Source of the DNA: Actinocorallia herbida
GTDB lineage: Bacteria; Actinomycetota; Actinomycetes; Streptosporangiales; Streptosporangiaceae
DNA: 64,000 bases
Assembly (NCBI RefSeq): GCF_003751225.1
Contig: NZ_RJKE01000001.1
Span: 6,138,001 to 6,202,000 of the forward strand
Direction of reading: 5' to 3'
In this document: one piece after another, positions 1 through 64,000 of the stretch
How the letters are laid out: each line of letters begins with the position of its first letter
How positions within the stretch are numbered: the first letter of the stretch is position 1
Position numbers and translations under genes: made by a program
Notes under the pieces: generated by a model
Databases searched by the model: none
What the model was told of the DNA's origin: nothing
Seen by the model: the letters and a program-made list of their open reading frames with translations, nothing else

Positions 1-801
1 TCGACCCTCGACCCTGTGCGCCTCCACCAGGACTTCGCGTCACTGGACCTGGTCAGCGACGGACGCGCCGAGATCATCGCCGGACGCAGCGCCTTCCTCG
101 AAGCCTTCGCGCTGGCCGGCGTCGATCCCGCCGACTACGACCGGGTCTTCGCCGACAAGCTCGACCTCCTCCTGGCCATCCGCGACCGGCCCGACGACGT
201 TAGCTACGCCGGTCCGTCCCGTCCGCCCATGCGGCATCTGCCCGTCCCGCCTTACCCGCAGCAGGAAGCGCTGCCGCTGTGGATCGGCGTGGGCGGCAGC
301 CCGGCCAGCATCGAACGCGCCGCGCAGCTGGGCCTGCCCATGGTGCTGGGACTCATCGGCGGGGACATCCGCCGCGCCCGCGCGCTGGCCGAGCACTACC
401 GCCAGGTCGGCGCCGCGGCCGGACACGACCCCGCCGCCCTCCGCTTCGGCCTCACCAGCCACTTCTACGTCGGCAGAACCTCCCAGCAGGCGCGCAGCGA
501 ACTGTACCCCTACTACCGCGAATACCTCCGGCCGAAGACGCCCGGCGGACGCGGCTGGCTCATCGGCCCCGCCGACTTCGAGAACGCCGCCGGGCCCTAC
601 GGAGCCCTCATGACCGGCAGCCCCCAGGAGGTCATCGACAAGATCCTCACCGAGCACGCCCTCCTCCGCCACGACCGCTTCATGGGCCAGATCGACCTCG
701 GCGGCCTGCCCGCCACCATGGTCCGTGGCTCCCTCGAACTGTTCGCCACCGAGGTCGCCCCCATCATCCGCAAGGAGATCGCGTCCCCACCCGCCCTCTG
801 A
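1..801 (+). CDS. LLM-class flavin-dependent oxidoreductase, 3' part
   Basis: C-terminal part of a bacterial luciferase-like (LLM) flavin/F420 monooxygenase-type enzyme. The reading frame is open from the first base of the window, so the true start lies upstream; the GTG at 16 is only the first possible internal start. Visible hallmarks are the segment LPLWIGVGGSPASIERAAQLG, the usual beta-strand and helix before the substrate pocket, followed by VLGLIGGD and a C-terminal TGSPQEVIDKIL helix that closes the barrel. The family reduces or oxygenates small molecules with reduced FMN or F420; the substrate cannot be read from the sequence. It is followed on the opposite strand by a DoxX remnant. 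Confidence 0.85.
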   Translation, partial: STLDPVRLHQDFASLDLVSDGRAEIIAGRSAFLEAFALAGVDPADYDRVFADKLDLLLAIRDRPDDVSYAGPSRPPMRHLPVPPYPQQEALPLWIGVGGSPASIERAAQLGLPMVLGLIGGDIRRARALAEHYRQVGAAAGHDPAALRFGLTSHFYVGRTSQQARSELYPYYREYLRPKTPGGRGWLIGPADFENAAGPYGALMTGSPQEVIDKILTEHALLRHDRFMGQIDLGGLPATMVRGSLELFATEVAPIIRKEIASPPAL

Positions 802-814
802 CGGGACAGGGGCC

Positions 815-1036
815 GAAACGGCTCCAGGCGACGACTTCGGCCAGGATCGGCAGGACGCCGGGGGCGGCGGGCAGGATCAGGCCCAGCGCGGCGGCCGGTT
901 CCACGACGCCGATGAGCCTGACGGCGCCGGTGGAGAAGTCCTCCACCCAGGGCAGCTTCTCGGCGAGCTTGTCCTTCGGCTGGGTCGACTTCATCACGCC
1001 CGCCATCACGAACATCGCGGCGAGCAAGGCCTGCAA
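815..1036 (-). pseudogene. DoxX-family membrane protein remnant
   Basis: The minus-strand frame encodes MFVMAGVMKSTQPKDKLAEK followed by LPWVEDFSTGAVRLIGVVEPAAALGLILPA. This is the first two membrane segments of a DoxX-like protein (normally about 120-140 residues, four membrane helices). After LAEVVAW the similarity stops and the frame runs antisense into the end of the upstream oxidoreductase gene. The first residues are also missing: no ATG or good ribosome site is found, only TTG at 1036. I read it as a gene truncated at both ends. DoxX genes are often divergent from a TetR gene, as here, so the TetR that follows may once have controlled it. Confidence 0.6.
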
Positions 1037-1079
1037 GGATCCGGAAAGCCCTCTCCAGCTGCTTGGTTACGATGAGGTC

Positions 1080-1817
1080 ATGACGACCTCGGACCGCCCC
1101 GACGCAGACCGGCCCGCCCAGGAGCACCGCGAAACGCCACTGCGCAGGGACGCCGAGCGGAACCGGGAAAGGATCATCGACGCGGCGCGCAGTGCCTTCG
1201 CCTCCGACGGCATCGAGATCTCGATGGCCTCGGTCGCCAGGGCCGCAGGGGTCGGGATCGCCACCCTGTTCCGGCGGTTCCCCACCCGCGAGGACCTCAT
1301 CGACGCCGTCTTCGCCGACACCATGCACGGCTACGTCGAAGCCGTCGAGACCGCCCTGGCCGACCCCGACCCCTGGCACGGCTTCACCGGCTACGTCGAA
1401 ACGGTGAGCGCCATGCAGGCCGCCGACCGCGGCTTCGCCGAACTCCTCACCATGACCTTCCCCACCGCCACCCTCATGGAGACCGAACGCCACCGCGCCT
1501 ACACCGGCTTCCTCACCCTGGTAGAACGCGCCAAGACGACCGGACGACTGCGCGAGGACTTCGTCTCACAAGACCTCGTCCTCCTCCTCATGGCCAACGC
1601 CGGAGTCATCGCCGCCACCCGCACCGCCGCCCCCGACTCCTGGCGCCGCCTCATCGGCTACCTCCTCCAAGCCTTCGCCGCACCCCCCACCGCCCCCCTG
1701 CCCCCCGCCCCCGACCCCGAAGACCTCGCCCGCGCCATGCTCGGCCTCAACTGCGCGTCGCGCGGCCAGGAACCCCCTGCCAACGGTGTACAGACGGTGG
1801 CGCACCCCGCTAAGTGA
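1080..1817 (+). CDS. TetR/AcrR family transcriptional regulator
   Basis: A 245-residue one-component repressor. The N-terminal helix-turn-helix is clear at about residues 25-65: RDAERNRERIIDAARSAFA, then SMASVARAAGVGIATLFRRF and PTREDLIDAVF. The C-terminal ligand-binding domain is of the type common in actinomycetes (GFAELLTMTFP, LLLMANAGVIAA). The open frame extends far upstream, but the ATG at 1080 gives the normal TetR length and the upstream part is low-complexity frame shadow. The C-terminus is proline-rich. It stands alone after the DoxX remnant and may regulate it or itself; no clear operator was seen in front. Confidence 0.85.
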   Translation: MTTSDRPDADRPAQEHRETPLRRDAERNRERIIDAARSAFASDGIEISMASVARAAGVGIATLFRRFPTREDLIDAVFADTMHGYVEAVETALADPDPWHGFTGYVETVSAMQAADRGFAELLTMTFPTATLMETERHRAYTGFLTLVERAKTTGRLREDFVSQDLVLLLMANAGVIAATRTAAPDSWRRLIGYLLQAFAAPPTAPLPPAPDPEDLARAMLGLNCASRGQEPPANGVQTVAHPAK

Positions 1818-1892
1818 CCCCGCGCCGCACGCCCACCGGAAAGACCGGATCCGTTGCGGAGCATGCCCCGGGCAAACGGGAGGCGTCCCAGG

Positions 1893-2375
1893 TCAGCGGT
1901 CCGGCGCGGCGCTCCTACGATCCAACTGCGCGACGAGCGGCAGCATGCGGTGGCGGACCCGCTCCCGCAGCACGATCTGGGTCTGTGTGCGCACGACCCC
2001 CGGCATCCTGAGAAGCTGCTGGATCACTTCCTCCAGGTGCGCGTTGTCCCTGGCCACGACCCGGCACATGAGGTCTCCCTCCCCTCCCGCGATCGTGTGC
2101 GCCTCCAGCGCCTCGGGCATCCGCTCGATGAGGCCGACGACCTCGTCGAGCCGGCCCTGCGCCAGGTGCAGGTTCACCCAGGCGAGCACCGGATAGCCCA
2201 GACCCGACGGCTGGAGGCGCGGCCCATACCCCGCGATCACCCCTTCGCGCTCCAGGCGGGCCAGCCTCGCCTGCACCGTGCCCCGGGCGATTCCGAGGAC
2301 GCGGGCGTATTCGCGCATGCCCGCGCGGGGCTCCTCCAGGAGGAGCCGGAGCAGTGCCGTGTCCAGAGCGTCCAT
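1893..2375 (-). CDS. Lrp/AsnC family transcriptional regulator
   Basis: A 160-residue Lrp-type regulator. The N-terminal winged helix-turn-helix reads MDALDTALLRLLLEEPRAGM then ARVLGIARGTVQARLARLE (about residues 1-60), followed by a RAM/AsnC ligand domain (GYPVLAWVNLHL, AIAGGEGDLMCRVVARDN). The ATG at 2375 is preferred because MDALDxxLL is the usual start of this family; the frame stays open to 2435. It is divergent from the large 2-oxoacid ferredoxin oxidoreductase gene at 2534, and Lrp proteins usually control such a neighbour in response to an amino acid or a 2-oxo or aromatic acid. A 6+6 bp palindrome lies between the two genes. Confidence 0.9.
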   Translation of the reverse strand: MDALDTALLRLLLEEPRAGMREYARVLGIARGTVQARLARLEREGVIAGYGPRLQPSGLGYPVLAWVNLHLAQGRLDEVVGLIERMPEALEAHTIAGGEGDLMCRVVARDNAHLEEVIQQLLRMPGVVRTQTQIVLRERVRHRMLPLVAQLDRRSAAPDR

Positions 2376-2419
2376 GCTGTGCCGTTGGCCTTCTGCCGAT
2401 CCGATGATGCATCCCATAG

Positions 2420-2434
2420 TGGGCCAATGGCCCA
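2420..2434. promoter_or_regulatory. Palindrome in Lrp / ferredoxin-oxidoreductase divergent promoter
   Basis: TGGGCC-AAT-GGCCCA is a perfect inverted repeat between the divergent genes starting at 2375 and 2534. Its position about 45 bp upstream of the Lrp start suits an operator for that regulator, but assignment is by location only. Confidence 0.35.
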
Positions 2435-2533
2435 TACCAGGGCAATGTCTTCTTGACCTTGTCCACTGGAAGGCTCAACATCTGTGCCAGTTGACCAGCT
2501 CATCCCGTCGACGCAGACTCCAGGTGATGTCCC

Positions 2534-5500
2534 ATGCAAGCCGCATCCGCACCCGCACCCTTCACGCTCGACGACCGTTACACGCGCGCGGACGGCACGG
2601 TCTACCTGACCGGTGTCCAGGCGCTCGTCCGGGTCCTACTGGACCGGGTCCGGCACGAACGGCGCGGGGGGCGCCGGACGTCGGTCTTCGTCTCGGGCTA
2701 CGAGGGGTCCCCCCTGGCCGGCTTCGACCTGGAGCTGGCCAGGCGCGCGCCGCTGCTCGCCGACCACGGCATCGTGCACCGGCCGGGGCTGAACGAGGAG
2801 CTGGCGGCCACCTCGGTGATGGGCAGCCAGCTCGCCGGCGAGGCCGCCGCGCTCGTCCCGGACGGGGTGACCGGCTTCTGGTACGGCAAGTCCCCCGGCC
2901 TGGACCGCGCGAGCGACGCCTTCCGGCACGCCAACCTGGCGGGGACCAGCCCGGCGGGCGGTGCGGTCGCCTTCGTCGGCGACGACCCCGTGGCCAAGTC
3001 CTCGACCGTGCCGTGCGCCTCGGAGCTCGCACTCGCCGACCTGGCCATGCCGACCTTCTTCCCCGCCGACTCCCAGGACGTCCTGGACTTCGGGCCGCAC
3101 GCCGTGGAGCTGTCCCGCGCGAGCGGACTGTGGACCGCGATGAAACTGGTGACGAATGTCGCCGACGCCGCCGGTACTGCGGTCGTGCGCCCCGAGTGGA
3201 ACCCTCCCCCGTCGCCGGATGGGGCCTACACGCACCGGCCCAGTGCCCACCTGCTCGGTCGCAACCTCATGGAGCTGGAACGCAGCCTGTACGAGGTGCG
3301 GCTTCCGCTCGCCGAGCAGTACCTGCGAGAAAGCGGCGTCAACCGGATCGTCGCCCGCACGCCCGGCGACCGCATCGGAATCATCGCGGCGGGTAAGCCC
3401 TACCTGGATCTGCAGCAAGCGCTGCACGCTCTCGGCCTGGACGAGGCGGCACTCGCCGAGCACGGCATTCGCGTGCTCAAACTGGGCGTGATCCATCCCG
3501 TGGAGCCGTCCGTCATCCGGAGTTTCGCCGAGGGGCTGCGCGAGATCGTCGTGGTGGAGGAGAAGCGCGCTTTCGTGGAGGCCGCGGTCAAGCAGATCCT
3601 CTACGGCAGCACGGACGCGCCCTCCGTCCACGGCAAGTCCGATCCGGACGGCGTGACCCTGTTCAGCGGCTTGGGGGAACTCGACCCCGACGCCGTCGCC
3701 CGCGGTCTGGCGCGCCGCCTCAGCGCGTACGGCGAGATCCCGTCGGTCGCCGCTTGGCGGCGGCGCGGGCGGCGCGAACGCATCAGCCTTCCACTGCTCG
3801 CGCGGACCCCGTACTTCTGCTCCGGCTGCCCGCACAACTCCTCCACCAAGGCGCCGGAGGGAACTCTGGTCGGCGCGGGCATCGGCTGCCACACGATGGC
3901 GGTGTTCATGGACGCCGCACAGGTCGGCGACGTCGTAGGGCTGACGCAGATGGGCGGCGAGGGCACCCAGTGGATCGGGATGGCGCCGTTCGTCGAGCAG
4001 GAGCACTTCGTCCAGAACATCGGCGACGGCACCTTCACGCACTCCGGCAGCCTTGCCGTGCGGGCCGCCGTCGCCTCGGGCGTGAACATCACGTTCAAGC
4101 TGCTGCACAACGCGACGGTCGCGATGACCGGCGGGCAGGACGCCGTGGGCGCGCTGCCCGTCGAGCGCATCGCCGCACTGCTCCTGCTGGAGGGCGCCGC
4201 CAAAGTCGTGATCACCTCCGACGCGCCGACGCGGCCGGGCCGCAGGCCGCTGCCCCGTGGTGTCGAGGTCCGGCACCGCGACGACCTGCTCGCGGTCCAA
4301 GAGGAACTGGCGGCCGTCGCGGGAGTGACCGTCCTCATCCACGACCAGGAGTGCGCGGCCGAGAAGCGCCGCAAGCGGCGCCGCGGAAAGCTGCCCACCC
4401 CGGACGCCAAGGTGATGATCAACGAGCGGGTGTGCGAAGGCTGCGGGGACTGCGGCACCAAGTCCAACTGCCTGTCCGTTCAACCGGTCGCCACCGAGTT
4501 CGGCCGCAAGACCCGGATCCACCAGTCTTCGTGCAACCTGGATTACTCCTGCCTGTCCGGTGACTGCCCCTCCTTCATCACGGTGGTGCCGGGCGCGCCG
4601 GCCGCCGTGCTGAATCTGCCGGATCTGCCCGCCGATGCACTGCCCGATCCAGCGGCGGCGGCGCACGGCACGGACTTCACCGTCCGCATCACCGGAGTCG
4701 GCGGCACCGGCATCGTGACGCTCGCCCAGGTGCTGGCCACCGCCGCCGTCGTCGAGGGCAGGCACGTGCGCACCCTGGACCAGACCGGCCTGGCGCAGAA
4801 GGGCGGCGCGGTCGTCTCCGACGTCAAGGTGACCTCGGCGGTCGTGCAGCAAGCCGCCAAGCTCGCCGACGGCGAGTGCGACCTGTACCTCGCCTGCGAC
4901 TCCCTGGTCGGCACCGACCCCGTCCACCTGCGGGCGGCGCGCGCCGACCGGACGACCGCCGTGGTCTCCACGACCGAGGTGCCCACCGGACGCATGGTCG
5001 TCGATACGTCGGCGTCCTTCCCCTCCCGCGAGCGGATCCGCTCGGCGGTCGATGCGGCCGTCGCCCGCTCGGTCTACCTGGACGCGCGCGGGATGTCCGA
5101 GCGGCTGTTCGGCGACGACCAGTACGCCAACGTCCTCCAGCTCGGCGCCGCCTTCCAAACCGGGGCCCTCGCACTGTCCTCCATCTCGATCGAGCGAGCG
5201 ATCACGCTCAACGGGGTCGCCGTCGAGCGGAACCTTCAAGCGTTCCGCAGGGGGCGCCAGGTGGTGGCCGATCCGCAGGGGGTCGACGCCGTCCTGTCCC
5301 CACCGGCCCCACCCTCCGTGGACCGTCGTCCTATACCGGAGGCGGCCTCCGTCCGCACGCTCGTCTCGGCGGAACAAGGCGGGGAGCTGGCCAGGGTCCT
5401 CGATCTCCGTGTCCCGGATCTCATCGACTATCAGAACACCTCCTACGCCCGGAGCTACGCACTGTACGTCGAGCAAGTGCGGAAACTGGAGGCCGAACGC

Positions 5501-6031
5501 CACAACGGGTCCACCTCCGTTACCGAGGCAGTCGCCCGTAACCTGTACAAGCTGATGGCCTACAAGGACGAGTACGAGGTGGCCAGGCTTTCACTCGACC
5601 CCGCCCTCCAAGCTGCGGCCGAGGCCGAGTTCGGCGCGGGCAGCCGCGTCTCCTACAGGCTGCACCCGCCTGTCCTGCGCGCCGTCGGAATGCAGCAGAA
5701 GATCACCCTCGGGCCCTGGTTCCGACCGGTCTTCCGGCTCCTGCGGGAGGCGCGCCGGGTCCGGGGCACCGTCCTCGATCCCTTCGGCCTCGCCGAGGTC
5801 CGGCGGGTCGAACGTGGCCTGATCACCGAGTACCGCGCGACGATCCTGGAAGCCCTGGAGACGGCCGGTCCCGACGTGCGCCCCGTCCTCCTGGAGCTGG
5901 CCGAGTCGCCCGATCTGGTGCGGGGCTACGAGGAGATCAAACTGACGTCGGTCGGTGCGTACAGGGCCCGGCAGGCCGACCTGCTCACGCGATTGCGCGG
6001 CCAGTCGGCCGAGGCCGCGACCTCCAGGTGA
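2534..6031 (+). CDS. Indolepyruvate ferredoxin oxidoreductase family protein (fused alpha-beta)
   Basis: A 1165-residue fusion of IorA-like and IorB-like parts. N-terminal pyrimidine/TPP-type domain: SVFVSGYEGSPLAGFDLELA near residue 50. C-terminal TPP-binding domain around residues 430-500: CSGCPHNSSTKAPEG, GAGIGCHTMA, TQMGGEGTQWIG. A 4Fe-4S ferredoxin-like segment CEGCGDCGTKSNC lies near residue 633. The gamma/IorB domain begins near residue 716 (VRITGVGGTGIVTLAQVLA). Fused enzymes of this length are common in aerobic bacteria and oxidatively decarboxylate aryl- or branched 2-oxo acids to acyl-CoA with ferredoxin. It is monocistronic, divergent from an Lrp regulator, and could feed an aryl-acetyl-CoA into the neighbouring CoA pathway (inference). 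Confidence 0.92.
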   Translation: MQAASAPAPFTLDDRYTRADGTVYLTGVQALVRVLLDRVRHERRGGRRTSVFVSGYEGSPLAGFDLELARRAPLLADHGIVHRPGLNEELAATSVMGSQLAGEAAALVPDGVTGFWYGKSPGLDRASDAFRHANLAGTSPAGGAVAFVGDDPVAKSSTVPCASELALADLAMPTFFPADSQDVLDFGPHAVELSRASGLWTAMKLVTNVADAAGTAVVRPEWNPPPSPDGAYTHRPSAHLLGRNLMELERSLYEVRLPLAEQYLRESGVNRIVARTPGDRIGIIAAGKPYLDLQQALHALGLDEAALAEHGIRVLKLGVIHPVEPSVIRSFAEGLREIVVVEEKRAFVEAAVKQILYGSTDAPSVHGKSDPDGVTLFSGLGELDPDAVARGLARRLSAYGEIPSVAAWRRRGRRERISLPLLARTPYFCSGCPHNSSTKAPEGTLVGAGIGCHTMAVFMDAAQVGDVVGLTQMGGEGTQWIGMAPFVEQEHFVQNIGDGTFTHSGSLAVRAAVASGVNITFKLLHNATVAMTGGQDAVGALPVERIAALLLLEGAAKVVITSDAPTRPGRRPLPRGVEVRHRDDLLAVQEELAAVAGVTVLIHDQECAAEKRRKRRRGKLPTPDAKVMINERVCEGCGDCGTKSNCLSVQPVATEFGRKTRIHQSSCNLDYSCLSGDCPSFITVVPGAPAAVLNLPDLPADALPDPAAAAHGTDFTVRITGVGGTGIVTLAQVLATAAVVEGRHVRTLDQTGLAQKGGAVVSDVKVTSAVVQQAAKLADGECDLYLACDSLVGTDPVHLRAARADRTTAVVSTTEVPTGRMVVDTSASFPSRERIRSAVDAAVARSVYLDARGMSERLFGDDQYANVLQLGAAFQTGALALSSISIERAITLNGVAVERNLQAFRRGRQVVADPQGVDAVLSPPAPPSVDRRPIPEAASVRTLVSAEQGGELARVLDLRVPDLIDYQNTSYARSYALYVEQVRKLEAERHNGSTSVTEAVARNLYKLMAYKDEYEVARLSLDPALQAAAEAEFGAGSRVSYRLHPPVLRAVGMQQKITLGPWFRPVFRLLREARRVRGTVLDPFGLAEVRRVERGLITEYRATILEALETAGPDVRPVLLELAESPDLVRGYEEIKLTSVGAYRARQADLLTRLRGQSAEAATSR

Positions 6032-6044
6032 TGCGGCCTCGGCC
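6007..6044. terminator. Hairpin over the stop codon of the ferredoxin oxidoreductase gene
   Basis: GGCCGAGGCCGC at 6007-6018 pairs perfectly with GCGGCCTCGGCC at 6033-6044 (12 bp, 14-nt loop). There is no U-tract, which is usual for GC-rich actinomycete terminators. The stop codon sits in the loop. Confidence 0.5.
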
Positions 6045-6094
6045 AGGGGAATAGGCCCGGTCCCCCGCCGGGACGGCACAGGGCACATGCTGAT

Positions 6095-6124
6095 ACATTA
6101 ATGACAAATATCGTCTTATTTGAC
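6095..6124. promoter_or_regulatory. Operator copy A (two overlapping ACAn-N12-nTGT-type sites)
   Basis: Two overlapping semi-palindromes, 6095-6115 (ACAT...TCGT) and 6104-6124 (ACAAATA...TATTTGA), are offset by 9 bp. They lie in an AT-rich patch 15-44 bp before the enoyl-CoA hydratase-like gene. The layout matches the other copies in 9.9-22 kb. Confidence 0.5.
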
Positions 6125-6138
6125 TCAGGAGTGCACCC

Positions 6139-6888
6139 GTGGCCGAGCAGACTGTGCGCCTGGAGGCGCGCGACAACGGCGTCCGGCTGCTCACGCTGGA
6201 CGATCCGAGCCGGCACAACGCGATCAGCCTGCGCATGCGGGACGAACTGCTCGCGGCTGCGGACGCCGTGCGGTCGGATCCGGACGCGCGCGCCCTCGTC
6301 GTGACGGGCGCGGGCCGGTCGTTCTGCTCCGGCGCCGACCTTGCCGAACTCCTCGGCGGATCCCCGCCCGTCGGCGTGCTCCGCGACCGGCTGAGCGGTG
6401 TCTATCAGGGCTTCCTCACCCTGCGGGACCTGGAGATCCCCACGATCGCGGCGGTCCGCGGCCACGCCGTCGGCGCGGGACTGAACCTGGCCATGTGCTG
6501 CGACCTGCGCGTCGCGGCACCGGACACCCGCTTCAGCGCGACCTTCAGCCGGATCGGGCTGCACCCGGGCGGCGGCGCCACCTATTTCCTGGTGCGCGCT
6601 CTCGGCCGAGAGCGCGCGCTCGCCCTGCTGCTGTCCGGCGGCACGGTCACCGGCGAAGAGGCGGTCCGGCAAGGACTGGCGCTGGCGGTGCACGAGGATC
6701 CCCTGGCTGAGGCTCTCGCCATGGCGGACCGGTTCGCCGCCCTGCCCACCGCCCTGGCCCGAGACATCAAGCGCGCCGTCGCCCTCACCGACCACGGCCT
6801 GGAGGCGACCCTTTCCTTCGAGTCCTGGGCACAGGCGTCCACCGGCACCCTGCCAGAGGTCCTCACCGCCGCGACGCGAAGGCGATGA
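6139..6888 (+). CDS. Enoyl-CoA hydratase/isomerase (crotonase) family protein
   Basis: A 249-residue crotonase-fold protein. GTG start with a CAGGAG ribosome site. The CoA-binding oxyanion segments are present: GAGRSFCSGADLAELL near residue 57 and GHAVGAGLNLAMCCDLRVA near residue 112. The two glutamates that add water in classical hydratases are not at their expected places: PEI is replaced by FSRI, and the helix position reads RALALLLSG. It may therefore be an isomerase, thioesterase or C-C lyase of the superfamily rather than a hydratase. It is monocistronic, behind operator copy A and followed by a perfect bidirectional terminator. Confidence 0.88.
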   Translation: MAEQTVRLEARDNGVRLLTLDDPSRHNAISLRMRDELLAAADAVRSDPDARALVVTGAGRSFCSGADLAELLGGSPPVGVLRDRLSGVYQGFLTLRDLEIPTIAAVRGHAVGAGLNLAMCCDLRVAAPDTRFSATFSRIGLHPGGGATYFLVRALGRERALALLLSGGTVTGEEAVRQGLALAVHEDPLAEALAMADRFAALPTALARDIKRAVALTDHGLEATLSFESWAQASTGTLPEVLTAATRRR

Positions 6889-6915
6889 CGTGCGGGCGGA
6901 CGTGACCGCATGATG

Positions 6916-6951
6916 AAGGGGGCGGGAGCATCGAGATGCTCCCGCCCCCTT
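6916..6951. terminator. Bidirectional terminator, perfect 16-bp hairpin
   Basis: The arms at 6916-6931 and 6936-6951 are exact reverse complements around a CGAG loop. The outer pairs are AAGGGGG and CCCCCTT, so both strands end in a short T-run. It lies between the convergent genes ending at 6888 and 6968. Confidence 0.85.
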
Positions 6952-6967
6952 CGCTTCGCGCGCACGC

Positions 6968-8185
6968 TCAGGTGATGGTCCCGGCGTCCTTGTGCGCGAT
7001 GATCTCCTCCCAGGTCAGGCCCAGTTCCAGGAGCAGTTCCTCGGTGTGCTGGCCGTGATCGGGGGCACCGGCCGTCTGTGGCGGGGTCTCGTCGAACTGC
7101 ACCGGGTTGGCCGCGACGGACAGCGTGCGCCCGCTCGTCGTGACGACCTCGCGGATCAGTCCGTTGGCCCGTACCGCCGGGTCGTCGTGCACCTCCAGCG
7201 GGGTGCGCAGCGGCGACCAGACACCGTCGAAGTCCGCCAGCGCCTCCTCCCACTCCGCGAGGGTCCGGCTCATGAAGATCTCCTTGAGCGTCTGGGTGCA
7301 CTCGCGGGAGTTCGCCCCTCGCGAGGCGTGGTCGCGGAACCTGGGGTCGTCGGTCAGGTCGGGGCGGCCGAGGCACGCGGTGAACGAGCGCCAGTAGCGG
7401 TCGGACTGGAGCAGGGTGAGATTGAGGTGACGGCCGTCCGCGGTCCGGTACATGCCGACAGTCGGGTTGACCAGGTTCTCCGGGTCGTACCTGAAGACGT
7501 CCTCCCCCGGTCGCAGCGGAGCGGAGGCGACGTCGACCGATAGATTCCACAACGCGACGCCGAGCAGGGACACATCGACGACAGAACCTTCGCCGGTCCG
7601 TTCCCGGTTGAAGAGCGCGGCGGCGATCCCGCCCGCTATCGACAGGCCGCCCATGACGTCGCCGAAGGCCGAACGCATGCGCACGGGATAAGGGTCCTCG
7701 GGCGGTGAGACCGTGTACCCGATCCCCCCGCGGGCCCAGTAGGTCGAGGAGTCGAAGGCGCCCTTCTCGGCGTCCGGCCCGCGCTGCCCGTGCCCGGACC
7801 CGCGCACGTAGATGATCCTCGGGTTGCGCGCGCGGATGTCCTCGGCCTCGATCCCGAGGGCGCGGCGCGCAGCGGGCAGGAAGTTCGTCACGAACACGTC
7901 GCTCTGCTCGGCCAGGCGATAGAGCAGTTCCCTCCCCTCCTTGGACTTCAGGTCGATGCCGATGCTGCGCTTGCCGCGGTTGGGCACCTCCATCATGTAG
8001 TCGAGCCCGCCCTGCTCGGAGGGCAGGAATCCGGAGTTGACCAGGCCTCTTTGCGGGTCCCCGGTCACCGGGTGCTCGACCTTCACGACGTCGGCGCCCC
8101 ACTCGGCCAGCACCGCGCCGGCCGCCGGGACGAATGTCCACATGGCCACTTCCAGGACACGGACACCGGACAGTACTTCACTCAT
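6968..8185 (-). CDS. CaiB/BaiF family CoA-transferase (class III)
   Basis: A 405-residue family III CoA-transferase, which moves CoA between carboxylic acids or to an incoming acid. The N-terminal Rossmann part reads LSGVRVLEVAMWTFVPAAG and EWGADVVKVEHPVTGD. The conserved RGKRSIGIDLKS and VFVTNFLP strands follow, with the active-site aspartate in SAFGDVMGGLSIAGG near residue 173. It is the last gene of a three-gene operon with the FAH-family gene at 9938 and the SDR at 8961; its ATG overlaps the SDR stop (ATGA). It probably activates the acid substrate of the local pathway by CoA transfer. Confidence 0.92.
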   Translation of the reverse strand: MSEVLSGVRVLEVAMWTFVPAAGAVLAEWGADVVKVEHPVTGDPQRGLVNSGFLPSEQGGLDYMMEVPNRGKRSIGIDLKSKEGRELLYRLAEQSDVFVTNFLPAARRALGIEAEDIRARNPRIIYVRGSGHGQRGPDAEKGAFDSSTYWARGGIGYTVSPPEDPYPVRMRSAFGDVMGGLSIAGGIAAALFNRERTGEGSVVDVSLLGVALWNLSVDVASAPLRPGEDVFRYDPENLVNPTVGMYRTADGRHLNLTLLQSDRYWRSFTACLGRPDLTDDPRFRDHASRGANSRECTQTLKEIFMSRTLAEWEEALADFDGVWSPLRTPLEVHDDPAVRANGLIREVVTTSGRTLSVAANPVQFDETPPQTAGAPDHGQHTEELLLELGLTWEEIIAHKDAGTIT

Positions 8186-8961
8186 GGTTGCCTCTCAAGG
8201 AACTCGTCGGGATACGACCGCACGCTCAGCTCTCCGATGACCGATCCGCCTTCGCGGGTGACGGCGAAGAGCACGGCCTCGGCCACCCGTTCCGGCGGCT
8301 GCGCGGCCGAGCCCGACACCCGGGCCCGGAATCCGCCCTCCTCCCAGGCGAGGACCGCCCGGCGCAGCCGCTCGGGATCCCAGGCGTCCTTGAAGGTGGT
8401 CTCGGTCCGCCCGACCTTCAGCAGTGTGCAGCGGATGCCGTCGGGCCGCAGTTCGTGGGCCAGGCCCTCGGTCAGCCGTTCCAGAGCAGCCTTGGTCGCG
8501 GCGTAGACGAGCAGGTACGGGAAGGGGTCGGCACTGGACTCAGAGGAAAGGTTCACCAGGTGCGGGGACCTCGAGGCCCTGAGCAGCGGCACCGCCTCAC
8601 GGGTGGTGTAGAGGGGGCCGAGCAGGTTCGTGCCCACCTCTCGCGCCAGCTCCGCGTCGGTGGCCTCCTCGACCAGGTGCGGCTCGGCCATGGCCGCGTT
8701 GTTCACCAGGATGTCCAGGCCGCCGAACTCCGAGTGAACCAGGGCGAATGCCGCGCGGACGGCGGCCGGGTCGCAGAGATCGGCCGGGAGTGGCAGGCCG
8801 GCGGCGCCGAGCCGAGAGGCTGCGGAGTCCAGGTGCGGGCCCGGCCGGGCGAGCAGGCCGACGCGGGCGCCTTCGGCGGCGAGGGCGAGGGCGATCGCCA
8901 GCCCCGTCCCGCGCGACGCCCCGGTGACGACCGCGGTGCGGCCCGCCAGCACACCGGTCAT
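8182..8961 (-). CDS. SDR family NAD(P)-dependent oxidoreductase
   Basis: A 259-residue short-chain dehydrogenase. The nucleotide motif TGASRGTGLAIALALA is near residue 12, NNAAMAEPH near 90, catalytic Ser in LSSESS, and the YxxxK pair in VYAATKAALE. Starts at the ATG at 8961, which overlaps the stop of the upstream FAH-family gene; the longer open frame upstream is antisense shadow. Middle gene of the FAH-SDR-CoA-transferase operon. It likely oxidises or reduces a hydroxyl or keto group on the pathway intermediate; the substrate is not evident. Confidence 0.9.
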   Translation of the reverse strand: MTGVLAGRTAVVTGASRGTGLAIALALAAEGARVGLLARPGPHLDSAASRLGAAGLPLPADLCDPAAVRAAFALVHSEFGGLDILVNNAAMAEPHLVEEATDAELAREVGTNLLGPLYTTREAVPLLRASRSPHLVNLSSESSADPFPYLLVYAATKAALERLTEGLAHELRPDGIRCTLLKVGRTETTFKDAWDPERLRRAVLAWEEGGFRARVSGSAAQPPERVAEAVLFAVTREGGSVIGELSVRSYPDEFLERQP

Positions 8962-9938
8962 GCCGCCACCCAACGGTTGGCGAGAACGCCGAGCCCGTCG
9001 ATCTCCAGCTCGACCAGGTCGCCCGCCTGCGGATAGCGGCCCAGTTCCAGGCCGGAACCCCAGCCGACGGTGCCCGCGCCGATCACGTCGCCTGGCCGCA
9101 GCTCCTCCGCCCTGCTCAGGTAGCTCACGATCTCCGCAACCGAGTGGTGGATGCTGTCGGTGGAGCCCCGGCTCCACACCTCACCGGCCACTCGGGCGAC
9201 CATCGTGTGCGGTTCGGCCGGGTCCCAGGCATCGGCGGTGACGAGGTACGGGCCCAGGACGTTCCAGCCGTCGCGATCCTTGCCCTTGGCCGGCCCGAGT
9301 CCGCCGCGCATCTCCTTGAACTGCTGCCTGCGCTCGGAAACGTCGTTGAAGACCGTGTACCCGGCGATGTGCGCGGCGGCGCTTTCGGGAGGCACGTCGC
9401 GGCCCGCCCGGCCGATGACGATCGCGAACTCGAGCTCGTAGTCGAGGCGCTCGGCTCCCCGGGGGACGACGACATCGGCTCCGGTCCCCACCACCGAGCG
9501 CGGATTCCCCTTGTAGTAAACGGGCATCTCGTACCACTCCGCCGGGACGTTGCCCCTAGTGGAGTTCTTCACGTGCTGCTCGAACGCCGCACAGTCGCGC
9601 AGGGAGGGCGGTGAGGGCAGCGGGGCGAGCAGCCGGACCTCCTCATGTCGGTAGATGAGCCGGCCGCCGCCCGCGCTGAGCGCGTCCAGGGGGGCGTCGG
9701 TGAGGTCGGCCGCCCGGAGCACCGCCTCCCGGGCGGCTTCTCCGTTCGCCAGCAGGACGGCGAGGTCTGCCGGCACGAGGGCGTCCGCGATCGCCCTGGC
9801 CCGAGACCTGTCGACCCGTCCGGCGAGCGTGTGCGCGAACGCCAGGTTCACGTCGAGCAGATCACCCGCCGAGGTGACGATGCCGACCCTCCGCACCGGC
9901 CCCACCGGCGTCTCCACCTCGAATGTCGCGTATCGCAC
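8958..9938 (-). CDS. Fumarylacetoacetate hydrolase (FAH) family protein
   Basis: A 326-residue FAH-fold enzyme; the family hydrolyses C-C bonds of acylpyruvates or hydrates/isomerises 2-oxo-dienoates with a divalent metal. Visible signatures: PAEWYEMPVYYKGNP (about residue 135), metal ligands in LDYELEFAIVIGR, the aspartate in GYTVFNDVSERRQQF, and the C-terminal RPGDVIGAGTVGWGSG. First gene of the operon continuing into SDR and CoA-transferase. Operator copy B lies 16 bp upstream of the start. It resembles the FAH-family protein at 42329 more than the one at 11258. Confidence 0.92.
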   Translation of the reverse strand: MRYATFEVETPVGPVRRVGIVTSAGDLLDVNLAFAHTLAGRVDRSRARAIADALVPADLAVLLANGEAAREAVLRAADLTDAPLDALSAGGGRLIYRHEEVRLLAPLPSPPSLRDCAAFEQHVKNSTRGNVPAEWYEMPVYYKGNPRSVVGTGADVVVPRGAERLDYELEFAIVIGRAGRDVPPESAAAHIAGYTVFNDVSERRQQFKEMRGGLGPAKGKDRDGWNVLGPYLVTADAWDPAEPHTMVARVAGEVWSRGSTDSIHHSVAEIVSYLSRAEELRPGDVIGAGTVGWGSGLELGRYPQAGDLVELEIDGLGVLANRWVAA

Positions 9939-9953
9939 GACCCACCTTCCAGA

Positions 9954-9983
9954 ACATAAAGCGCAAATTATGTCTAATTAGTA
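9954..9983. promoter_or_regulatory. Operator copy B
   Basis: ACATAA-N8-TTATGT is a perfect 6-bp inverted repeat (9954-9973), extended by TAATTAGTA to 30 bp. It is upstream of the operon starting at 9938 on the minus strand. Spacing (ACAn-N12-nTGT) is the same as in the other copies. Confidence 0.6.
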
Positions 9984-10091
9984 TAGGCATGACACGACCT
10001 TCCGCCACCCCTGGAGGTCGCTGCGCCGACGACAAGACCGGTACAGGGACGAGCGGTGGCAGCAGGCTCCAGCCGAAGCGCGCACCGACGG

Positions 10092-10658
10092 TCAGGCCCG
10101 TGTCCTGGTGAGCCCCGGCACCGCGTGGTGGTGGTCTTCCAGCGGGACCCGCAGGGCCAAGGCCATCCGGGCCGCGCAGCAGTACCACGAGACCGTCATG
10201 AGGAGTTCCACCGCCTCGCGCGGGTCGACCAGCGAGACGAACTCCGCCCAGGTGGTGTCGGCCACGTCGGCATCGGCGACGAGGTCGTCGGTCAGCGCGA
10301 GGACGGACCGTTGCAGCAGCGTCAGGTCCGCGGGCGTTCCGCCGTCGCGCATGGCCTGGAGCACTCCCTCGGGTACCCCCGCTCGCAGAGCCGGCCGCCA
10401 GTGGCTGCGCCAGACGTAGTCGCTGCCCATGAGCGCCGAGACCCGGAGGATGGCCAGCTCGCGCAGCCCCCGGTCGGCGGCGGCGTCTGCGCGCAGGCTC
10501 CAGGCCAGGTCGAGCCAGCCGGAAAGGACCTCAGGTGCGTGGCCGAGCACCCGGTACATCTCCGGCAGGCCCCCCGCGAGTCCCGCCGCCTTGGCATAGA
10601 CCTCGGCGAGGCGGGGGTCGGTCCCGTCGTCGGTACGCGGGCCGAGCCGGCCGCTCAT
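10092..10658 (-). CDS. Carboxymuconolactone decarboxylase / AhpD-like protein
   Basis: A 188-residue all-helical protein of the carboxymuconolactone-decarboxylase/AhpD fold: GGLPEMYRVLGHAPEVLSGW, RELAILRVSALMGSDYVWRSHW, then a long helix with VLALTDDL and EFVSLVDPREAVELLMTVSWY. The AhpD CxxC pair is absent from the usual place (SDYVWRSHW), so it is not a peroxidase of the AhpD type. Its ATG overlaps the stop of the upstream VOC gene (ATGA), so the two form an operon. Such proteins are frequent in aromatic and steroid clusters with unknown exact roles. Confidence 0.82.
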   Translation of the reverse strand: MSGRLGPRTDDGTDPRLAEVYAKAAGLAGGLPEMYRVLGHAPEVLSGWLDLAWSLRADAAADRGLRELAILRVSALMGSDYVWRSHWRPALRAGVPEGVLQAMRDGGTPADLTLLQRSVLALTDDLVADADVADTTWAEFVSLVDPREAVELLMTVSWYCCAARMALALRVPLEDHHHAVPGLTRTRA

Positions 10659-11074
10659 CGCGGAGTCCTGACACAACGGCACAGGCCGGACTGGTGCAGC
10701 TCGATCAGGTCGCCCGACGGGTCTCGCACGAAGACCTGGCGGCGCTCGCCCCGGCCGACGTGCCAGTGCGGCACGCCCATCCGAACGAGGTCCTCGACGG
10801 CCTCCGTGATGTCCGGCACCCCGAACGCGAGGTGCGAGATGAACGGATCCCGGTCCGGCCGTGCCGCGTACCGGGACGTACCGGCCGCTCCGAACAGGTG
10901 GACCTGGACGCCGTTGGCGGCGTCCAGCCATTGGATCGGTATCCCCGGGACCTCAGGGGCGTCCGCGGCTTCCGCCAGCCCCAGAACGTCACGGTAGAAA
11001 TCGACGTGGACCGTCATCGCCTCCGGAGGCACCCGGAGAGCGCGGTGATGCAGTTCCAGCCCGTGCAGGGCCAT
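10655..11074 (-). CDS. VOC (glyoxalase/dioxygenase-like) family protein
   Basis: A 139-residue single vicinal-oxygen-chelate unit. It shows paired beta-alpha-beta halves: LHGLELHHRALRVPPE and DFYRDVLGLAEA, then PFISHLAFGVPDITEAVEDL and the ending VFVRDPSGDLIELHQ, whose last Glu and the His residues are possible metal ligands. The ATG at 11074 is chosen for its strong GGGGAGG ribosome site; the frame runs open to 11113. First gene of the VOC/CMD operon, downstream of operator copy C. Could be an isomerase, epimerase or small dioxygenase. Confidence 0.82.
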   Translation of the reverse strand: MALHGLELHHRALRVPPEAMTVHVDFYRDVLGLAEAADAPEVPGIPIQWLDAANGVQVHLFGAAGTSRYAARPDRDPFISHLAFGVPDITEAVEDLVRMGVPHWHVGRGERRQVFVRDPSGDLIELHQSGLCRCVRTPR

Positions 11075-11118
11075 CAGACCTCCCCTTTCGCCGCTCGGGC
11101 GACACACGATCACGACTG

Positions 11119-11148
11119 GACAATTTAGTCAATATTCGCCTTAACTGT
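11119..11148. promoter_or_regulatory. Operator copy C
   Basis: On the minus strand it reads ACAGTTAAGGCG...ATTGAC, then TAAATTGTC. It fits the same 21-bp core (11128-11148) and 30-bp extended layout as the other copies. It lies in the divergent promoter of the VOC/CMD operon (start 11074) and the FAH-family gene (start 11258). Confidence 0.5.
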
Positions 11149-11257
11149 TCATACTAGATCGGAGCAGCGCGCTAGGCGGCGGACCCGTCGATCACCCACC
11201 GGCCATGCGGCCGAGGTGTCGTCCGGCCCGCCCGGCGTCGAGATGAAGGAGCCGTTG

Positions 11258-12094
11258 ATGAAGATCGGAAGGTTCGCCGGGGAGAACGGCGCGTTCTGGG
11301 CCGTCCTGAACCTGGACGAGGGAACGTGCCGTCCGCTGGAAGGCGGGTTCTCCTCCTGGGCTCCCGCGCTCACCGGCGACCCCGGGTCAGCCGCCCGCCT
11401 GGCCGGGGAGCCGCAGCCGTTGGCCGGCCTGCGGACGCTGGCGCCCGTGGAGCCCACCGCGAAGATCGTCGCCGTGGGCGCAACGTACGCCAAGCATGTC
11501 GCGGGCCTGGGCCTGACCATGCCCGAGCGGCCCGCAGCCTTTTTGAAGCCCTACGGCTCACTGCTGGCGCCCGGCGCGGAGATCTCCTACCCGGCGCTCA
11601 CCTCGGCCCTCGATTACGAGGCCGAACTCGTCGCTGTCATCGGCGCCGCCTCCATCGACCGATCCGCGCCGAGCCGGAGTGTCCTGGGCTACACCGCCGG
11701 CAACGACGTCTCGGCGCGGGACCTCCAGTTCGGCGGCTCGGTCACCGGGATGGACATGTTCTCGGCCAAGGCGCTGGACGCCACGGGCGGAGTCGGCCCG
11801 TGGATCGTGACGCGTGACGAGTTCGGTGACGACCATCCCGACCTGGAGCTGCGCCTGACGGTGAACGGGGAGGTCCGGCAGTCCGACCGCACCTCCAGCA
11901 TGGCATGGGGGGTCGGTGATCTCGTCGAGTACGTCGAGGCCCGCAGTGCTCTGGCCTGCGGCGACGTCCTGTTCACCGGCACCTCCGCCGGTGTGGGCCA
12001 TGAGGACGGTCGCTATCTCGAACCCGGCGACGTCGTCGAGGTGACCATCGAGCGGATCGGCACGCTGCGCAACACGGTCGGTCCCCGCCCGTAG
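11258..12094 (+). CDS. Fumarylacetoacetate hydrolase family protein
   Basis: A 278-residue FAH-fold enzyme of the shorter type seen with 2-hydroxyhepta-2,4-diene-1,7-dioate isomerase and acylpyruvase members. Motifs: KIVAVGATYAKHVAGLG, metal ligands in LDYEAELVAVIG, GYTAGNDVSARDLQ, SMAWGVGDLVEYVE, LFTGTSAGVG and the end of the barrel EPGDVVEVTIERIGTLRN. The ATG at 11258 follows AAGGAG by six bases; earlier starts lack a site. It is monocistronic and divergent from the VOC/CMD operon under operator copy C. Confidence 0.92.
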   Translation: MKIGRFAGENGAFWAVLNLDEGTCRPLEGGFSSWAPALTGDPGSAARLAGEPQPLAGLRTLAPVEPTAKIVAVGATYAKHVAGLGLTMPERPAAFLKPYGSLLAPGAEISYPALTSALDYEAELVAVIGAASIDRSAPSRSVLGYTAGNDVSARDLQFGGSVTGMDMFSAKALDATGGVGPWIVTRDEFGDDHPDLELRLTVNGEVRQSDRTSSMAWGVGDLVEYVEARSALACGDVLFTGTSAGVGHEDGRYLEPGDVVEVTIERIGTLRNTVGPRP

Positions 12095-12101
12095 CCGGGC
12101 C

Positions 12102-12139
12102 GGGCCTGAGGAGACGTCCGGGAACGGCCCCTCAGGCCC
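12102..12139. terminator. Possible terminator between convergent genes
   Basis: GGGCCTGAGG (12102-12111) pairs with CCTCAGGCCC (12130-12139) over an 18-nt loop. It lies between the genes ending at 12094 (+) and 12132 (-). Confidence 0.4.
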
Positions 12140-12668
12140 CGAGGACCGGCGGAACGTCATCGTCGGCGTACGCGCGCAGCACGTGGGCGAGCCTGCCCGA
12201 GGCGACCATCTGTGCCGCGAACATGCCGAGTTCGACGATCTCCGGGACGGAGAAGTACCGGCCCAGCTCGGCCAGGTCGGCGTCCCCGATCCGGGTGTGG
12301 TCGAAGGCGAACGTCTCGGCGAAGCGCAAGGCGGCATCCTCCCGGTCGGTGAACCGGGAGCGGTCGGCCGACAGCGCCTGGACGTCATCCTCGGTGACGT
12401 CGTCGGATTTGCGCCCAGCCTTGCAGGCCCGGCAGTCGTTGATGTCGGCGATGCGGAGGCGGACCAGCTCCGCCAGCCGCCCGTCCAGGATGCGGCGCTC
12501 GTGCAGCGCGCGCAGGAGGGCCAGCTGGGCTTCGGCGAGCTCGGGCCGGTGCGCCCAGATGCGGACGGCGAGATCGCTGCTCAGCGCGCGGGACGCGCGC
12601 GCGGCCTCGATCTGCTCGCGCAGAACCGGACGCAGGTGCCGGTGCGGAACCGGGTCGATGGCAGGCAT
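12132..12668 (-). CDS. Carboxymuconolactone decarboxylase family protein
   Basis: A 178-residue helical CMD/AhpD-like protein. Core: AEAQLALLRALHERRILDGR, LAELVRLRIADINDCRACKAGR (a CxxC pair at about residue 79 but without the AhpD histidine three residues later), and AALRFAETFAFDHTRI, EIVELGMFAAQMVASGRL. The CxxC pair distinguishes it from the other CMD-like gene at 10092. Divergent from the 3-hydroxyacyl-CoA dehydrogenase gene, with operator copy D between them. Role unknown; may handle peroxide or act as a decarboxylase-like enzyme. Confidence 0.85.
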   Translation of the reverse strand: MPAIDPVPHRHLRPVLREQIEAARASRALSSDLAVRIWAHRPELAEAQLALLRALHERRILDGRLAELVRLRIADINDCRACKAGRKSDDVTEDDVQALSADRSRFTDREDAALRFAETFAFDHTRIGDADLAELGRYFSVPEIVELGMFAAQMVASGRLAHVLRAYADDDVPPVLGA

Positions 12669-12691
12669 GAGCCCAGCCTAGTCTTCAATGA

Positions 12692-12722
12692 GACTAATTA
12701 AACAGATATAATCTAAATTGTT
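12692..12722. promoter_or_regulatory. Operator copy D
   Basis: The plus-strand core ACAGATATAATCTAAATTGT at 12702 spans ACAG-N12-TTGT. On the other strand it extends to TTAATTAGTC, giving the 30-bp layout. It sits between divergent genes starting at 12668 (-) and 12753 (+). Confidence 0.6.
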
Positions 12723-12752
12723 CAACCACTGTCCTGCTTCAGGAGGAGAACC

Positions 12753-13637
12753 ATGAAGGTCGCAGTCATCGGGGCGGGAACCATGGGCGCGGGCATCGCG
12801 CAGGTGTGCGCCACGGCCGGGCACGAGACCTCGCTGATCGACACCTCGTCTGAACAGCTGGCTCGCGCCGAAGCCGCCACCCGGGCGAGCCTTGAGCGGT
12901 TCACGGCCAAGGGCACGCTGAGCGCCGCGGAGGCCGAAGCCGTGCGGCGCCGCCTGCACCCGGGCACGGACCTGGCAGCGGGCGCGGCCGGCGCCGACGT
13001 GGTCGTCGAGACGGTCGTGGAGGATCTTGAAGTGAAGCGCGACGTGTTCCGCGAGGTGGTCAAGGTGGCAGCCCCGGACGCGCTCCTGGGCACCAACACC
13101 TCGCAGTTGTCCATCACCGCCATCGGAGCCGCGATCCCCGGAGACACCGGCCGGGTCGTCGGGCTGCACTTCTTCAACCCGCCCGTTCTCATGCGGCTCG
13201 TCGAGATCGTCCAAGGCGTCACGACCGACGAACGGACGATCCAGCGCGCCGTGGAGTTCGGGCGCGGCCTCGGAAAGGAGACCGTCGTCTGCCGCAAGGA
13301 CAGCCCTGGTTTCCTGACCTCCCGCATCAGCGCGATCGTCCGCCTGGAGTGCCTGCGTATGCTGGAGGAGGGCGTCGCAGACGCCGAGGACATCGACCGG
13401 GCACTGAGGCTCGGCCTCAACTTCCCCATGGGCCCGCTGGAGCTCGGCGACTTCAACGGCCTCGACACCTATCTGAAGATCCTCACCTCGCTGGAGCAGA
13501 CGCTCGGCGAGCGCTTCAAGCCGACCGTCACCCTGCGGAACCTGGTCGCCGCCGGACGGCTGGGCCGCAAGACCGGGCACGGGATCTACCGCTACGACGC
13601 CGAGGGATGCCGGATCAGCGAACCGGAATCCGCCTGA
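12753..13637 (+). CDS. 3-hydroxyacyl-CoA dehydrogenase family protein
   Basis: A 294-residue single-copy 3-hydroxyacyl/3-hydroxybutyryl-CoA dehydrogenase. NAD-binding motif GAGTMGAGIAQVCATAG at residues 6-22, ETVVEDLEVKRDVF near 90, catalytic His-Glu pair in GLHFFNPPVLMRLVEIVQG near residue 138, and DSPGFLTSRI entering the C-terminal dimer domain (LNFPMGPLELGDFNGLDTYL). Ribosome site AGGAGGAG. It converts a 3-hydroxyacyl-CoA to the 3-oxoacyl-CoA in beta-oxidation. Monocistronic, downstream of operator copy D. Confidence 0.95.
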   Translation: MKVAVIGAGTMGAGIAQVCATAGHETSLIDTSSEQLARAEAATRASLERFTAKGTLSAAEAEAVRRRLHPGTDLAAGAAGADVVVETVVEDLEVKRDVFREVVKVAAPDALLGTNTSQLSITAIGAAIPGDTGRVVGLHFFNPPVLMRLVEIVQGVTTDERTIQRAVEFGRGLGKETVVCRKDSPGFLTSRISAIVRLECLRMLEEGVADAEDIDRALRLGLNFPMGPLELGDFNGLDTYLKILTSLEQTLGERFKPTVTLRNLVAAGRLGRKTGHGIYRYDAEGCRISEPESA

Positions 13638-13648
13638 GTCATGGCGAA

Positions 13649-13680
13649 GGCGGGGCGGGAGCGCACGCTCCTGCCCCGCC
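13649..13680. terminator. Bidirectional terminator hairpin
   Basis: GGCGGGGCGGGAGCG at 13649-13663 pairs with 13666-13680 (15 bp with one G-U pair, CA loop). It is between convergent genes ending at 13637 and 13690. Confidence 0.75.
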
Positions 13681-13689
13681 CTCACACGG

Positions 13690-14721
13690 TCAGCCTCCTT
13701 GGGTAAGGAGGCTCCACGCCCCTCCGGGCCCGGCGGCCACGACCGACTCGCCCAGTTCAGCGGCCCAGGCGGCCTCGGTGCCCGCCTCGTCGCGCCAGGA
13801 CCACAGCCGGGTGGTGAGGCGTCCGAGCACGTGCTCGTCGGTGAACCCGATCGCCCCGTGCACCTGGTGGGCGATCCGTGCGATGACGCCCGATCCTCTC
13901 GCCGCCTGGACCTTCGCCGCTGCCACCGCCGTCCCCGCCAGAGCGCTCGCGGAGCCCTCGGCGGCGCAGACCTCGACCGCCGCGTCGGCCGCCGCCCCGA
14001 TGGCCGCGCTCTCCGCGGCGAGCTCGGCGACCTGCTGCTGCACGGCCTGGAACCGGGACAGCGGACGGCCGAACTGCTCGCGCTCGGCGGCATGCCGCAG
14101 GGTGAGCGCGAGAACCCTCCGCGCGGCACCGGCGGTGAGCACCGTCCGCAGCAGCGCCCGCCTGCGCCGCAGTTCGACCACCGCCCCGCCCGGGACGGTG
14201 CCGATCTCCTCAGCCGACACCAGCGCGTCGACGCGCAGATCGTCCCGCGGTTCGCCCGCCAGGTTCATCCCCTCACGCACGAGATCGCGGTCCGGCCGCA
14301 GGGACACGACCACCGACCCTTCACCTGTGTCCACCAGCGCCAGCGTCCGCGCCGCGCGTCCCCACGGCACCGCCGCCAGCTCTCCCCGCACCCGCAGGCC
14401 CGCACCCTCCCGGCGCACGTCGAACCGCGCCAGCTCGGCCGTCAGTGGCCCGGCCGGCAGCGGGAGCCCGGCGAGCGCGCAGAGCCAGCCCCCCAGCAGC
14501 GCGGTCTCCCCCACCGGAACGTCCGCCGCGTGCTCACCCGCCGCCGCGGCGATCACGGCCGCCTCTCTGAGCGTCCCTCCCGCGCCCCCGGCCTCCTCCG
14601 CCACCGACACGAGGGTGAGCCCGGAGCCCTCCAACGCCTTCCAGAGCGCATTTCCCCCGGTCGCGTGCTCGGCGAACAGGTCATCACATGTATCGGCGAG
14701 CAGCCGAAGCTCGTCGGTCAT
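13690..14721 (-). CDS. Acyl-CoA dehydrogenase family protein, short subunit
   Basis: A 343-residue acyl-CoA dehydrogenase-fold protein, shorter and more diverged than usual. Recognisable: the C-terminal helical domain TLRHAAEREQFGRPLSRFQA, with QVHGAIGFTDEHVLGRL near residue 285. The middle beta-domain is weak and the canonical YEGT catalytic segment reads WSWRDEAGTE. Together with the 383-residue partner whose stop it overlaps (ATGA), it resembles the two-gene alpha-beta acyl-CoA dehydrogenases known for steroid side-chain and ring catabolism (FadE28-FadE29 type). Inference: it is the FAD- or substrate-binding partner rather than a stand-alone enzyme. Last gene of the operon starting at 17640. 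Confidence 0.85.
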   Translation of the reverse strand: MTDELRLLADTCDDLFAEHATGGNALWKALEGSGLTLVSVAEEAGGAGGTLREAAVIAAAAGEHAADVPVGETALLGGWLCALAGLPLPAGPLTAELARFDVRREGAGLRVRGELAAVPWGRAARTLALVDTGEGSVVVSLRPDRDLVREGMNLAGEPRDDLRVDALVSAEEIGTVPGGAVVELRRRRALLRTVLTAGAARRVLALTLRHAAEREQFGRPLSRFQAVQQQVAELAAESAAIGAAADAAVEVCAAEGSASALAGTAVAAAKVQAARGSGVIARIAHQVHGAIGFTDEHVLGRLTTRLWSWRDEAGTEAAWAAELGESVVAAGPGGAWSLLTQGG

Positions 14722-15869
14722 CTCATCCCCATCGCTCGCGCGACGACGCCGCGCAGAATCTCATTGGTGCCGCCGCGCAGGGTGAAGCCGGGCGACATGA
14801 GGACGGCGTCGGCCAGGAGCCGCGGCAGCCCGTCGGTGGCGCCCGGATCGGGGCGCGCGTCGACGAGCAGCCGCGCGGCGTCGATGATCTCTTGTTCCAG
14901 CCGTGTGCCGAGGTCCTTCACCAGGGCCGCGGCCACCTCAGGCACCTCGCCGCGGTCCAGCGCCGCGGCCACGGAGATGGACAGGCGCCGGACCGTCCAG
15001 ACCCGCGAGACGAGTCGACCGAGCTCGGCCCGGCCCGTCCCCGCGTCCGCCAACGCGCCCACCAGTGCGGTGAGCAGTGGGAATGTCGAAAGGTACCGCT
15101 CCGGGCCGCTGCGCTCGAAGGCCAGCTCCGAGGTGGCCTGATTCCAGCCTTGGCCGATGACGCCGAGCACCATCTCGTCGGGCACGAAGACGTCGTCGAG
15201 CACCACCTCGTTGAAGTGGTGGGCGCCGTTGATGAGCCGGATGGGCCGGATCGTCACTCCGGGCGACCTCAGGTCGACGACGAACTGTGAGAGCCCGCTC
15301 TTGCGGTCCCGGCCTTCCGCGGGGGAGCTGCGCGCGAGGACGGCGAAGGCATGTGCGTGGTGGGCGCCGCTCGTCCACACCTTGGTCCCGGTGAGCCGCC
15401 AGCCGCCCTCTGCGCGAACGGCTCGCGTGCGGACCGCGGCCAGATCCGATCCCGCGTCCGGCTCGCTGAGGCCAATGGCGAAGAAGCACGTGCCCGCGGC
15501 GATGCCCGGCAGATACCGGGTCTTGAGCGCCTCGGTGCCGAAGTGGAGCAGGGCCGGCGCCGTCTGCCGGTCGGCGATCCAGTGCGCGGCGACGGGGGCG
15601 CCCGCGGCCAGCAGCTCCTCGGTGACGACGTAGCGTTCCAGCGCCGTCCGGTCATGTCCGCCGTAAGCACGGGGCACGGTCATGCCGAGCCAGCCACGCT
15701 CGCCCAGCCTGCGGCTGAACGCCTCGTCCCAGCCGGTCAGCCAGCTGTCGGAGCGGGGCCGGAAGGTCCCGGCGGCCAGCTCCTCGGCGACGAAGGCCCG
15801 TACCTCGGCCCGGAGCTGTTCCTCCTGCGGGCCCAGCCGGACGGCGCGGGGCACCAGTGCTGTGCTCAC
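14718..15869 (-). CDS. Acyl-CoA dehydrogenase family protein
   Basis: A 383-residue flavin enzyme. Signatures: GWLGMTVPRAYGGHDRTALE, FAIGLSEPDAGSDLAAVRTRA, GTKVWTSGAHHAHAFAVLAR, helix G LAFERSGPERYLSTFPLL and TLRGGTNEILRGVVARAMGM. In the last segment Gly replaces the Glu used by medium-chain enzymes; the base may be the Glu in helix G, as in isovaleryl- and steroid-type enzymes. GTG start at 15869, overlapping the stop of the enoyl-CoA hydratase gene (GTGA). Forms the likely heteromeric pair with the following 343-residue subunit. Confidence 0.93.
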   Translation of the reverse strand: MSTALVPRAVRLGPQEEQLRAEVRAFVAEELAAGTFRPRSDSWLTGWDEAFSRRLGERGWLGMTVPRAYGGHDRTALERYVVTEELLAAGAPVAAHWIADRQTAPALLHFGTEALKTRYLPGIAAGTCFFAIGLSEPDAGSDLAAVRTRAVRAEGGWRLTGTKVWTSGAHHAHAFAVLARSSPAEGRDRKSGLSQFVVDLRSPGVTIRPIRLINGAHHFNEVVLDDVFVPDEMVLGVIGQGWNQATSELAFERSGPERYLSTFPLLTALVGALADAGTGRAELGRLVSRVWTVRRLSISVAAALDRGEVPEVAAALVKDLGTRLEQEIIDAARLLVDARPDPGATDGLPRLLADAVLMSPGFTLRGGTNEILRGVVARAMGMR

Positions 15870-16642
15870 CGGCCCCTCCAGACCGGGCGCCGCTTCTCGG
15901 CGAAGGCCTGCGCGCCTTCGAGCGCGTCCTCGGACTCGCGCACCGGGTCGAGGATCGGGGCCTGCCGCTCGAACGCCTCGGCCTGCGGCCAGTCCTGGGA
16001 CTCGACCACGACGCGCTTGGACGCGGCGACCGCCAGCGGCCCGTTCTCGGCAATGGTCCCGGCCAGCGCCAGCGCGTCGGCCAGCGCGCCGCCGGGCTCG
16101 GTGAGCCGGTTGACCAGGCCAAGGTGCTCGGCCCGTTCGGCGCCGAACGGCTGTCCGGTGAGGATCAACTCCATCGCGACGTGGTAAGGGATACGACGCG
16201 GGAGCCGGAACAGGCCGCCCGCGCCCGCAGTGAGCCCGCGCTTCACCTCCGGCAGCCCGAAGACGGCGTTCCGGGAGGCCACCACCAGGTCGCACGCGAG
16301 CGCCAGCTCGCAACCGCCGCCGAGCGCGTAGCCCTCCACCGCGGCGATGATCGGGGTGCGCGGCGGCCGGGCGGCGATGCCCGCGAAGCCGCGTTCGGTG
16401 CGCGGCAGCGGCTGCCCGCCGGCGAATGCCTTCAGGTCCATACCCGCGCAGAAGGTCCCGCCGGCGCCGGTGACGACCGCGACCGCCAGGTTCGGGTCGG
16501 CGTCGAGCTCGTCCAGGGCCTCCCCGATCGACACCGCGGTCCGGTGGTCGATCGCGTTGCGCACCGCGGGGCGCTCGATGGTGATGGTCATGATGCCGCC
16601 TGTGGTCTCGACGAGCACCTGGTCCACTTTCAGGTCCCCCAT
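15866..16642 (-). CDS. Enoyl-CoA hydratase/isomerase family protein
   Basis: A 258-residue crotonase. Oxyanion segments GAGGTFCAGMDLKAFAGG (about 60-77) and GYALGGGCELALACDLVVA (about 105-123). Both hydratase glutamates are present: NAVFGLPEVKRGL and HVAMELILTG. Likely a true enoyl-CoA hydratase acting after the adjacent acyl-CoA dehydrogenase pair. ATG at 16642 with a GGAGGA site; 17 bases after the quinone oxidoreductase gene. The long upstream frame is shadow. Confidence 0.93.
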   Translation of the reverse strand: MGDLKVDQVLVETTGGIMTITIERPAVRNAIDHRTAVSIGEALDELDADPNLAVAVVTGAGGTFCAGMDLKAFAGGQPLPRTERGFAGIAARPPRTPIIAAVEGYALGGGCELALACDLVVASRNAVFGLPEVKRGLTAGAGGLFRLPRRIPYHVAMELILTGQPFGAERAEHLGLVNRLTEPGGALADALALAGTIAENGPLAVAASKRVVVESQDWPQAEAFERQAPILDPVRESEDALEGAQAFAEKRRPVWRGR

Positions 16643-16659
16643 GGGTCCTCCTCCGCCGG

Positions 16660-17640
16660 TCACGGCGCCATCTCGATGATGATCTTTCCTGCGGCCCGCC
16701 GCTCGGCGACGTCGCGAAGTCCGTCCGCGACCTTCTCCAACGGGTAGACGGCGGCCACGTGCGGGTCGATCCGCCCGTCCACGAGCATGCGCAGCACCTC
16801 GGCCCGGTGCGCCGGCGCCACTTCGGGCATCCGCTCCAGGATGGTGCGGTTCTCCACCCCCGCGATGGTCACGCCCTTCAGCAGGACCAGGTTCAGCGGG
16901 ATGCGCGGGATCTCCCCCGCCGCGAAACCCACGACGACGAAACGGCCGCCCGGGGTGAGCGCCCGCAGAGCGGGTTCTGAATAGGGGCCGCCGACGGGGT
17001 CCACGACGACGGCGGCGCGATCTCCGGTCAGCTCGCGGATCCTGGTCTTGAGGTCCTCGGTCCGGTAGTCCACGCACGCCTCCGCGCCCTTGGCACGGCA
17101 GAGTTCCAGCCGGTCCTCGCCGCCCGCGGCGGCCAGCACACGGGCGCCCATGGCGCGCGCGACGTCCACGGCGGCCAGGCCGACCCCGCCCGCGGCGCCG
17201 AGGACGACGACCCATTCGCCCGGGCTGACGCCGGCCACGGTGCGCAGCGCGTGGTAGGCGGTCGTATAGGTGACTCCGAAGGCCGCGGCCCTGTGCCAGC
17301 CGAGCCCGGCCGGGATCCGGGTCAGGCGCGCGGAGTCGATGACGATCTCCTCGGCGAACGCCCCGTGCGTTACCAAACCGATGACCGCGTCGCCGACGGC
17401 CGGACCCGACCCGTCAGGCGCGGCCGCGGTGACCACTCCGGCGAACTCACAGCCCGGTGTGTAGGGCACCGGGACCGAGACCTGGTATTTGCCGGCCATG
17501 ACGAGCACGTCCGGGAAGTTCACCGCCGCGGCGTGCACCCGCACCCTCGCCTGGGCGGACCCGTTCAGGGGCGCGGGAGCGACGTCTTCGACCACGACCT
17601 CGTCCGGAGAGCCATGGCGGTGTACACGGGCAGACCTCAT
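16660..17640 (-). CDS. NADPH:quinone oxidoreductase family protein (zinc-free MDR)
   Basis: A 326-residue medium-chain reductase of the quinone-oxidoreductase group. GroES-like N-terminus with VNFPDVLVMAGKYQ and TPGCEFAGVV, nucleotide motif VVVLGAAGGVGLAAVDVARA near residue 145, then VDPVGGPYSEPALR. No zinc-ligand cysteines. ATG at 17640 chosen because AAAGGAAGG precedes it; a GTG 15 bases upstream is inside that site. First gene of the four-gene operon reductase, hydratase and two acyl-CoA dehydrogenases, under operator copy E. It may reduce an enoyl or quinone intermediate. Confidence 0.92.
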   Translation of the reverse strand: MRSARVHRHGSPDEVVVEDVAPAPLNGSAQARVRVHAAAVNFPDVLVMAGKYQVSVPVPYTPGCEFAGVVTAAAPDGSGPAVGDAVIGLVTHGAFAEEIVIDSARLTRIPAGLGWHRAAAFGVTYTTAYHALRTVAGVSPGEWVVVLGAAGGVGLAAVDVARAMGARVLAAAGGEDRLELCRAKGAEACVDYRTEDLKTRIRELTGDRAAVVVDPVGGPYSEPALRALTPGGRFVVVGFAAGEIPRIPLNLVLLKGVTIAGVENRTILERMPEVAPAHRAEVLRMLVDGRIDPHVAAVYPLEKVADGLRDVAERRAAGKIIIEMAP

Positions 17641-17681
17641 CGGCCTTCCTTTCACGACGATCGACGATCATGCAATGAGGA

Positions 17682-17711
17682 ACAGATTACACATAAAATG
17701 TATAATTCGTC
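17682..17711. promoter_or_regulatory. Operator copy E (overlapping pair)
   Basis: ACAG-N12-ATGT at 17682-17701 and a second ACAT-N12-TCGT at 17691-17710 are offset by 9 bp, exactly as in copy A. It lies 42 bp upstream of the quinone-oxidoreductase operon start (17640, minus strand). Confidence 0.6.
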
Positions 17712-17853
17712 TAGATGAGATGGCTGCGTGCACCCTTCAGCGCAGCCGAACTCCGGGAAGCTCCACCGATGGGTGAGTTGGAGCACGCCACTCCCACACC
17801 CCTTCCGACCATGCCCGCCGCTGCCCTACTATCGCCGAAGGCGGCAAAAACCA

Positions 17854-17874
17854 ACAGATACCGTCTAAACTGTT
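17854..17874. promoter_or_regulatory. Operator copy F
   Basis: ACAGATACCGTCTAAACTGT spans ACAG-N12-CTGT, the best-formed palindrome of the set. It lies 42 bp before the TetR gene at 17916 and suggests autoregulation. Confidence 0.6.
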
Positions 17875-17915
17875 CAAGACTCGATTGAGCAGCCGGACGT
17901 CGAAGGGACGAGGGC

Positions 17916-18587
17916 ATGCCCACCCCACCGAGCACGACCCCGCGGGGCGACGCCGACACCGTCGTCCGCATCCTGGACGGGGCCATGCGCGTCGCCGCCC
18001 GCAAAGGCATCCGGAAGATGTCCATGAGCGACATCAGCGAGAGTGCCGGCGTCTCCCGCGGCACCGTTTACCGGTACTTCCCCTCGAAGGACCACGTCCT
18101 CGGATCACTCACGAACCACGCGCTCCACCGGTGGGAGCAGCACATGCGCGCCGCCGTGGCGGCGCGACCGCGGGCCGCCGACCGGCTGCGCGTCGTCATG
18201 GACTCGATCGTGGGCTACGGGGAGGCGTGTCCAGAGGCGCTGGAGATCATCCGGCTCGACCAGGACCTGGGGCTGACCTTCCTGCACAGCTGCCTCCCCG
18301 ACACGGTTCGCATCATGGCCGATCTGCTGGAGCCGGTCATCGATGAGGCCGCGGTCGTACGCGCCCGGGTCATCACCGGTCCCGAACTGGCCGAGCTCGT
18401 GTACCGCATCGGACTTGCCGCCTTCCTCGTCCCGGCCACCCGAACCAAACAGCTCCCCCGGCGCGTCGCCGCCGTCTGGGACTTCCTCAACGGCGCCGCG
18501 CTCTCCGTTCATGGTGCGGACGAGGAGACCGGGGAAAGCCAGGCCGAGATCACCCAGTTCACAGGCGGGTCGCGCCGCCTGGCCTGA
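17916..18587 (+). CDS. TetR family regulator, first of a sister pair
   Basis: A 223-residue TetR protein. HTH at about residues 20-65: ILDGAMRVAARKGIRKMSMS, DISESAGVSRGTVYRYFPSK. The ligand domain includes RLRVVMDSIVGYGEACPEAL and ELAELVYRIGLAAFLVPATR. Its HTH is strikingly similar to that of the next gene (MSMSDISESAGVSRG versus FSMSDICEEAGISRG). With operator copy F in front and seven further copies at neighbouring operon starts, it is a leading candidate for the local repressor of the CoA pathway. The inducer would be a pathway CoA-thioester or acid (inference). Confidence 0.92.
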   Translation: MPTPPSTTPRGDADTVVRILDGAMRVAARKGIRKMSMSDISESAGVSRGTVYRYFPSKDHVLGSLTNHALHRWEQHMRAAVAARPRAADRLRVVMDSIVGYGEACPEALEIIRLDQDLGLTFLHSCLPDTVRIMADLLEPVIDEAAVVRARVITGPELAELVYRIGLAAFLVPATRTKQLPRRVAAVWDFLNGAALSVHGADEETGESQAEITQFTGGSRRLA

Positions 18588-18672
18588 ACCTCGCCAGCCG
18601 AGTCCCGCATCATCCGCCGGACCGTACGCTCGCCACGTCCCAGCATTCGGACAGGATCCAAGAGGAGCGACA

Positions 18673-18693
18673 CATAATTGACACAATTCGTCG
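18673..18693. promoter_or_regulatory. Operator-like site G (weaker)
   Basis: ACATAATTGACACAATTCGT has the ACAT-N12-TCGT half of copies A and E (16 of 21 positions shared with copy A). It lies in the 180-bp gap between the two sister TetR genes. Confidence 0.35.
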
Positions 18694-18734
18694 AATCCAT
18701 TGAAATGCTTTGACGCTCATCACAGCAGGAATGC

Positions 18735-18764
18735 ACAGTATCTACAGATAATGATGGTACTGTT
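18735..18764. promoter_or_regulatory. Operator copy H
   Basis: ACAGATAATGATGGTACTGT at 18744-18763 is ACAG-N12-CTGT. A further ACAGT half-site lies 9 bp upstream at 18735. It is immediately before the second sister TetR gene and would overlap its promoter or leader. Confidence 0.55.
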
Positions 18765-18769
18765 GATCA

Positions 18770-19372
18770 GTGACCTCAAGCACCGGGATGTCAGACAAGA
18801 TCATCGAGGGTGCCATGCGCGCCGTCGCCCGTTATGGCGTGCGCAAGTTCTCGATGAGCGACATCTGCGAAGAGGCCGGCATCTCCCGGGGCAGCCTGTA
18901 CCGCTACTTCAAGAGCAAGGAGCAGGTACTCGAAGCCGTCGGCGACCACGTGGAACGCGCCATCCGCGACACGCTGGTCACCGCGGTGGACACGAACCCC
19001 GAACCGGCGGCCCGCCTTGAGGTCGTCCTCCAGGCGATGCTCGACTACCGAACCGAGCACCCTGCGACGATGCAGCTCATCGAGGCCGAGCCGGCGTTCG
19101 CGCTGGAGCTCCTCACCCGGCAGGTCGGGATGCTGCTCAGCCTCGTCACCGATCTCCTCGACCCGGTGCTGCGCGACGCGCCGCCCATCCGCGACGGGTC
19201 CATGACCAAGCGGCAGCTCGCGGAGGTCTTCATCCGGCTGGTGCTGTCGGTCTACTTGATCCCCACCACCGGCTCGGAGGAGACCGCCAAGCGCGTCGCC
19301 GTCATGTGGCAGTCCATGACGGCGGCCTCAGCCCCCGCGGCCAAGCCGGGCCGGAAGCGTGCCGCCGGCTGA
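18770..19372 (+). CDS. TetR family regulator, second of a sister pair
   Basis: A 200-residue TetR protein with HTH DKIIEGAMRAVARYGVRKFS then DICEEAGISRGSLYRYFKSK, and ligand domain LEVVLQAMLDYRTEHPATMQ, VFIRLVLSVYLIPTTG. GTG at 18770 or the ATG six codons later (18788) may be the start; neither has a strong ribosome site. It sits head-to-tail with its sister gene and behind operator copy H. It ends nine bases from the convergent acyl-CoA dehydrogenase gene. The two regulators probably recognise the same operator family with different inducers. Confidence 0.9.
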   Translation: MTSSTGMSDKIIEGAMRAVARYGVRKFSMSDICEEAGISRGSLYRYFKSKEQVLEAVGDHVERAIRDTLVTAVDTNPEPAARLEVVLQAMLDYRTEHPATMQLIEAEPAFALELLTRQVGMLLSLVTDLLDPVLRDAPPIRDGSMTKRQLAEVFIRLVLSVYLIPTTGSEETAKRVAVMWQSMTAASAPAAKPGRKRAAG

Positions 19373-19381
19373 CCGCGCGGT

Positions 19382-20524
19382 TCACAGACCCATCGACTTG
19401 GCGATGATCACCTTCATCACCTCGCTCGACCCCGCGTAGATGCGGGAGACACGTGCGTCGGCGTAGGCGCGGGTGATCGGATACTCCAGCATGTAGCCGT
19501 AGCCGCCGTGCAGTTGCAGGCAGCGGTCGACGACCCGCCCCTGGAGTTCGGTGCAGTAGAGCTTCACCTTCGCCGCATCGTGGCCGGTGAGCCGTCCCTG
19601 TTCGTGGAGCAGGAGCGCGCGGTCGAGCAGGGCCTGCCCCGCCTCCACCTCGGTAGCGCACGCGGCCAGCTCGAACTTGGTGTTCTGGAAAGCCCCCACC
19701 GTGGTGCCGAATGCCTTGCGCTCGCGCACATAATCCAGTGTCGTGCGCAATGCCTGCGCCGCCGCGGCCTGGCTGTTCACCGCGATCGACAACCGCTCCT
19801 GCGCCAGGTTCGCCGTCAGGTACTCAAAGCCGCGGCCCTCCTCTCCGAGCAGGTTCTCGGCAGGCACTCGAACGTCGGTGAAGGACAGTTCCGTCAGGTC
19901 CTGTGCCTTGAGCCCCAGCTTCGGCAGATTGCGGCCCCGGTGGAATCCGGGCGTGTCAGCCTCGATGACCAGGAGGCTGATGCCCTCGCGGGTCCCCTCC
20001 GCGCCCGTCCGCACCGCAGTGATCACCAGGTCGGCGGACGAGCCGTTCGAGATGAAGGTCTTCGCCCCGTTGACGACGTAGTGGTCGCCTTCGCGGACGG
20101 CCCGGGTGGTGAGCGACTTGACGTCCGATCCCGCGCCGGGCTCCGACATCGCCAGCGCCGCGACCGCCTCACCCGACACCAGGCGCGGCATCCACCGCTT
20201 GCGCTGCTCCTCGGTGCAGTAGCGCAGGAAGTACGGCATGCAGATGTCGGTGTGCACCCGCAGCCCGCCCAGCGCCACCCCCGCCGCCTGGCACTCCTCG
20301 GTGAGGATCACGTTGAGCAGGAACGTCTCCGCACCGCTGCCGCCGTACTCCTCCGGGATCTGCAGACCGAGCAGGCCGAGTTCGCCCGCCCGCCGCCAGA
20401 AGTCCCGCGGCGGTGCCCCGGCGGCCTCCCAGGCCGCGTACTCGGGGACGATCTCCTCGCGGTAGAAGCGGGCGACGACCTCCCGGAAGTCCTCGTGCTC
20501 CTCAGCGAAGACCATGCGTTCCAT
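19382..20524 (-). CDS. Acyl-CoA dehydrogenase
   Basis: A 380-residue acyl-CoA dehydrogenase. Motifs: FAEEHEDFREVVARFYREEI, LQIPEEYGGSGAETFLLNV, ALAMSEPGAGSDVKSLTTRA, NGAKTFISNGSSADLVI, LGLKAQDLTELSFTDVRVP, REAFG-like RERKAFGTTVGAFQNTKF and QLHGGYGYMLEYPITRAYAD. The canonical Glu before GT is Ala here (RIYAGSSE), and helix G carries LAQERLSIA, as in long-chain/isovaleryl-type enzymes where that Glu is the base. ATG at 20524 is preferred for its AAAGG site. Third gene of the operon with the amidohydrolase and a small protein. Confidence 0.95.
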   Translation of the reverse strand: MERMVFAEEHEDFREVVARFYREEIVPEYAAWEAAGAPPRDFWRRAGELGLLGLQIPEEYGGSGAETFLLNVILTEECQAAGVALGGLRVHTDICMPYFLRYCTEEQRKRWMPRLVSGEAVAALAMSEPGAGSDVKSLTTRAVREGDHYVVNGAKTFISNGSSADLVITAVRTGAEGTREGISLLVIEADTPGFHRGRNLPKLGLKAQDLTELSFTDVRVPAENLLGEEGRGFEYLTANLAQERLSIAVNSQAAAAQALRTTLDYVRERKAFGTTVGAFQNTKFELAACATEVEAGQALLDRALLLHEQGRLTGHDAAKVKLYCTELQGRVVDRCLQLHGGYGYMLEYPITRAYADARVSRIYAGSSEVMKVIIAKSMGL

Positions 20525-20573
20525 ACCGTCCAGCCTTTCGATCATGACCACCTGTACGGGGTTCCCAGCCTTT

Positions 20574-20783
20574 TCACGCCCCGCCATCCGTGCGGGTGAA
20601 GCGCGCGTCGGCTCTCTTGAGCGCTTCCAGGCGACGGTTGAGGCTTTCCCTCCGCGGACCCGCCGAGGTCTCCAGGAGCCGCTCCGTCTCGCGGATCTCA
20701 TCGACCACCCGGGCGCGGGCCTCCTTGATCGTCAAAAGGTCCGCTTCGTCGGCGAGCGGGTCGTGCTCGGCGTCGCCGGCCAT
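20574..20783 (-). CDS. Small uncharacterised helical protein
   Basis: A 69-residue, highly charged protein: ATG at 20783 two bases after the amidohydrolase stop. The central part LTIKEARARVVDEIRETERLL and RRESLNRRLEALKRADARF is strongly helical and could form a coiled-coil hairpin. No known motif. Its tight position between amidohydrolase and acyl-CoA dehydrogenase genes argues it is real and translated with them. It may be a small stabilising or partner subunit; I do not recognise it. Confidence 0.65.
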   Translation of the reverse strand: MAGDAEHDPLADEADLLTIKEARARVVDEIRETERLLETSAGPRRESLNRRLEALKRADARFTRTDGGA

Positions 20784-20785
20784 GC

Positions 20786-21916
20786 TCAGTTCTCCAGCCG
20801 GAAGACGTGGCGCGCGTTCAACTCGGCGATGGCCTGCGCCTCGGCGTCGGGCACATCCGCCATGGCCTCGGCGAGGATCTTCCTGCTGTTCGGCCACATG
20901 GAGTCGGAGTGCGGGAAGTCCGCCTCCCACATGATCCGGTCGATGCCGATCGAGTGGCGCAGGTCCACGCCGACGCCGTCGACGATGAAGCAGCCCCAGA
21001 TGTTGCGCCGGAACAACTCGGAGGGACGGACCTCCTGGTTGATGTCCTGCCAGAAGCGCTGGCGCTCCCACGTGTGGTCGGCGCGCTCCAGGAGGTAGGG
21101 CATCCAGCCGATACCGCCCTCGGCCAGGGAGACGCGCAGCTTCGGGTGCCGGTGGAAGACCGGGGAGAAGCACAGGTCGACCAGGGCCTTCATCGAGTTG
21201 AGGCCCATCAGCGAGATGAACGTCGCCTCGGGGGCATCAGGGGCGGTGAACGGGCGGGTTCCGGACGTCCCGAAGTGCAGGGACAAGGGCACGTCGACCT
21301 CTTCGACCGCGCTGAACAGCGGGTCCCAGTGGTCGGTGTGGAAAGACGGGAGCCCAAGAGGCGCGGGGCTCTCGATGAAGCTGACGCCCTTGGCGCCCAG
21401 TCCGACGGTCCGGCGCAACTCCGCGACGCTCGCCTCGACGTCCCAGACCGGCAGGATCACCTGCGGGATCAGCCGGTCGCGGTCGACGGCGCTCCACTCG
21501 TCGAGGATGAAGTCGTTGTACGCCTGGACGCAGCGCAGCGCGAGGCCCTTGTCCTCGCCCTCCAGGAACAGCGTGCCGGCGAACCTCGGGAAGGAGGGGA
21601 AGCACAGCGCGGCGTAAACGCCGTCCACATCCATGTCCTTGAGGCGCTCGGCGGGGTCGTAGCAGCCGGGCATCATCTGGTCGTAGCGGACCGGATCCCA
21701 GCCCCACTCCCGCGGATCCTTGCCCGCCACCGCGTTGAGCCCGATAGCCGGGTAGATGCGGCCCTCGTACGTCCAGACCTGGTGGCCCTTCTCGTTCTCG
21801 ATGATCCGGGGCCCGGCCTCGCGGTCCTTGGCCGACAGCCGGTCCTCCCACACCCGCGGGTGCTCGATCAGGTGGTCATCAACCGAGATCAGCTTCATGT
21901 GGTCCTGAAGAGGCAT
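20786..21916 (-). CDS. Amidohydrolase family protein (amidohydrolase-2 type)
   Basis: A 376-residue TIM-barrel amidohydrolase of the group that includes ACMSD and gamma-resorcylate-type decarboxylases. MKLISVDDHLIEHPRVWEDR carries the first metal-binding strand (DDHxxE in place of HxH), then VYAALCFPSFPRFAGTLFLE, PLSLHFGTSG (metal His), SLAEGGIGWMPYLLERADH and IMWEADFPHSDSMWPNS (metal Asp). These proteins decarboxylate or hydrolyse ring acids, often with Zn or Mn. First gene of the three-gene operon behind operator copy I. Start at ATG 21916; an internal ATG at 21898 is possible. Confidence 0.9.
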   Translation of the reverse strand: MPLQDHMKLISVDDHLIEHPRVWEDRLSAKDREAGPRIIENEKGHQVWTYEGRIYPAIGLNAVAGKDPREWGWDPVRYDQMMPGCYDPAERLKDMDVDGVYAALCFPSFPRFAGTLFLEGEDKGLALRCVQAYNDFILDEWSAVDRDRLIPQVILPVWDVEASVAELRRTVGLGAKGVSFIESPAPLGLPSFHTDHWDPLFSAVEEVDVPLSLHFGTSGTRPFTAPDAPEATFISLMGLNSMKALVDLCFSPVFHRHPKLRVSLAEGGIGWMPYLLERADHTWERQRFWQDINQEVRPSELFRRNIWGCFIVDGVGVDLRHSIGIDRIMWEADFPHSDSMWPNSRKILAEAMADVPDAEAQAIAELNARHVFRLEN

Positions 21917-21938
21917 CCCACTCTCCCGTCGCAGTTAA

Positions 21939-21959
21939 ACAGATTTAACAGTTTTTGTA
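21939..21959. promoter_or_regulatory. Operator copy I
   Basis: ACAGATTTAACAGTTTTTGT spans ACAG-N12-TTGT and lies 23 bp upstream of the amidohydrolase operon start (21916, minus strand). The surrounding 40 bp are markedly AT-rich. Confidence 0.55.
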
Positions 21960-22083
21960 CTATAGATATCGCTTAAGGGACGCGTCAAGACGCGCCCGTC
22001 TACCCAGGGAGAACACGTTGGCGCAGCCAGGCAGCACCCCCGTTTCCGGACAGCCCCATGCGGGGCCGCTGAGGGCCAAACCC

Positions 22084-22127
22084 GAGCCGGGCTCCGCCTG
22101 ACCGACCAGCGCGGGGCCCGGAGGCTC
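22084..22127. terminator. Possible terminator after the truncated VOC gene
   Basis: GAGCCGGGCTCCGC (22084-22097) can pair imperfectly with GCGGGGCCCGGAGGCTC (22111-22127), just past the stop of the minus-strand VOC fragment. The rest of the gap down to 21960 shows nothing else. Confidence 0.3.
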
Positions 22128-22129
22128 CG

Positions 22130-22730
22130 TCAGCCGACGCTGGCCGTCGCGGGCTCCCACGCAGTGAACTCGATCAGGGTTCCGTCGAGGTCGCGCGGAT
22201 CCACCCGGAGGCGGCGGCCTTCGGCGACCGTGCCGTCCGGCACCCAGGAGAAGCCGGTCCCGCGGGCCTTGAGGTCCTCGCTCTTGGCCTCCAGGCCGTT
22301 GACCGCGATCTGGATGGAGTAGGGGCCGGGACCCCAGGTGTACAGATACCGGCCGGCGTCGCAGTTCCAGCGGGTCGGCTGGATGAGGTCGACGGTGGCG
22401 CTGTGCCCGAGAGCGAAGCCGAGCCGGGCCCGCCGGACGCCCTCCTCCGGAAGGAACTCCACCGAGCCCACCGGCTCCCAGTCCAGGTTGGTGGACAGCA
22501 GGCGGAGGGTGGCATCGAGGTCGCGGACGAGCACCGACCGGGAGACGATGCGGATCATCTCGCCCGGCGCGGGGTCCTTCGGCTCGGGGAACGGGGTGGA
22601 GAAGGTCTCCTCCGGCATCCGCAGCGGGACACCGGAATGAAATTCCAGGCAGAGGCCGCCGTCCACCGTCGGCCGGTACCGCGGGTCCTCCGGGGTCAGG
22701 CCCACCCACATCCGCTCGAACCACAGCACC
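22130..22730 (-). pseudogene. VOC-family protein, 5'-truncated by an IS
   Basis: About 200 residues of a two-domain vicinal-oxygen-chelate protein; only the end of the first and the whole second unit remain: EMIRIVSRSVLVRDLDATLR, FALGHSATVDLIQPTRWNCD, GPYSIQIAVNGLEAKSEDLK and RVDPRDLDGTLIEFTAWEP. The open frame enters from the terminal repeat of the IS256-family element at 22731, so the start codon and N-terminal unit are gone. No matching 5' part is found on the other side of the IS at 25319, which points to deletion or recombination rather than simple insertion. It probably belonged to the amidohydrolase/CoA pathway. Confidence 0.75.
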
Positions 22731-23446
22731 GGGTCTGTTTAGCGAATGGTGGGACAGGTTGTTGTTGCTGTTCAGTGATGGTTGCGGGTGAGGCGGCCGT
22801 CGAAGGCGAGGTCGAAGGCGCCCAGGGCGGCTTTCCAGCGGCGTCCCCAGCGGGCCTGGCCGGTGCCGGTCGGGTCCAGGCTCATCAGCGCCAGATAGAC
22901 GCATTTCAGGGCGGACTGCTCGTTGGGGAAATGGCCTCGGGCGCGGACGGCCCGGCGGATACGGGCGTTGACCGATTCGATGGCGTTCGTCGAGCAGATG
23001 ACTTTTCGGATCTCGATGTCGAAGGCGAGGAAAGGTACGAATTCGGGCCAGGCGTTGTCCCACAATCGGACGATTGCCGGGTAGCGGCCGCCCCAGGTGT
23101 CGGCGACTTCGCACCAGCGCTCGAGGGCGGCGGCCTCGGTCGGGGCGGTGTAGACGGGTTTGAGTGCTTCGGCGAGCCTGGGCCAGTGCTGGCGAGGCAC
23201 GTAGCGGAACGTGTGCCGCAGCAGGTGGACGATGCACGTCTGCACGACGGTCTGCGGCCAGGTGCCGTTGATCGCCTCCGGCAGGCCCTTGAGCCCGTCG
23301 CAGACGGCCATGAGCACGTCTTTCACGCCGCGGTTCTTGAGTTCGGTCAGGACGTGCGCCCAGAATTTGGCGCCTTCTCCTCCGTCGCCGGCCCAGATGC
23401 CGAGAATGTCCCGGAACCCGTCGGCGGTGACACCGATGACGAGGTA

Positions 23447-24639
23447 GTGGCTCGTCCCTGAACGTTCCTGGGCTATTTGATCTCTGCGGGTGGGCGCGGG
23501 AGCCTTGTCCCAGGCCTGTTCTGGGAGGTGGTCGTGGCGCGTAAGCCCGAGGTGTTCGTGCGTGCGTTGTCGATGGAGGAGGGCCGGAGGCTTCAGCGGA
23601 TCACCCGGTCGGCGAAGGACCCGGTGAAGCTGCGGCGGGCGATCGTGGTCCTGATGTCCGCCCAAGGCCAATCGGCGGCTGCGATCCGGTCGTTGATGCA
23701 GGTGAGCGACGACTATGTCCGCTCGGTGGTGCATGCGTTCAACGAGCGGGGGTTCGACGCGCTGGACCCAAAATGGAGCGGGGGCCGTCCGAGACGGATC
23801 GGTGAGTGGGTGCGTGAGCGCATCTGCCTGATCGCCCGGACGACCCCCTCCGAGTGGGGCATCACCGCGTTCTCCACGTGGAGCCTGGCCAAGCTCGCCG
23901 CCCACCTGGAGAACATCGGGCTGGTCACGTCGCTCAGCGTTGAGCACCTGCGGCGGATCCTGAAGGCCGGCGGGGTGTCGTGGCAGACCACCACGACCTG
24001 GAAGAGCAGCAACGATCCGGATTTCATCGCCAAGATGCATGCCGTTCTGGCCCTCTACGACACCCCGCCGCAGGGCGGGCGGGTGATCTGCGTGGACGAG
24101 TTCGGGCCCCTCAACCTGATGCCGCGCAAGGGCAAGACCTGGCGGCCCGCCGGGCATCCGGCCCGGCTGCGTGCCACGTTCAACCGCAACGACGGGGTCC
24201 GGCACATGCTCGGCGCACTCGACCTGGCCACCGGCAGGATCTACTACCGGATCCGGCACCGGAAGCGATGGCGGGAGTTCCTGTCCTTCCTCAAGTCCTT
24301 GCGCGCACGATGGCCCGGCCAGCGCCTGCACGTGATCTGCGACAACTACTCGCCCCACAAACACCCCGAGGTCAGGACATGGGCGACCGCCAACGACGTC
24401 GAGCTGGTTTTCCTGCCGACCTACGGCTCCTGGCTGAACTGGATCGAATCCGAGTTCGCCGCCCTGCGCTACTTCGCCCTCAACGGCACCGACCACCGCA
24501 GCCACGAAGAGCAGAACACCGCGATCGCCGCCTACATCCGCTGGCACAACCAGCACGCACGCCCCAAGACCAGCTTCGCCGCCAGCTCCCCGATCCGCTC
24601 CTGGACCAGTTACCCCAGCAAGGTTGCGTGACGCGCCAG
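23447..24639 (+). mobile_element. IS630-family element inserted in the IS256 transposase gene
   Basis: A 1193-bp element flanked by a duplicated TA (23445-23446 and 24640-24641), the known IS630/Tc1 target rule. Its ends GTGGCTCGTCCCTGAAC and CTGGCGCGTCACGCAAC (inward) match at 12 of 17 positions. Removing it with one TA restores the IS256 reading frame. Confidence 0.88.
23534..24631 (+). CDS. IS630-family transposase
   Basis: A 365-residue DDE transposase with intact frame. N-terminal HTH: LRRAIVVLMSAQGQSAAAIR, then WGITAFSTWSLAKLAAHLE. Catalytic triad: D in VICVDEFGPLNLMPRKG, D in LHVICDNYSPHKHPEVR, E in TYGSWLNWIESEFAALR. The GTG at 23534 follows GGAGG by five bases. Element looks complete and may still be mobile. 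Confidence 0.92.
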   Translation: MARKPEVFVRALSMEEGRRLQRITRSAKDPVKLRRAIVVLMSAQGQSAAAIRSLMQVSDDYVRSVVHAFNERGFDALDPKWSGGRPRRIGEWVRERICLIARTTPSEWGITAFSTWSLAKLAAHLENIGLVTSLSVEHLRRILKAGGVSWQTTTTWKSSNDPDFIAKMHAVLALYDTPPQGGRVICVDEFGPLNLMPRKGKTWRPAGHPARLRATFNRNDGVRHMLGALDLATGRIYYRIRHRKRWREFLSFLKSLRARWPGQRLHVICDNYSPHKHPEVRTWATANDVELVFLPTYGSWLNWIESEFAALRYFALNGTDHRSHEEQNTAIAAYIRWHNQHARPKTSFAASSPIRSWTSYPSKVA

Positions 24640-25390
24640 TAGATCGGCCGGTTCGCGACTTTCCCGTCCCGGATCTTCACGTGAATGGCATCGATGAACA
24701 GAACGGCATAAACCGCATCGAGGGGCCGGCTCTGCCATTCGCCCATACCTTCAAGAACACGGTCGGTGATCGTCGTGATGGTCGCTTTCGACACTTCCGC
24801 CCCATAGATCTCGGCGAGGTGAGCGGAGATTTCTCCGTGGGTGAGGCCTTTGGCCGAAAGAGACAGGACCATGTCGTCGACCCCGCCGAGCCGCCGCTGG
24901 CGCTTGCGGACGATCTTCGGCTCGAACGAGGCGTCCCGGTCCCGCGGCACCTGGATCTCGACCGGCCCGACATCGGTGACGACCGTTTTGGGCCGGGCTC
25001 CGTTGCGGTGGTTGACCGTTTCGCCAGGGTCGGTGATCTCGCCGTGGCCGCGGCCGAGATGGGCGTCCATCTCGCCCTGCAACGCGGTCTCCAGCACGAG
25101 CTTGACCAGCCCCGCCAGCATCCCGTCCCGGCCGACGAGTTCCCGCCCTTCGGCCTGGGCCGCCTCGACCAGCCGGCCCACCAGCGCCCGCTCCTCCGAC
25201 TGCTGCTTCTGCTTGTCCTGCCGCGAACCGGACAGACCGGCCTCCACGATCTCAGGGGAATCCTCGCTCACAGTGTCTCCTCAGATTCTCTGAGTCACAC
25301 CCTTCGCGGAACAGTCCCAACACATGATCTTGTCGGATGTTGTACGCCTCTTGGGAACCCGATGATCGGGAGTGGATTTAAGTTGGTCGT

Positions 25391-26008
25391 ATGAGAGGCG
25401 ACTCCACTGGCTCAGACCCTCGACTAGGGGAAGTCGAGCGGGTCGCGCTGCGACTGTTCGCCGAACTGGGCTACGACGCTGTCTCGGTGCAGATGATTGC
25501 AGACGCCGCAGGAGAGACTCCGCATGAGGTGCGGGCACTCGGTGGAAAGCCCGGGATCTATCGCTCGGTCATTGAAGATTTCAACCAGTCCAGAAACAGG
25601 CTTCTCGAGAAGATCGCAAGCGCTCGAGAGGAGGGCGGCGGCGACCTTCGACGAGATCTTGAACAGATCATGGAGTACCACATCGACCATCCCGATGTTC
25701 TGGCACTCTTGCAGCATCGCGGGCTCAGAGATGCCGCCGACCTACCTGAGGTCGAGGATCGCTGGAACGAGTTCATCAATCGAATCGCCGCGGTCGTCGG
25801 ACCAGAGGTTGCACTCCAGCCCGGCTATCAGCTGCTGATGAACTCGGTCATCTGGTGCGTGCAGGGATTCCTCTTCGGCGGCGTGCTGACCCGGGATGGA
25901 GCGCGCCTCCGGCCGGACGATCCCAAGGCTCGCAGAATCTTTAGAGAGCAGATTCGGCAACTCTACGATCTGATATTCGAGACAGGCCTCCTCACCGATT
26001 CGCGGTGA
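25391..26008 (+). CDS. TetR family transcriptional regulator
   Basis: A 205-residue TetR-like regulator beginning 73 bp beyond the IS256 end. HTH region RLGEVERVALRLFAELGYDA, VSVQMIADAAGETPHEVRAL is recognisable, but the recognition helix lacks the usual YxYF/YRHF (here RALGGKPGIYRSVI). The ligand domain has IMEYHIDHPDVLALLQHRGL and LLMNSVIWCVQGFLFGGVL. Codon use is somewhat less GC-rich than in the first 22 kb. Convergent with the PaaX-like gene; its target is unknown, perhaps the box operon. Confidence 0.85.
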   Translation: MRGDSTGSDPRLGEVERVALRLFAELGYDAVSVQMIADAAGETPHEVRALGGKPGIYRSVIEDFNQSRNRLLEKIASAREEGGGDLRRDLEQIMEYHIDHPDVLALLQHRGLRDAADLPEVEDRWNEFINRIAAVVGPEVALQPGYQLLMNSVIWCVQGFLFGGVLTRDGARLRPDDPKARRIFREQIRQLYDLIFETGLLTDSR

Positions 26009-26019
26009 GAAGACCTGTC
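25981..26019. terminator. Bidirectional terminator
   Basis: GACAGGCCTCCTCACC (25981-25996) pairs with GGTGAGAAGACCTGTC (26004-26019) with two G-U pairs and a 7-nt loop. It overlaps the stop of the TetR gene and faces the end of the PaaX-like gene at 26027. Confidence 0.65.
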
Positions 26020-26026
26020 TGGAGCT

Positions 26027-26881
26027 TCAGTCGTCGGCGAGTTCTGACCACCGAGCCTGGGCGGCTTGGTGCCAGCGATCATGCAGGTCCTCGAAGACGT
26101 TCGCCGCACGGAGGCCTATCCAGTGCGGGGGCAGGAGGTCCGGAGGAAGCCTTGGGTCGAGCCGGGGGAAGCGGCGCCAGGAGTCCACCAGGCGCACCTG
26201 GGCCAGGAGAGTGCCGTCCCCTTCGGTGGGGCGCAGACCCGCGAACTCAGCGAGGAACTCCTCGTACTCCTTTGCCAACTCGTCCAGGTGCCATGCCTCG
26301 TTGACCATCGAGCGCTCTGAGCCCATCGCGGCGAACGGGCCGCAGAACGACGAGACAGAGTCCGCAAGGCCGAGATTCTCAACAATCTGTGTGACCTCGG
26401 CCTCGCGGTCGGCGTGAGGAGTGACCCACACTCCCTGCGCCGGGCTGCCCATCCCGGCCCAGGTGAGACCGTTCCGCAACTGGTGCCGCAGCTCGCGCTT
26501 GCTCTCGGGAACGCTGGCCAGCAGAACCAGCCATCGACCGTCCCAGGTCTCCCGGTCCCGGCCGAAGGAGTAGATCCGCTCCGCCCCTTCGGCCAGCAGA
26601 GCCCGGCCGTGGTCGGTGAGTCCCCACCGCACTCGTCGGCCCGACTTCTCCGCCACGATCCAGCCGTTGGCCGCCATCCGGTTGAGGGCCTGCCGTGCGG
26701 CCTTCTCCTCAATGTTGAGGCCTGCCAACACATGCAGGAGCGTCGAGGTCCAGGCGGTGCTTCCGCGCGGCAGGACGTACTCGCCGAAAACCGTCAGCAG
26801 AACGGATCGGACGCTGCTCACTCCGGTCTGCTGGCGACGGCTGAGGGAAGGGACAGCCGTGATCTCTTCGTCTGGGCTCAT
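26027..26881 (-). CDS. paaX: PaaX-family transcriptional regulator
   Basis: A 284-residue PaaX-type repressor. N-terminal winged HTH: SSVRSVLLTVFGEYVLPRG, then LNIEEKAARQALNRMAANGW and GRRVRWGLTDHGRALLAEGA. The central and C-terminal PaaX domains follow (TWDGRWLVLLASVPESKREL, LRNGLTWAGMGSPAQGVWVT, LVDSWRRFPRLDPRLPPDLLP). PaaX proteins bind aryl-CoA, classically phenylacetyl-CoA, and repress the catabolic operon. Here it lies directly after the last gene of the benzoyl-CoA operon, so a role in benzoyl-CoA sensing is likely. ATG at 26881 or GTG at 26896; the AAGGAG site overlaps the latter. Confidence 0.9.
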   Translation of the reverse strand: MSPDEEITAVPSLSRRQQTGVSSVRSVLLTVFGEYVLPRGSTAWTSTLLHVLAGLNIEEKAARQALNRMAANGWIVAEKSGRRVRWGLTDHGRALLAEGAERIYSFGRDRETWDGRWLVLLASVPESKRELRHQLRNGLTWAGMGSPAQGVWVTPHADREAEVTQIVENLGLADSVSSFCGPFAAMGSERSMVNEAWHLDELAKEYEEFLAEFAGLRPTEGDGTLLAQVRLVDSWRRFPRLDPRLPPDLLPPHWIGLRAANVFEDLHDRWHQAAQARWSELADD

Positions 26882-26960
26882 GGCCGGGGATGACACTCCT
26901 TGTTCCGCGATCGCACCAGGATAGGGAGAGGCGTGCCTGGATCACGCGACCGGGCGGGCT

Positions 26961-28505
26961 TCATGCAAGTGTGGCCAGGAAGTCTGGATGCCCCTGGACA
27001 GCCGTACGCCGAAGATAATGCCGGACGGCTCTCAGGCCACCGAGTTCCTCGCCCCCTCCTGCCCTTCCCGGGCCTCCGTGGACGAGTTGGGGCATCGCCA
27101 CTCCGTGGCCGGTGGATTCGGCGGCGTTGTTCCGGTTCAGGACGAGCAGCCTTCCGTGCCAGGGAGCGAGGGCGGTGACCAGTCCGCCCGCGATACCTTG
27201 GTCGGCGGTCACGATCGAGCCGGCGAGACTCCCGCCCCCGCGTGCCGCGATTTCTCCGGCTTCGGCCACCGTTCGGTAGGTCAGCAGGGTGCTCACCGGA
27301 CCGAACGCCTCGACCTCGTGGGGTGCACGCGCTGCCGAGTCCGCGCGCAGCAGCAGCGGAGACATAAACGCGCCATGAGCAAGATCAGCTCCGCGGACCT
27401 CCACCACATCGGGATCTCCGAAAACCGGTACGGCCTCCGACGCGAGCCGGGCGACGGCCGCGCGAACCTCGTCCCGCTGCGCCAGGCCGACCAGCGGGCC
27501 CATGGTGACGCCCTCCGCTGCGGGATGCCCCACGACCACCTCGGCCAACCGTGCGACGAGTGCGTCGGTCACCGCAACCTCCAGATCCTCGGGTACGAGG
27601 ATTCGCCGGATCGCGGTGCACTTCTGGCCGGCCTTCACTGTCATTTCCTCGGCGACCTGGTCCACGAAGAGCGTGAATTCGGGATCGCCGGGGGCTACAT
27701 CCGGGCCGAGGATGGAGCAGTTGAGCGAGTCCGCCTCCGCGTTGAACGGTACGGCGCGGCCCGCGACCGCAGGATGCGTTCGCAGCTTCAGGGCGGTCGC
27801 GGCCGATCCGGTGAAGGCAAGGGTGTCCTGCTCGGTGAGAGCTTCCAGAAGCCCGGCCGGGCCCGCGCAGAGCAGAGACAAGGCGCCTTCGGGGAGCAGT
27901 CCCGACTCGATGATCCGGCGCACGACGAGTTCGGTGAGGTAAGCCGTCGGACCAGCGGGCTTCACCACGGAGGGCATGCCGGCGAGGAAGGCCGGCGCGA
28001 ACTTTTCCAGCATTCCCCAGACGGGGAAGTTGTAGGCGTTGATCTGCACGGCGGTGCCGAGACGCGCGGTCAGCACATGTCGGCCTGCGAACAGTCCGCC
28101 TCTGCTGAGCGGCTCTACCGGCCCATCGGCAAGGACCGTGGAATCCGGAAGCTCACGCGCGCCCTTGCTCGCGTAGACGGCCAGCGTGCCGATCCCTCCA
28201 TCGACATCCACTGCGGTGTCGCGGCGGGTCGCTCCTGTCCGAGCGCTGAGCGCAGCGAACTCATCCAGGTGACCGCTCAGGTGTTTGGCCAGGACCTTCA
28301 GCACCGAGGCGCGTTGCGTGAAAGTGAGCGCACGCAGCGCGGGTCCGCCGTGTGTGCGGGCGTAGGCGAGCATTGCCGCGGGATCGGGTCCGGCGGAAGG
28401 CAACAGGGCGACCTCGTCCCCTGTGGCGGCGTCCAGCAGAGGCCGGGGCTCGCCCGAGCCCTCCTGCCATCGGTCTTCGCTGTAGCTGCGCAGTGCCTGC
28501 GTCAT
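26961..28505 (-). CDS. boxD: Aldehyde dehydrogenase, BoxD/PaaZ N-domain type
   Basis: A 514-residue aldehyde dehydrogenase of the PaaZ/BoxD group, without the MaoC hydratase domain of PaaZ (about 680 residues). Key parts: VQINAYNFPVWGMLEKFAP, VVKPAGPTAYLTELVVRRI, LAFTGSAATALKLRTHP, FNAEADSLNCSILGPD (active-site Glu) and VKAGQKCTAIRRILVPEDL (catalytic Cys). Its length and position after BoxC, BoxB and benzoate-CoA ligase genes fit 3,4-dehydroadipyl-CoA semialdehyde dehydrogenase, which oxidises the ring-opened aldehyde with NADP. ATG at 28505 overlaps the enoyl-CoA hydratase stop. Last gene of the operon. Confidence 0.82.
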   Translation of the reverse strand: MTQALRSYSEDRWQEGSGEPRPLLDAATGDEVALLPSAGPDPAAMLAYARTHGGPALRALTFTQRASVLKVLAKHLSGHLDEFAALSARTGATRRDTAVDVDGGIGTLAVYASKGARELPDSTVLADGPVEPLSRGGLFAGRHVLTARLGTAVQINAYNFPVWGMLEKFAPAFLAGMPSVVKPAGPTAYLTELVVRRIIESGLLPEGALSLLCAGPAGLLEALTEQDTLAFTGSAATALKLRTHPAVAGRAVPFNAEADSLNCSILGPDVAPGDPEFTLFVDQVAEEMTVKAGQKCTAIRRILVPEDLEVAVTDALVARLAEVVVGHPAAEGVTMGPLVGLAQRDEVRAAVARLASEAVPVFGDPDVVEVRGADLAHGAFMSPLLLRADSAARAPHEVEAFGPVSTLLTYRTVAEAGEIAARGGGSLAGSIVTADQGIAGGLVTALAPWHGRLLVLNRNNAAESTGHGVAMPQLVHGGPGRAGGGEELGGLRAVRHYLRRTAVQGHPDFLATLA

Positions 28506-29245
28506 CGTCTTCTCCGCTCCAGGAAATCGGTCATCCGGGTGTGCTTCTCCTCGCTGTCGAACAGCAATGCCTGCGCCGCGAGGTCGAACGTGGTCGTCGC
28601 TGGGCGGGTACTGCGAAGGGCCAGCTTCGTCAGCTCGAGCGCGCGCCATGACCTCTTGGCTATGGCGGAGGCGAGTGTCCTGCCGCGTTCGAGCAGGTCG
28701 GCCCCGTCATCGGCGAGTTCATCGACGAGCCCAGCGCGCAGCGCCCCGGCTGCGTCCAGGCGTGCTCCTGCGAAGAGCATCCGTCGAGCGGTGGATGGAC
28801 CGACAAGCTGGGGAAGACGCCAGTTGGCACCGGCGCCAGCGAGTATGCCGAGGGACAGCTCGGGCTGGCCGAACACCGCATGCGGCGAGGCCACCCGAAG
28901 GTCGCACGCCATGGCGAGTTCGCAGCCGCCACCCAAGGCAGGGCCATCGATCAGAGCGATGGTGGGCCAGCGGTGGGCTTCCAGGCGTTCGAAGAGCCCC
29001 GCGTTGATCGCGAGAAGAGCAGCGTCGGCATCCCGGTCACGTAGCTCGGCGATATCGGCGCCGGCCGCGAACACACCCGGGGTCGTGGAATGGATGAGAA
29101 GGACGCTCGGGGTCCGCCGAGCCTCTGTCAGGACCTCATCCAGTTGAGCGACCATCGCCTGGTCCAGCGCGTTGTGCTTGTCCGGCCTGTCGAGACCGAT
29201 CCACCACAAGAAGCCTTCGCGTTCGACGCGAACCAGGCGGCTCAT
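28502..29245 (-). CDS. Enoyl-CoA hydratase/isomerase family protein (box operon)
   Basis: A 247-residue crotonase. VFAAGADIAELRDRDA near residue 60, ALGGGCELAMACDLRVASP near 103, and AVFGQPELSLGILAGAGANW (first hydratase Glu present). The second Glu position reads ARRMLFAG, so it could act as isomerase as well as hydratase, similar to PaaF/PaaG-like enzymes. In the box pathway 3,4-dehydroadipyl-CoA must be isomerised or hydrated before oxidation, which fits. ATG overlaps the stop of the 3-hydroxyacyl-CoA dehydrogenase gene and its stop overlaps the aldehyde dehydrogenase start. Confidence 0.9.
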   Translation of the reverse strand: MSRLVRVEREGFLWWIGLDRPDKHNALDQAMVAQLDEVLTEARRTPSVLLIHSTTPGVFAAGADIAELRDRDADAALLAINAGLFERLEAHRWPTIALIDGPALGGGCELAMACDLRVASPHAVFGQPELSLGILAGAGANWRLPQLVGPSTARRMLFAGARLDAAGALRAGLVDELADDGADLLERGRTLASAIAKRSWRALELTKLALRSTRPATTTFDLAAQALLFDSEEKHTRMTDFLERRRR

Positions 29246-30720
29246 GCCAGGGTCCTTCCGGCGAGGGCGCGTCGGCGCAGGAGCGGGCCTGGCCGGTAGC
29301 GTGGGTCCCCGTAGGAGCGCTGCAGCCCAGCGAGGACTTCGTGCACCGTTCCTGCGCCCCACCGATCGCCCCAAGCGATCGGGCCCAGCGGGTGGCCGGC
29401 ACCGAGTCGCATGGCCGTATCCACGTCCTCGGCGCTCGCGATTCCCTGCTGCACTACTTCCACAGCCAGATTGACGATCATCGCGACGGTCCTGGTCACG
29501 ATCAAGCCGGGGATATCGTCCAGCACGTAGACGTCCAGTCCTGCCGCTTGGAGAAGGCCGGTCGCCTCCGTGAGTGCGGCCGATGGACAGGAATCAGAGG
29601 CCGCCACCGCGATGGCCGAGGCGGTCGCGTCATCCAAGGTCCGGTCCACTACAACCACCGGAGCGCCGTGTTCGGCGGCGAGCTCGGTAGCGGTCACGCC
29701 CTTGCTGCGTATGAGGATGGCACCGCTCGGCAGGACGAGGGTCTGCTCATCCTGCCCGCCGTCCAGCACGGCGACACCAGAGCGTGCCAGCAGAACGTGC
29801 AGATCCGCAGCTCCGTTGTCGACGACTTCAAGGGGGCACGGCGCCTTGTCCGCTGGTCGAGCCGGCTCTGGGGGCGCAACGTCATGGCGGTAGACGCCTC
29901 GGCCGCTTTTGCGCCCGAGTCTCCCCGACGCGACCAAGGCCCGTTGGGCGGGCGCCGGGGTGAACCGCGCGTCGAAGCCGAGTGCCTCCCAGACAGAACG
30001 CGTGACGGACTCGTTGACGTCATGGCCGATCAGGTCCATCAGCGCGAACGGGCCCAGGGGAAACCCTCCCGCCCCCGTAAGCACCGTGTCGATGGTCTCG
30101 GGCGCCGCGGCGCGCTCATCCAGAAGCCTCCACGCCTCGGCGTAATAGGGCCGGGCGATCCGGTTGACGATGAAGCCCGGGGTCGGCGCCACACGCACTG
30201 CGGTCTTGCCCCACGCTGTGACCAGGTCGATCACGGTGGAGACGACTGCCTCTGTTGTCTCGGCCCCTGGAATGACCTCGACCAGCCTCATCCTCGGCAC
30301 GGGATTGAAGAAGTGCAGCCCGACCACACGGTCAGGGCGGCCGACCCCGGCTGCGATGGCGCTGGGCGAGAGGGAGGAGGTATTGCTCGCCAGCACGCAG
30401 TCCGCCGTGACGACTGCCTCTACCTCGGCGAACAGGCGCCGCTTGACGTCGAGATCCTCGATGACGGCTTCGATGACGATGTCGGCGGGGGCGAGTGCGT
30501 CGACATCGTCAGCGGCTGTAAGGCGCAGTGTCTCCGGATCCGCAGTCAGCTTTCCCCGCTCTACGAGCGCCGCTACCTGCTCTCGGATGAGGGCGACCGC
30601 TCGCTCGGCGGCACCGGGCGCGGTGTCCATGAGCAGTACGGGATGGCCGGCGAGGGCTGCGACCTGGGCGATTCCCGTGCCCATGGTTCCGGCGCCCACG
30701 ACGGCGATGGTCTGGTGCAT
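29242..30720 (-). CDS. 3-hydroxyacyl-CoA dehydrogenase, PaaH-like two-unit form
   Basis: A 492-residue protein longer than the common 280-290-residue form. The first half is a full enzyme: VVGAGTMGTGIAQVAALAGH, VIEAVIEDLDVKRRLFAEVE, catalytic GLHFFNPVPRMRLVEVIPG and TPGFIVNRIARPYYAEAWRL. The second half has a degraded nucleotide part and an extra C-terminal dimer domain (DDIPGLIVTRTVAMIVNLAV, RLGAGHPLGPIAWGD), as in PaaH of phenylacetate degradation. It would oxidise 3-hydroxyadipyl-CoA to 3-oxoadipyl-CoA; no thiolase gene for the next step is in the window. ATG at 30720. Confidence 0.93.
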   Translation of the reverse strand: MHQTIAVVGAGTMGTGIAQVAALAGHPVLLMDTAPGAAERAVALIREQVAALVERGKLTADPETLRLTAADDVDALAPADIVIEAVIEDLDVKRRLFAEVEAVVTADCVLASNTSSLSPSAIAAGVGRPDRVVGLHFFNPVPRMRLVEVIPGAETTEAVVSTVIDLVTAWGKTAVRVAPTPGFIVNRIARPYYAEAWRLLDERAAAPETIDTVLTGAGGFPLGPFALMDLIGHDVNESVTRSVWEALGFDARFTPAPAQRALVASGRLGRKSGRGVYRHDVAPPEPARPADKAPCPLEVVDNGAADLHVLLARSGVAVLDGGQDEQTLVLPSGAILIRSKGVTATELAAEHGAPVVVVDRTLDDATASAIAVAASDSCPSAALTEATGLLQAAGLDVYVLDDIPGLIVTRTVAMIVNLAVEVVQQGIASAEDVDTAMRLGAGHPLGPIAWGDRWGAGTVHEVLAGLQRSYGDPRYRPGPLLRRRALAGRTLA

Positions 30721-30727
30721 GAGTTTC

Positions 30728-31252
30728 CTATTCGTCGAGGCGGCGCAGGCCGGTCCGGTAGCGCTCGGCGTTGTCCTCGTAGAGCGCGACGGCATCGCTG
30801 ATCCAACTCCCCAGGCCGCGAGGCGCGGGCCTCACCCGAGCCGGCACGCCCACCGCGATGTGCCCCGCGGGGACCCTTCCGTCCTCCGGCACGAGTGCCG
30901 CCGCACCGACGGCTCCGCCGGAGTCGACGAGCGCGCGGTTCAGGATGATCGACCCCGAGCCGATCAGGCAGTCGTCGCCGATCACACATCCCTCAAGGTG
31001 GACGTTGTGCCCGATGACGGACCGGTCACCGATGAGCGTCGGCCATTCCTCGGTCGTGTGCAGGACGCTCCCATCCTGGATGGAGGTGGACTCTCCGATC
31101 TCTATCGAGCCGTAGTCCCCGCGCAGGACCGCGCCGGGCCAGATCGACGCTCCAGCACGGATCTTGACCGATCCGATCACGGTGGCGTCAGGGTGGACGT
31201 AGGCCCGCGGATCTATCTCAGGGATACGCGTGCCCAGCGCGTAGATCGCCAT
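30728..31252 (-). CDS. Gamma-carbonic anhydrase-like / PaaY-like hexapeptide protein
   Basis: A 174-residue left-handed beta-helix protein with hexapeptide repeats (IGSVKIRAGASIWPGAVLRG, GNS-like IGESTSIQDGSVLHT, IGDRSVIGHNVHLEGCVIGD) and a C-terminal helix. Metal-binding histidines are visible in VLHTTEEWP and IGHNVHLEG. PaaY, a relative in phenylacetate operons, is a thioesterase that clears dead-end CoA products; others are carbonic anhydrases. A detoxifying thioesterase for the epoxide route is a reasonable guess. Its ATG overlaps the amidohydrolase stop by one base. Confidence 0.85.
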   Translation of the reverse strand: MAIYALGTRIPEIDPRAYVHPDATVIGSVKIRAGASIWPGAVLRGDYGSIEIGESTSIQDGSVLHTTEEWPTLIGDRSVIGHNVHLEGCVIGDDCLIGSGSIILNRALVDSGGAVGAAALVPEDGRVPAGHIAVGVPARVRPAPRGLGSWISDAVALYEDNAERYRTGLRRLDE

Positions 31253-32112
31253 CAGCTCTCCAAATCAAGGTGATAGACGCGGGCGGCGTTCCCTGCCAGA
31301 ACCAGAGCGGCGGTCTCTGCGTCGGGGCAGAGCGCGGCGACGGCTCGGGCGTTGCGGCTGATGCCGGGCACTCCCGGCCAGTCCGTACCGAAGATCATCT
31401 TGCGCGTGAGGCGGTTCCAGTTGTGCTTGGAGTAGTACTCCTTGAGCCGCGAGGGCGGCAGCCCCGAGAGCTCGATCCACACATGGTCGTTCGACAGCGC
31501 CATGAACGCGGCGGCGTCGTACCACCAACCGCGCCCGCCGTGGGCGAGCGCAATGTGCAGACGCGGGAAGTCCCGCAGGACGTCGTCCAGAAGCACAGGG
31601 TCCGCGAACTTGTTGCTAGATCCTGGAAAGGTACTGGTCCCGCAGTGGACGACAAGCGGAATACCCGCCGCCTGACACAGCTCATAAGCCGGATACAGGC
31701 TCCGGTCGTTAGCGGCCGCCCCGGCGTGGACGGGGTGAAGCTTGCACGCGACGGCGCCGAGGTCCAGCTGCCGCTGGAGTTCCTCAGCGACCGGATGGTG
31801 CAGGTGCGGATTGATGTTCGCGATGGCTTTGATCCGCGCCGGATCATGGGAGGTCAGCGGAAGGAGGTCCTCGACCGGTTGGACACCCGTCGCCTTGGGG
31901 CTGTACTCGCTCAGCAACAGCGCGATGTCCACGCCTTCACCGTCGAGGTAGTCGGCGAAGCGCTTCGGGTCGATCCTGCCGTCGCCGTCGTAGACCTTGT
32001 CGAGTACCTCGCCGTCGCCGAAGTCGTGGGCCCACTGTTTCCAGGCCGGCTTGAGCGTGGGCAGCCGAGCAGCGTGCATGTGCACATCGATCAGCGGCAT
32101 TCCATCGAGCAT
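31252..32112 (-). CDS. Amidohydrolase-2 family protein within the box operon
   Basis: A 286-residue metal-dependent TIM-barrel hydrolase/decarboxylase. LIDVHMHAARLPTLKPAW gives the HxH metal site at residues 11-13; later ligands in IPLVVHCGTSTFPGS, LHIALAHGGRGWWYDAAA and MIFGTDWPGVPGIS. It has no step in the known benzoyl-CoA epoxidation route, so it may supply benzoate (for example by decarboxylating a phthalate-like or hydroxybenzoate acid or cleaving an amide or lactone) or be an accessory hydrolase. It sits between ferredoxin and PaaY-like genes with one-base overlaps on both sides, so it is certainly cotranscribed. Confidence 0.88.
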   Translation of the reverse strand: MLDGMPLIDVHMHAARLPTLKPAWKQWAHDFGDGEVLDKVYDGDGRIDPKRFADYLDGEGVDIALLLSEYSPKATGVQPVEDLLPLTSHDPARIKAIANINPHLHHPVAEELQRQLDLGAVACKLHPVHAGAAANDRSLYPAYELCQAAGIPLVVHCGTSTFPGSSNKFADPVLLDDVLRDFPRLHIALAHGGRGWWYDAAAFMALSNDHVWIELSGLPPSRLKEYYSKHNWNRLTRKMIFGTDWPGVPGISRNARAVAALCPDAETAALVLAGNAARVYHLDLES

Positions 32113-32450
32113 CAGTCCCCCCTGTAGGCGGTGACGAATTCGGTGTCCACACCGAGCGGACCAAGCGTGCTGCCTCCGCCCGCCATGCCCAGCGCCTCGT
32201 CTCGGCCTGGCAGCGGCTCGGCGAAGAACCGGGCGTTGTCTGCGACGAATCCGCTCTGTTCAACAGGCACCCGCCGGTCCTGGCTGATAGCGGTGACCGG
32301 GCAGACGGGCTCGCAGGCCCCACAGTCGATGCATTCGGCAGGGTTGATGTAGAGCTTGCGCTCCCCCTCGTAGATGCAGTCGACGGGGCACTCCTCGACG
32401 CAGGAGCGGTCCATGACGTCGATGCAGGCGGCGGCGATGACGTACGGCAT
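32112..32450 (-). CDS. 7Fe/8Fe ferredoxin (box operon)
   Basis: A 112-residue ferredoxin. The N-terminal cluster motif DVMDRSCVEECPVDCIYEG and the second motif CIDCGACEPVCPVTAI match the seven-iron ferredoxins of actinomycetes (one 3Fe-4S and one 4Fe-4S). A C-terminal tail of about 45 residues follows. It lies between a flavin reductase and other box genes. In canonical clusters BoxA combines a two-cluster ferredoxin and a reductase in one polypeptide; this protein likely supplies the ferredoxin part and carries electrons to BoxB. Confidence 0.92.
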   Translation of the reverse strand: MPYVIAAACIDVMDRSCVEECPVDCIYEGERKLYINPAECIDCGACEPVCPVTAISQDRRVPVEQSGFVADNARFFAEPLPGRDEALGMAGGGSTLGPLGVDTEFVTAYRGD

Positions 32451-32469
32451 CGTGCTTTCCTCTTTCAGG

Positions 32470-33459
32470 TCACGCCGGGGCAGGTAGCGCGTCGGAGGAA
32501 TGGCCCGGGAACAAGGCCTCCTCGGGGTTGATCAGAACCGCGGCGTTGTTGACGGCCGTGGCCGCCTCGCCGAAGCCGACGGAGATCAACCGCACTTTGC
32601 CGCGGTAGTCGGTGATGTCGCCGGCGGCGAAGACGCCTGGGACATTGGTGGACATGGCGGTGTCGACAGGGATGTGGCGGTTTCCCTGCACGTCGATCCC
32701 CCACTGCCGGATGGGACCGAGATTGGCGGTGAAGCCCAAGGCCGCGATCACTGCCTGGGCGGGTCGAACGATGGAGCCGCCCGGCCCGTTGATCTCGACA
32801 TGTTCGATCTGGCCGGTTCCGCCGATCTGCTTGACCTCCGCGTCAGTGATGACCTCAACGGCGGATGCCATGACCTGCGCAACGCTGTGGGCATGCGCCC
32901 GGAAGGCACCGCGCCGGTGCACGAGGGTGACCGACCGAGCGATGGGCGCCAGGCTGAGCGCCCAGTCGCAAGCGCTGTCTCCACCTCCGACGACGATCAC
33001 GTCCTGGTCGGCGTGCGCCTCCAGCGAGGGGACGAAGTAGGACAGGCCTCGTCCGTGCCAGTCGGCCCCCACAGGGAGTGGGCGAGGCGTGAAAGCGCCG
33101 ATGCCGCCGCTGATCACCACGGACCGGCACCGGATCGCGGTGCCGGCCGCGGTGGTGACCGTGAGCGCTCCGTCGTCGTCACGTACGAGGCCGTCCGCGC
33201 GCTCCCCCAACACGTAGCCGGGGGAGAACCGGTCGGCCTGCTCCTTCAGCGCTGCGACCAGATCCCGGCCGAGGACGGCGGGGAAGCCCGCGATGTCGTA
33301 GATCGGCTTTTCCGGATACATGGCGGAGATCTGGCCGCCGACCTCGGGCAGCGCGTCCACGACCGTCGTGCTCAAACCCCGGAAGCCCGCGTAGTAAGCG
33401 GCGTAGAGGCCGACAGGACCGGCCCCGATGACGACGAGGTCGCTGGCGAACATGCTCAT
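32470..33459 (-). CDS. FAD-dependent ferredoxin-NADP reductase (thioredoxin-reductase-like)
   Basis: A 329-residue two-dinucleotide-domain flavoprotein: FAD motif VVIGAGPVGLYAAYYAGFRG near residue 10, GGQISAMYPEKPIYDIAGFP, NADP motif VIVVGGGDSACDWALSLAP near 165, and NVPGVFAAGDITDYRGKVRL near 280. No CxxC pair, so it is a ferredoxin/flavodoxin reductase of the YumC type and not a thioredoxin reductase. ATG at 33459 overlaps the ligase stop and has a GGAGGAG site. Paired with the ferredoxin it probably replaces the reductase half of BoxA. Confidence 0.9.
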   Translation of the reverse strand: MSMFASDLVVIGAGPVGLYAAYYAGFRGLSTTVVDALPEVGGQISAMYPEKPIYDIAGFPAVLGRDLVAALKEQADRFSPGYVLGERADGLVRDDDGALTVTTAAGTAIRCRSVVISGGIGAFTPRPLPVGADWHGRGLSYFVPSLEAHADQDVIVVGGGDSACDWALSLAPIARSVTLVHRRGAFRAHAHSVAQVMASAVEVITDAEVKQIGGTGQIEHVEINGPGGSIVRPAQAVIAALGFTANLGPIRQWGIDVQGNRHIPVDTAMSTNVPGVFAAGDITDYRGKVRLISVGFGEAATAVNNAAVLINPEEALFPGHSSDALPAPA

Positions 33460-35015
33460 GAGTTCTCCTCCGGGGTGCGAAGGACTTCGACTGCCGCTGC
33501 GCGCAGGTCCACGCGGCGTACCTTTCCGGTCGCGGTCGTCGGCACGGAGTCCACGAACACCACACGGCGAGGCCGCTTGAAGGACGGAAGCCCCTCTCTG
33601 CAGAAGGAGATCAGCTCGTCTTCGGATACCGGAGAGGCGGCCACCACGTACGCGACCGGCTTCTCTAGATCGTCGGTGTCGAGTGCTGCGACGACCACCG
33701 CCTGCGCGACGGCCGGGTGGTCGAGGAGCCGCGTCTCGACCTCGGCCGGCGAAACCCAGATCCCACTGGCCTTGATCATGTCGCCGGTGCGACCCAGGCA
33801 GGTGTAGTAACCGTCCGCATCGCGGACGTAGGTGTCCCCGGTCTTCAGCCACTCGCCTTGGAAGACCTCACGTGAGGCGTCATAGCGCGACCAGTAGCCG
33901 GTCGCGGTGGACTCGCCGCGCACATAGAGCGTTCCGGGCTCGTCGTCGCCGGCTTCTTCTCCGAGCTCGTTCAGGATCCGGAGGTCGTATCCGGGAACGG
34001 CCTGCCCTGTCGTGCCGGGGCGTACGGCACCCTCTCTGTTCGACAGGAAGATGTGCAGCATCTCCGTCATGCCGATGCCGTCCAGGATCTCGATCCCGAA
34101 GCGGTCGGTCCAGCGCTGGTACAGCGGCGCGGGCAGAGGTTCGCCGGCCGAGGTGGTCAGGCGCACGCCGGAAAGGACATCAGCCGGAACGTCCGCACGC
34201 AGCATGTTCGCGAAGAACGTGGGTCCGGCGAAGAAGAGGGTCGCTCCGTATTGCGTGGCACGCTCGACCAGCAGATCCGGCCGCGACGGGGCAGACTCCA
34301 GGATGGCCGTCGCACCCGCGGCGAGCGGGAACAGCAGGGAGTTTCCGAGACCGTAGGCGAAGAACGCCTTGGCGGCGGAAAGACAGCGGTCGTCCGGTCG
34401 GATCCCGAGGACCTGGTCTCCGTAGGTCTCGCACACCACGCGGATGGACGCATGGCGGTGCATTGCCGCCTTCGGCATGCCGGTCGTTCCCGAGGTGTAG
34501 AGCCAGAACGCCGGCGAGTCGTCCTGCGTGTCGTAAGGCTTTCCCACCGGTTCGGACGCGGCCAAGTCGGTCAGTCGATGGACGGGCACGGAAGCACTGA
34601 GTGAGACGCCATCGGGCACCAGCACCGCATGCAGTTCGGGTGCCTCTGCCACGGCTTTCTCGGCGACCGCGGCGAAGGCGGAGGTGATGGCGAGGAAGGC
34701 GGCCCTCGAGTCACGCAGCAGGTCGGCCAGCCCGTCGGCGTGGAGCATCGTGGAGACGGGGACGGGAACAGCGCCGATCCGCATGGCGGCGAGGAAGACC
34801 GCGGCGAAGTCCGGGGTATCGGCCATGAACATCAGCAGGCGCTGTTCGGGGAGCAGTCCGGCGGCGCGCAGACCGTTCGCGGTGCGAACGACGCGGTCGT
34901 GGAGCTGGGCGTAGGTGATGTCTCCGCCGGGCCCGGTGAGGGCGAGCCGGGCGCCGCCGCCCTGCTCGACATGCCGGTCGAGCAGGTAGGCGGAGGCGTT
35001 GAAGGGTGCGCTCAT
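33456..35015 (-). CDS. Benzoate-CoA ligase family protein
   Basis: A 519-residue adenylate-forming ligase. N-terminus NASAYLLDRHVEQGGGARLA is typical of benzoate/aryl-CoA ligases. P-loop-like A3 motif FWLYTSGTTGMPKAAMH, the aryl-acid pocket stretch SAAKAFFAYGLGNSLLFPLA, A5 GIGMTEMLHIFLSNREG, A8 hinge GRTGDMIKASGIWVSP and catalytic Lys near the C-terminus in TATGKVRRVDLR. It forms benzoyl-CoA from benzoate, ATP and CoA, the entry step of the box pathway; related substrates cannot be excluded. 16 bases after BoxB. Confidence 0.92.
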   Translation of the reverse strand: MSAPFNASAYLLDRHVEQGGGARLALTGPGGDITYAQLHDRVVRTANGLRAAGLLPEQRLLMFMADTPDFAAVFLAAMRIGAVPVPVSTMLHADGLADLLRDSRAAFLAITSAFAAVAEKAVAEAPELHAVLVPDGVSLSASVPVHRLTDLAASEPVGKPYDTQDDSPAFWLYTSGTTGMPKAAMHRHASIRVVCETYGDQVLGIRPDDRCLSAAKAFFAYGLGNSLLFPLAAGATAILESAPSRPDLLVERATQYGATLFFAGPTFFANMLRADVPADVLSGVRLTTSAGEPLPAPLYQRWTDRFGIEILDGIGMTEMLHIFLSNREGAVRPGTTGQAVPGYDLRILNELGEEAGDDEPGTLYVRGESTATGYWSRYDASREVFQGEWLKTGDTYVRDADGYYTCLGRTGDMIKASGIWVSPAEVETRLLDHPAVAQAVVVAALDTDDLEKPVAYVVAASPVSEDELISFCREGLPSFKRPRRVVFVDSVPTTATGKVRRVDLRAAAVEVLRTPEENS

Positions 35016-35031
35016 GTGCGGCCTTCGACTT

Positions 35032-36450
35032 TCAGGCGAGGTGGACGTAGTCGTAATCGAAGGACTTGCCGTTGATTCCTTGGCGGGGCGGCGCGATCCA
35101 GGCCGCGACCTTTCCGCGCTCGTAAACCGGCTGCATCAGGGATCGGACGTAGGTCCTGTCGACCTCGGTGGGCAGCCACTTGCCCTTCTCGCGCTCCCAC
35201 ACGTCGGCGGGGATGAGCGAGCCGTCAGGGGTGGCCTGAACGCCGACGAACGCGCCGACCTGCCGGTTGAACGCCACGTGCGGCAGACGGAACCGCATGC
35301 TGAGCCCGGCGTCCTCCAGGATACGGTTCCAGCGGTTGACGCCGTTCTGGCAGTCGCCGATGTACTCGCGGCGAAGGTCCGTGTTGAGACCGACCAGCGC
35401 GGCCACCTCGGTCTGGCCTGCTCGACCGTCCACGACGGCGTCGACCAGGATCGATTCCTGCGTGAGCTTGTGGTCGTCGGAGCGGCGTTCCTCCGACCAG
35501 CGGCCTTTGAGCCCAGCGGTGAAGTAGTTGGCGACGTTGGTGGAGGTCTCGGAACCGAAGAGGTCGAGCGAGACGGAGTAGTGGAAGTTGAGGTACTTCT
35601 GAATGATGTCGAGGGGAATGCCGCCGTGCCCGATGACCTCATCGGTGTCGTGCTCGCGCATCAGTTCGACTGTCCGCTGGACCACCCGGTCGATGCCGGT
35701 CGTCCCAACGAACATGTGGTGAGACTCCTCCTTCAGCATGAACTCGCAGGTGCGGCTGAGCGGGTCGAACGCCGATTCCTTCAGCGTGCCGAGCTGGTAC
35801 TTGCCGTCCCGGTCGGTGAAATAGGTGAACATGAAGAAGGAGAGCCAGTCGGGGGTCTCCTCGTTGAAGGCGCCGAGGATCCGGGGGGACTCCTCGCTGC
35901 CGGAGTTGCGGTGCAGCAGTTCCTCGGCCTCTTCCCGGCCTTCGCGGCCGAAGTAGGCGTGCAGGAGGTAGACCATCGCCCACAGGTGGCGGCCCTCCTC
36001 CACGTTGACCTGGAAAAGGTTGCGCAGATCGTAGAGGCTTGGCGCGGTGGCCCCGAGGTTGCGCTGCTGCTCGACCGAGGCGGGCTCGGTGTCGCCCTGG
36101 ATGACGATGAGGCGCTGAAGGTCGGCGCGGTACTCGCCCGGGACCTGCTGCCAGGCCGCCTCGCCCTTGTGCTGGCCGAAGGCGATGCGCCGGTTCGGGT
36201 CGCGTTCAGCGAGGAAGATGCCCCAGCGGTAGTCGCGCATCGCGACGTGGCCGAAGTGCGCCCAGCCTTCGCGTCCGACGTTGATCGCCGTGCGCAGGTA
36301 GACGTCCTCGGTGGGCAGGGTCGGGCCCATGGAGTCCCACCAGGACAGGAAGTTGGGCTGCCAGGACTCCAGGGCCCGCTGGAGCCGACGGTCCTCGTGC
36401 AGGTCGACGTTGTTGGGAATCTTCTCGGAGTAGTCGGCGCTGATCGTCAT
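35032..36450 (-). CDS. boxB: Benzoyl-CoA 2,3-epoxidase subunit BoxB
   Basis: A 472-residue class I diiron oxygenase matching BoxB over its whole length. DYSEKIPNNVDLHEDRRLQR and WQPNFLSWWDSMGP at the N-terminus are characteristic. Diiron ligands are visible in QVNVEEGRHLWAMVYLL (about residue 150) and EFMLKEESHHMFVGTTG (about residue 240). With O2 and electrons from the reductase/ferredoxin it makes 2,3-epoxybenzoyl-CoA. Second gene of the operon, two bases after BoxC. This assignment anchors the pathway call. Confidence 0.96.
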   Translation of the reverse strand: MTISADYSEKIPNNVDLHEDRRLQRALESWQPNFLSWWDSMGPTLPTEDVYLRTAINVGREGWAHFGHVAMRDYRWGIFLAERDPNRRIAFGQHKGEAAWQQVPGEYRADLQRLIVIQGDTEPASVEQQRNLGATAPSLYDLRNLFQVNVEEGRHLWAMVYLLHAYFGREGREEAEELLHRNSGSEESPRILGAFNEETPDWLSFFMFTYFTDRDGKYQLGTLKESAFDPLSRTCEFMLKEESHHMFVGTTGIDRVVQRTVELMREHDTDEVIGHGGIPLDIIQKYLNFHYSVSLDLFGSETSTNVANYFTAGLKGRWSEERRSDDHKLTQESILVDAVVDGRAGQTEVAALVGLNTDLRREYIGDCQNGVNRWNRILEDAGLSMRFRLPHVAFNRQVGAFVGVQATPDGSLIPADVWEREKGKWLPTEVDRTYVRSLMQPVYERGKVAAWIAPPRQGINGKSFDYDYVHLA

Positions 36451-36452
36451 GG

Positions 36453-38132
36453 TCAGACTCGCTCCCTGTCGAAGTCGGCGCGCTGGCCGGTGCCGTACTT
36501 GCGCAAAGCGCCTTCGGACCCGGACGCGTTGGGGCGGTAGAAGATCCAGTTCTGCCAGGCCGAAAGACGCCCGAAGATCTTGGTCTCCACGGTCTCCGGA
36601 CCGGCGAACCGGTAGTTGGCCTCCAGGCCGGTGAGCGCGTCCGGGCTGAAGCTCACGCGCTCCTCGATCGCGATCCGCACCTCCTCGTCCCAGTCGATGT
36701 CGTCGGGGGCGAAGGTGACGAGGCCGAGCCGCTCGGCATCAGCGGCCGCGAGTGGAACGCCCTCGGACTTCTCTGCCGCGGCCAGAGCCTCGGGGTCACC
36801 CCAGAAGCGCGTGGCGAGACGGGTGAGGCCGTTGCCCATCGGCAGCGGGCCCAGGTTCATCGGGCCGACGGTGAGCGCCGCCGGTTCCGCATCGGGGTCG
36901 ACCTCCTCGAAGACGCCGGTGAGCTGGAAGGAGCGGTCCGCGGCCAGCGCAGGCTCCAGCAGGGAGCCGGCGAAGCAGCTACCGGGGTCGATGAGCGCGA
37001 TGAGGCTGCGGCTCGTCACGTCGAGGCGCTTGAAGGTCCTCTTCAGGTAGAGCGTGATCTCGCGGATCAGCCAGTCGTCGGCGTTCGCGAGCAGCAGGGC
37101 GTCGTAGGACAGGACCCGTCCGGCATCGCCGCGGGTGCGAATGACCCAGGTTCCCAGCCCTGACTCGTTCGCTCGCAGATCGAGGATCAGGTCGTCCAGC
37201 TCGCGCGCAAGCGCCAGCGTCCAGAAATCGGAGCCCTGGGCGTGAACGGCGGCAGCGTCCGCGGGCGCTTCGGCATCCGGACCGCGCAGGGTGATCTCGG
37301 CGACTCCCCGTCCGTGGTCCAGAGACGCCTCGACGTACCGGTATCCGATACGGTCCGCCGACCTGGTCTTCTGCAGAGGAGGCAGCGCGATTCCGGCGGC
37401 CTCTGCGGGCCGGTCGGATTTGGCGGCGAGCTCGGCGGCCCTCCTCGCCACGGACTCGTCCCACGTGCCGCGGGGCACCGCCTCGTCCACGAGCTTCCAT
37501 TGGACGGCCCGCTTGCCGCCCACGCCCTCGGCTTTGGTGGAGAAGTAGTCCGCGAGGTCGCGGCGCGCGTGGCGCTTGTCCACGACCCGGGTCAGGCCGC
37601 CGGTCCCAGGCAGCACGCCCAGCAGTGGCAGCTCGGGTAGCGAGACCATCGACGACCGGTCGTCGATCAGCATGATGTGGTCGCACGCCAGCGCGAGTTC
37701 GTAGCCTCCGCCGGAGGCGGTGCCGTTGAGCGCGGCCAAGTAGGTCTGGCCGGAGTTCGCGCTGGCGTCTTCGATGCCGTTGCGGGTCTCGTTGGTGAAC
37801 TTGCAGAAGTTCACCTTCCAGGCGTGGGTGGAAGCGGCGAGCATGCGGATGTTCGCTCCCGCACAGAACACCTTCTCCTTGCCGCCGGTGACGACGACCG
37901 TGCCGACCTCCGGATGCTCGAAGCGCAGCCGCTGCACGGCGTCGTACAGCTCGATGTCGACGCCCAGGTCGTAGGAGTTCAGCTTGAGTTCGTAGCCCGG
38001 GACGAGTCCGCCCTGTTCATCTACATCCATCGTGAGTGTGGCAACAGGACCGTCAAACGCCAAACGCCAGTGGCGGTAGCGGGACGGATCCGTCTGAAAC
38101 TCGACACGACCAGTGTCGGCCAAGCGAGCCAT
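36453..38132 (-). CDS. boxC: 2,3-epoxybenzoyl-CoA dihydrolase BoxC
   Basis: A 559-residue tandem crotonase-fold protein, the BoxC length. N-terminus FQTDPSRYRHWRLAFDGPVA; first unit with VVVTGGKEKVFCAGANIRML, GTASGGGYELALACDHIMLI and SMVSLPELPLLGVLPGTGGL; second diverged unit with LYLKRTFKRLDVTSRSLIAL and IDPGSCFAGSLLEPALAADR. It hydrolyses the epoxide ring to 3,4-dehydroadipyl-CoA semialdehyde and formate. ATG at 38132 has a GGGAGG site; upstream frame is shadow. First gene of the ten-gene operon. Confidence 0.96.
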   Translation of the reverse strand: MARLADTGRVEFQTDPSRYRHWRLAFDGPVATLTMDVDEQGGLVPGYELKLNSYDLGVDIELYDAVQRLRFEHPEVGTVVVTGGKEKVFCAGANIRMLAASTHAWKVNFCKFTNETRNGIEDASANSGQTYLAALNGTASGGGYELALACDHIMLIDDRSSMVSLPELPLLGVLPGTGGLTRVVDKRHARRDLADYFSTKAEGVGGKRAVQWKLVDEAVPRGTWDESVARRAAELAAKSDRPAEAAGIALPPLQKTRSADRIGYRYVEASLDHGRGVAEITLRGPDAEAPADAAAVHAQGSDFWTLALARELDDLILDLRANESGLGTWVIRTRGDAGRVLSYDALLLANADDWLIREITLYLKRTFKRLDVTSRSLIALIDPGSCFAGSLLEPALAADRSFQLTGVFEEVDPDAEPAALTVGPMNLGPLPMGNGLTRLATRFWGDPEALAAAEKSEGVPLAAADAERLGLVTFAPDDIDWDEEVRIAIEERVSFSPDALTGLEANYRFAGPETVETKIFGRLSAWQNWIFYRPNASGSEGALRKYGTGQRADFDRERV

Positions 38133-38161
38133 GGGCCCTCCCAGTTCCTCGGTTGGCCCAC

Positions 38162-38189
38162 ACTCTACATTTTCATCATGTGACGTCAA
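38162..38189 (-). promoter_or_regulatory. Predicted promoter of the box operon
   Basis: On the minus strand TTGACG (38189-38184) is followed after 16 bp by TAGAGT (38167-38162), placing transcription about 20-25 bp before the BoxC start. The -35 lies in the palindrome TGACGTCA (38181-38188), a possible regulator site. The region is the only AT-rich gap before the operon. Confidence 0.5.
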
Positions 38190-38203
38190 TACTTCGTAGA
38201 ACT

Positions 38204-39115
38204 TTATTGCAGGGTTGGCAGCCCCCTGCCGATTCGCACCGCGATCTCGCGGAACCACATGTGCGCCGGCTCGTGATCATGGATGGGGTGCCACCACAAC
38301 GCCTCCTTGACCGGCACCGCCTCGAAGGGGCAGGGCAGCAGGCGGACAGGGGCCCTCCCTCGCAACTTCTCAGCGAGTCGGCGCTGTATGAGCGCGATCC
38401 TGCGCGTGCCCGCCACGAACTCCGGCAGCAGCACGAAGCTGTGCACCGATACCTGGATCTGCGGCTCCAGGCCCAACATCGCGATCTGTCGCACGACCGG
38501 AGCATCGTAGGGCCGCTGATAGGCCACCCAGGGGAGTCGCCTGAGGTCCTCCAGCGTCAGCACAGGCCCGACATCGGGGTGGTCGTCCGCGACCATGCAC
38601 ACCCACTCGTCGTCGTACACGTCCGCACTCGGCAACCCGCTGATGACGCCGTGCGGCATGAGCATCCCGTCGACGCCGGCCAGCGCGACCTGGGGGTTCT
38701 CCACGATCGTCGGATCGACATTGGCGAACCTCAGCCGGATGTTCGGCGCACGAAGACTCAGGACGCGGGCGAGCTCGATACCGAAGACGGCGATCACGTA
38801 GTCGGAGGCGAAGAGCAGAAACTCGCGCTCCTCGGTCGCCGGGTCGAACTCCGCCTTGCTGGCGAACAGCTCGTCCAAGATCCGGTAGGCGCTGGCGGAG
38901 CGGATCCGCAGCGACTCACCCAGCGGTGTCAGCTCATAGCCGTTGCCCTGGCGGACCAGCAGCTCGTCTCCGAAATGCTTCCGCAGACGGCTGAGGGCCC
39001 CACTCGCCGCAGGCTGGCTGAGGCCGATCCTCTGACCGGCCCTCGTGACGTTGCGCTCCTCCAGCAGCGCCCGCAGCGCCACCAGAAGATTCAGGTCGAG
39101 ACTCGCGAGCTGCAT
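38204..39115 (-). CDS. LysR family transcriptional regulator (module 1)
   Basis: A 303-residue LysR-type activator. HTH: SLDLNLLVALRALLEERNVT, AGQRIGLSQPAASGALSRLR, then KHFGDELLVRQGNGYELTPL. Effector domain with LPWVAYQRPYDAPVVRQIA and the ending LPCPFEAVPVKEALWWHP, a NodD/LinR-like subtype. It is divergent from the catabolic operon starting at 39266 and is a sister of the LysR at 51974 (same ending and same HTH). It likely activates the ring-cleavage operon in response to an aromatic inducer. Confidence 0.93.
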   Translation of the reverse strand: MQLASLDLNLLVALRALLEERNVTRAGQRIGLSQPAASGALSRLRKHFGDELLVRQGNGYELTPLGESLRIRSASAYRILDELFASKAEFDPATEEREFLLFASDYVIAVFGIELARVLSLRAPNIRLRFANVDPTIVENPQVALAGVDGMLMPHGVISGLPSADVYDDEWVCMVADDHPDVGPVLTLEDLRRLPWVAYQRPYDAPVVRQIAMLGLEPQIQVSVHSFVLLPEFVAGTRRIALIQRRLAEKLRGRAPVRLLPCPFEAVPVKEALWWHPIHDHEPAHMWFREIAVRIGRGLPTLQ

Positions 39116-39123
39116 GACGCTCC

Positions 39124-39151
39124 CATCAGTTTGACCAATGCGCTCATCAGT
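39124..39151. promoter_or_regulatory. Direct repeat in LysR / cyclase divergent promoter
   Basis: CATCAGT at 39124-39130 and again at 39145-39151, 21 bp apart (two helical turns), just upstream of the LysR start. Location suits LysR-type binding, but this is inference. Confidence 0.3.
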
Positions 39152-39265
39152 GGAATCGATTTCCCAGATTGTGCTCTTTGTCTCACCATAAGGGACACAG
39201 AACGGAGGAAATCCCTTGGAAACAAATCTGTGCCCGCCTCGTTCGCCCTGGCTGGAGGCATGATC

Positions 39266-40222
39266 GTGGATCGCGCGGACCCCGAAGGAGCGATCGCCGC
39301 CGCGGCCGTCGCATGCTCGAACTGGGGCCGGTGGGGCGAGGACGACGTGCTCGGCACCGTCAATTACCTCGATGAGGCCAAGCGCCGCGAGGCGGCGGCA
39401 CTCGTGCGCCAGGGCGTGTCGTTCTCGCTGTCGCAGCGATTCGAGATGGGCGGCCCGCAGAAGGGATGGCGCAGGCGCACCAACCCAGTGCACACCATGC
39501 TCGACACCGGCGCCGACGCCGTTCTCGGCCACCAGGGGTTCCCGCACGGGTTCGGCGGCGCGGACGACGTGATCGCCATGCCCCTCCAGTGCTCCACCCA
39601 GTGGGACGGGCTCGGCCACATCTTCGACCACGGCAAGGCCTGGAACGGCAGGGCCGCCGAGCAGGTCGTCACTTCGGACGGCGACAGGGTCACCGGCATC
39701 GAGCACATGGCCGCCGCCGTCACCGGCCGTGGCGTCCTCCTGGACGCAGGACGCCACCTCGGTACGGACGGCGAACTGCCCGACGGTTTCGCGATCACCA
39801 CCGAGCATCTCCTGGCCGTCATCGCGGCGGAGGACGTCGTCGTCGGCCGCGGCGACATCGTCCTCGTGCGCACCGGGCAGCTCACACGCGCCCGGCGCGA
39901 TGGTTGGGGTGACTACGCGGGAGGCGCCGCCCCTGGCCTGTCGTTCACCACCGCGCAGTGGCTGCACGACAGCGAGATCGCCGCGATCGCCACGGACACC
40001 TGGGGCTTCGAGGTCCGCCCGAACGAGTTCGAAGGTGCCTTCCAGCCTTTGCACCAGGTCGCAATCCCCCACATCGGCCTGCTCATCGGCGAGATGTGGG
40101 ACCTGGACGCCTTGGCCGAGCACTGCGCGGCCGACGGCGTCTACGAATTCCTGCTCACCGCCGCGCCCATCCCCGTCACCGGCGCGGTCGGTTCCCCCGT
40201 AAACCCCATCGCAGTCAAGTGA
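39266..40222 (+). CDS. Cyclase family protein (kynurenine-formamidase-like hydrolase)
   Basis: A 318-residue member of the cyclase/KynB/isatin hydrolase fold. SNWGRWGEDDVLGTVNYLDE at the N-terminus, metal-binding QWDGLGHIFDHGKAWNG (HxxxDH-type site), GRGVLLDAGRHLG, GDIVLVRTGQLTRARRDGW and the AIATDTWGFEVRPNEFEGAF segment. The family opens amide, lactone or formyl bonds with Mn or Zn. GTG at 39266 follows GGAGG by seven bases; an ATG at 39260 lies too close to it. First gene of module 1. Confidence 0.88.
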   Translation: MDRADPEGAIAAAAVACSNWGRWGEDDVLGTVNYLDEAKRREAAALVRQGVSFSLSQRFEMGGPQKGWRRRTNPVHTMLDTGADAVLGHQGFPHGFGGADDVIAMPLQCSTQWDGLGHIFDHGKAWNGRAAEQVVTSDGDRVTGIEHMAAAVTGRGVLLDAGRHLGTDGELPDGFAITTEHLLAVIAAEDVVVGRGDIVLVRTGQLTRARRDGWGDYAGGAAPGLSFTTAQWLHDSEIAAIATDTWGFEVRPNEFEGAFQPLHQVAIPHIGLLIGEMWDLDALAEHCAADGVYEFLLTAAPIPVTGAVGSPVNPIAVK

Positions 40223-40229
40223 GGCCCCC

Positions 40230-41357
40230 ATGGCAGCAGTAGAGAACGTCCTCGTCATCGGCTGCGGCACCGCAGGATCCGCGCTCGCCATCCTGCTCTC
40301 CCGAGGCGGCATCGCCGTCGAGATCGCCGAGATCAAGCCCAGCCTGAACGCCCTCGGTTCCGGCATCACCCTTCAGGGGAACGCGCTGCGCGTGCTGCGC
40401 GACCTCGGTGTCTGGGACAAGGTCTCGGCCGTCGGGTTCCCCTTCGAGAGCCTCGGTCTGCGCGCCCCCGACGGCTCGCTCCTCGCCGAGATCCCCGACG
40501 CCCGCACCGGCGGCGACGACCTGCCGGCCACCCTCGGCATGAACCGCCCCGAACTGTCGGCGATCCTGAACGAGGAAGCTCAGGCCGCAGGCACGACCAT
40601 TCGCACCGGCCTCACCGTCGACGCCCTCACCGACACCGACGACGGCGTCCTGGTCGCCTTCTCCGACGGCACCACCGGCACGTACGACCTGGTCGTCGGC
40701 GCCGACGGCATCCGCTCCAAAGTCCGCGGCCTGATCGGCATCGACGTCAGCCCGAAGCCCGCGGGCATGGGCATCTGGCGGGTGCACACCAAGCGGCCCA
40801 AGGACATCGAGCGCACCGACCTCATCTACGGCGGCCCCGCCTTCATCGCCGGGTACTGCCCGACCAGTGCCGACACCATGTACGCCTACCTCGTCGAGGA
40901 GGCCCGCCCGCGCGAGTCGATCAACGACGCCGACAAGCCCGCTCACATGCTGGCGCTGGCCGAGGGCTACGGCGGAGCGTGGGAGGAGATCCGCACCGAC
41001 ATCACCGACCCTGACCGGATCAACTACACCTGGTTCGAGTCCCTCCTGGTGGAACGTCCGTGGAACCGCGGCCGGACCATCCTGATCGGTGACGCCGCCC
41101 ACGCCTGCCCGCCCACCCTCGCCCAGGGCGCGGCCCAGTGCCTGGAGGACGCCTGGGTCCTGGCCGAGCTCCTGCTCGCCGCCGACACCCTGGACCAGAG
41201 CCTCTTCGACACCTTCATGGACCGCCGCTACGACCGGGTCAAGACGGTCGTCGAGGGCTCCCTCCAGCTCGTGGCCTGGCAGCTCGCCCACGTCACCGAC
41301 GCCGACGTCCCGGGCCTCATGGGATCCATCGCCGCGACCGTCAGCCAGCGCCCCTAG
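40230..41357 (+). CDS. FAD-dependent monooxygenase (group A hydroxylase)
   Basis: A 375-residue aromatic hydroxylase of the PHBH fold. FAD motif NVLVIGCGTAGSALAILLSR at residue 6, LVVGADGIRSKVRGLIG (DG motif) near 155, and RGRTILIGDAAHACPPTLAQ (GD motif) near 285. It is expected to hydroxylate an aromatic ring ortho to an OH with NAD(P)H and O2, creating the catechol for the dioxygenase encoded next. Distinct from, but the same family as, the enzyme at 58838. Seven bases after the cyclase gene. Confidence 0.93.
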   Translation: MAAVENVLVIGCGTAGSALAILLSRGGIAVEIAEIKPSLNALGSGITLQGNALRVLRDLGVWDKVSAVGFPFESLGLRAPDGSLLAEIPDARTGGDDLPATLGMNRPELSAILNEEAQAAGTTIRTGLTVDALTDTDDGVLVAFSDGTTGTYDLVVGADGIRSKVRGLIGIDVSPKPAGMGIWRVHTKRPKDIERTDLIYGGPAFIAGYCPTSADTMYAYLVEEARPRESINDADKPAHMLALAEGYGGAWEEIRTDITDPDRINYTWFESLLVERPWNRGRTILIGDAAHACPPTLAQGAAQCLEDAWVLAELLLAADTLDQSLFDTFMDRRYDRVKTVVEGSLQLVAWQLAHVTDADVPGLMGSIAATVSQRP

Positions 41358-41393
41358 TCCACCCATCCACCTTCAGACAACCGGGAGACGATC

Positions 41394-42329
41394 ATGCCCA
41401 AGCGGCCGATCACCCATCTGCGGCACGTCGACTTCGCCGTGCCCGATTACGACAAGCAGCGCCAGTTCTACGAGTCCACCTGGGGACTCACGAACGTCGG
41501 CACCGACGGCGACATCACCTACTACGCCGCCGAAGGCTCCCCCGAGCAGTACGTGATCCGGCTCCGCAAGTCGGAGGACAAGCGCCTCGACCTGCTCGCC
41601 TTCGGCTCCGAGTCCCCCGACGACGTCGACACCCTCGCCCAGAACCTGGCTTCCTCTGACGTCCAGCTCATCACCGAGCCTGGCTCTCTGCAGACGCCCG
41701 GCGGCGGCTACGGCTTCCGCTTCTTCGACGTCGACGGCCGCGTCGTGGAGATCTCGGCTGATGTCGAGGCCCGGCAGCACCGCAAGGTCGAGGAGCGCGA
41801 GGCCATCCCCGTCCGCCTCGCCCACGCGGTCATCAACTCGCCCAATCCCGAAGGCACCCGCTCCTTCTACGAGCGGCACCTGGGCTTCGACCTGTCCGAC
41901 ACGCTTCGGCACCCCGCCATGGGCGAGCTCATGTACTTCATGCGCTGCAACCCCTACCACCACAACCTGGCGATCACCCGGGCGCCGCACGCCTCGGTGC
42001 ACCACGTGAGCTTCGAGATGCGGGGCATCGAGGAGTGGATGCGAGGCGGCGGCCGGGCGATCCGGGCCGGTGCCGAGAAGATCTGGGGGCCTGGTCGGCA
42101 CATGGCGGGCGACAACCTGTTCATGTACTTCCTGGACCCGCACGGCAACGGCCACGAGTACACCTACGGCGTCGAGACCCTCGACGAGGACACCTGGCAC
42201 CCGCACGTCTACGACATCAGCCAGCCGGAGAACCAGGACCAGTGGGGCACCGCCGGGCCGATGACCGAGCTCATCACCAAGGCCCTCTGGAACACCCCCG
42301 ACCCGCTCTTCTCGGCTCCCCCTGCCTGA
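41394..42329 (+). CDS. Type I extradiol ring-cleavage dioxygenase (VOC family)
   Basis: A 311-residue two-domain VOC dioxygenase. Domain 1: ITHLRHVDFAVPDYDKQRQF. Domain 2 holds the likely 2-His-1-Glu iron site: His in VRLAHAVINSPNPEG, His in HASVHHVSFEMRGIEEW, Glu in LDPHGNGHEYTYGVET. Length, domain layout and ligand positions agree with BphC-like catechol 2,3-dioxygenases. It would open the ring produced by the monooxygenase. Its stop overlaps the next start (TGATG). Confidence 0.92.
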   Translation: MPKRPITHLRHVDFAVPDYDKQRQFYESTWGLTNVGTDGDITYYAAEGSPEQYVIRLRKSEDKRLDLLAFGSESPDDVDTLAQNLASSDVQLITEPGSLQTPGGGYGFRFFDVDGRVVEISADVEARQHRKVEEREAIPVRLAHAVINSPNPEGTRSFYERHLGFDLSDTLRHPAMGELMYFMRCNPYHHNLAITRAPHASVHHVSFEMRGIEEWMRGGGRAIRAGAEKIWGPGRHMAGDNLFMYFLDPHGNGHEYTYGVETLDEDTWHPHVYDISQPENQDQWGTAGPMTELITKALWNTPDPLFSAPPA

Positions 42330-43294
42330 TGCGGTTCGCAACCTGGGAATCCGCCGGGGTGGTGCAGGCCGGAGTCGTCTCCGACGCCGGCCTGCACGCC
42401 CTGCCGGAAGGACGCACCATCATCGACCTGGTCAGGTCCGGCCTGCCCGCCGCGCTCGCGGCGGGCCATGCCGCGTTGGCCAACGACCCGGTCTCCCTGG
42501 AGTCCGTACGTCTGCTACCTCCGCTCGAGCCGCCCACGGTGCGCGACTTCGTCGCCTTCGAAGAACACGTCGAAGGCGTGGTCGCGAGTGTCGGCGACGG
42601 TGGGGGCGTCGTGCCCGAGTGGTACGAGGCTCCGACGTTCTACTTCACGAATCCCTACGCGCTGGTCGGCGCGCACGACGACGTCGCGGTCCCTCCCGGC
42701 TCACAGGTCCTGGACTTCGAGCTGGAAGTGGCCGCGGTCGTCGGCCTCGACGGCACCTCACTCTCGCCGGACCAGGCCCGCGACCACGTTTTCGGGTACA
42801 CGATCCTCAACGACTGGTCGGCCCGCGACCTCCAGAGGCGCGAGATGAAGGTGACACTCGGGCCCGCCAAGGGCAAGGATTTCGCGAGCACCCTCGGACC
42901 CTGGCTGGTCACCGCCGACGAACTCGCCCCCTTCCACGATGCCGACGGCTTCCTGGAGCTGGAGATGAGCGTGTCGGTCAACGGGACCCTCATCGGCCGT
43001 GATCTTCTGTCGAACATGGGCTGGCCCTTCGAGGATCTGCTGTCCTACGCTTCGCGCGGCACCTGGATCAGGGCCGGGGACGTCCTGGGCTCTGGCACCT
43101 GCGGTAACGGCGGCTGCCTGGCCGAGCTCTGGGGGCGGCGCGGTGAGCAGGATCCGCCGCCGCTGCGTCCCGGCGACATCGTCGAGATGACGGTCGAGGG
43201 CATCGGCACGATCCGGAACCGGATCGTGCCCGGCGTAGAACTGCCACCGGTCCGTCCTGCCCGCCCCCGCTCCCGCAGGAGGGAGCGGGCGTGA
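42329..43294 (+). CDS. Fumarylacetoacetate hydrolase family protein
   Basis: A 321-residue FAH-fold enzyme: VRDFVAFEEHVEGVV, PEWYEAPTFYFTNPYALVGA, metal ligands in LDFELEVAAVVG and GYTILNDWSARDLQRREM, then LGSGTCGNGGCLAELWG near the end. Expected to cleave or isomerise the ring-opened 2-oxo acid. C-terminus is Arg/Pro-rich (RPARPRSRRRERA). Similar in layout to the FAH-family protein at 8958-9938. Starts inside the stop of the dioxygenase and overlaps the SDR start. Confidence 0.92.
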   Translation: MRFATWESAGVVQAGVVSDAGLHALPEGRTIIDLVRSGLPAALAAGHAALANDPVSLESVRLLPPLEPPTVRDFVAFEEHVEGVVASVGDGGGVVPEWYEAPTFYFTNPYALVGAHDDVAVPPGSQVLDFELEVAAVVGLDGTSLSPDQARDHVFGYTILNDWSARDLQRREMKVTLGPAKGKDFASTLGPWLVTADELAPFHDADGFLELEMSVSVNGTLIGRDLLSNMGWPFEDLLSYASRGTWIRAGDVLGSGTCGNGGCLAELWGRRGEQDPPPLRPGDIVEMTVEGIGTIRNRIVPGVELPPVRPARPRSRRRERA

Positions 43295-44052
43295 CCGGCC
43301 GGATGGAAGGCAAGGTCGTCGTGGTCACCGGTGCCGGGCAGGGCCAAGGCGCGGCCGAGGCCCGGCTTCTGGCAGCGCAGGGCGCGACGGTCGTGGCCGT
43401 CGACCTCAGCGACACGCCGGCCGAGGAACTGCCGGGCGCGACGTATCGGAGGCTCGACGTCTCTGACGCCGCAGGCTGGCAAGAGCTCGCAGAGGATCTG
43501 AAGGCCGAACACGGTCGGGTCCACGGCCTCGTCGCCAACGCCGGAATCACTTGGCGGGCGCGGATCACCGAACTCGCCCCCGCCGACCTGTCGCGGGTCA
43601 TGGATGTGAACGTGGCGGGGACCCTTCTGGGCATCCAGACGCTCGCGCCGATGATGCCCTCAGGTGGATCCATCGTCTGCGTCGGCTCCGTCGCGGCGAC
43701 CACCGCCCACTTTCCCGCCGCTTACACGGCCAGCAAGTGGGCGCTGCGCGGCCTCGCCAAGGTCGCCTGCCTGGAGCTGGGGGCGCGCGGTATTCGTGTG
43801 AACACCGTCCATCCCGGCTACATCGAGACGCCGATGACGGCCTCCGCCGCTCCCGCGTTCCGAGACGCCAACGTCAACGAGACCCCGCTCGGACGGACCG
43901 GAACAGTCGACGAGGTCGCCCCGCTGGTGCTGTTCCTGCTCAGCGACGAAGCATCCTTCATCTCCGGAGCGGAGATCCCCGTCGACGGGGGCATGACGGC
44001 GCACGGCGGCGTCAAGTCGATCCGCGACGCGGTCTTCCCGGAAGACCACTGA
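43291..44052 (+). CDS. SDR family oxidoreductase
   Basis: A 253-residue short-chain dehydrogenase: VVVTGAGQGQGAAEARLLAA, LVANAGITWRARITEL, catalytic Ser in VCVGSVAATTAHFPA, YTASKWALRGLAKVACLELG and HPGYIETPM. GTG start overlapping the preceding stop (GTGA). A complete classical active site, unlike the SDR at 53279. It likely oxidises an alcohol intermediate or acts before ring hydroxylation. Confidence 0.93.
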   Translation: MTGRMEGKVVVVTGAGQGQGAAEARLLAAQGATVVAVDLSDTPAEELPGATYRRLDVSDAAGWQELAEDLKAEHGRVHGLVANAGITWRARITELAPADLSRVMDVNVAGTLLGIQTLAPMMPSGGSIVCVGSVAATTAHFPAAYTASKWALRGLAKVACLELGARGIRVNTVHPGYIETPMTASAAPAFRDANVNETPLGRTGTVDEVAPLVLFLLSDEASFISGAEIPVDGGMTAHGGVKSIRDAVFPEDH

Positions 44053-44125
44053 CCATCGCCGCGGCTCTCATCGAGAGCCGCGGCCGGTCCTCCCCCCGGA
44101 CCGAACACCATTGAGAGGACAATCC

Positions 44126-45292
44126 GTGTTCGAGTACTTTCCCGGCAACTACGTCTGGAATCTTGCCGTCGTCGCGGCGCTCAACAGCGGCGGAACGATC
44201 GACGAGGTCGACCGCGCCTGCCGGCCGCTGAAGGACGCCGCCGCAGCCGGAACCGATGCCGGAACGGGGGATTTCCTGCGTGTCTGGACGGAGCTGACGG
44301 ACTCGCTGGTCGCGCAAGGCGAGGTCGCGGAGAAGGCCGGCCACCGTCGCACCGCAGGGCAGTTCTTCGCCCGCGCGACGAACTACCTCGTCAACGCCGA
44401 GCGGATGCAGGGGGCCCACTCCGCCGAGAGGCTCGCCACCTACCAGCGCTGCTTGGACCTGCTCCAGCGTTCCTTCGCGCTCAACGACCCGCTGACCACC
44501 CGCGTGGAAATTCCCTACGAGGAGACGAGCCTGCCCGCGTACTTCACCCGGGCTCCCGCAGCGGACCAGGCGCCTGCACCCGTGATGATCCTCTGGAACG
44601 GCCTGGACAGCACGAAGGAGCACCAGTACCTGTCCGGCTTCTCCCATGAACTCGCCGAGCGAGGCATTTCCACTCTCATGGTCGACTGCCCCGGCGGGGG
44701 TGAGGCTTTGCGCATGCAGAACCTCACCGCGCGCATCGACACCGAGGCGTGGGCGACCGCCTGCGTCGATTACCTGGAAACCCGCGATGACGTGCGCGCC
44801 GACCGGATCGGCCTCGCCGGCTGGTCCCTCGGCGGCTACTACGCCCCCCGTGCCGCGGCCTTCGAAAAGCGGCTCGCCCTGGTCGTCGCCTGGGGAGCCA
44901 ATCACGACTGGGGGGCGGTCCAGCATGCCCGCCTCCAGCGCGAGGGCGAGCACCCGGTCCCCCACTACTGGGAGCACGTCCTGTGGGTGTGGGGCCACAC
45001 CGACATCGACGAGTTCATCGATTTCGCCGACGGCGTCAACCTCGACGGCGTCGTCGAGCAGATCACCGTGCCGTTCCTCATCTGCCACGGAGAACACGAC
45101 CGCCAGATCCCGGTGCGTTACGCCCGCCGCTCTTACGAGCAGGCCGTCAACAGCCCCAAGCGCGAACTGCGGATCTTCACCCGCGAGGAGGGCGGCGCCG
45201 AACACATCGGCCTCGACCACCTCCCCCACGTCAGCTCCTACATCGCCGACTGGGTCACCGACACCTTCGCCGGGCTCGACACGACCCGCTGA
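44126..45292 (+). CDS. Alpha/beta hydrolase with N-terminal helical domain (C-C hydrolase candidate)
   Basis: A 388-residue hydrolase. The first about 130 residues are helical (YFPGNYVWNLAVVAALNSGG, FFARATNYLVNAERMQGAHS), followed by the alpha/beta core: PVMILWNGLDSTKEHQYLSG, nucleophile in GLAGWSLGGYYAPRAAA, acid in LICHGEHDRQIPVRYA and His in GGAEHIGLDHLPH. This architecture is that of 2,6-dihydroxypseudooxynicotine hydrolase and FrsA-like enzymes, some of which cleave C-C bonds of aromatic ketones. GTG at 44126 chosen for GAGAGGA six bases upstream. In a ring-cleavage operon a C-C hydrolase role is attractive but not proven. Confidence 0.88.
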   Translation: MFEYFPGNYVWNLAVVAALNSGGTIDEVDRACRPLKDAAAAGTDAGTGDFLRVWTELTDSLVAQGEVAEKAGHRRTAGQFFARATNYLVNAERMQGAHSAERLATYQRCLDLLQRSFALNDPLTTRVEIPYEETSLPAYFTRAPAADQAPAPVMILWNGLDSTKEHQYLSGFSHELAERGISTLMVDCPGGGEALRMQNLTARIDTEAWATACVDYLETRDDVRADRIGLAGWSLGGYYAPRAAAFEKRLALVVAWGANHDWGAVQHARLQREGEHPVPHYWEHVLWVWGHTDIDEFIDFADGVNLDGVVEQITVPFLICHGEHDRQIPVRYARRSYEQAVNSPKRELRIFTREEGGAEHIGLDHLPHVSSYIADWVTDTFAGLDTTR

Positions 45293-45310
45293 CACCACAG
45301 AGGAGACTTC

Positions 45311-45778
45311 ATGCCGCTCGTCAGCCCACCGACCGATCCAGCCGAACAGCTGCGATGGCTGACCGACCGCGCGGCCATCAGCGACCTGCTGATCGAGTTC
45401 GCCCGTGCGCTGGACGACCGCGACTGGGAAGCATACGCGGACACCTACGCCGAGGACGGCGTGCTGTCCATCTCGCCGACGATCTTCCACAGCGGCCGAG
45501 CGGGCATGGCCGACTTCGTCGGGAAGAGCCTCGGAAGATACGCGGGCACCCACCATGTGAGCTCTAATCACGCCATCGCCATCGCCATCGACGGGGACAC
45601 CGCCACTACACGGTCTTACCTCATCGCCGCCCACGTGCTGGACGCCTCGGACCCCTACCGGCACGCCGACGGAGCCGGCTGGTACCGCTGCGAAGTGCGC
45701 CGCACCGAGGCGGGGTGGCGCTTTACTCGCGTCGCCCTCGAGGTCCGCTACCTGTCCGGCGAGCCTCTCACTCACTGA
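45311..45778 (+). CDS. SnoaL-like / nuclear-transport-factor-2-fold protein
   Basis: A 155-residue cone-fold protein: LTDRAAISDLLIEFARALDD, RDWEAYADTYAEDGVLSISP, THHVSSNHAIAIAIDGDTA and GWYRCEVRRTEAGWRFTRV. Members are cyclases, isomerases, dehydratases or small subunits of ring dioxygenases; here no large subunit is adjacent, so a stand-alone isomerase or dehydratase is more likely. Last gene of module 1, just before a long terminator hairpin. Confidence 0.85.
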   Translation: MPLVSPPTDPAEQLRWLTDRAAISDLLIEFARALDDRDWEAYADTYAEDGVLSISPTIFHSGRAGMADFVGKSLGRYAGTHHVSSNHAIAIAIDGDTATTRSYLIAAHVLDASDPYRHADGAGWYRCEVRRTEAGWRFTRVALEVRYLSGEPLTH

Positions 45779-45802
45779 GCAGCAGTCGATCGCTGCCGCA
45801 TC

Positions 45803-45857
45803 CCGAACGGCGCGGTGCCCCAGACCCGACTACGGTCTGGGGCACCGCGCCGTTCGG
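45803..45857. terminator. Very strong bidirectional terminator (24-bp perfect stem)
   Basis: 45803-45826 and 45834-45857 are exact reverse complements with a 7-nt loop. It lies between the convergent catabolic operon (ending 45778) and the ABC permease gene (ending 45864). Confidence 0.9.
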
Positions 45858-45863
45858 TCGCGA

Positions 45864-46895
45864 TCAACTCGGTGTGCTCCGGCGGCGCAGGAAGCTGGAG
45901 AGGCCGACGGCCACCGCCAGAGCCACGCCATTGAAGACCGGGTCGACCCAGTCGGCGGCGCCCGCGAGAGTGAGCCCGCTGACGCTGACGGCGACCAGAG
46001 CGACACCGAAGACGGTGCCCCAGACGTTGAACCTGCCCGGACGGATGGCAGTGGCGCCGAGGAAGACGGCGGCCAGCGCGGGGAACAGCATCGTCGTGCC
46101 GGGATCCGCAGTGGCTCCTGCGGTCCTCGCCGTCAGGACCACCCCCGCGATTCCCGCGAGCAGTCCGCTCAGAACAAAGGTCAGCATGACGCTTCGGTTG
46201 GTCCGGATGCCGACCAGCCGGGAGGCGCGCACGTTCTCGCCGATCGCGTACAGGGCCCGCCCGAAGGGGGTGTGGCTCAGTAGGTACCAAGCGGCCAGAG
46301 CGATCAGGGCAACGAGGTAGACCGGACGCGGGACTCCTAGCCAGACCCCCGATCCGAACTCCACGAGCCCCTGTGCGATGTCAGTGCTGATCGTTTGTCC
46401 CTCGGTGTACCACTGGATGAGCCCGCCCAGCAGGGTGGCCGTGGCCAGCGTGGAAACGAACGCGTTCATCTCGAAGATCGCCACAGCCACCCCGTTGACC
46501 AGGCCGATGGCCGCTCCCGCGGCTACCGGGACCAGTATCGCCAGAACGAGCGGGGCGTGGTGGTTCTGCATCATCCCCGCGCACGCCACCGACGACGCCG
46601 CCGCGACGGCGCCGGCGGAGAAGTCGAAGTGCCCGCAGACCAATGGGATCAGCACGCCCAGCGCCAGGAGCAGGGTGACCGCCTGGTTGGCCGCGAGAAT
46701 CCTCAGATTGGCCGAGGTCGGGAAGGTAGAGGAGCTTTCGGGGAACAAGCAGAAGAACAACGCGACCGCCGCTAGGAGGGCGACCAGTGCATACCGCTCG
46801 GCGGCCTCCGTCCAAGAAGCGAGTCCACGCCGTTCGGCCGGCTCCGACTGGTGGTCTGTCACGACTTCCAAGGACGCGGTCTCGCCCGTCATCAC
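45864..46895 (-). CDS. ABC transporter permease, RbsC/BPL-2 type
   Basis: A 343-residue membrane protein with about nine to ten hydrophobic segments. Family signature: LILGxVIPLVCG-like LALGVLIPLVCGHFDFSAGA near residue 85, MNAFVSTLATATLLGGLIQW, FGRALYAIGENVRASRLVGI and GTVFGVALVAVSVSGLTLAG. Carries sugar or other polar substrates with the downstream partner ATPase. GTG at 46895 or ATG at 46892 overlaps the ATPase stop. Third gene of the binding protein-ATPase-permease operon reading from 49557. Confidence 0.93.
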   Translation of the reverse strand: MMTGETASLEVVTDHQSEPAERRGLASWTEAAERYALVALLAAVALFFCLFPESSSTFPTSANLRILAANQAVTLLLALGVLIPLVCGHFDFSAGAVAAASSVACAGMMQNHHAPLVLAILVPVAAGAAIGLVNGVAVAIFEMNAFVSTLATATLLGGLIQWYTEGQTISTDIAQGLVEFGSGVWLGVPRPVYLVALIALAAWYLLSHTPFGRALYAIGENVRASRLVGIRTNRSVMLTFVLSGLLAGIAGVVLTARTAGATADPGTTMLFPALAAVFLGATAIRPGRFNVWGTVFGVALVAVSVSGLTLAGAADWVDPVFNGVALAVAVGLSSFLRRRSTPS

Positions 46896-48397
46896 AGCCG
46901 GACTCCCTTCTGAACGAGTTCGGTGATCCGGTTCGCGCTAAGCCCGGATACAGGTAGTGACGGCCCCGCTTTGCCGTCGGCGAGCACGACCACCCGGTCG
47001 CACACGCGGACGAGTTCTTCGAAGTCGGAGGAGGCGACGAGCACACCGCATCCTCGACTGGCCACCTCTCTGATGTGTCGGTAGATGTCGGCGCGCGATC
47101 TGACATCCACTCCCTGGGTCGGCTCATCCAGCAGCAGGACGGTGGGGTCTCGACGCAGCCAGCGTGCGAGCACGACCTTCTGCTGGTTACCGCCGGACAA
47201 AGCCGAGAGAGGCGCGGCGACTGATGGCGTCTTGATCGCGAAGCGGCCGATCAGGTCCCGGGCGTCCGCCCTGGATGCGCGATCGCGCATCCAGCCCGAG
47301 AAGTACCGGCCGAGAACCGAGAGTGTCATGTTCTCCGCCACCGGCGCGGCGGGCCAGGCCGCATCGCGTCCGCGATCCTGGGGCACCAGCGCGACGCCGG
47401 CACGCATCATCTCCGCGACGGTTCGCCCGGTCATGACCTGCCCACCGACACGTACCTCACCCGATGACGGGGTGTGCGATCCGAAGATCACGCTGAGGGC
47501 GGTAGAACGCCCTGATCCGAGCGGCCCGGCAAGGCCGACGATCTCACCTGCCGTCACCTCGAGGTCGAGCCCGGTCAGCGGTCCGGCCACCACCGCGGAC
47601 AACTCCAGAACCCGTTCTCCCGATATCGTCGCCGGGCTCACCTCCTCATCGGACAGAGCCTCACCGACCATGAGTTCGATGAGCTCGTTCTCCGACGGGG
47701 AAGAGGCTTCCAGTCGGCTGACGACTCGGCCGTCACGAAAGATCGTGAAGTCGTCGGCGACCGCCAGGACCTCTTGCAGCCGATGGCTGACGAGGACGAT
47801 CGTCTGGCCTGCCGCGGCTCGCCGCCTCAGCGTGTCCATCAGGGCGCGTGACTCGGCGTCGGGCAGACTTGCGGTGGGCTCGTCGAGCATCAGGATGTGC
47901 TCGGTGCCCTCCTGGTCTTGCAGCGCCCGGACAACCGCGACCATCGTCTTGGTGGCCGGACGCAACGCGCCGACCAGGGTGTCGGAGCTCACTGCGAGTT
48001 CGTGCCGCTCAAGCAGCCTTCCCACCCGTGAACGCAGAGCGCGCCACCGGATCCCGCCGAGCTGGTGAACGGGGAAGCCCGCATCGAGCGCGAAGTTCTC
48101 GGCGACGGTGAGCGAGTCGAACAGGCCGAGGTCCTGATGGACGAAACGCAGGCCCTCGGCCCGCGCCCGGCTGGAGGTGAGGTTCTCGGCCTTGATCTCT
48201 CGACCGTGCAGCCGAACCGTCCCGGCATCGGCTGAGTGAACGCCGGCCAGGCACTTGATCATGGTGGATTTGCCGGAGCCGTTGCCACCGAGCAGCGCGT
48301 GGACCGTGCCCTGGCGGACGCGGAGAGCCGCGTCCGCCAGGGCATGGGCGCCGCCGAACCTCTTGGAGACGTGGTCGGCGTCGAGCACGTAGGTCAC
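46892..48397 (-). CDS. Sugar-type ABC transporter ATP-binding protein (two NBDs)
   Basis: A 501-residue RbsA/MglA-like tandem ATPase. NBD1 Walker A LLGGNGSGKSTMIKCLAG, Walker B LMLDEPTASLPDAES with a degenerate signature (LRPATKTMVAVVRAL). NBD2 has GLAGPLGSGRSTALSVIF, full signature LSGGNQQKVVLARWL and LLLDEPTQGVDVRSR. The GTG at 48397 overlaps the stop of the binding-protein gene (GTGA) and is preferred; an ATG four codons upstream at 48409 is also possible. Powers uptake with the single permease gene that follows. Confidence 0.94.
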   Translation of the reverse strand: MTYVLDADHVSKRFGGAHALADAALRVRQGTVHALLGGNGSGKSTMIKCLAGVHSADAGTVRLHGREIKAENLTSSRARAEGLRFVHQDLGLFDSLTVAENFALDAGFPVHQLGGIRWRALRSRVGRLLERHELAVSSDTLVGALRPATKTMVAVVRALQDQEGTEHILMLDEPTASLPDAESRALMDTLRRRAAAGQTIVLVSHRLQEVLAVADDFTIFRDGRVVSRLEASSPSENELIELMVGEALSDEEVSPATISGERVLELSAVVAGPLTGLDLEVTAGEIVGLAGPLGSGRSTALSVIFGSHTPSSGEVRVGGQVMTGRTVAEMMRAGVALVPQDRGRDAAWPAAPVAENMTLSVLGRYFSGWMRDRASRADARDLIGRFAIKTPSVAAPLSALSGGNQQKVVLARWLRRDPTVLLLDEPTQGVDVRSRADIYRHIREVASRGCGVLVASSDFEELVRVCDRVVVLADGKAGPSLPVSGLSANRITELVQKGVRL

Positions 48398-49557
48398 GCC
48401 AAGCCCCATGCCTTCTTATACGCGGCGGTGAAGTCGATCGCGGGGGTGTAGACGAACGGCTGTCCGGCTGCGGGAAGGTTGTGGTCCGCGTCGACGACCT
48501 GCAGCCCGATTCCGGCAGGCAGAACGTCCTGTCCGGCCTGCACGCGCAGCAGTGTGTCGATGCCGGCCCAGCCGGTCCAGGAAGAGTTGAAGGCCACCGA
48601 GGCGTCCTCGCCGCCACCCTTGCCGATGAGGTCGAAGTTCCCAACGTCGCCGATGGCGCCGATGACGGACAGGTCCTCGGACCGGCCCGATGACTGGACG
48701 GCCTGACCGAGCCCCGCGAGGAACCAGCCGTCGATCGGGACGTTGACGGCATTTGCGGTCGGCTGCTTCAGCAGGGCGGTCGAGAACTTCTGGGTGAGTT
48801 CACCGGCCGCCACGTCGGCGTTGCCGACCTCGAGGACGTCGAGGACCTCGCATCCAGGGCATGTGGCGAGTTCGGCCGCGAAGCCGTCCTGGATCCAGGA
48901 GCCCCACAGCGAGTCGGTGAACTGGAGGCTGAGCACCTGCGCCTTGCCTCCGGTCGCTCCGATGATCCAGTCGGCCTGGAGCGCCCCGATCTTCTCCCAC
49001 CACTGCTGGCTCGTCAGGTCCGGAAGGTTCTGCACCGTGGACGCGAACTGCTTGGTACCGCCGGTCACGTCGCAGTCGTTGCCGCCGGCACCGATCACAG
49101 GGATCTTCGCCTGGGCGGCCTCTGTCAGCGCGGCCTGAACGGCGCCGCAATCCTGCCCGATGAAGACGATCCCGGAGGCCTTGGCGCTGATGCCTTGGCG
49201 GATGCATGCCGACCAGCCCTGCGGGTTGAGCTTGCCATCGCACAGCTTGCCCTCCCACCCGAGGGCCTGCGCCGCGGTGACGGCCGCGTTGGCGGGAGTG
49301 GAACACGTCGGCACGGTCTGTCCGCAGGAGACCACCCATGCCAGACCATCCGCCGACGGCTTGACGGCATCAGTCGGCGGCTGACCGACCAGGCCTTCGT
49401 AGGCCGCGGCCGCTTGGGCCGTCGGATCGCCCGCAGCGACGTTGCCGCTCGGCAGAGTTGAGGCGTCATCGCCGGAGTTCGAGCAGCCGGCCAGCAGGGC
49501 AGCCGGCAGCACGATGGCCACGAACGCCATGGCGGTGCGATGGGATAGGGATTTCAC
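48394..49557 (-). CDS. ABC transporter substrate-binding lipoprotein, RbsB type
   Basis: A 387-residue periplasmic-binding-like lipoprotein. Signal peptide MKSLSHRTAMAFVAIVLPAA ending in the lipobox LLAGC (Cys about residue 25). Type I binding fold: SAKASGIVFIGQDCGAVQAA, IPVIGAGGNDCDVTGGTKQF and VNVPIDGWFLAGLGQAVQSS. It has several cysteines (VSCGQTVPTC, TCPGCEV), unusual for sugar binders, possibly forming disulfides. First gene of the importer operon. The ligand is unknown; the neighbouring operon suggests an aromatic or a glycoside (inference). Confidence 0.92.
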   Translation of the reverse strand: MKSLSHRTAMAFVAIVLPAALLAGCSNSGDDASTLPSGNVAAGDPTAQAAAAYEGLVGQPPTDAVKPSADGLAWVVSCGQTVPTCSTPANAAVTAAQALGWEGKLCDGKLNPQGWSACIRQGISAKASGIVFIGQDCGAVQAALTEAAQAKIPVIGAGGNDCDVTGGTKQFASTVQNLPDLTSQQWWEKIGALQADWIIGATGGKAQVLSLQFTDSLWGSWIQDGFAAELATCPGCEVLDVLEVGNADVAAGELTQKFSTALLKQPTANAVNVPIDGWFLAGLGQAVQSSGRSEDLSVIGAIGDVGNFDLIGKGGGEDASVAFNSSWTGWAGIDTLLRVQAGQDVLPAGIGLQVVDADHNLPAAGQPFVYTPAIDFTAAYKKAWGLA

Positions 49558-49643
49558 GAATCGATCTCCTCAGGCCGGGGTGTGACCGCCATCACGAGGA
49601 TGGCTGAGGAAAGATTGGGCTTGCCATGACACCCATGTCCATA

Positions 49644-49672
49644 CACAATTTCATATAAGCGCTATAATTGTG
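49644..49672. promoter_or_regulatory. Palindrome upstream of the importer operon
   Basis: CACAATT-N15-AATTGTG is a perfect 7-bp inverted repeat in a strikingly AT-rich stretch, 87 bp before the binding-protein start (49557). A likely operator. The rest of 49558-49797 shows no gene. Confidence 0.5.
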
Positions 49673-49797
49673 ATTTATATCCCGAGTGCTAGAAATCTTG
49701 ATGCACACAGAAAAGCCGTGCACCCACGCGGATGAACGGCTCGAAATCAGCTCGGAGAATCTCGACTAAAGCATCAAGAAGTAGACCGAGGAGACCT

Positions 49798-49825
49798 CCC
49801 GGCCCACTCGCACGAGCGGACCGGG
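49798..49825 (-). terminator. Terminator after the first beta-helix gene
   Basis: An imperfect 13-bp hairpin (CCCGGCCC...GGACCGGG, two mismatches, two-base loop) just past the stop of the minus-strand gene ending at 49841. Confidence 0.45.
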
Positions 49826-49840
49826 AGCTCAACCGCTGGT

Positions 49841-51724
49841 TCAGCGACCGGCGGGGAAGGACTTCAGCCTGGTCAGCGCGAGGAGACCGAAGACCGGAGA
49901 GTTCGGGTTCGAGGCGGTGACCGCGTCACCCGTCGAATTGATCACATGGTCCACCCCGCCCTGGCCAAGGATGACGCCGCTCACGACCGAGGTGAAACGG
50001 ATGTCACGTGCGACAGGAGTTTCCACGGCGGAGGTGACATAGGCGGGAGCCTGGCGGAAGAACGAATAGATGGCCAGCCCGGTCGCATCGTGGCTGCGCA
50101 CCCCGGGCGAGACCACGTAAGCGGCGTAACCGTTCTTCGTACCGTTCATCCATTCCTGCTGACTCGGCACGTCGTAGGGATACTCGCTCTGGTAGAAGAT
50201 GGTGCGGCCGCGCTCGCCGTTCCACACGACCTGGTGCTTCTGGTAGTGCTCGACGAAGAGCCCCAGCGCGGTGACGTCATCTCCGTTGACGACCAGGCCA
50301 TGGTCTGCACGATTCTGGTTCCAGAGAGTGCCGACTCCGTGGTCGCCGCGCCACGCCCAGATGCTGTCCATCACGACGTGGTCGCTGTTGATCTCGAAGC
50401 TCGTGGTCGCCGATCCGGCCCGAGGACCGCCGACGCGAACGAAGACGTCGCTGAGTGCTGTCGGGTTGCGCGGGTCACCGGCGTGGCCGCGCGGTGTGCC
50501 CACCTGAACGAGGACATCGGAGTGCACCGCGCCCGCATCCACGGTCAGGCTGGAGAGGGACACGCCGGCGACATCGCCGACTTCAATGGCTGCCGTGCCC
50601 TTGACCGGAGCGAGGGACGCGTAGCCGAGGCCCATCACCACCGTGTTCTTGCGGGTCACGTGGATCGGCTGGTCGAGCTCGTACACACCCGGGGTCAGGA
50701 TGAGGTTCTTGCCCGAGCGCAGAGCCCTGTTGATGACGGCCGCCGAATCGGCGGGCTTGGCGATGAAGAAGTCCTCGATCGGAATCTGCCGTCCCGCACG
50801 GTGCGACGTCGACCAGTGGGTGCCGGAGGTGCCGGTGTCCGCGTCGGGCACGAAGACCTCGTACTTGCCGCCGTCCAGGTAGAGGAACGGCGCCTCGCGC
50901 GAGACCGGCGTCTTGTCGAGGGTCGTGATGCTTCCCTTGCCGAACGTCGTGCGCGGCGCTCCCTTGACCCCGGAGAAGACCAGGTTCGAAGACTCGCCGG
51001 TCCAGCCTCCGATACTGCTGTCCCGGCTGTACCACTGGGCCATCGAGGCCTGTGTCGCACCGTTGCCGCTGTTCACGGTTCCGTCGACCTTGCTGTTGAC
51101 CAGTTCGGAGCCGAACGCGTAGGAGCCGGTCGGGCCATTGATGTCCAGGTCGCCCTTGATGTGGACACGGCGCAGGGGTGAGGCCTGCGAGACGTTCCAG
51201 CGGAGGGTGTGCGGAGGCGCCACCTGCTGGGCCACGTTGGCGTCGCCGGCGATGGGTCGCTGAATGGGGTTGATGCTCAGGTTTCCCAGGGAACGCCAGA
51301 AGGTGGTGAGCGCACTGGGGATCGCGCCGTTCGACGGGTTCGCATGCAGCGCACCGTTGATGATCACGTCGTCGGGCGACGAGCCGAGCCCCTGGATCGA
51401 GGTGTAGTAGCCGACCTGCGAGTTGACGATACCGGTGGCGGTCGCCGGGTCGCCCTCGCCCGCCGCGCTTCCGTAGGTGCCGGGCTTGAAGAAGACCGCG
51501 TATCGCTGGTCGCTGAACTCGGTGTTCTTGGAGATCTGCCGCAGGTAGGCGTTGATCTCGTCAACGGGAGTCTTCGTGTCGAAGATCTTGACGTACGGAC
51601 CGAAGTCCGGGGCACCGCGTCCGGCGGCTTCGGCGGGCGCGATACCTGCGACCGTCAGCGCACTGCAGGCGCTCACCACGGTGAGCGCGACAATCCCTCT
51701 GCGTCCTGTGGATCGGGGTCTCAT
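49841..51724 (-). CDS. Secreted right-handed beta-helix protein (module 1)
   Basis: A 627-residue exported protein. Sec signal peptide RRGIVALTVVSACSALTVAG ending near AEAA. The mature part begins APDFGPYVKIFDTKTPVDEI, then FKPGTYGSAAGEGDP, TPVSREAPFLYLDGGKYEVF, KNLILTPGVYELDQPIHVT and HGLVVNGDDVTALGLFVEHY. Repeated short beta-strands with NGD/GLG turns suggest a pectate-lyase-like solenoid, as in polysaccharide-active enzymes. Such proteins are often database-labelled adenylyl cyclase or F5/8-type without proof; no catalytic residues can be assigned. ATG at 51724 is preferred for GAGGAG six bases upstream. Paralogue of the gene at 60076. Confidence 0.85.
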   Translation of the reverse strand: MRPRSTGRRGIVALTVVSACSALTVAGIAPAEAAGRGAPDFGPYVKIFDTKTPVDEINAYLRQISKNTEFSDQRYAVFFKPGTYGSAAGEGDPATATGIVNSQVGYYTSIQGLGSSPDDVIINGALHANPSNGAIPSALTTFWRSLGNLSINPIQRPIAGDANVAQQVAPPHTLRWNVSQASPLRRVHIKGDLDINGPTGSYAFGSELVNSKVDGTVNSGNGATQASMAQWYSRDSSIGGWTGESSNLVFSGVKGAPRTTFGKGSITTLDKTPVSREAPFLYLDGGKYEVFVPDADTGTSGTHWSTSHRAGRQIPIEDFFIAKPADSAAVINRALRSGKNLILTPGVYELDQPIHVTRKNTVVMGLGYASLAPVKGTAAIEVGDVAGVSLSSLTVDAGAVHSDVLVQVGTPRGHAGDPRNPTALSDVFVRVGGPRAGSATTSFEINSDHVVMDSIWAWRGDHGVGTLWNQNRADHGLVVNGDDVTALGLFVEHYQKHQVVWNGERGRTIFYQSEYPYDVPSQQEWMNGTKNGYAAYVVSPGVRSHDATGLAIYSFFRQAPAYVTSAVETPVARDIRFTSVVSGVILGQGGVDHVINSTGDAVTASNPNSPVFGLLALTRLKSFPAGR

Positions 51725-51821
51725 CCACATCTCCTCTCTTTACAAAAGCCGTTGCGGGACGAGCGGGAACGACCACGGAAGCTTTCGTCGTTGAAAGGCG
51801 AAGACCTGGGGTGGCTGCCAT

Positions 51822-51849
51822 GCCCGCTGGGGCGCTCGCACGAGCGGGC
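51822..51849 (-). terminator. Possible terminator between LysR and beta-helix genes
   Basis: GCCCGCT (51822-51828) and AGCGGGC (51843-51849) form a hairpin about 125 bp past the LysR stop, in the 250-bp gap that also holds the beta-helix promoter. Confidence 0.35.
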
Positions 51850-51973
51850 CCTCTCACTTCGCATTACGGCGGGAACCGACCTGCCACGTCGCAGATCCAG
51901 GTTCTCGCACATCGTCGGGGCTGATCGCAGTCCGTGTCCACGCTGTCTCGTTTATGTGGTGCATCACCGCGGC

Positions 51974-52891
51974 TTATGTCAGGGCGGGCAGCCCGCGGCA
52001 GGCAGCGGCCAGGTAGTTCCGCAGCCAGGCGTGACCGGGATCCCGGTCGTAGATCGGGTGCCACCACAGCGCCTCGGTGATGGGTACCGCGTCGAACGGG
52101 CAGGGCAGCACACGGACATCGCCGTTGCCGACCAGGCTCTCGGCGACCCTCGCCTGCACAAGCGCAATGCGGTCGGTCCCCGCGATCACGAAGGGCAGCG
52201 CGAGGAAGGACGCTACGACGATCTGCACATGCGGCTCTATGCCCATGACCTGGAGCTGGCGAGCTGCCGGGTTGAACGCGGCGGGCGTCCGGTAGTTGAA
52301 TGCCCAGGGCAGTTCGGCGAGGTCCTTCATGGTCAGCTGGTCACCCACCCGTTCGTTCGATGTGGCCACGAGACACACCCAGTTGTCGGCGTGCAGGTCC
52401 ACGAAGGGGACGTTCGAGAGGAAACCGTGCGGCATGATCACACCGTCCACGTCTCGCAGGGCGTCCGGCATCTGTTCGACGATCTGGGCGTGGTGCGCCT
52501 CAAGCCGGAGCGACACCTTCGGCGCCGTCCCGACCGTGAGCCCTCTCAGCGCACCGCCGATGACCGCCATCGCGTAGTCCGAGGTCAACACCGTGAACTC
52601 GCGCTCGTCGGCCGCCGGATCGAAACCTGACTGGGTTTCGAAGACCCGGCGGACCCCTTCCATCGCAATCGCCGTCCTGACCTTGAGCTCTGTCGCCAGC
52701 GGAGTGAGTTCGTAGCGGTTACCGCACCTCCGCAACAGATCATCGTCGAAGTACCTGCGCAGCTTGCCCAGCGCAGCGCTCACAGCCGGCTGTGTCACAT
52801 TGAGTCGTTGCGCCGTCCGCGTGACACTGGTTTCCTGAAGCAGGGCGTCGAGGGTCCTGAGCAGGTTGAAGTCCAGGTTCGAGAGCTCCAC
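51974..52891 (-). CDS. LysR family transcriptional regulator (module 2)
   Basis: A 305-residue LysR protein: NLDFNLLRTLDALLQETSVT, AQRLNVTQPAVSAALGKLRR, FDDDLLRRCGNRYELTPLA, effector domain with LTMKDLAELPWAFNYR and LPCPFDAVPITEALWWHP. The GTG at 52891 gives the family-typical start (VELSNLDFNLL) and aligns with its sister at 38204-39115; the frame is open to 52936. It is divergent from the SDR at 53279 and presumably controls it. Confidence 0.92.
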   Translation of the reverse strand: MELSNLDFNLLRTLDALLQETSVTRTAQRLNVTQPAVSAALGKLRRYFDDDLLRRCGNRYELTPLATELKVRTAIAMEGVRRVFETQSGFDPAADEREFTVLTSDYAMAVIGGALRGLTVGTAPKVSLRLEAHHAQIVEQMPDALRDVDGVIMPHGFLSNVPFVDLHADNWVCLVATSNERVGDQLTMKDLAELPWAFNYRTPAAFNPAARQLQVMGIEPHVQIVVASFLALPFVIAGTDRIALVQARVAESLVGNGDVRVLPCPFDAVPITEALWWHPIYDRDPGHAWLRNYLAAACRGLPALT

Positions 52892-53278
52892 GGCCCGAAG
52901 CCTGACATAAAGCAAGGTGACCTGCATCACCCACAAAATCGGACATTATTGGATGGCTGCCGGTTGGGAATCCCGAACCAGGTCACTCCACGTAGCGGAA
53001 CCGAGGTGGACGACGGCAGCCGCTCAAGGAGCACAGAAGCAGTGTCTGCATGTGCAGACGCCGTAGAAGTCTCCTAGCGGTTGCCCCGATTCTCTTCTCG
53101 GTCTTGATTATCTGACGCTGCGTGAACAACGCTTCCCAGTTCTCTCGCCCATGATGCCGCCAGCGGCATCCGGCGAACCGATGCACCCATCCGGAGAAGC
53201 GATTTCTCATGGGTAACGTCCCTCCACCACGATGAGTCGACGCCGAAAACGCGTCATGGAAGACAGCGGGAGGGCATC
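52892..53278. promoter_or_regulatory. LysR / SDR divergent intergenic region
   Basis: 387 bp without a supported gene. The clearest structure is the palindrome GTCTGCA-TG-TGCAGAC at 53044-53059. AT-rich patches lie at 52930-52955 and 53100-53120. It must hold promoters for both flanking genes; which element the LysR binds cannot be told. Confidence 0.4.
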
Positions 53279-54058
53279 GTGGGTCGGCTGCATGGCAAGG
53301 TCGCACTGATCACCGGAACGGGCAGCGGCCAGGGCCGCACCGCGGCGCGGCTGTTCGCCGCCGAGGGCGCCATCGTCGTGGGCTGTGACCTCGACCAGGA
53401 CGGCGCCGCCGAGACCGTGGAAATGGTGCGCTCCTCGGGCGGCACCATGAGCAGCACCCATCCACTCGACCTCGGTGACGAGGCCTCCGTCCAGGCATGG
53501 ATCGACGCGGCCGCCGATGCCCACGGTGGCATCGACATCCTCTACAACAACGCTGCGGCGACGCGCTTTTCTCCGCTCACCGAAACCAGTTACGAGGACT
53601 GGTCCTTCACGCTGCGCAACGAACTGGACATCGTCTTTCTGGCGACCAAGCACGCTTGGCCCCACCTCATCGCGCGCGGCGGTGGCAGCGTCCTTCTCGT
53701 TGGTTCCACCGCCGGGATCACCGGCTCGGTCACCAACCACCGCATCGCCCACACCGCCGGCAAGGGCGGAATAGTCGCCATGACACGGCAGCTCGCAGCC
53801 GAAGGCGCAGCCCATGGAATCCGCGTGAACTGCGTGAGTCCTGGCATGATCGAGACCCCGGCGAGCACTAGGACCCTCCTCGCCGAGGACCACCCCATGC
53901 GGACCATCGCACGCGCCATCCCCCTTGGCCGGATCGGCACCCCCGACGAGGTCGCCCGCTGCGCGCTCTTCCTCCTCAGCGAGGAATCCTCCTATGTGAC
54001 CGGCGCCAACCTCGTCGTCGACGGCGGCTGGTCCACCGTATTGCCCGGCGCGAACTAA
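53279..54058 (+). CDS. SDR family oxidoreductase with His for catalytic Tyr
   Basis: A 259-residue SDR. Nucleotide motif LITGTGSGQGRTAARLFAAE, NNAAATRFSPLTETSYEDW, Ser in LLVGSTAGITGSV and the active-site segment HRIAHTAGKGGIVAMTRQLA, where the YxxxK Tyr is His (H-T-A-G-K). The rest (SPGMIETPASTRTLL, GRIGTPDEVARCALFLLS, VTGANLVVDGGWS) is standard. GTG at 53279 with GGGAGG six bases upstream. Some actinomycete SDRs share this change; they may be lyases or isomerases or use His as base. Monocistronic, ended by a hairpin. Confidence 0.9.
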   Translation: MGRLHGKVALITGTGSGQGRTAARLFAAEGAIVVGCDLDQDGAAETVEMVRSSGGTMSSTHPLDLGDEASVQAWIDAAADAHGGIDILYNNAAATRFSPLTETSYEDWSFTLRNELDIVFLATKHAWPHLIARGGGSVLLVGSTAGITGSVTNHRIAHTAGKGGIVAMTRQLAAEGAAHGIRVNCVSPGMIETPASTRTLLAEDHPMRTIARAIPLGRIGTPDEVARCALFLLSEESSYVTGANLVVDGGWSTVLPGAN

Positions 54059-54140
54059 GGCCCGATCACGGCCCTTCCGCCGCGGGCGAGCGTGCGGACC
54101 GGTGCCAAGGTGATCACAGATCGGCCAGAACGGCCGACGA

Positions 54141-54188
54141 CCTCGGTTGATCTGCTGGAGGCTGCATCCTCCGCCAGATCGACCGAGG
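54141..54188. terminator. Bidirectional terminator
   Basis: CCTCGGTTGATCTG (54141-54154) pairs with CAGATCGACCGAGG (54175-54188), with inner GGAGG/CCTCC pairing. Between convergent genes ending at 54058 and 54195. Confidence 0.75.
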
Positions 54189-54194
54189 TCCAAT

Positions 54195-54896
54195 TCATCT
54201 GCCTTCACGCGAGCGGTGCACGGCGAGGGCCCCAGCCCCGGCATCGTTTCCCCATAGATAGTGCATGACCATGGTCGACAGGTCCTCGATCAACTCGTTC
54301 CACTCCCAGAGAGGCGAGGTCACACGCTCTCCGTGCAACCCGAGATGACGGGCGACCACGCTGTAAACGATGACGAAAGCGCGAGCGGCGGCCAGTTCGG
54401 GATCCTCATGAGTGATGTCGTCACGACGCTCAAGCAGGCGGGCTGTGAACAGCCGCTCGGTTCTCTGGTAGCTTGCATGACCGATCGCCGCTGCCACGGG
54501 ATCCGCATATCCGATCTGAATCGCAACCCGGGTCCGCTCGGCGGTGACGCGCAGATGCTCCACCAGGAGCTCGACCATGCGCACAACAAACCCGGGAAAG
54601 TTCGCCTGTACCGAGACGTAGCTGTTGAGCGTCCGTTCGGCCTCCGCGTCCATCAGATCCATCTCACGTGTGAGCAAGGCGCGGAGCAGGTCGTCCTTGG
54701 ACTTCACCCGTGAGTACACCACTCCGGTACTCACACCCGCCCGTTTGACGACGTCCGCAAGGGTGACGGCGGTGGAGCCGGTCTCGCTCACGAGCGCGAA
54801 GGCGGCATCGAGCAGCCGGTTGAAGGACTGCTGACTGCGCTCCTGCCGAGCTGGGCGGGAGAAGGATGTCCCCAGGGTGGTCTCGTCGCTGCTCAT
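54195..54896 (-). CDS. TetR family transcriptional regulator (module 2)
   Basis: A 233-residue TetR repressor. HTH ERSQQSFNRLLDAAFALVSE, TLADVVKRAGVSTGVVYSRV, KSKDDLLRALLTREM; ligand domain with LEHLRVTAERTRVAIQIGY and EDPELAAARAFVIVYSVVAR. ATG at 54896; the frame upstream is shadow. Divergent from the PhzB-like/ABC/monooxygenase operon, with two similar candidate operators in the gap, so it probably represses that operon and itself. Confidence 0.92.
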   Translation of the reverse strand: MSSDETTLGTSFSRPARQERSQQSFNRLLDAAFALVSETGSTAVTLADVVKRAGVSTGVVYSRVKSKDDLLRALLTREMDLMDAEAERTLNSYVSVQANFPGFVVRMVELLVEHLRVTAERTRVAIQIGYADPVAAAIGHASYQRTERLFTARLLERRDDITHEDPELAAARAFVIVYSVVARHLGLHGERVTSPLWEWNELIEDLSTMVMHYLWGNDAGAGALAVHRSREGR

Positions 54897-54946
54897 CGGG
54901 TGGCGGCCTCTCGGTGTAGGCGTGTCGTCGACTGCCCAAGATTCTA

Positions 54947-54967
54947 GAACAAGAATTATCGTTTCAG
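54947..54967. promoter_or_regulatory. Candidate operator 1 of module-2 TetR
   Basis: GAACAAGAATTATCGTTTCA lies 50 bp before the TetR start. It shares AACAAGAA and TTATCGTT with candidate operator 2 in opposite orientation. A TTCTAGAA palindrome (54942-54949) overlaps it. Confidence 0.45.
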
Positions 54968-55011
54968 ACCCCGAACCTGTTGACACCGCCGAACAGCCCG
55001 CCCTATGTTCC

Positions 55012-55038
55012 ATAACGATAATCATGGTTCTTGTTTCA
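55012..55038. promoter_or_regulatory. Candidate operator 2 of module-2 TetR
   Basis: Reverse strand reads GAAACAAGAA-CCATGA-TTATCGTT. It is the same two halves as candidate 1 with six extra bases between them, 46 bp before the PhzB-like gene start. Confidence 0.45.
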
Positions 55039-55083
55039 GCAACCCATGGTTCACCCACCGGCACACAAGGAGAGGGAAACCCT

Positions 55084-55590
55084 ATGAGCACTAACGACTC
55101 GGACCTGCGGGCAGGCAACCGGGCGACGGTGGAGCGCTTCTTCAAGACCCACGGTCTGGAGCGGGCTTCGCTCTTCGCCGCGGACGGCTACAAGGTCCTG
55201 CCGTGGACGGGCCTGGGCCATGCCATCGATATGCGCGGCATGTACGAGCTCAAGTACAACTTCCTGCGCAACATCGAGCTGTTCACGGGCTGGACGTGGA
55301 GCGACATCACCATCTACGACACCCAGCACCCCGACCGGTTCTGGGTGGAGTGCCGCGGGCAGGGCGTCATCAGCGTGGAGGGCCACGAGCCCGTCAACTA
55401 CGGCAACCACTACCTCATGAACTTCCGGCTCGAGGAAGGCAAGATCGCGGAGTTCCGGGAGTTCTGCAACCCCCTGAGCAAGCCCACCGACAACGAGGGC
55501 CGACCCGCCGAGACACCGCCCCTCGGCGACTGGAAGCCCCCCACGGGCTGGCCGGAGCCCGCTGACTGGACGCCCCAGAACCCCGCCTGA
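55084..55590 (+). CDS. PhzA/PhzB-like (SnoaL-fold) protein
   Basis: A 168-residue NTF2-fold protein. Features of the PhzA/B group: NRATVERFFKTHGLERASLF, GWTWSDITIYDTQHPDRFWV, ECRGQGVISVEG, YGNHYLMNFRLEEGKIAEFR and EFCNPLSK. PhzB-type proteins catalyse ring-forming condensation in phenazine synthesis, but many homologues are isomerases or dehydratases in catabolic loci, which fits better here. Pro-rich C-terminus. First gene of the operon behind the TetR-controlled promoter; ATG at 55084 with GGAGAGG. Confidence 0.87.
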   Translation: MSTNDSDLRAGNRATVERFFKTHGLERASLFAADGYKVLPWTGLGHAIDMRGMYELKYNFLRNIELFTGWTWSDITIYDTQHPDRFWVECRGQGVISVEGHEPVNYGNHYLMNFRLEEGKIAEFREFCNPLSKPTDNEGRPAETPPLGDWKPPTGWPEPADWTPQNPA

Positions 55591-55645
55591 GACCGATACA
55601 CCCCCGTCACCATCGCACCCAGCACCATCCCCACCGGGAGCCCCC

Positions 55646-56950
55646 ATGCGTCACCCGATGCTCAACGTGGCCGTCTCCGTCATCGCTATGGCCACGGCCC
55701 TCACCGCTTGCGGCTCCGAACCCACCGCCTCCGAGCCCGTCCAGGCGGGTGCGGCAAGCGAAAGTGGAACGTTCACCTTGCTCGCCCAGTCGGATGCCAA
55801 CGAGCAGACCGCCTTCGCCGAGATCGTCACCGAGTTCCAGAAGGCGTATCCCGAGATAAAGATCAAAGCCGAGTATGCGCCTCTCGGCCCAACCTACGTG
55901 CAGACGCTCCGCACCCGGCTCCAGGCGGGCAATCCGCCGGATGTCTTCTATGTGACTCCCGGATCCGGCGGCCAGCAGGCCGTCCTGCCCTTCGCCGAAG
56001 CCGGTTATCTCGCGGACCTGTCCAACCAGCCCTGGAGCAACGGGGTCATTCCCCAAGGCTCACACGACCTCTTCTACACCGGCTCCCAACTCTGGGCCGC
56101 CCCGCTCGACCAAGTGGTCGTCGCCCAGGTGTACAACGTCGAAGCAATGCGGGAAGTCGGGCTCGAGGCACCCCCGAAGACCCTGGACGAGGTGAAGAAC
56201 GCCTGTGCGCTGGCTTCCGCCAAGGGCAAGGCCCTCTACGCGCTCGGCGGCGCCAACAACCAGACCGCCGGAATGTTCGTGTCGAGTCTCGCCGCGACGC
56301 AGGTCCTCCCCGCGAACCCCGACTGGAACAGCGAGCGGGCCGCAGGACGGGTGACCTTCGCGGACTCGCCGGAGTGGAAGGCCACGCTCCAGAGCCTCCT
56401 CGACATGATGGACTGGGGGTGCTTCCAGGAAGGGGCGGAAGGAGCTGACATCGCCCAGTTCGCGCCGCTGGTGCCCAGCGGCAAGACGCTGGGCGCCATC
56501 ATTCCGGTCAGTTCGATTGCCTCTTTCAAGGCCGTCAATCCCGACGTGGCGCTGCGGGCCTACCCCGTTCCCACACCGAACGCGGGACAGCAGGTGCTGT
56601 ACTCCTACCCCGGGAACGCCGTCGCGCTCAGTGCCAAGGCCTCCGGCAACGGAGCCGCGCTGAAGTTCCTGGAGTTCTTCGCCGTCGGTGAAGGATCGGC
56701 CCTTTATGCGGCGCAGTCTGGCGGGATATCCCTCCAGGAGGCCCAGGGGAAGGCTCCCTTGTCGAACCCGGATCTCGCACCTCTCCAGGACCTGCTCAAG
56801 GACGACTCACGGGCCTTCCCTCTGGTCCAGGCCGCTTGGCCCAACTCAGAGGTGTACGAACAACTCGGCAACGGCGTGCAAGGACTGCTGATCGGGCAAC
56901 AGCGACCCGAGGACGTCCTCGCCGCCATGGACGCCGCCTGGAACCGATGA
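55646..56950 (+). CDS. ABC transporter substrate-binding lipoprotein (family 1)
   Basis: A 434-residue solute-binding protein. Signal peptide MLNVAVSVIAMATALTACGS with lipobox LTAC (Cys about residue 22). Binding fold: FTLLAQSDANEQTAFAEIVT, YPEIKIKAEYAPLGPTYVQT, LQAGNPPDVFYVTPGSGGQQ, SGLWAAPLDQVVVAQVYNVE-like stretch and a C-terminal VLAAMDAAWNR. Belongs to the sugar/oligosaccharide (MalE-like) group. Followed by two permease genes and no ATPase. Confidence 0.93.
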   Translation: MRHPMLNVAVSVIAMATALTACGSEPTASEPVQAGAASESGTFTLLAQSDANEQTAFAEIVTEFQKAYPEIKIKAEYAPLGPTYVQTLRTRLQAGNPPDVFYVTPGSGGQQAVLPFAEAGYLADLSNQPWSNGVIPQGSHDLFYTGSQLWAAPLDQVVVAQVYNVEAMREVGLEAPPKTLDEVKNACALASAKGKALYALGGANNQTAGMFVSSLAATQVLPANPDWNSERAAGRVTFADSPEWKATLQSLLDMMDWGCFQEGAEGADIAQFAPLVPSGKTLGAIIPVSSIASFKAVNPDVALRAYPVPTPNAGQQVLYSYPGNAVALSAKASGNGAALKFLEFFAVGEGSALYAAQSGGISLQEAQGKAPLSNPDLAPLQDLLKDDSRAFPLVQAAWPNSEVYEQLGNGVQGLLIGQQRPEDVLAAMDAAWNR

Positions 56951-57029
56951 TCCCCTGCCCGCGGCCGGATCTCCCCCGCTCTGGCCGCGGGCCGCTATCC
57001 GCACGCCCATCAGATTCGAAGAGAGCGCC

Positions 57030-57965
57030 ATGGCGGTGCACATAATGAACGATCCATCCCCTGCAACGTCCGTGCGTACTGAGCGGCGCAGGTCGGCACC
57101 AAGCCGACCCGGCATCACTTGGCGCTGGCTGATCCCTGCGCTCCTCTTCTTGCTCGGGGCGCGCTACCTCCCGACGATCGCTGGTGCCGGATACTCCCTC
57201 ACCGACTGGAACGGTCTCACCGCGCCTCGTTTCATCGGCTTGGAGAATTTCCAGGAGATCTTCCGGACGCCTGAGGCTGTGCGCGCGCTGCGCAACACCC
57301 TGCTCATCTCCCTCGTCGTCGTCTCGGTGAGCACACTGCTCGGGCTGATCCTCGCGCTCGGGCTCAATGCCGTCGTCAAGACACGTCACATCATTCGGGC
57401 CGCGTTCTTCCTCCCCGCGGTGATGAGCGCCCTGTCGACCGCCTATGTCTGGAAGTTCCTCTTCCAGATCGACGGTCCCATCAACGAGGTCCTGCAGGCT
57501 CTCCGACTCCAAGACGAGCCACGCTCATGGCTGGCAGACCCAGACACCGCGCTGTGGAGCATCTGCGCCGTCATGATCTGGCAGCTGTCCGGCCTCGCGA
57601 TGGTCGTGTACTTGGCCGGTCTGCAAGGTATCCCCGCCGAACTGAACGAGGCGGCCGCAGTCGACGGCGCCTCCACCTGGCAGCGAACGCGCTCCATCAC
57701 GCTGCCGCTGCTGCGGCCGGCCACGATGATCGCGATTCCGTTGATCACCATCACTTCGCTCAGCATCTTCGATCAAGTCCTGGCGTTGACCGGCGGCGGC
57801 CCCGTCGGCATGACCGAAACCCTCGCGACCCAGGTCTACAAGCAGACGTTCGCCAACGGCCGCTATGGCTACGGCGCCGCGCTCTCCCTCGTCCTGACCT
57901 TGCTGATCATCGTGATCGCCCTGATTCAAACGTTCGTCACCAGGCCTAGAAAAGAGGCGACATGA
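57030..57965 (+). CDS. Sugar ABC transporter permease, MalF type
   Basis: A 311-residue permease with six membrane segments. GARYLPTIAGAGYSLTDWNG, FIGLENFQEIFRTPEAVRAL, and the EAA loop LNEAAAVDGASTWQRTRSIT that contacts the ATPase. ATG at 57030. Its stop overlaps the next permease start (ATGA). Part of an importer for an oligosaccharide or glycoside. Confidence 0.94.
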   Translation: MAVHIMNDPSPATSVRTERRRSAPSRPGITWRWLIPALLFLLGARYLPTIAGAGYSLTDWNGLTAPRFIGLENFQEIFRTPEAVRALRNTLLISLVVVSVSTLLGLILALGLNAVVKTRHIIRAAFFLPAVMSALSTAYVWKFLFQIDGPINEVLQALRLQDEPRSWLADPDTALWSICAVMIWQLSGLAMVVYLAGLQGIPAELNEAAAVDGASTWQRTRSITLPLLRPATMIAIPLITITSLSIFDQVLALTGGGPVGMTETLATQVYKQTFANGRYGYGAALSLVLTLLIIVIALIQTFVTRPRKEAT

Positions 57966-58798
57966 GCGGAACCTACCAGCGGTACACCTGGATGTCCTTC
58001 GTTCGGGAGACCGCCCTCGCCTCCGGCGCGGCCCTATGGATCGTTCCCTTCGTTCTCCTGGTCCTCGTGTCGCTCGAACCCACAAGCCAGCTCCTGGAGA
58101 ACCCGACAGGCCTGCCAGAATCCTGGGACTTCGGCAACTACGGCACTGCATGGTCCGAAGCCGGTATCGGCCGCGCCGCGGTTAACAGCGTGATCATCAC
58201 GGCCGGAAGCGTCGGCGCCCTGGTCGTTCTCGGCTCCGCTTCCGCGTACGCGATCGCGCGTGCACGCGGCCGGATGGGCGGTGTCGTCTACCTGATGGCC
58301 GTGATCGGGCTGATCCTGCCGACCCAGTTGGGCGTCATCCCGCTTTACACGGCGCTGCGGTCGATGGGCCTCGTCGGCTCATACGCGGGAATGATCGTTC
58401 TGTACACCGGCCTGTGGCTGCCGCTGGCGATCTTCCTCTACACCAACTTCGCCCGGAACCTTCCGAGGGACTACGAGGAGGCCGCCGCCGTCGACGGCGC
58501 GTCGCCGCTCCGCATGTTCCGATCAGTGGTCTTCCCGCTGCTTCGTCCCGCCACCGGCACGGTCGCCGTGCTCACCGGTGTGCAGATCTGGAACGACTTC
58601 TTCTTCCCGATCATCTTCCTCAACGGCACCGACCGGACCCCACTGCCGCTGACGGTCTACACCTACATCGGCGGTGTGGCTACGAAGTGGAATCTCGTAT
58701 TCGCTGCCGTGGCCATGACGATCCTCCCGGTCCTCGTCTTGTTCTTCGCGGCCCAGCGCCAACTCATGCGCGGGTTCAGTGGCGGCGTCAAGAGCTGA
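57962..58798 (+). CDS. Carbohydrate ABC transporter permease, MalG type
   Basis: A 278-residue permease with six membrane segments: LWIVPFVLLVLVSLEPTSQL, SVIITAGSVGALVVLGSASA, YAGMIVLYTGLWLPLAIFLY, the EAA loop YEEAAAVDGASPLRMFRSVV, and QRQLMRGFSGGVKS at the end. Pairs with the MalF-type subunit. The system must borrow an ATPase such as MsiK, the usual arrangement in actinomycetes. Confidence 0.94.
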   Translation: MSGTYQRYTWMSFVRETALASGAALWIVPFVLLVLVSLEPTSQLLENPTGLPESWDFGNYGTAWSEAGIGRAAVNSVIITAGSVGALVVLGSASAYAIARARGRMGGVVYLMAVIGLILPTQLGVIPLYTALRSMGLVGSYAGMIVLYTGLWLPLAIFLYTNFARNLPRDYEEAAAVDGASPLRMFRSVVFPLLRPATGTVAVLTGVQIWNDFFFPIIFLNGTDRTPLPLTVYTYIGGVATKWNLVFAAVAMTILPVLVLFFAAQRQLMRGFSGGVKS

Positions 58799-58837
58799 CC
58801 CTTCTTCCTTCTGCCCCTCCCACCCGATTGGATTTCA

Positions 58838-59977
58838 ATGACGACCTCCCGCCGCATTCTCATCGTCGGCGCGGGCATCGCAGGCCTGACGCTGGCGAAC
58901 GCCCTGCGTCATGAGAACGTCGACCTGCGTCTGGTCGACATCGACCCGAGGCCTGTCGGTTCGGGAATCGGACTGTCGGGCAACGCGCTGCGCGCCCTGG
59001 AGACCCACGGACTCCTCGACCCGGTTCTCGAAGGCAGCAGCCTGAGCATGACTCTGCACATGTGCGAGCCCGACGGGACCACTCTTCTCTACACCGAGCG
59101 TTTGCAGCCTGAAGGCCAGGCTTTCCCCGACAACGTCGTCCTCTCACGCCATGTTCTCGCCGACATCCTGACCCGCTCACTGAGCGAGTCCGGCATCGGC
59201 ATCGATGTCGGGATCACCATCGCAGAGGTGAACCAGGACTCGGACTCCGCCGTCGTCACCTTCACCAACGGTGAGACCGAGCGCTTCGACGTGGTCGTCG
59301 GAGCCGACGGTTTCAACTCCCTCACCCGTCGCAAGGTGTTCGGAGAGGAGTTTCGCGCCGGCCCCCTCGGGCAAGCCGGTTATCGGTGGCTGACTCCCGG
59401 CATCTCTTCGATCACACACGGTCGGATGTATCTCGGTGCCAACGGTCTGAAGATCGGGCTCTACCCGCTTCCCGATGATCAGATCTACGCATTCATCACG
59501 AAGCCGACCGGGCGGATCACTCGTGATGGCGATCTACTCGTCCGCTCCGAGATGGAGGACGCACTGGCGCAGTTCACCTTTCCGGAGGCGGCACGCATCC
59601 GTGCCGACCTGCCCCAGGGCCGGGACATTCACTTCGGCCCGTTCAGCACCATGCTCGTTCCCTCACCCTGGTACCGCGGCCGCGTGGTCCTGATCGGCGA
59701 CGCGGCACACGTGATGCCTCCCCATGCCTCCAGCGGGGCCGCCATGGCCATCGAGGACGCGCACGTGCTCGCTGCGGAACTGACCGCCCGGTCCTCCGTA
59801 GAGGAGGCTCTCGAACGCTACATGGGACGGCGCTTCCTTCGTGTCCAGCGAGCGCTCCGCTACTCGGTGCGCCAGTGCCTCGCGGAGAACGCCGCGGGGG
59901 GTGACTTCGAGCCGCCGCCCGTGGTCGACCCTGGCGAGGCCAAGGAGTACTGGGCCTACCTCCGTGAACCGATCTAG
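58838..59977 (+). CDS. FAD-dependent monooxygenase (module 2)
   Basis: A 379-residue group A flavin hydroxylase: RILIVGAGIAGLTLANALR, GSGIGLSGNALRALETHGLL, VVVGADGFNSLTRRKVFGEE, RGRVVLIGDAAHVMPPHASS and AIEDAHVLAAEL. Same architecture as the enzyme at 40230, including the GSGIxLxGNALR stretch, so the two are likely related hydroxylases of different substrates. Last gene of the operon, followed by a perfect terminator. Confidence 0.93.
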   Translation: MTTSRRILIVGAGIAGLTLANALRHENVDLRLVDIDPRPVGSGIGLSGNALRALETHGLLDPVLEGSSLSMTLHMCEPDGTTLLYTERLQPEGQAFPDNVVLSRHVLADILTRSLSESGIGIDVGITIAEVNQDSDSAVVTFTNGETERFDVVVGADGFNSLTRRKVFGEEFRAGPLGQAGYRWLTPGISSITHGRMYLGANGLKIGLYPLPDDQIYAFITKPTGRITRDGDLLVRSEMEDALAQFTFPEAARIRADLPQGRDIHFGPFSTMLVPSPWYRGRVVLIGDAAHVMPPHASSGAAMAIEDAHVLAAELTARSSVEEALERYMGRRFLRVQRALRYSVRQCLAENAAGGDFEPPPVVDPGEAKEYWAYLREPI

Positions 59978-59994
59978 CTCCTCACAGAACACTC

Positions 59995-60023
59995 GTGCCC
60001 CTCGGCCGGAGGCCGAGGGGCAC
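59995..60023. terminator. Terminator, 13-bp perfect hairpin
   Basis: GTGCCCCTCGGCC (59995-60007), GGA loop, GGCCGAGGGGCAC (60011-60023). Between convergent genes ending at 59977 and 60076. Confidence 0.85.
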
Positions 60024-60075
60024 GAGGACCCGGGCTGGCTGTTCAGGCTGCTCCAGCGCCTTTCCAGCTCAGGTG

Positions 60076-62013
60076 TTAACGGTGCCCGCCGTGCCCCAGG
60101 TCGGCCTTGGTCGGGAAGAGCGCGATCCGCAGGTTCGAGGTGAACCCGAAGGTGTCCGAGTACGGAAGCCGGGAGTTTCCGGAGTCCAGGCCCGCGTCGA
60201 CCGCCGGTCCGAGGTCGTTGAAGATGTGGCGGAAGCCGCCCTTCGTGAAGCCCCCCGGGACGGGGAACATGATCGAACCAGCAGTGACACCGTGGAAGAC
60301 GATGTCCTTCTTCACCGGGGTCTCGATCGCGCTGGAAGCGAAGCAGACGCAGCCGTTGGAGAAGCGGGTGTAGGCGCCGAAGCCGTCCAGCCTGAACGAC
60401 TTGACGTCATCAGCGATCTTGAGGGTGGGATAGCCCTCCTTCGCGCCGTTCATCCACTCGGGCTGGCTCGGCGGGGTATACGGGGGCTCTGTCTCCAGGA
60501 ACACGACCTGGCCGCCGTCACCGTTCCAGGTCATCTGCGTCTTCTTGAAGTGCTCGACCCATAGGCCGGTCCAGGTGACGTCGTCGCCGTTCACGACGAT
60601 GCCGTGCGACCCCGCCGGGTCGGACCAGGCGACGCCGCCGAGCCCGCCGGTCCGGACCCACGAACCGTCAACGAGCACGTGGTCCTGGTTGATGACCTCA
60701 GCGGTGACGGCCTTGCCGGCGATGTGCACGTCGCTGATCGTGGTCGGGTTCTTCTCGGACCCGCCGCGCTTCGCGCCTCCGCTGCCGATCTGAACGAGCA
60801 CGTCGGAGGCCGTACCCGTGCCGCCCACGCTGAACGCGGAGAGCACCACGCCCGGGACATTTCCGACCTTCACGGCCCCGAGGCCCGCTGTCGCGTTCAG
60901 CTGCGCGAAGCCGAGGCCCATGATTACGGTGTCGGGACGGTTGACCTGAAGCGGGGCGTCCAGGTCGTAGACACCGGGCGTCAGGAGGAGGTTCTTGCCC
61001 TTCGCGAGTTCCTGGTTCAGCGTCGCCGCCGTCGCAGTCGGGTTCGCGATGTAGAACCGGCTGAGGGCGAGGGAAGACCCGTTGCGCGAGTTCAAGTCCC
61101 AGTCGTAGCCGGAGGTGTTCGTACGGGCCTTCGGAACGAACACCTTGTAGTGACCGCGGTCGACATAGAGGAACGGCGCTTCGCGGGTGACCGGAGTGTT
61201 CTTCAGGGTCACCTTGTCGCCGGGGCCGCTCTTGGCCGTCGCGGGGCCGAAGTTGTCCTTCGGAGCTCCCTTCACGCCGGAGAAGACCATCTTGGAGGAG
61301 AAGCCCTCCCACCCGCCGATCTGGCTGTTGCGGGTGTAATACATCGCGTTGGTCTGGTCGCCCTGTCCCTCCGCGGTGTTCTGGCCGTTCCCGACGTCGA
61401 GCTTCCCGGTGATGCGGGAGTTCGCGATCACGTTGCCGAACGCAAAGGTGCCCGGCGCCGGGTTGGTCAGATCGACGTCTCCGCGGAGGTCGATGCGCCG
61501 CCAGTGCGCGGTCTGGGAGGTCAGCCACCGCATCGTGTGCGGGTCCTCGCCGGGCTGGATCGGATTGATACTCAGGTTGGTGAGCGTGCGGGCGAACGTG
61601 CCCAGCGCGCTGCCAGCGGCCTCGACGTGCAAGGCCCCGTTGATTCGCACGTCGTTCGGCTGAGCCCCCAGACCACCGATGGCGGTGTTCGCGTTCAGGG
61701 TCGTGTTGACGATCCCCGTCGCGGTCGAGGGATCGTTCTGTCCGGCGGCACTGCCGTACGTACCGGGCTTGAAGAAGATCTGTCGCCGCGGGTTGCCAGC
61801 GACCGGCGCGATCGCCGCGTTGATCTGCTCCGTGGTCATCGACGGATCGATGATCGTGACGTTCGGCCCGAAGTCGGGGTTCGTGTCGTCGGCCGCCACA
61901 GCGGACGGGGCACCAACGAAGACCGACAAGGTCAGCCCGGACACGGTCAGCGCGCCCCCGGCGAGGCCCGCGACCATGCGCCGCTTCTGCATCGGCTTCC
62001 TGCTACGAGTCAT
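60076..62013 (-). CDS. Secreted right-handed beta-helix protein (module 2)
   Basis: A 645-residue exported protein, paralogue of the one at 49841. Signal peptide MVAGLAGGALTVSGLTLSVF with a cleavage site near AVAA. Mature part: TNPDFGPNVTIIDPSMTTEQ, FKPGTYGSAAGQNDPSTAT, TPVTREAPFLYVDRGHYKVF, KNLLLTPGVYDLDAPLQVN, HGIVVNGDDVTWTGLWVEHF and a C-terminal SNGCVCFASSA with two cysteines. Solenoid fold inferred from spaced strands and NGD/GLG turns. ATG at 62013 has AAGAGGTG upstream. Function unknown; a carbohydrate- or glycoside-active role would fit the MalEFG-type importer beside it. Confidence 0.85.
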   Translation of the reverse strand: MTRSRKPMQKRRMVAGLAGGALTVSGLTLSVFVGAPSAVAADDTNPDFGPNVTIIDPSMTTEQINAAIAPVAGNPRRQIFFKPGTYGSAAGQNDPSTATGIVNTTLNANTAIGGLGAQPNDVRINGALHVEAAGSALGTFARTLTNLSINPIQPGEDPHTMRWLTSQTAHWRRIDLRGDVDLTNPAPGTFAFGNVIANSRITGKLDVGNGQNTAEGQGDQTNAMYYTRNSQIGGWEGFSSKMVFSGVKGAPKDNFGPATAKSGPGDKVTLKNTPVTREAPFLYVDRGHYKVFVPKARTNTSGYDWDLNSRNGSSLALSRFYIANPTATAATLNQELAKGKNLLLTPGVYDLDAPLQVNRPDTVIMGLGFAQLNATAGLGAVKVGNVPGVVLSAFSVGGTGTASDVLVQIGSGGAKRGGSEKNPTTISDVHIAGKAVTAEVINQDHVLVDGSWVRTGGLGGVAWSDPAGSHGIVVNGDDVTWTGLWVEHFKKTQMTWNGDGGQVVFLETEPPYTPPSQPEWMNGAKEGYPTLKIADDVKSFRLDGFGAYTRFSNGCVCFASSAIETPVKKDIVFHGVTAGSIMFPVPGGFTKGGFRHIFNDLGPAVDAGLDSGNSRLPYSDTFGFTSNLRIALFPTKADLGHGGHR

Positions 62014-62478
62014 CGGCGACACCTCTTGGTGCGACGCATCAATACGGCCTTTCATTGAGCGGATCGGAGGGACGCATCGCCCTCCTGGGTGGTGACGGAT
62101 CCGGCTCCTCACTGTTCGGCCAGACGACTGGAGCGAGTGAACGTGGTCGCAGGCCGGCCAACGCTCAGGAGAAGCGCAGGACCGCCGAACCACTGTGACC
62201 GCTGTCACCTCGACCCAGGAAGCCGTATTTGCTTAAGCGCGATATCAACCGGGCTTATGCACCAACTACTGGAACGCTTCCGGCGAAGCACCGCACTTCT
62301 CAGTGAGGTGGTCTCATCGAGTTTCGGATCGGGGGTCTGTGCTGCCGCAAGCGGCACCGACCCGGATCAAGAACGAACGCTCGTCCGGTTAACGATCTCG
62401 ACTTAGCTCGATCACACAGGTGATTCGGCCTCGGCCGCTTCCTTCTCGGCCCCGTGGAACCCGTTTAAGAACCATCTA
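62014..62478. other. Intergenic region upstream of the second beta-helix gene
   Basis: About 465 bp with no supported gene. Contains the small palindrome GTGAC-CGCT-GTCAC at 62195-62208 and an AT-rich stretch near 62228-62260, both possible promoter or operator parts for the gene starting at 62013. The IS630-family element begins at 62479 after a TA. Confidence 0.4.
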
Positions 62479-62591
62479 GTGTCCTGCGCCTGAAATTCGT
62501 CGGCAAAATCGTGCGAGGGATTCGAGGATCTCTTCGGCGGTCTTGGTCCAGATGAAGGGTCGAGGGTTGCTGTTCCAGTCGTTGATCCAGT

Positions 62592-63513
62592 GAGCCTTTT
62601 TCACCATGCTGCGAGGGCAGCCTCGCGGTTTTGAAGGACGCTGATGGCTTTGGCGAGGTGGCCGGCTCGGTGGGGGCAGCAGCGGAGCCTTGCCAGGATG
62701 CTCCATGACTTGAGCTGCGCGTTTGCGCGTTCGCCGGGGCCGCGGAGCTTGGCGTGGGAGGGGTTGGCCTGCTTCTGTGCCTCGGGCTTGTTTCGGCCCT
62801 TGTAGGGCGTGAGGATGTGCGGGCCCGCGCCGGTGTAGCCCTTGTCGGCCAGGACAAGCAGCCCGCAGCCGTCGAGTGCGCGGATCACGCCCCAGTTCCT
62901 GGCCGCCGTCAGGTCGTGGATCGAGCCGGGGACCGCGCCCGAGACCCACACGATCTGACCTTCTGGACCGGCTATGACCTGCAGGTTCACCCCGTGTTTC
63001 CGGTGCTTTCCCGAGTAGAAGAGCCGGTCGGCGGCCAGCCGGTCGATCGCGATGAGCGTGCCGTCCAGCACCAGGTGGCCAAGCCCGTCCTTCTTCGCCT
63101 TGGCCAGCGCACGCTCCAGCTTGGGCGAGCGCGCCGACAGCAGCATCACGGTCTCGTTGACGTAGCGCCACGCGGTCGTGGTTCCGACTCCGAAACCGGC
63201 CGCGAGCTGCTGATACGTCTCACCCTTCTTCAAGTAGGCGACGGTCATGAGCGCCTGGCGGCCGGGCGGCAGGGCCCGGCCCTTGCTCCGCACCTTCCGC
63301 CGGTGCCGGCGCACCAGCCCGGTCACGTAATCCAGGGTCGAACGCGACAACGGCAGCGAAGAACGATAGAAAAGCATGCGAAGCCTCTGGTCGGGGACGT
63401 GTGGAGGTCAGAGACCACCCGTCCTACCAGGGGCTTCTTCACGTCCCGCGCCAGCCACACCGCCCGCGACCATGCTGTGACCAGCAGCCGCGAAAGGCTA
63501 CTGGAAAAGGTTC
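62592..63513 (-). mobile_element. IS5-like element inserted in an IS630 transposase
   Basis: A 922-bp element with ends GAGCCTTTTTCAC and GAACCTTTTCCAG (both read inward, 10 of 13 identical), flanked by a 3-bp AGT duplication (62589-62591 and 63514-63516). Confidence 0.78.
62601..63377 (-). CDS. IS5-family (HARBI1-like DDE) transposase
   Basis: A 258-residue intact transposase. N-terminal HTH GLVRRHRRKVRSKGRALPPG, LKKGETYQQLAAGFGVGTTT. Catalytic residues: D in LGHLVLDGTLIAIDRLAADR, D in CGLLVLADKGYTGAGPHILT, E in LRGPGERANAQLKSWSILAR. The element looks complete and could be active. It inserted after the IS630 element was already in place. Confidence 0.92.
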   Translation of the reverse strand: MLFYRSSLPLSRSTLDYVTGLVRRHRRKVRSKGRALPPGRQALMTVAYLKKGETYQQLAAGFGVGTTTAWRYVNETVMLLSARSPKLERALAKAKKDGLGHLVLDGTLIAIDRLAADRLFYSGKHRKHGVNLQVIAGPEGQIVWVSGAVPGSIHDLTAARNWGVIRALDGCGLLVLADKGYTGAGPHILTPYKGRNKPEAQKQANPSHAKLRGPGERANAQLKSWSILARLRCCPHRAGHLAKAISVLQNREAALAAW

Positions 63514-64000
63514 AGTCGCGGATGTCGGCTTCCAGGGCCTGGACGCTTTTGTGGGCGCCACGGCGGATCTTCTGGTCGGCCAGGAAGCCGAACCAGCGTT
63601 CCACCTGGTTGATCCAGGAGGACCCCGTCGGGGTGAAGTGCATGTGGAAACGTGGGTGCTTGGCGAGCCACGCTTTGATCGCCGGGGTCTTGTGGGTGCC
63701 GTAGTTGTCCACGATGAGGTGGACGTCCAGGTCGGCGGGCACGGTCTTGTCGATGGTGATCAAGAACTTCTTGAACTCCGCGGCCCGGTGCTGGCGGTGC
63801 ATCTGGCCGATGACGGTGCCGTCGGCGATGTCGAAGGCTGCGAACAGGGTGGTGGTGCCGTGCCGGGCATAGTCATGGGTGCGGCGCTCGGGCATGCCCG
63901 GCATCATCGGCAGAACAGGTTGCGACCGGTCCAGCGCCTGGATCTGCGACTTCTCGTCCGTGCACAGGACCACCGCCTTCTCGGGCGGGTCGTGGTAGAG

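Follow-up and report, generated by a model that had tools for sequence, protein, structure and literature searches.

A 29-bp array of four half-sites as the likely common operator of sister TetR-type repressors in a ring-degradation gene cluster of Actinocorallia herbida

A 29-bp element occurs 17 times in about 50 kb of a ring-degradation gene cluster of A. herbida, with nine copies in the window (the whole stretch of 64,000 nucleotides that was analysed) and eight more upstream of it, within 28 kb. The copies lie at gene starts. Because the element also occurs next to a regulator gene of this type in a Streptomyces and in marine and soil bacteria belonging to another phylum, it very probably serves as the binding site for a few closely related sister repressors, which would switch the pathway together. 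Taken as a whole, the sequence evidence makes it likely that the element is the operator of cluster-encoded TetR-type sister proteins that regulate themselves and act locally through one common site.

Every site listed in the original prediction is present in the sequence, and the positions agree except that the 20-mers placed at 11128 and 18673 begin at 11129 (29-mer at 11120) and 18672. The spacing ACAn-N12-nTGT, described there as exact throughout, is found in six of the nine sites (9954, 12702, 17682, 17854, 18744 and 21939), whereas 6104 ends in TGA, 11129 starts with TCA and 18672 ends in CGT. In their 29-bp form, with no strand assigned, the nine window operators are as follows; sigma-70-like boxes at the operators, such as that at 12693, were read without a shuffled control.

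6095..6123: 29-bp operator upstream of the enoyl-CoA hydratase gene 6139-6888
9954..9982: operator 16 bp off the called start of 8958-9938 (minus strand)
11120..11148: operator between the divergent VOC and FAH genes
12693..12721: operator between two divergent genes; TATAAT inside is a possible -10 box
17682..17710: operator; the genome's only mismatch-free match to the 29-mer pattern
17845..17873: operator in front of tetR1, with a poor left outer half-site
18672..18700: first operator before tetR2, upstream of that gene
18735..18763: second operator before tetR2, upstream of that gene
21939..21967: operator 23 bp off the called start of 20786-21916 (minus strand)

The genes among which they lie are these.

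6139..6888, plus: enoyl-CoA hydratase/isomerase family gene
6968..8185, minus: family III CoA-transferase; Streptomyces counterpart 82% identical
8182..8958, minus: short-chain dehydrogenase; open frame continues to 9177
8958..9938, minus: fumarylacetoacetate-hydrolase (FAH) family gene; presumed first of the operon behind operator 9954
10092..10931, minus: carboxymuconolactone decarboxylase-family gene; true start uncertain
10655..11113, minus: glyoxalase/VOC gene
11216..12094, plus: second FAH-family gene
12132..12668, minus: weak likeness to peroxidase-related/YciW proteins, below curated cut-offs
12753..13637, plus: 3-hydroxyacyl-CoA dehydrogenase
13690..14721, minus: acyl-CoA dehydrogenase-type gene
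14718..15866, minus: acyl-CoA dehydrogenase; open frame longer
15866..16651, minus: enoyl-CoA hydratase; open frame longer
16660..17655, minus: PIG3-type NAD(P)H quinone oxidoreductase; presumed to lead its operon
17916..18587, plus: tetR1; 55% identical to its Streptomyces sp. WM6386 counterpart
18770..19372, plus: tetR2; 63% identical to its Streptomyces sp. WM6386 counterpart
19382..20701, minus: acyl-CoA dehydrogenase
20786..21916, minus: amidohydrolase-2 family gene; presumed first of the operon behind 21939; Streptomyces counterpart 82% identical

What repeats is not a 20-bp palindrome with occasional doubling: the operator unit spans 29 bp and consists of four half-sites (about TGAACAGAT). 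The half-site reads T-G/A-A/G-A-C-A-G-A-T, the order is forward, forward, reverse, reverse with 9, 8 and 9 bp between the conserved C/G positions, and the 29-mer as a whole is a pseudo-palindrome. Conservation concentrates at the half-sites, at least three of which are good in 29 of 33 aligned operators (fewer than three in the other 4), and no fifth half-site was found in this alignment. A second half-site offset by 9 bp had been foreseen for several sites; the doubling is borne out, but it is the rule, since of the overlapping match pairs 14 of 16 in the own region and 13 of 13 in Streptomyces are offset by 9 bp. A division into two operator classes (ACAGAT and ACATAA types) for two TetRs was dropped, both types being readable as overlapping registers of one 29-mer.

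Each operator contains two overlapping dyads, the arrangement of QacR-type sites, and by analogy with QacR it may hold two overlapping dimers; the conserved triplets inside each 20-mer are 17 bp apart, which is wide for one TetR dimer. We think it rather unlikely that one dimer instead reads each array through its inner inverted repeat (TGAACA-N5-TGTTCA), with the outer half-sites binding further dimers weakly and no defined two-dimer complex. The inner repeat measures 17 bp in all, within the 15–17 bp that single TetR-type dimers read according to passages of PMC4150764, whereas in the overlapping 20-mers the triplets themselves are 17 bp apart; against this reading, the four half-sites are equally conserved on average (means 5.0, 6.0, 5.6 and 5.5; outer versus inner, Wilcoxon p = 0.42; 33 aligned operators).

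Where two sister TetR genes had been proposed, the genome holds three members of one subfamily, all of them among the operators: tetR1 and tetR2 in the window and a third outside it.

tetR3: at 6134815 of the genome, roughly 3.2 kb upstream of the window

Their subfamily matches score 354, 319 and 306 bits, and the next best of the 100 listed matches in the genome scores 73 bits. An operator lies just upstream of each gene (17845 for tetR1, 18672 and 18735 for tetR2, genome position 6134694 for tetR3). All three proteins carry the TetR_N helix-turn-helix domain of the TetR/AcrR family (60.5, 59.9 and 44.8 bits for TetR1, TetR2 and TetR3; cut-off 24), the predicted model of TetR1, a monomer without DNA, is all-helical and matches TetR-family folds, and the recognition-helix core SRG[TS][VL]YRYF is common to the eight TetRs of the own, Streptomyces and plasmid regions. 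A TetR1-peptide scan of 84,980 genomes led to one locus, L006. No further carriers of the subfamily beyond the two known genomes were detected when TetR1 was compared with 3 genomes from the genus and 297 from the order, or a four-sequence profile with 396 genomes of the phylum and 392 of the genus Streptomyces, where the three large surveys scored only 7–10 candidates per genome.

In Streptomyces sp. WM6386, contig NZ_JXTE01000025 encodes counterparts of all three TetRs (55, 63 and 46% identity), and the two clusters share 34 reciprocal best hits, whose gene order differs. On this contig the matrix built from the nine window sites scores at least 10 at 17 places, against none in a 200 kb control, and 7 of 8 whole-genome 29-mer matches fall on it; a loose 29-mer pattern gave fewer forward matches in the genome than its control (319 against 524) and pointed to contig C168. 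Despite the rearrangement the operator recurs at counterpart genes: of the 34 pairs, 9 of the 15 with an operator in A. herbida also have one in Streptomyces, compared with 4 of the 19 without one in A. herbida (one-sided p = 0.024), where the FAH pair 48958-49938 was scored as lacking an operator in Streptomyces, its called frame being too long and enclosing operator 56078. Conservation between counterpart genes is thus clear but not complete. The tetR1 counterpart has a weak operator only (31251; below 8 with the nine-site matrix), none was found near the start of the tetR3 counterpart, and the IOR-type gene 2534-6031, which is conserved in the Streptomyces cluster, carries no operator. No operator was found on a plasmid stretch of Streptomyces sp. 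NBC_00080, which encodes an amidohydrolase homologue (64%) and a TetR of another type.

Plasmids of another phylum extend the association. Plasmid pSA2 of Novosphingobium resinovorum and two plasmids of Croceicoccus marinus each encode one subfamily match (33–36% identity) and each carry one strong operator in the scanned stretches, placed at the promoter before a Rieske dioxygenase operon that, in Novosphingobium and the one Croceicoccus plasmid with annotated genes, appears to include tetR. When called frames of the own region are matched to these plasmid stretches, no regulators other than TetRs are among them. Novosphingobium L066 and L067 and Croceicoccus L072, covered by the 33-site matrix only, have best scores of 11.2, 9.0 and 11.1. 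Two positions on Croceicoccus L068 (34376 and 34709; 12.0 and 12.7 with the nine-site matrix) lie in an AT-rich gap and were not counted. TetRs on Massilia and Caulobacter plasmids share the recognition helix or come very close to it (SRGTFYRYF, SRGTLYRYF), but no clear operator was found on the stretches scanned: position 15525 of Massilia L065 scored 9.6 in one scan and 11.3 with the nine-site matrix, and 32806 of Massilia L071 (14.5 with the 33-site matrix) was not counted, a reversed control having reached 14.8 on L070.

These plasmid loci, with one subfamily match and one strong operator each, are what would be expected if one of the three TetRs alone read the operator and the other two were auxiliary or used other sites, their genes being mere members of the regulon. 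We regard this as somewhat improbable: all three paralogues are kept as counterpart pairs in two genera and share the core of the recognition helix, and the tables of inner and outer half-sites look alike. A stronger form of the shared-operator reading, which we put forward tentatively, is that three anciently diverged paralogues, kept together despite extensive gene rearrangement, read one four-half-site operator, possibly filling its two dimer positions in mixed combinations, and so could integrate three different pathway intermediates cluster-wide.

A local TetR regulon with a common operator, including both TetR genes of the window, had been anticipated and is strongly supported: the operators are confined to the cluster within the genome, and operator and related TetR are conserved in another genus and another phylum. 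The statement that they occur only in this section is right within the window and fails beyond it, given the upstream copies; the regulon is local and reaches past the window on that side. Because a sequence-only profile (18 sites, 24 columns) recovered only 3 of 18 sites and was too weak for searching, plain matrices and degenerate patterns were used instead. The patterns were scanned over 9.8 Mb, with matches counted per strand, and were derived from the sites themselves, so that their sensitivity is not independent. Without mismatch, ACANWWWNNNNNNWWWNTGT occurs seven times genome-wide, always inside 6110–6160 kb; if one mismatch is tolerated, 32 matches arise, of which 19 lie there (backward-read control, 17). 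For the 20-mer RY pattern 15 of 19 genome-wide matches are in the cluster region (control 4), for a first-guess pattern 7 of 20 (control 7), and for the 29-mer pattern with at most two mismatches 14 of 15 fall within 50 kb of the 9.8 Mb (control 2).

The lone off-cluster 29-mer match (7316309) has an IclR-family gene about 300 bp away, and the half-site resembles the IclR group-2 consensus TGRAACA-N1-2-TGTTYCA given in passages of PMC13273656. That the element belongs to another regulator family such as IclR is nevertheless very improbable: none of the genome's 28 IclR_C matches (E up to 1e-5) falls within 6110–6160 kb, the consensus with three mismatches allowed matched no operator of the own region and in Streptomyces came near one candidate only (34461 beside 34444), and the annotation of the Novosphingobium and Croceicoccus stretches lists no IclR gene (L074 is unannotated).

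Chance was addressed with a 37-column matrix made from the nine window sites only. In leave-one-out runs, all nine held-out sites outscored every position of the own-genome control (359 kb, 18 stretches), and no other match in the 64-kb window reached a held-out score. Column-permuted matrices gave a mean of 0.15 matches and a maximum of 2 over 200 permutations. An equal hit rate in random AT-rich DNA, named in the original prediction as what would overturn it, was not seen: among AT-matched 37-mers, 0 of 821 in the own-genome control scored at least 10, compared with 10 of 314 in the 6–22 kb part of the window (all nine sites, and 11129 as a shifted register), and a further AT-matched set gave 0 of 241. 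With the 33-site matrix, position 12431 of one own-genome control stretch (L023) scored 12.8; it is not counted as an operator. That the repeats are promoter-associated AT-rich DNA or degenerate mobile-element remnants, as their AT-richness and location at expected promoter places might suggest, is extremely improbable, being already contradicted by the leave-one-out and AT-matched results and at odds with half-site conservation and recurrence in a rearranged cluster.

Under the sister-repressor model, TetR molecules would occupy the array in the absence of inducer, probably as two dimers, and would thereby silence promoters that overlap or adjoin it, namely those of the tetR genes and of about a dozen catabolic transcripts. 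Release would come from an intermediate of the pathway, perhaps a CoA thioester, whereupon the cluster and its regulators would come on together.

Conservation over four genera and two phyla assigns the operator and its regulon to an apparently undescribed TetR subfamily; no description of the operator or of the TetR trio was found in the portions of the literature searched. The model predicts that about 17 promoter regions respond together, and the 29-bp sites are ready probes for the inducer and hence for what this rare ring-degradation pathway consumes. Three conserved sister TetRs with one operator type would offer a clean natural test of how paralogous repressors may share sites and keep separate functions, and the four-half-site array is a test case for two-dimer binding.

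Among known systems, KstR and KstR2 are TetR repressors of large steroid-CoA catabolic (cholesterol) regulons. Against the KstR equivalog NF033703 of NCBIfam (cut-off 280), TetR1 and TetR2 score 50.1 and 26.5 bits, and the TetR1 model matches the folds of KstR and KstR2 along with many others. The predicted fold also resembles FadR-type TetR regulators of fatty-acid metabolism (B. subtilis, T. thermophilus, Sulfolobus), several acyl-CoA-bound FadR structures and DNA-bound Sulfolobus FadR being among the best 50 listed Foldseek matches (TM about 0.41–0.69); unrelated LuxR/HapR-type regulators match likewise, with the best E-values. Sequence identity is 15–26%, and the fold matches do not discriminate.

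According to passages of PMC8700777, EdcR of Caenibius tardaugens is a TetR-type repressor in an estrogen cluster which, like the cluster described here, includes P450, extradiol dioxygenase, indolepyruvate ferredoxin oxidoreductase and CoA-pathway genes; its predicted operator overlaps -10 boxes, and unlike our system it comprises one TetR and four promoters. With up to three mismatches, the EdcR operator TnnCnnTACnAnTnGTAnnGnnA has two matches in the 64 kb, neither at an operator, and five on the Streptomyces contig, of which 85147 is near but outside operator 85068-85096. DarR of Mycobacterium and Rhodococcus, also of the TetR family, binds overlapping palindromes of three to four half-sites as a dimer of dimers, as outlined in parts of PMC10636190; its operator TAGATACTCCGGAGTATCTA is 20 bp long and unrelated in sequence to the 29-mer, and its ligands are c-di-AMP and cAMP. 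QacR, CgmR, Ms6564 and CprB read long operators of 22–32 bp with two dimers (PMC4150764, in part). The element reported here, known from sequence alone, is likewise long, but it differs from theirs in sequence, in its fixed 9-8-9 array of four half-sites across 33 operators, and in serving, as we propose, a catabolic cluster with about 17 operators.

Nine copies of a 29-bp AT-rich operator composed of four half-sites (at 6095, 9954, 11120, 12693, 17682, 17845, 18672, 18735 and 21939) lie in the window (genome 6138001-6202000), which has a GC content of 68%. All sites of the original prediction are present, although two of its positions (11128 and 18673) were each off by one base, and the exact ACAn-N12-nTGT form it proposed holds at six of the nine sites while the remaining three deviate. 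Each of the nine lies 7-70 bp from a gene start, as called and without proof of the true start. Possible -10 boxes fall partly or wholly within several of them, such as TATAAT in 12693-12721, and TTGACG-18-TATAGT at operator 21939 is a possible promoter.

In leave-one-out analysis over eight sites, a symmetric 20-column matrix recovered all eight, with 0-7 matches in 400 kb of the own genome and none in the remaining window. The 37-column matrix built from the nine window operators (nine-site matrix) placed each held-out operator (9/9) above all 359,352 own-genome control positions; with all nine sites included, the highest control score was 9.8 for the own genome and, over 199,640 Streptomyces positions, 3.5. 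Column-permuted matrices gave a mean of 0.15 matches in the 6-22 kb section vs 10 with the real matrix, and AT-matched controls yielded none (0/821 and 0/241), so that an equal hit rate in random AT-rich DNA, named beforehand as refutation, was not seen. Scanning the whole genome (9.8 Mb, a single contig) for confinement, we found 7 of 7 matches of one pattern (19 of 32 with one mismatch), 15 of 19 of a second, 14 of 15 of the 29-mer pattern and 7 of 20 of a first-guess pattern within 6110-6160 kb.

The first sign of a larger regulon was that all six background matches of the full 20-column matrix scoring at least 10 fell in the two stretches that adjoin the window on its upstream side. The predicted inclusion of both window TetR genes is borne out, but the restriction to the 6-22 kb section holds only inside the window, as eight upstream operators bring the total to 17.

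Upstream operators (genome coordinates; nine-site matrix score)
6110142, at least 10
6119107, at least 10
6124778, 8.8
6126819, at least 10
6128438, at least 10
6134539, at least 10
6134694, at least 10
6136506, at least 10

The genes at or near them encode a thiolase-like protein, P450s, ferredoxin reductase, a BphC-type extradiol dioxygenase with amidohydrolase, CoA ligase and thiolase, aldehyde dehydrogenase and SDRs, a Rieske dioxygenase, a VOC protein and zinc dehydrogenase. The gene content of the cluster suggests that a polycyclic or aromatic acid is degraded, with hydroxylation of the ring, cleavage by an extradiol enzyme and beta-oxidation of CoA-linked intermediates. Between a P450 and a ferredoxin-reductase gene, ACACAT...ATGTGT-like variants of the operator occur at 6119107-6119135 and 6119371-6119399 (nine-site scores 13.1 and 8.1). 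Within the window, divergent Lrp-type regulator and indolepyruvate-ferredoxin-oxidoreductase-like genes (1893-6031) carry no operator and are probably a separate control unit; the Streptomyces cluster has a counterpart of each (67 and 70%). The operator-bearing section is followed by IS630-type and Mutator-type transposase genes (23477-25271) and then a PaaX-type repressor gene (26027-26896).

Matrix matches (score at least 0, pairs within 30 bp) were spaced by exactly 9 bp in 14 of 16 pairs in the own 64 kb, a signal partly built into the matrix because overlapping sites trained it, and in 13 of 13 pairs on the Streptomyces sp. WM6386 contig NZ_JXTE01000025, to which the own-genome matrix was transferred. 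Across 16 own and 17 Streptomyces operators, C or G is conserved at positions 1, 10, 18 and 27 of the 29-mer, and the half-site consensus approximates T-G/A-A/G-A-C-A-G-A-T. Scored with matrices excluding the operator in question, the four half-sites were of equal strength on average (means 5.0, 6.0, 5.6 and 5.5; inner vs outer p = 0.42); all four exceeded the 95th percentile of shuffled ones in 12 of 33 operators, at least three in 29 and two only in 4, and no fifth half-site was found in the 33.

The two window TetR genes have a third sister upstream:
17916-18587, +, tetR1
18770-19372, +, tetR2
genome 6134815 (probable start), tetR3

Operator 6134694 lies just upstream of tetR3, and 6134539 between tetR3 and a P450 gene. 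A subfamily profile, with 150 of 340 candidates in the genome scored, gave the three TetRs 354, 319 and 306 bits, the next best among the 100 matches listed reaching 73. Streptomyces sp. WM6386 encodes three such TetRs, and each is nearest a different paralogue (55, 63 and 46%). Searches of 297 genomes from the order, 396 from the phylum and 392 from the genus Streptomyces, with 7-10 candidates scored per genome, turned up no further member.

The own region and the Streptomyces contig share 34 reciprocal best hits (mixed identity classes of 29 to 82%, the lowest hit at 31%) in changed gene order. Of the own genes in these pairs, 9 of the 15 with an operator near the start have one in Streptomyces too, vs 4 of the 19 that lack one (one-sided p = 0.024), a comparison blurred by operons and uncertain starts. 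The contig holds 17 places with nine-site scores of at least 10 and 7 of the 8 29-mer matches in that genome. Of 72,556 plasmid records, the same five contain relatives of tetR2 (E up to 1e-12) and of the Rieske protein encoded in the cluster (E up to 1e-80). Three of these, Novosphingobium resinovorum pSA2 and a pair of Croceicoccus marinus plasmids, have a strong operator at the Rieske promoter; the 33-site matrix of own and Streptomyces operators scores it 25.4, 26.4 and 26.4, and the nine-site matrix 16.9, 20.6 and 20.6. On pSA2 and the annotated Croceicoccus plasmid, an SDR (53-54% identity to the own) and the TetR are encoded in the same gene run, the second Croceicoccus record being unannotated. 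Matrix scans of the Massilia and Caulobacter loci revealed no clear operator, and their TetRs are more distant. That TetR lineage and operator vary together is our main reason for assigning the operator to these TetRs. The sphingomonad plasmids pSA2 and Croceicoccus pCME4A9I carry, near related catabolic genes, genes for coenzyme F420 biosynthesis (cofC, cofD, cofE, cofH, npdG) and for F420-dependent oxidoreductases, which are unusual in alphaproteobacteria.

We consider a self-regulated repression circuit most likely, in which TetR proteins, probably as two dimers, would sit on the operator array until released by a pathway metabolite; the analysis itself shows the sites, their architecture, their confinement and a link to TetR genes that spans phyla, and from these we infer TetR binding, the sign of control, the ligand and how the three TetRs divide the work. 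The predicted TetR1 model adopts a TetR fold (mean pLDDT 77), and its Foldseek matches (TM ~0.4-0.7) include LuxR/HapR-type, FadR-type and KstR-type regulators alongside further TetR proteins, making a CoA thioester at most a plausible guess for the ligand. An IclR-type regulator was considered as owner of the operator because its half-site is similar (PMC13273656). The sole off-cluster 29-mer match (7316309-7316337) has an IclR-family gene ~300 bp away (match 7315528-7316007, -) and may be the operator of an IclR protein whose half-site resembles this one. An IclR origin of the cluster's operator is unlikely, since the operator region contains no IclR_C match and the published IclR consensus, at up to 3 mismatches, is absent at the own operators.

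Returning to the TetR circuit, the cluster of the estrogen repressor EdcR has several gene types in common with ours, but its proposed operator (PMC8700777) does not coincide with the own operators. No description of the operator sequence, the fixed 9-8-9 array or the conserved TetR trio was found in the literature searched. The principle of the array is known, as dimer-of-dimers TetR proteins with operators of 22-32 bp (PMC4150764) and DarR, with overlapping palindromes as binding site (PMC10636190), have already been described.
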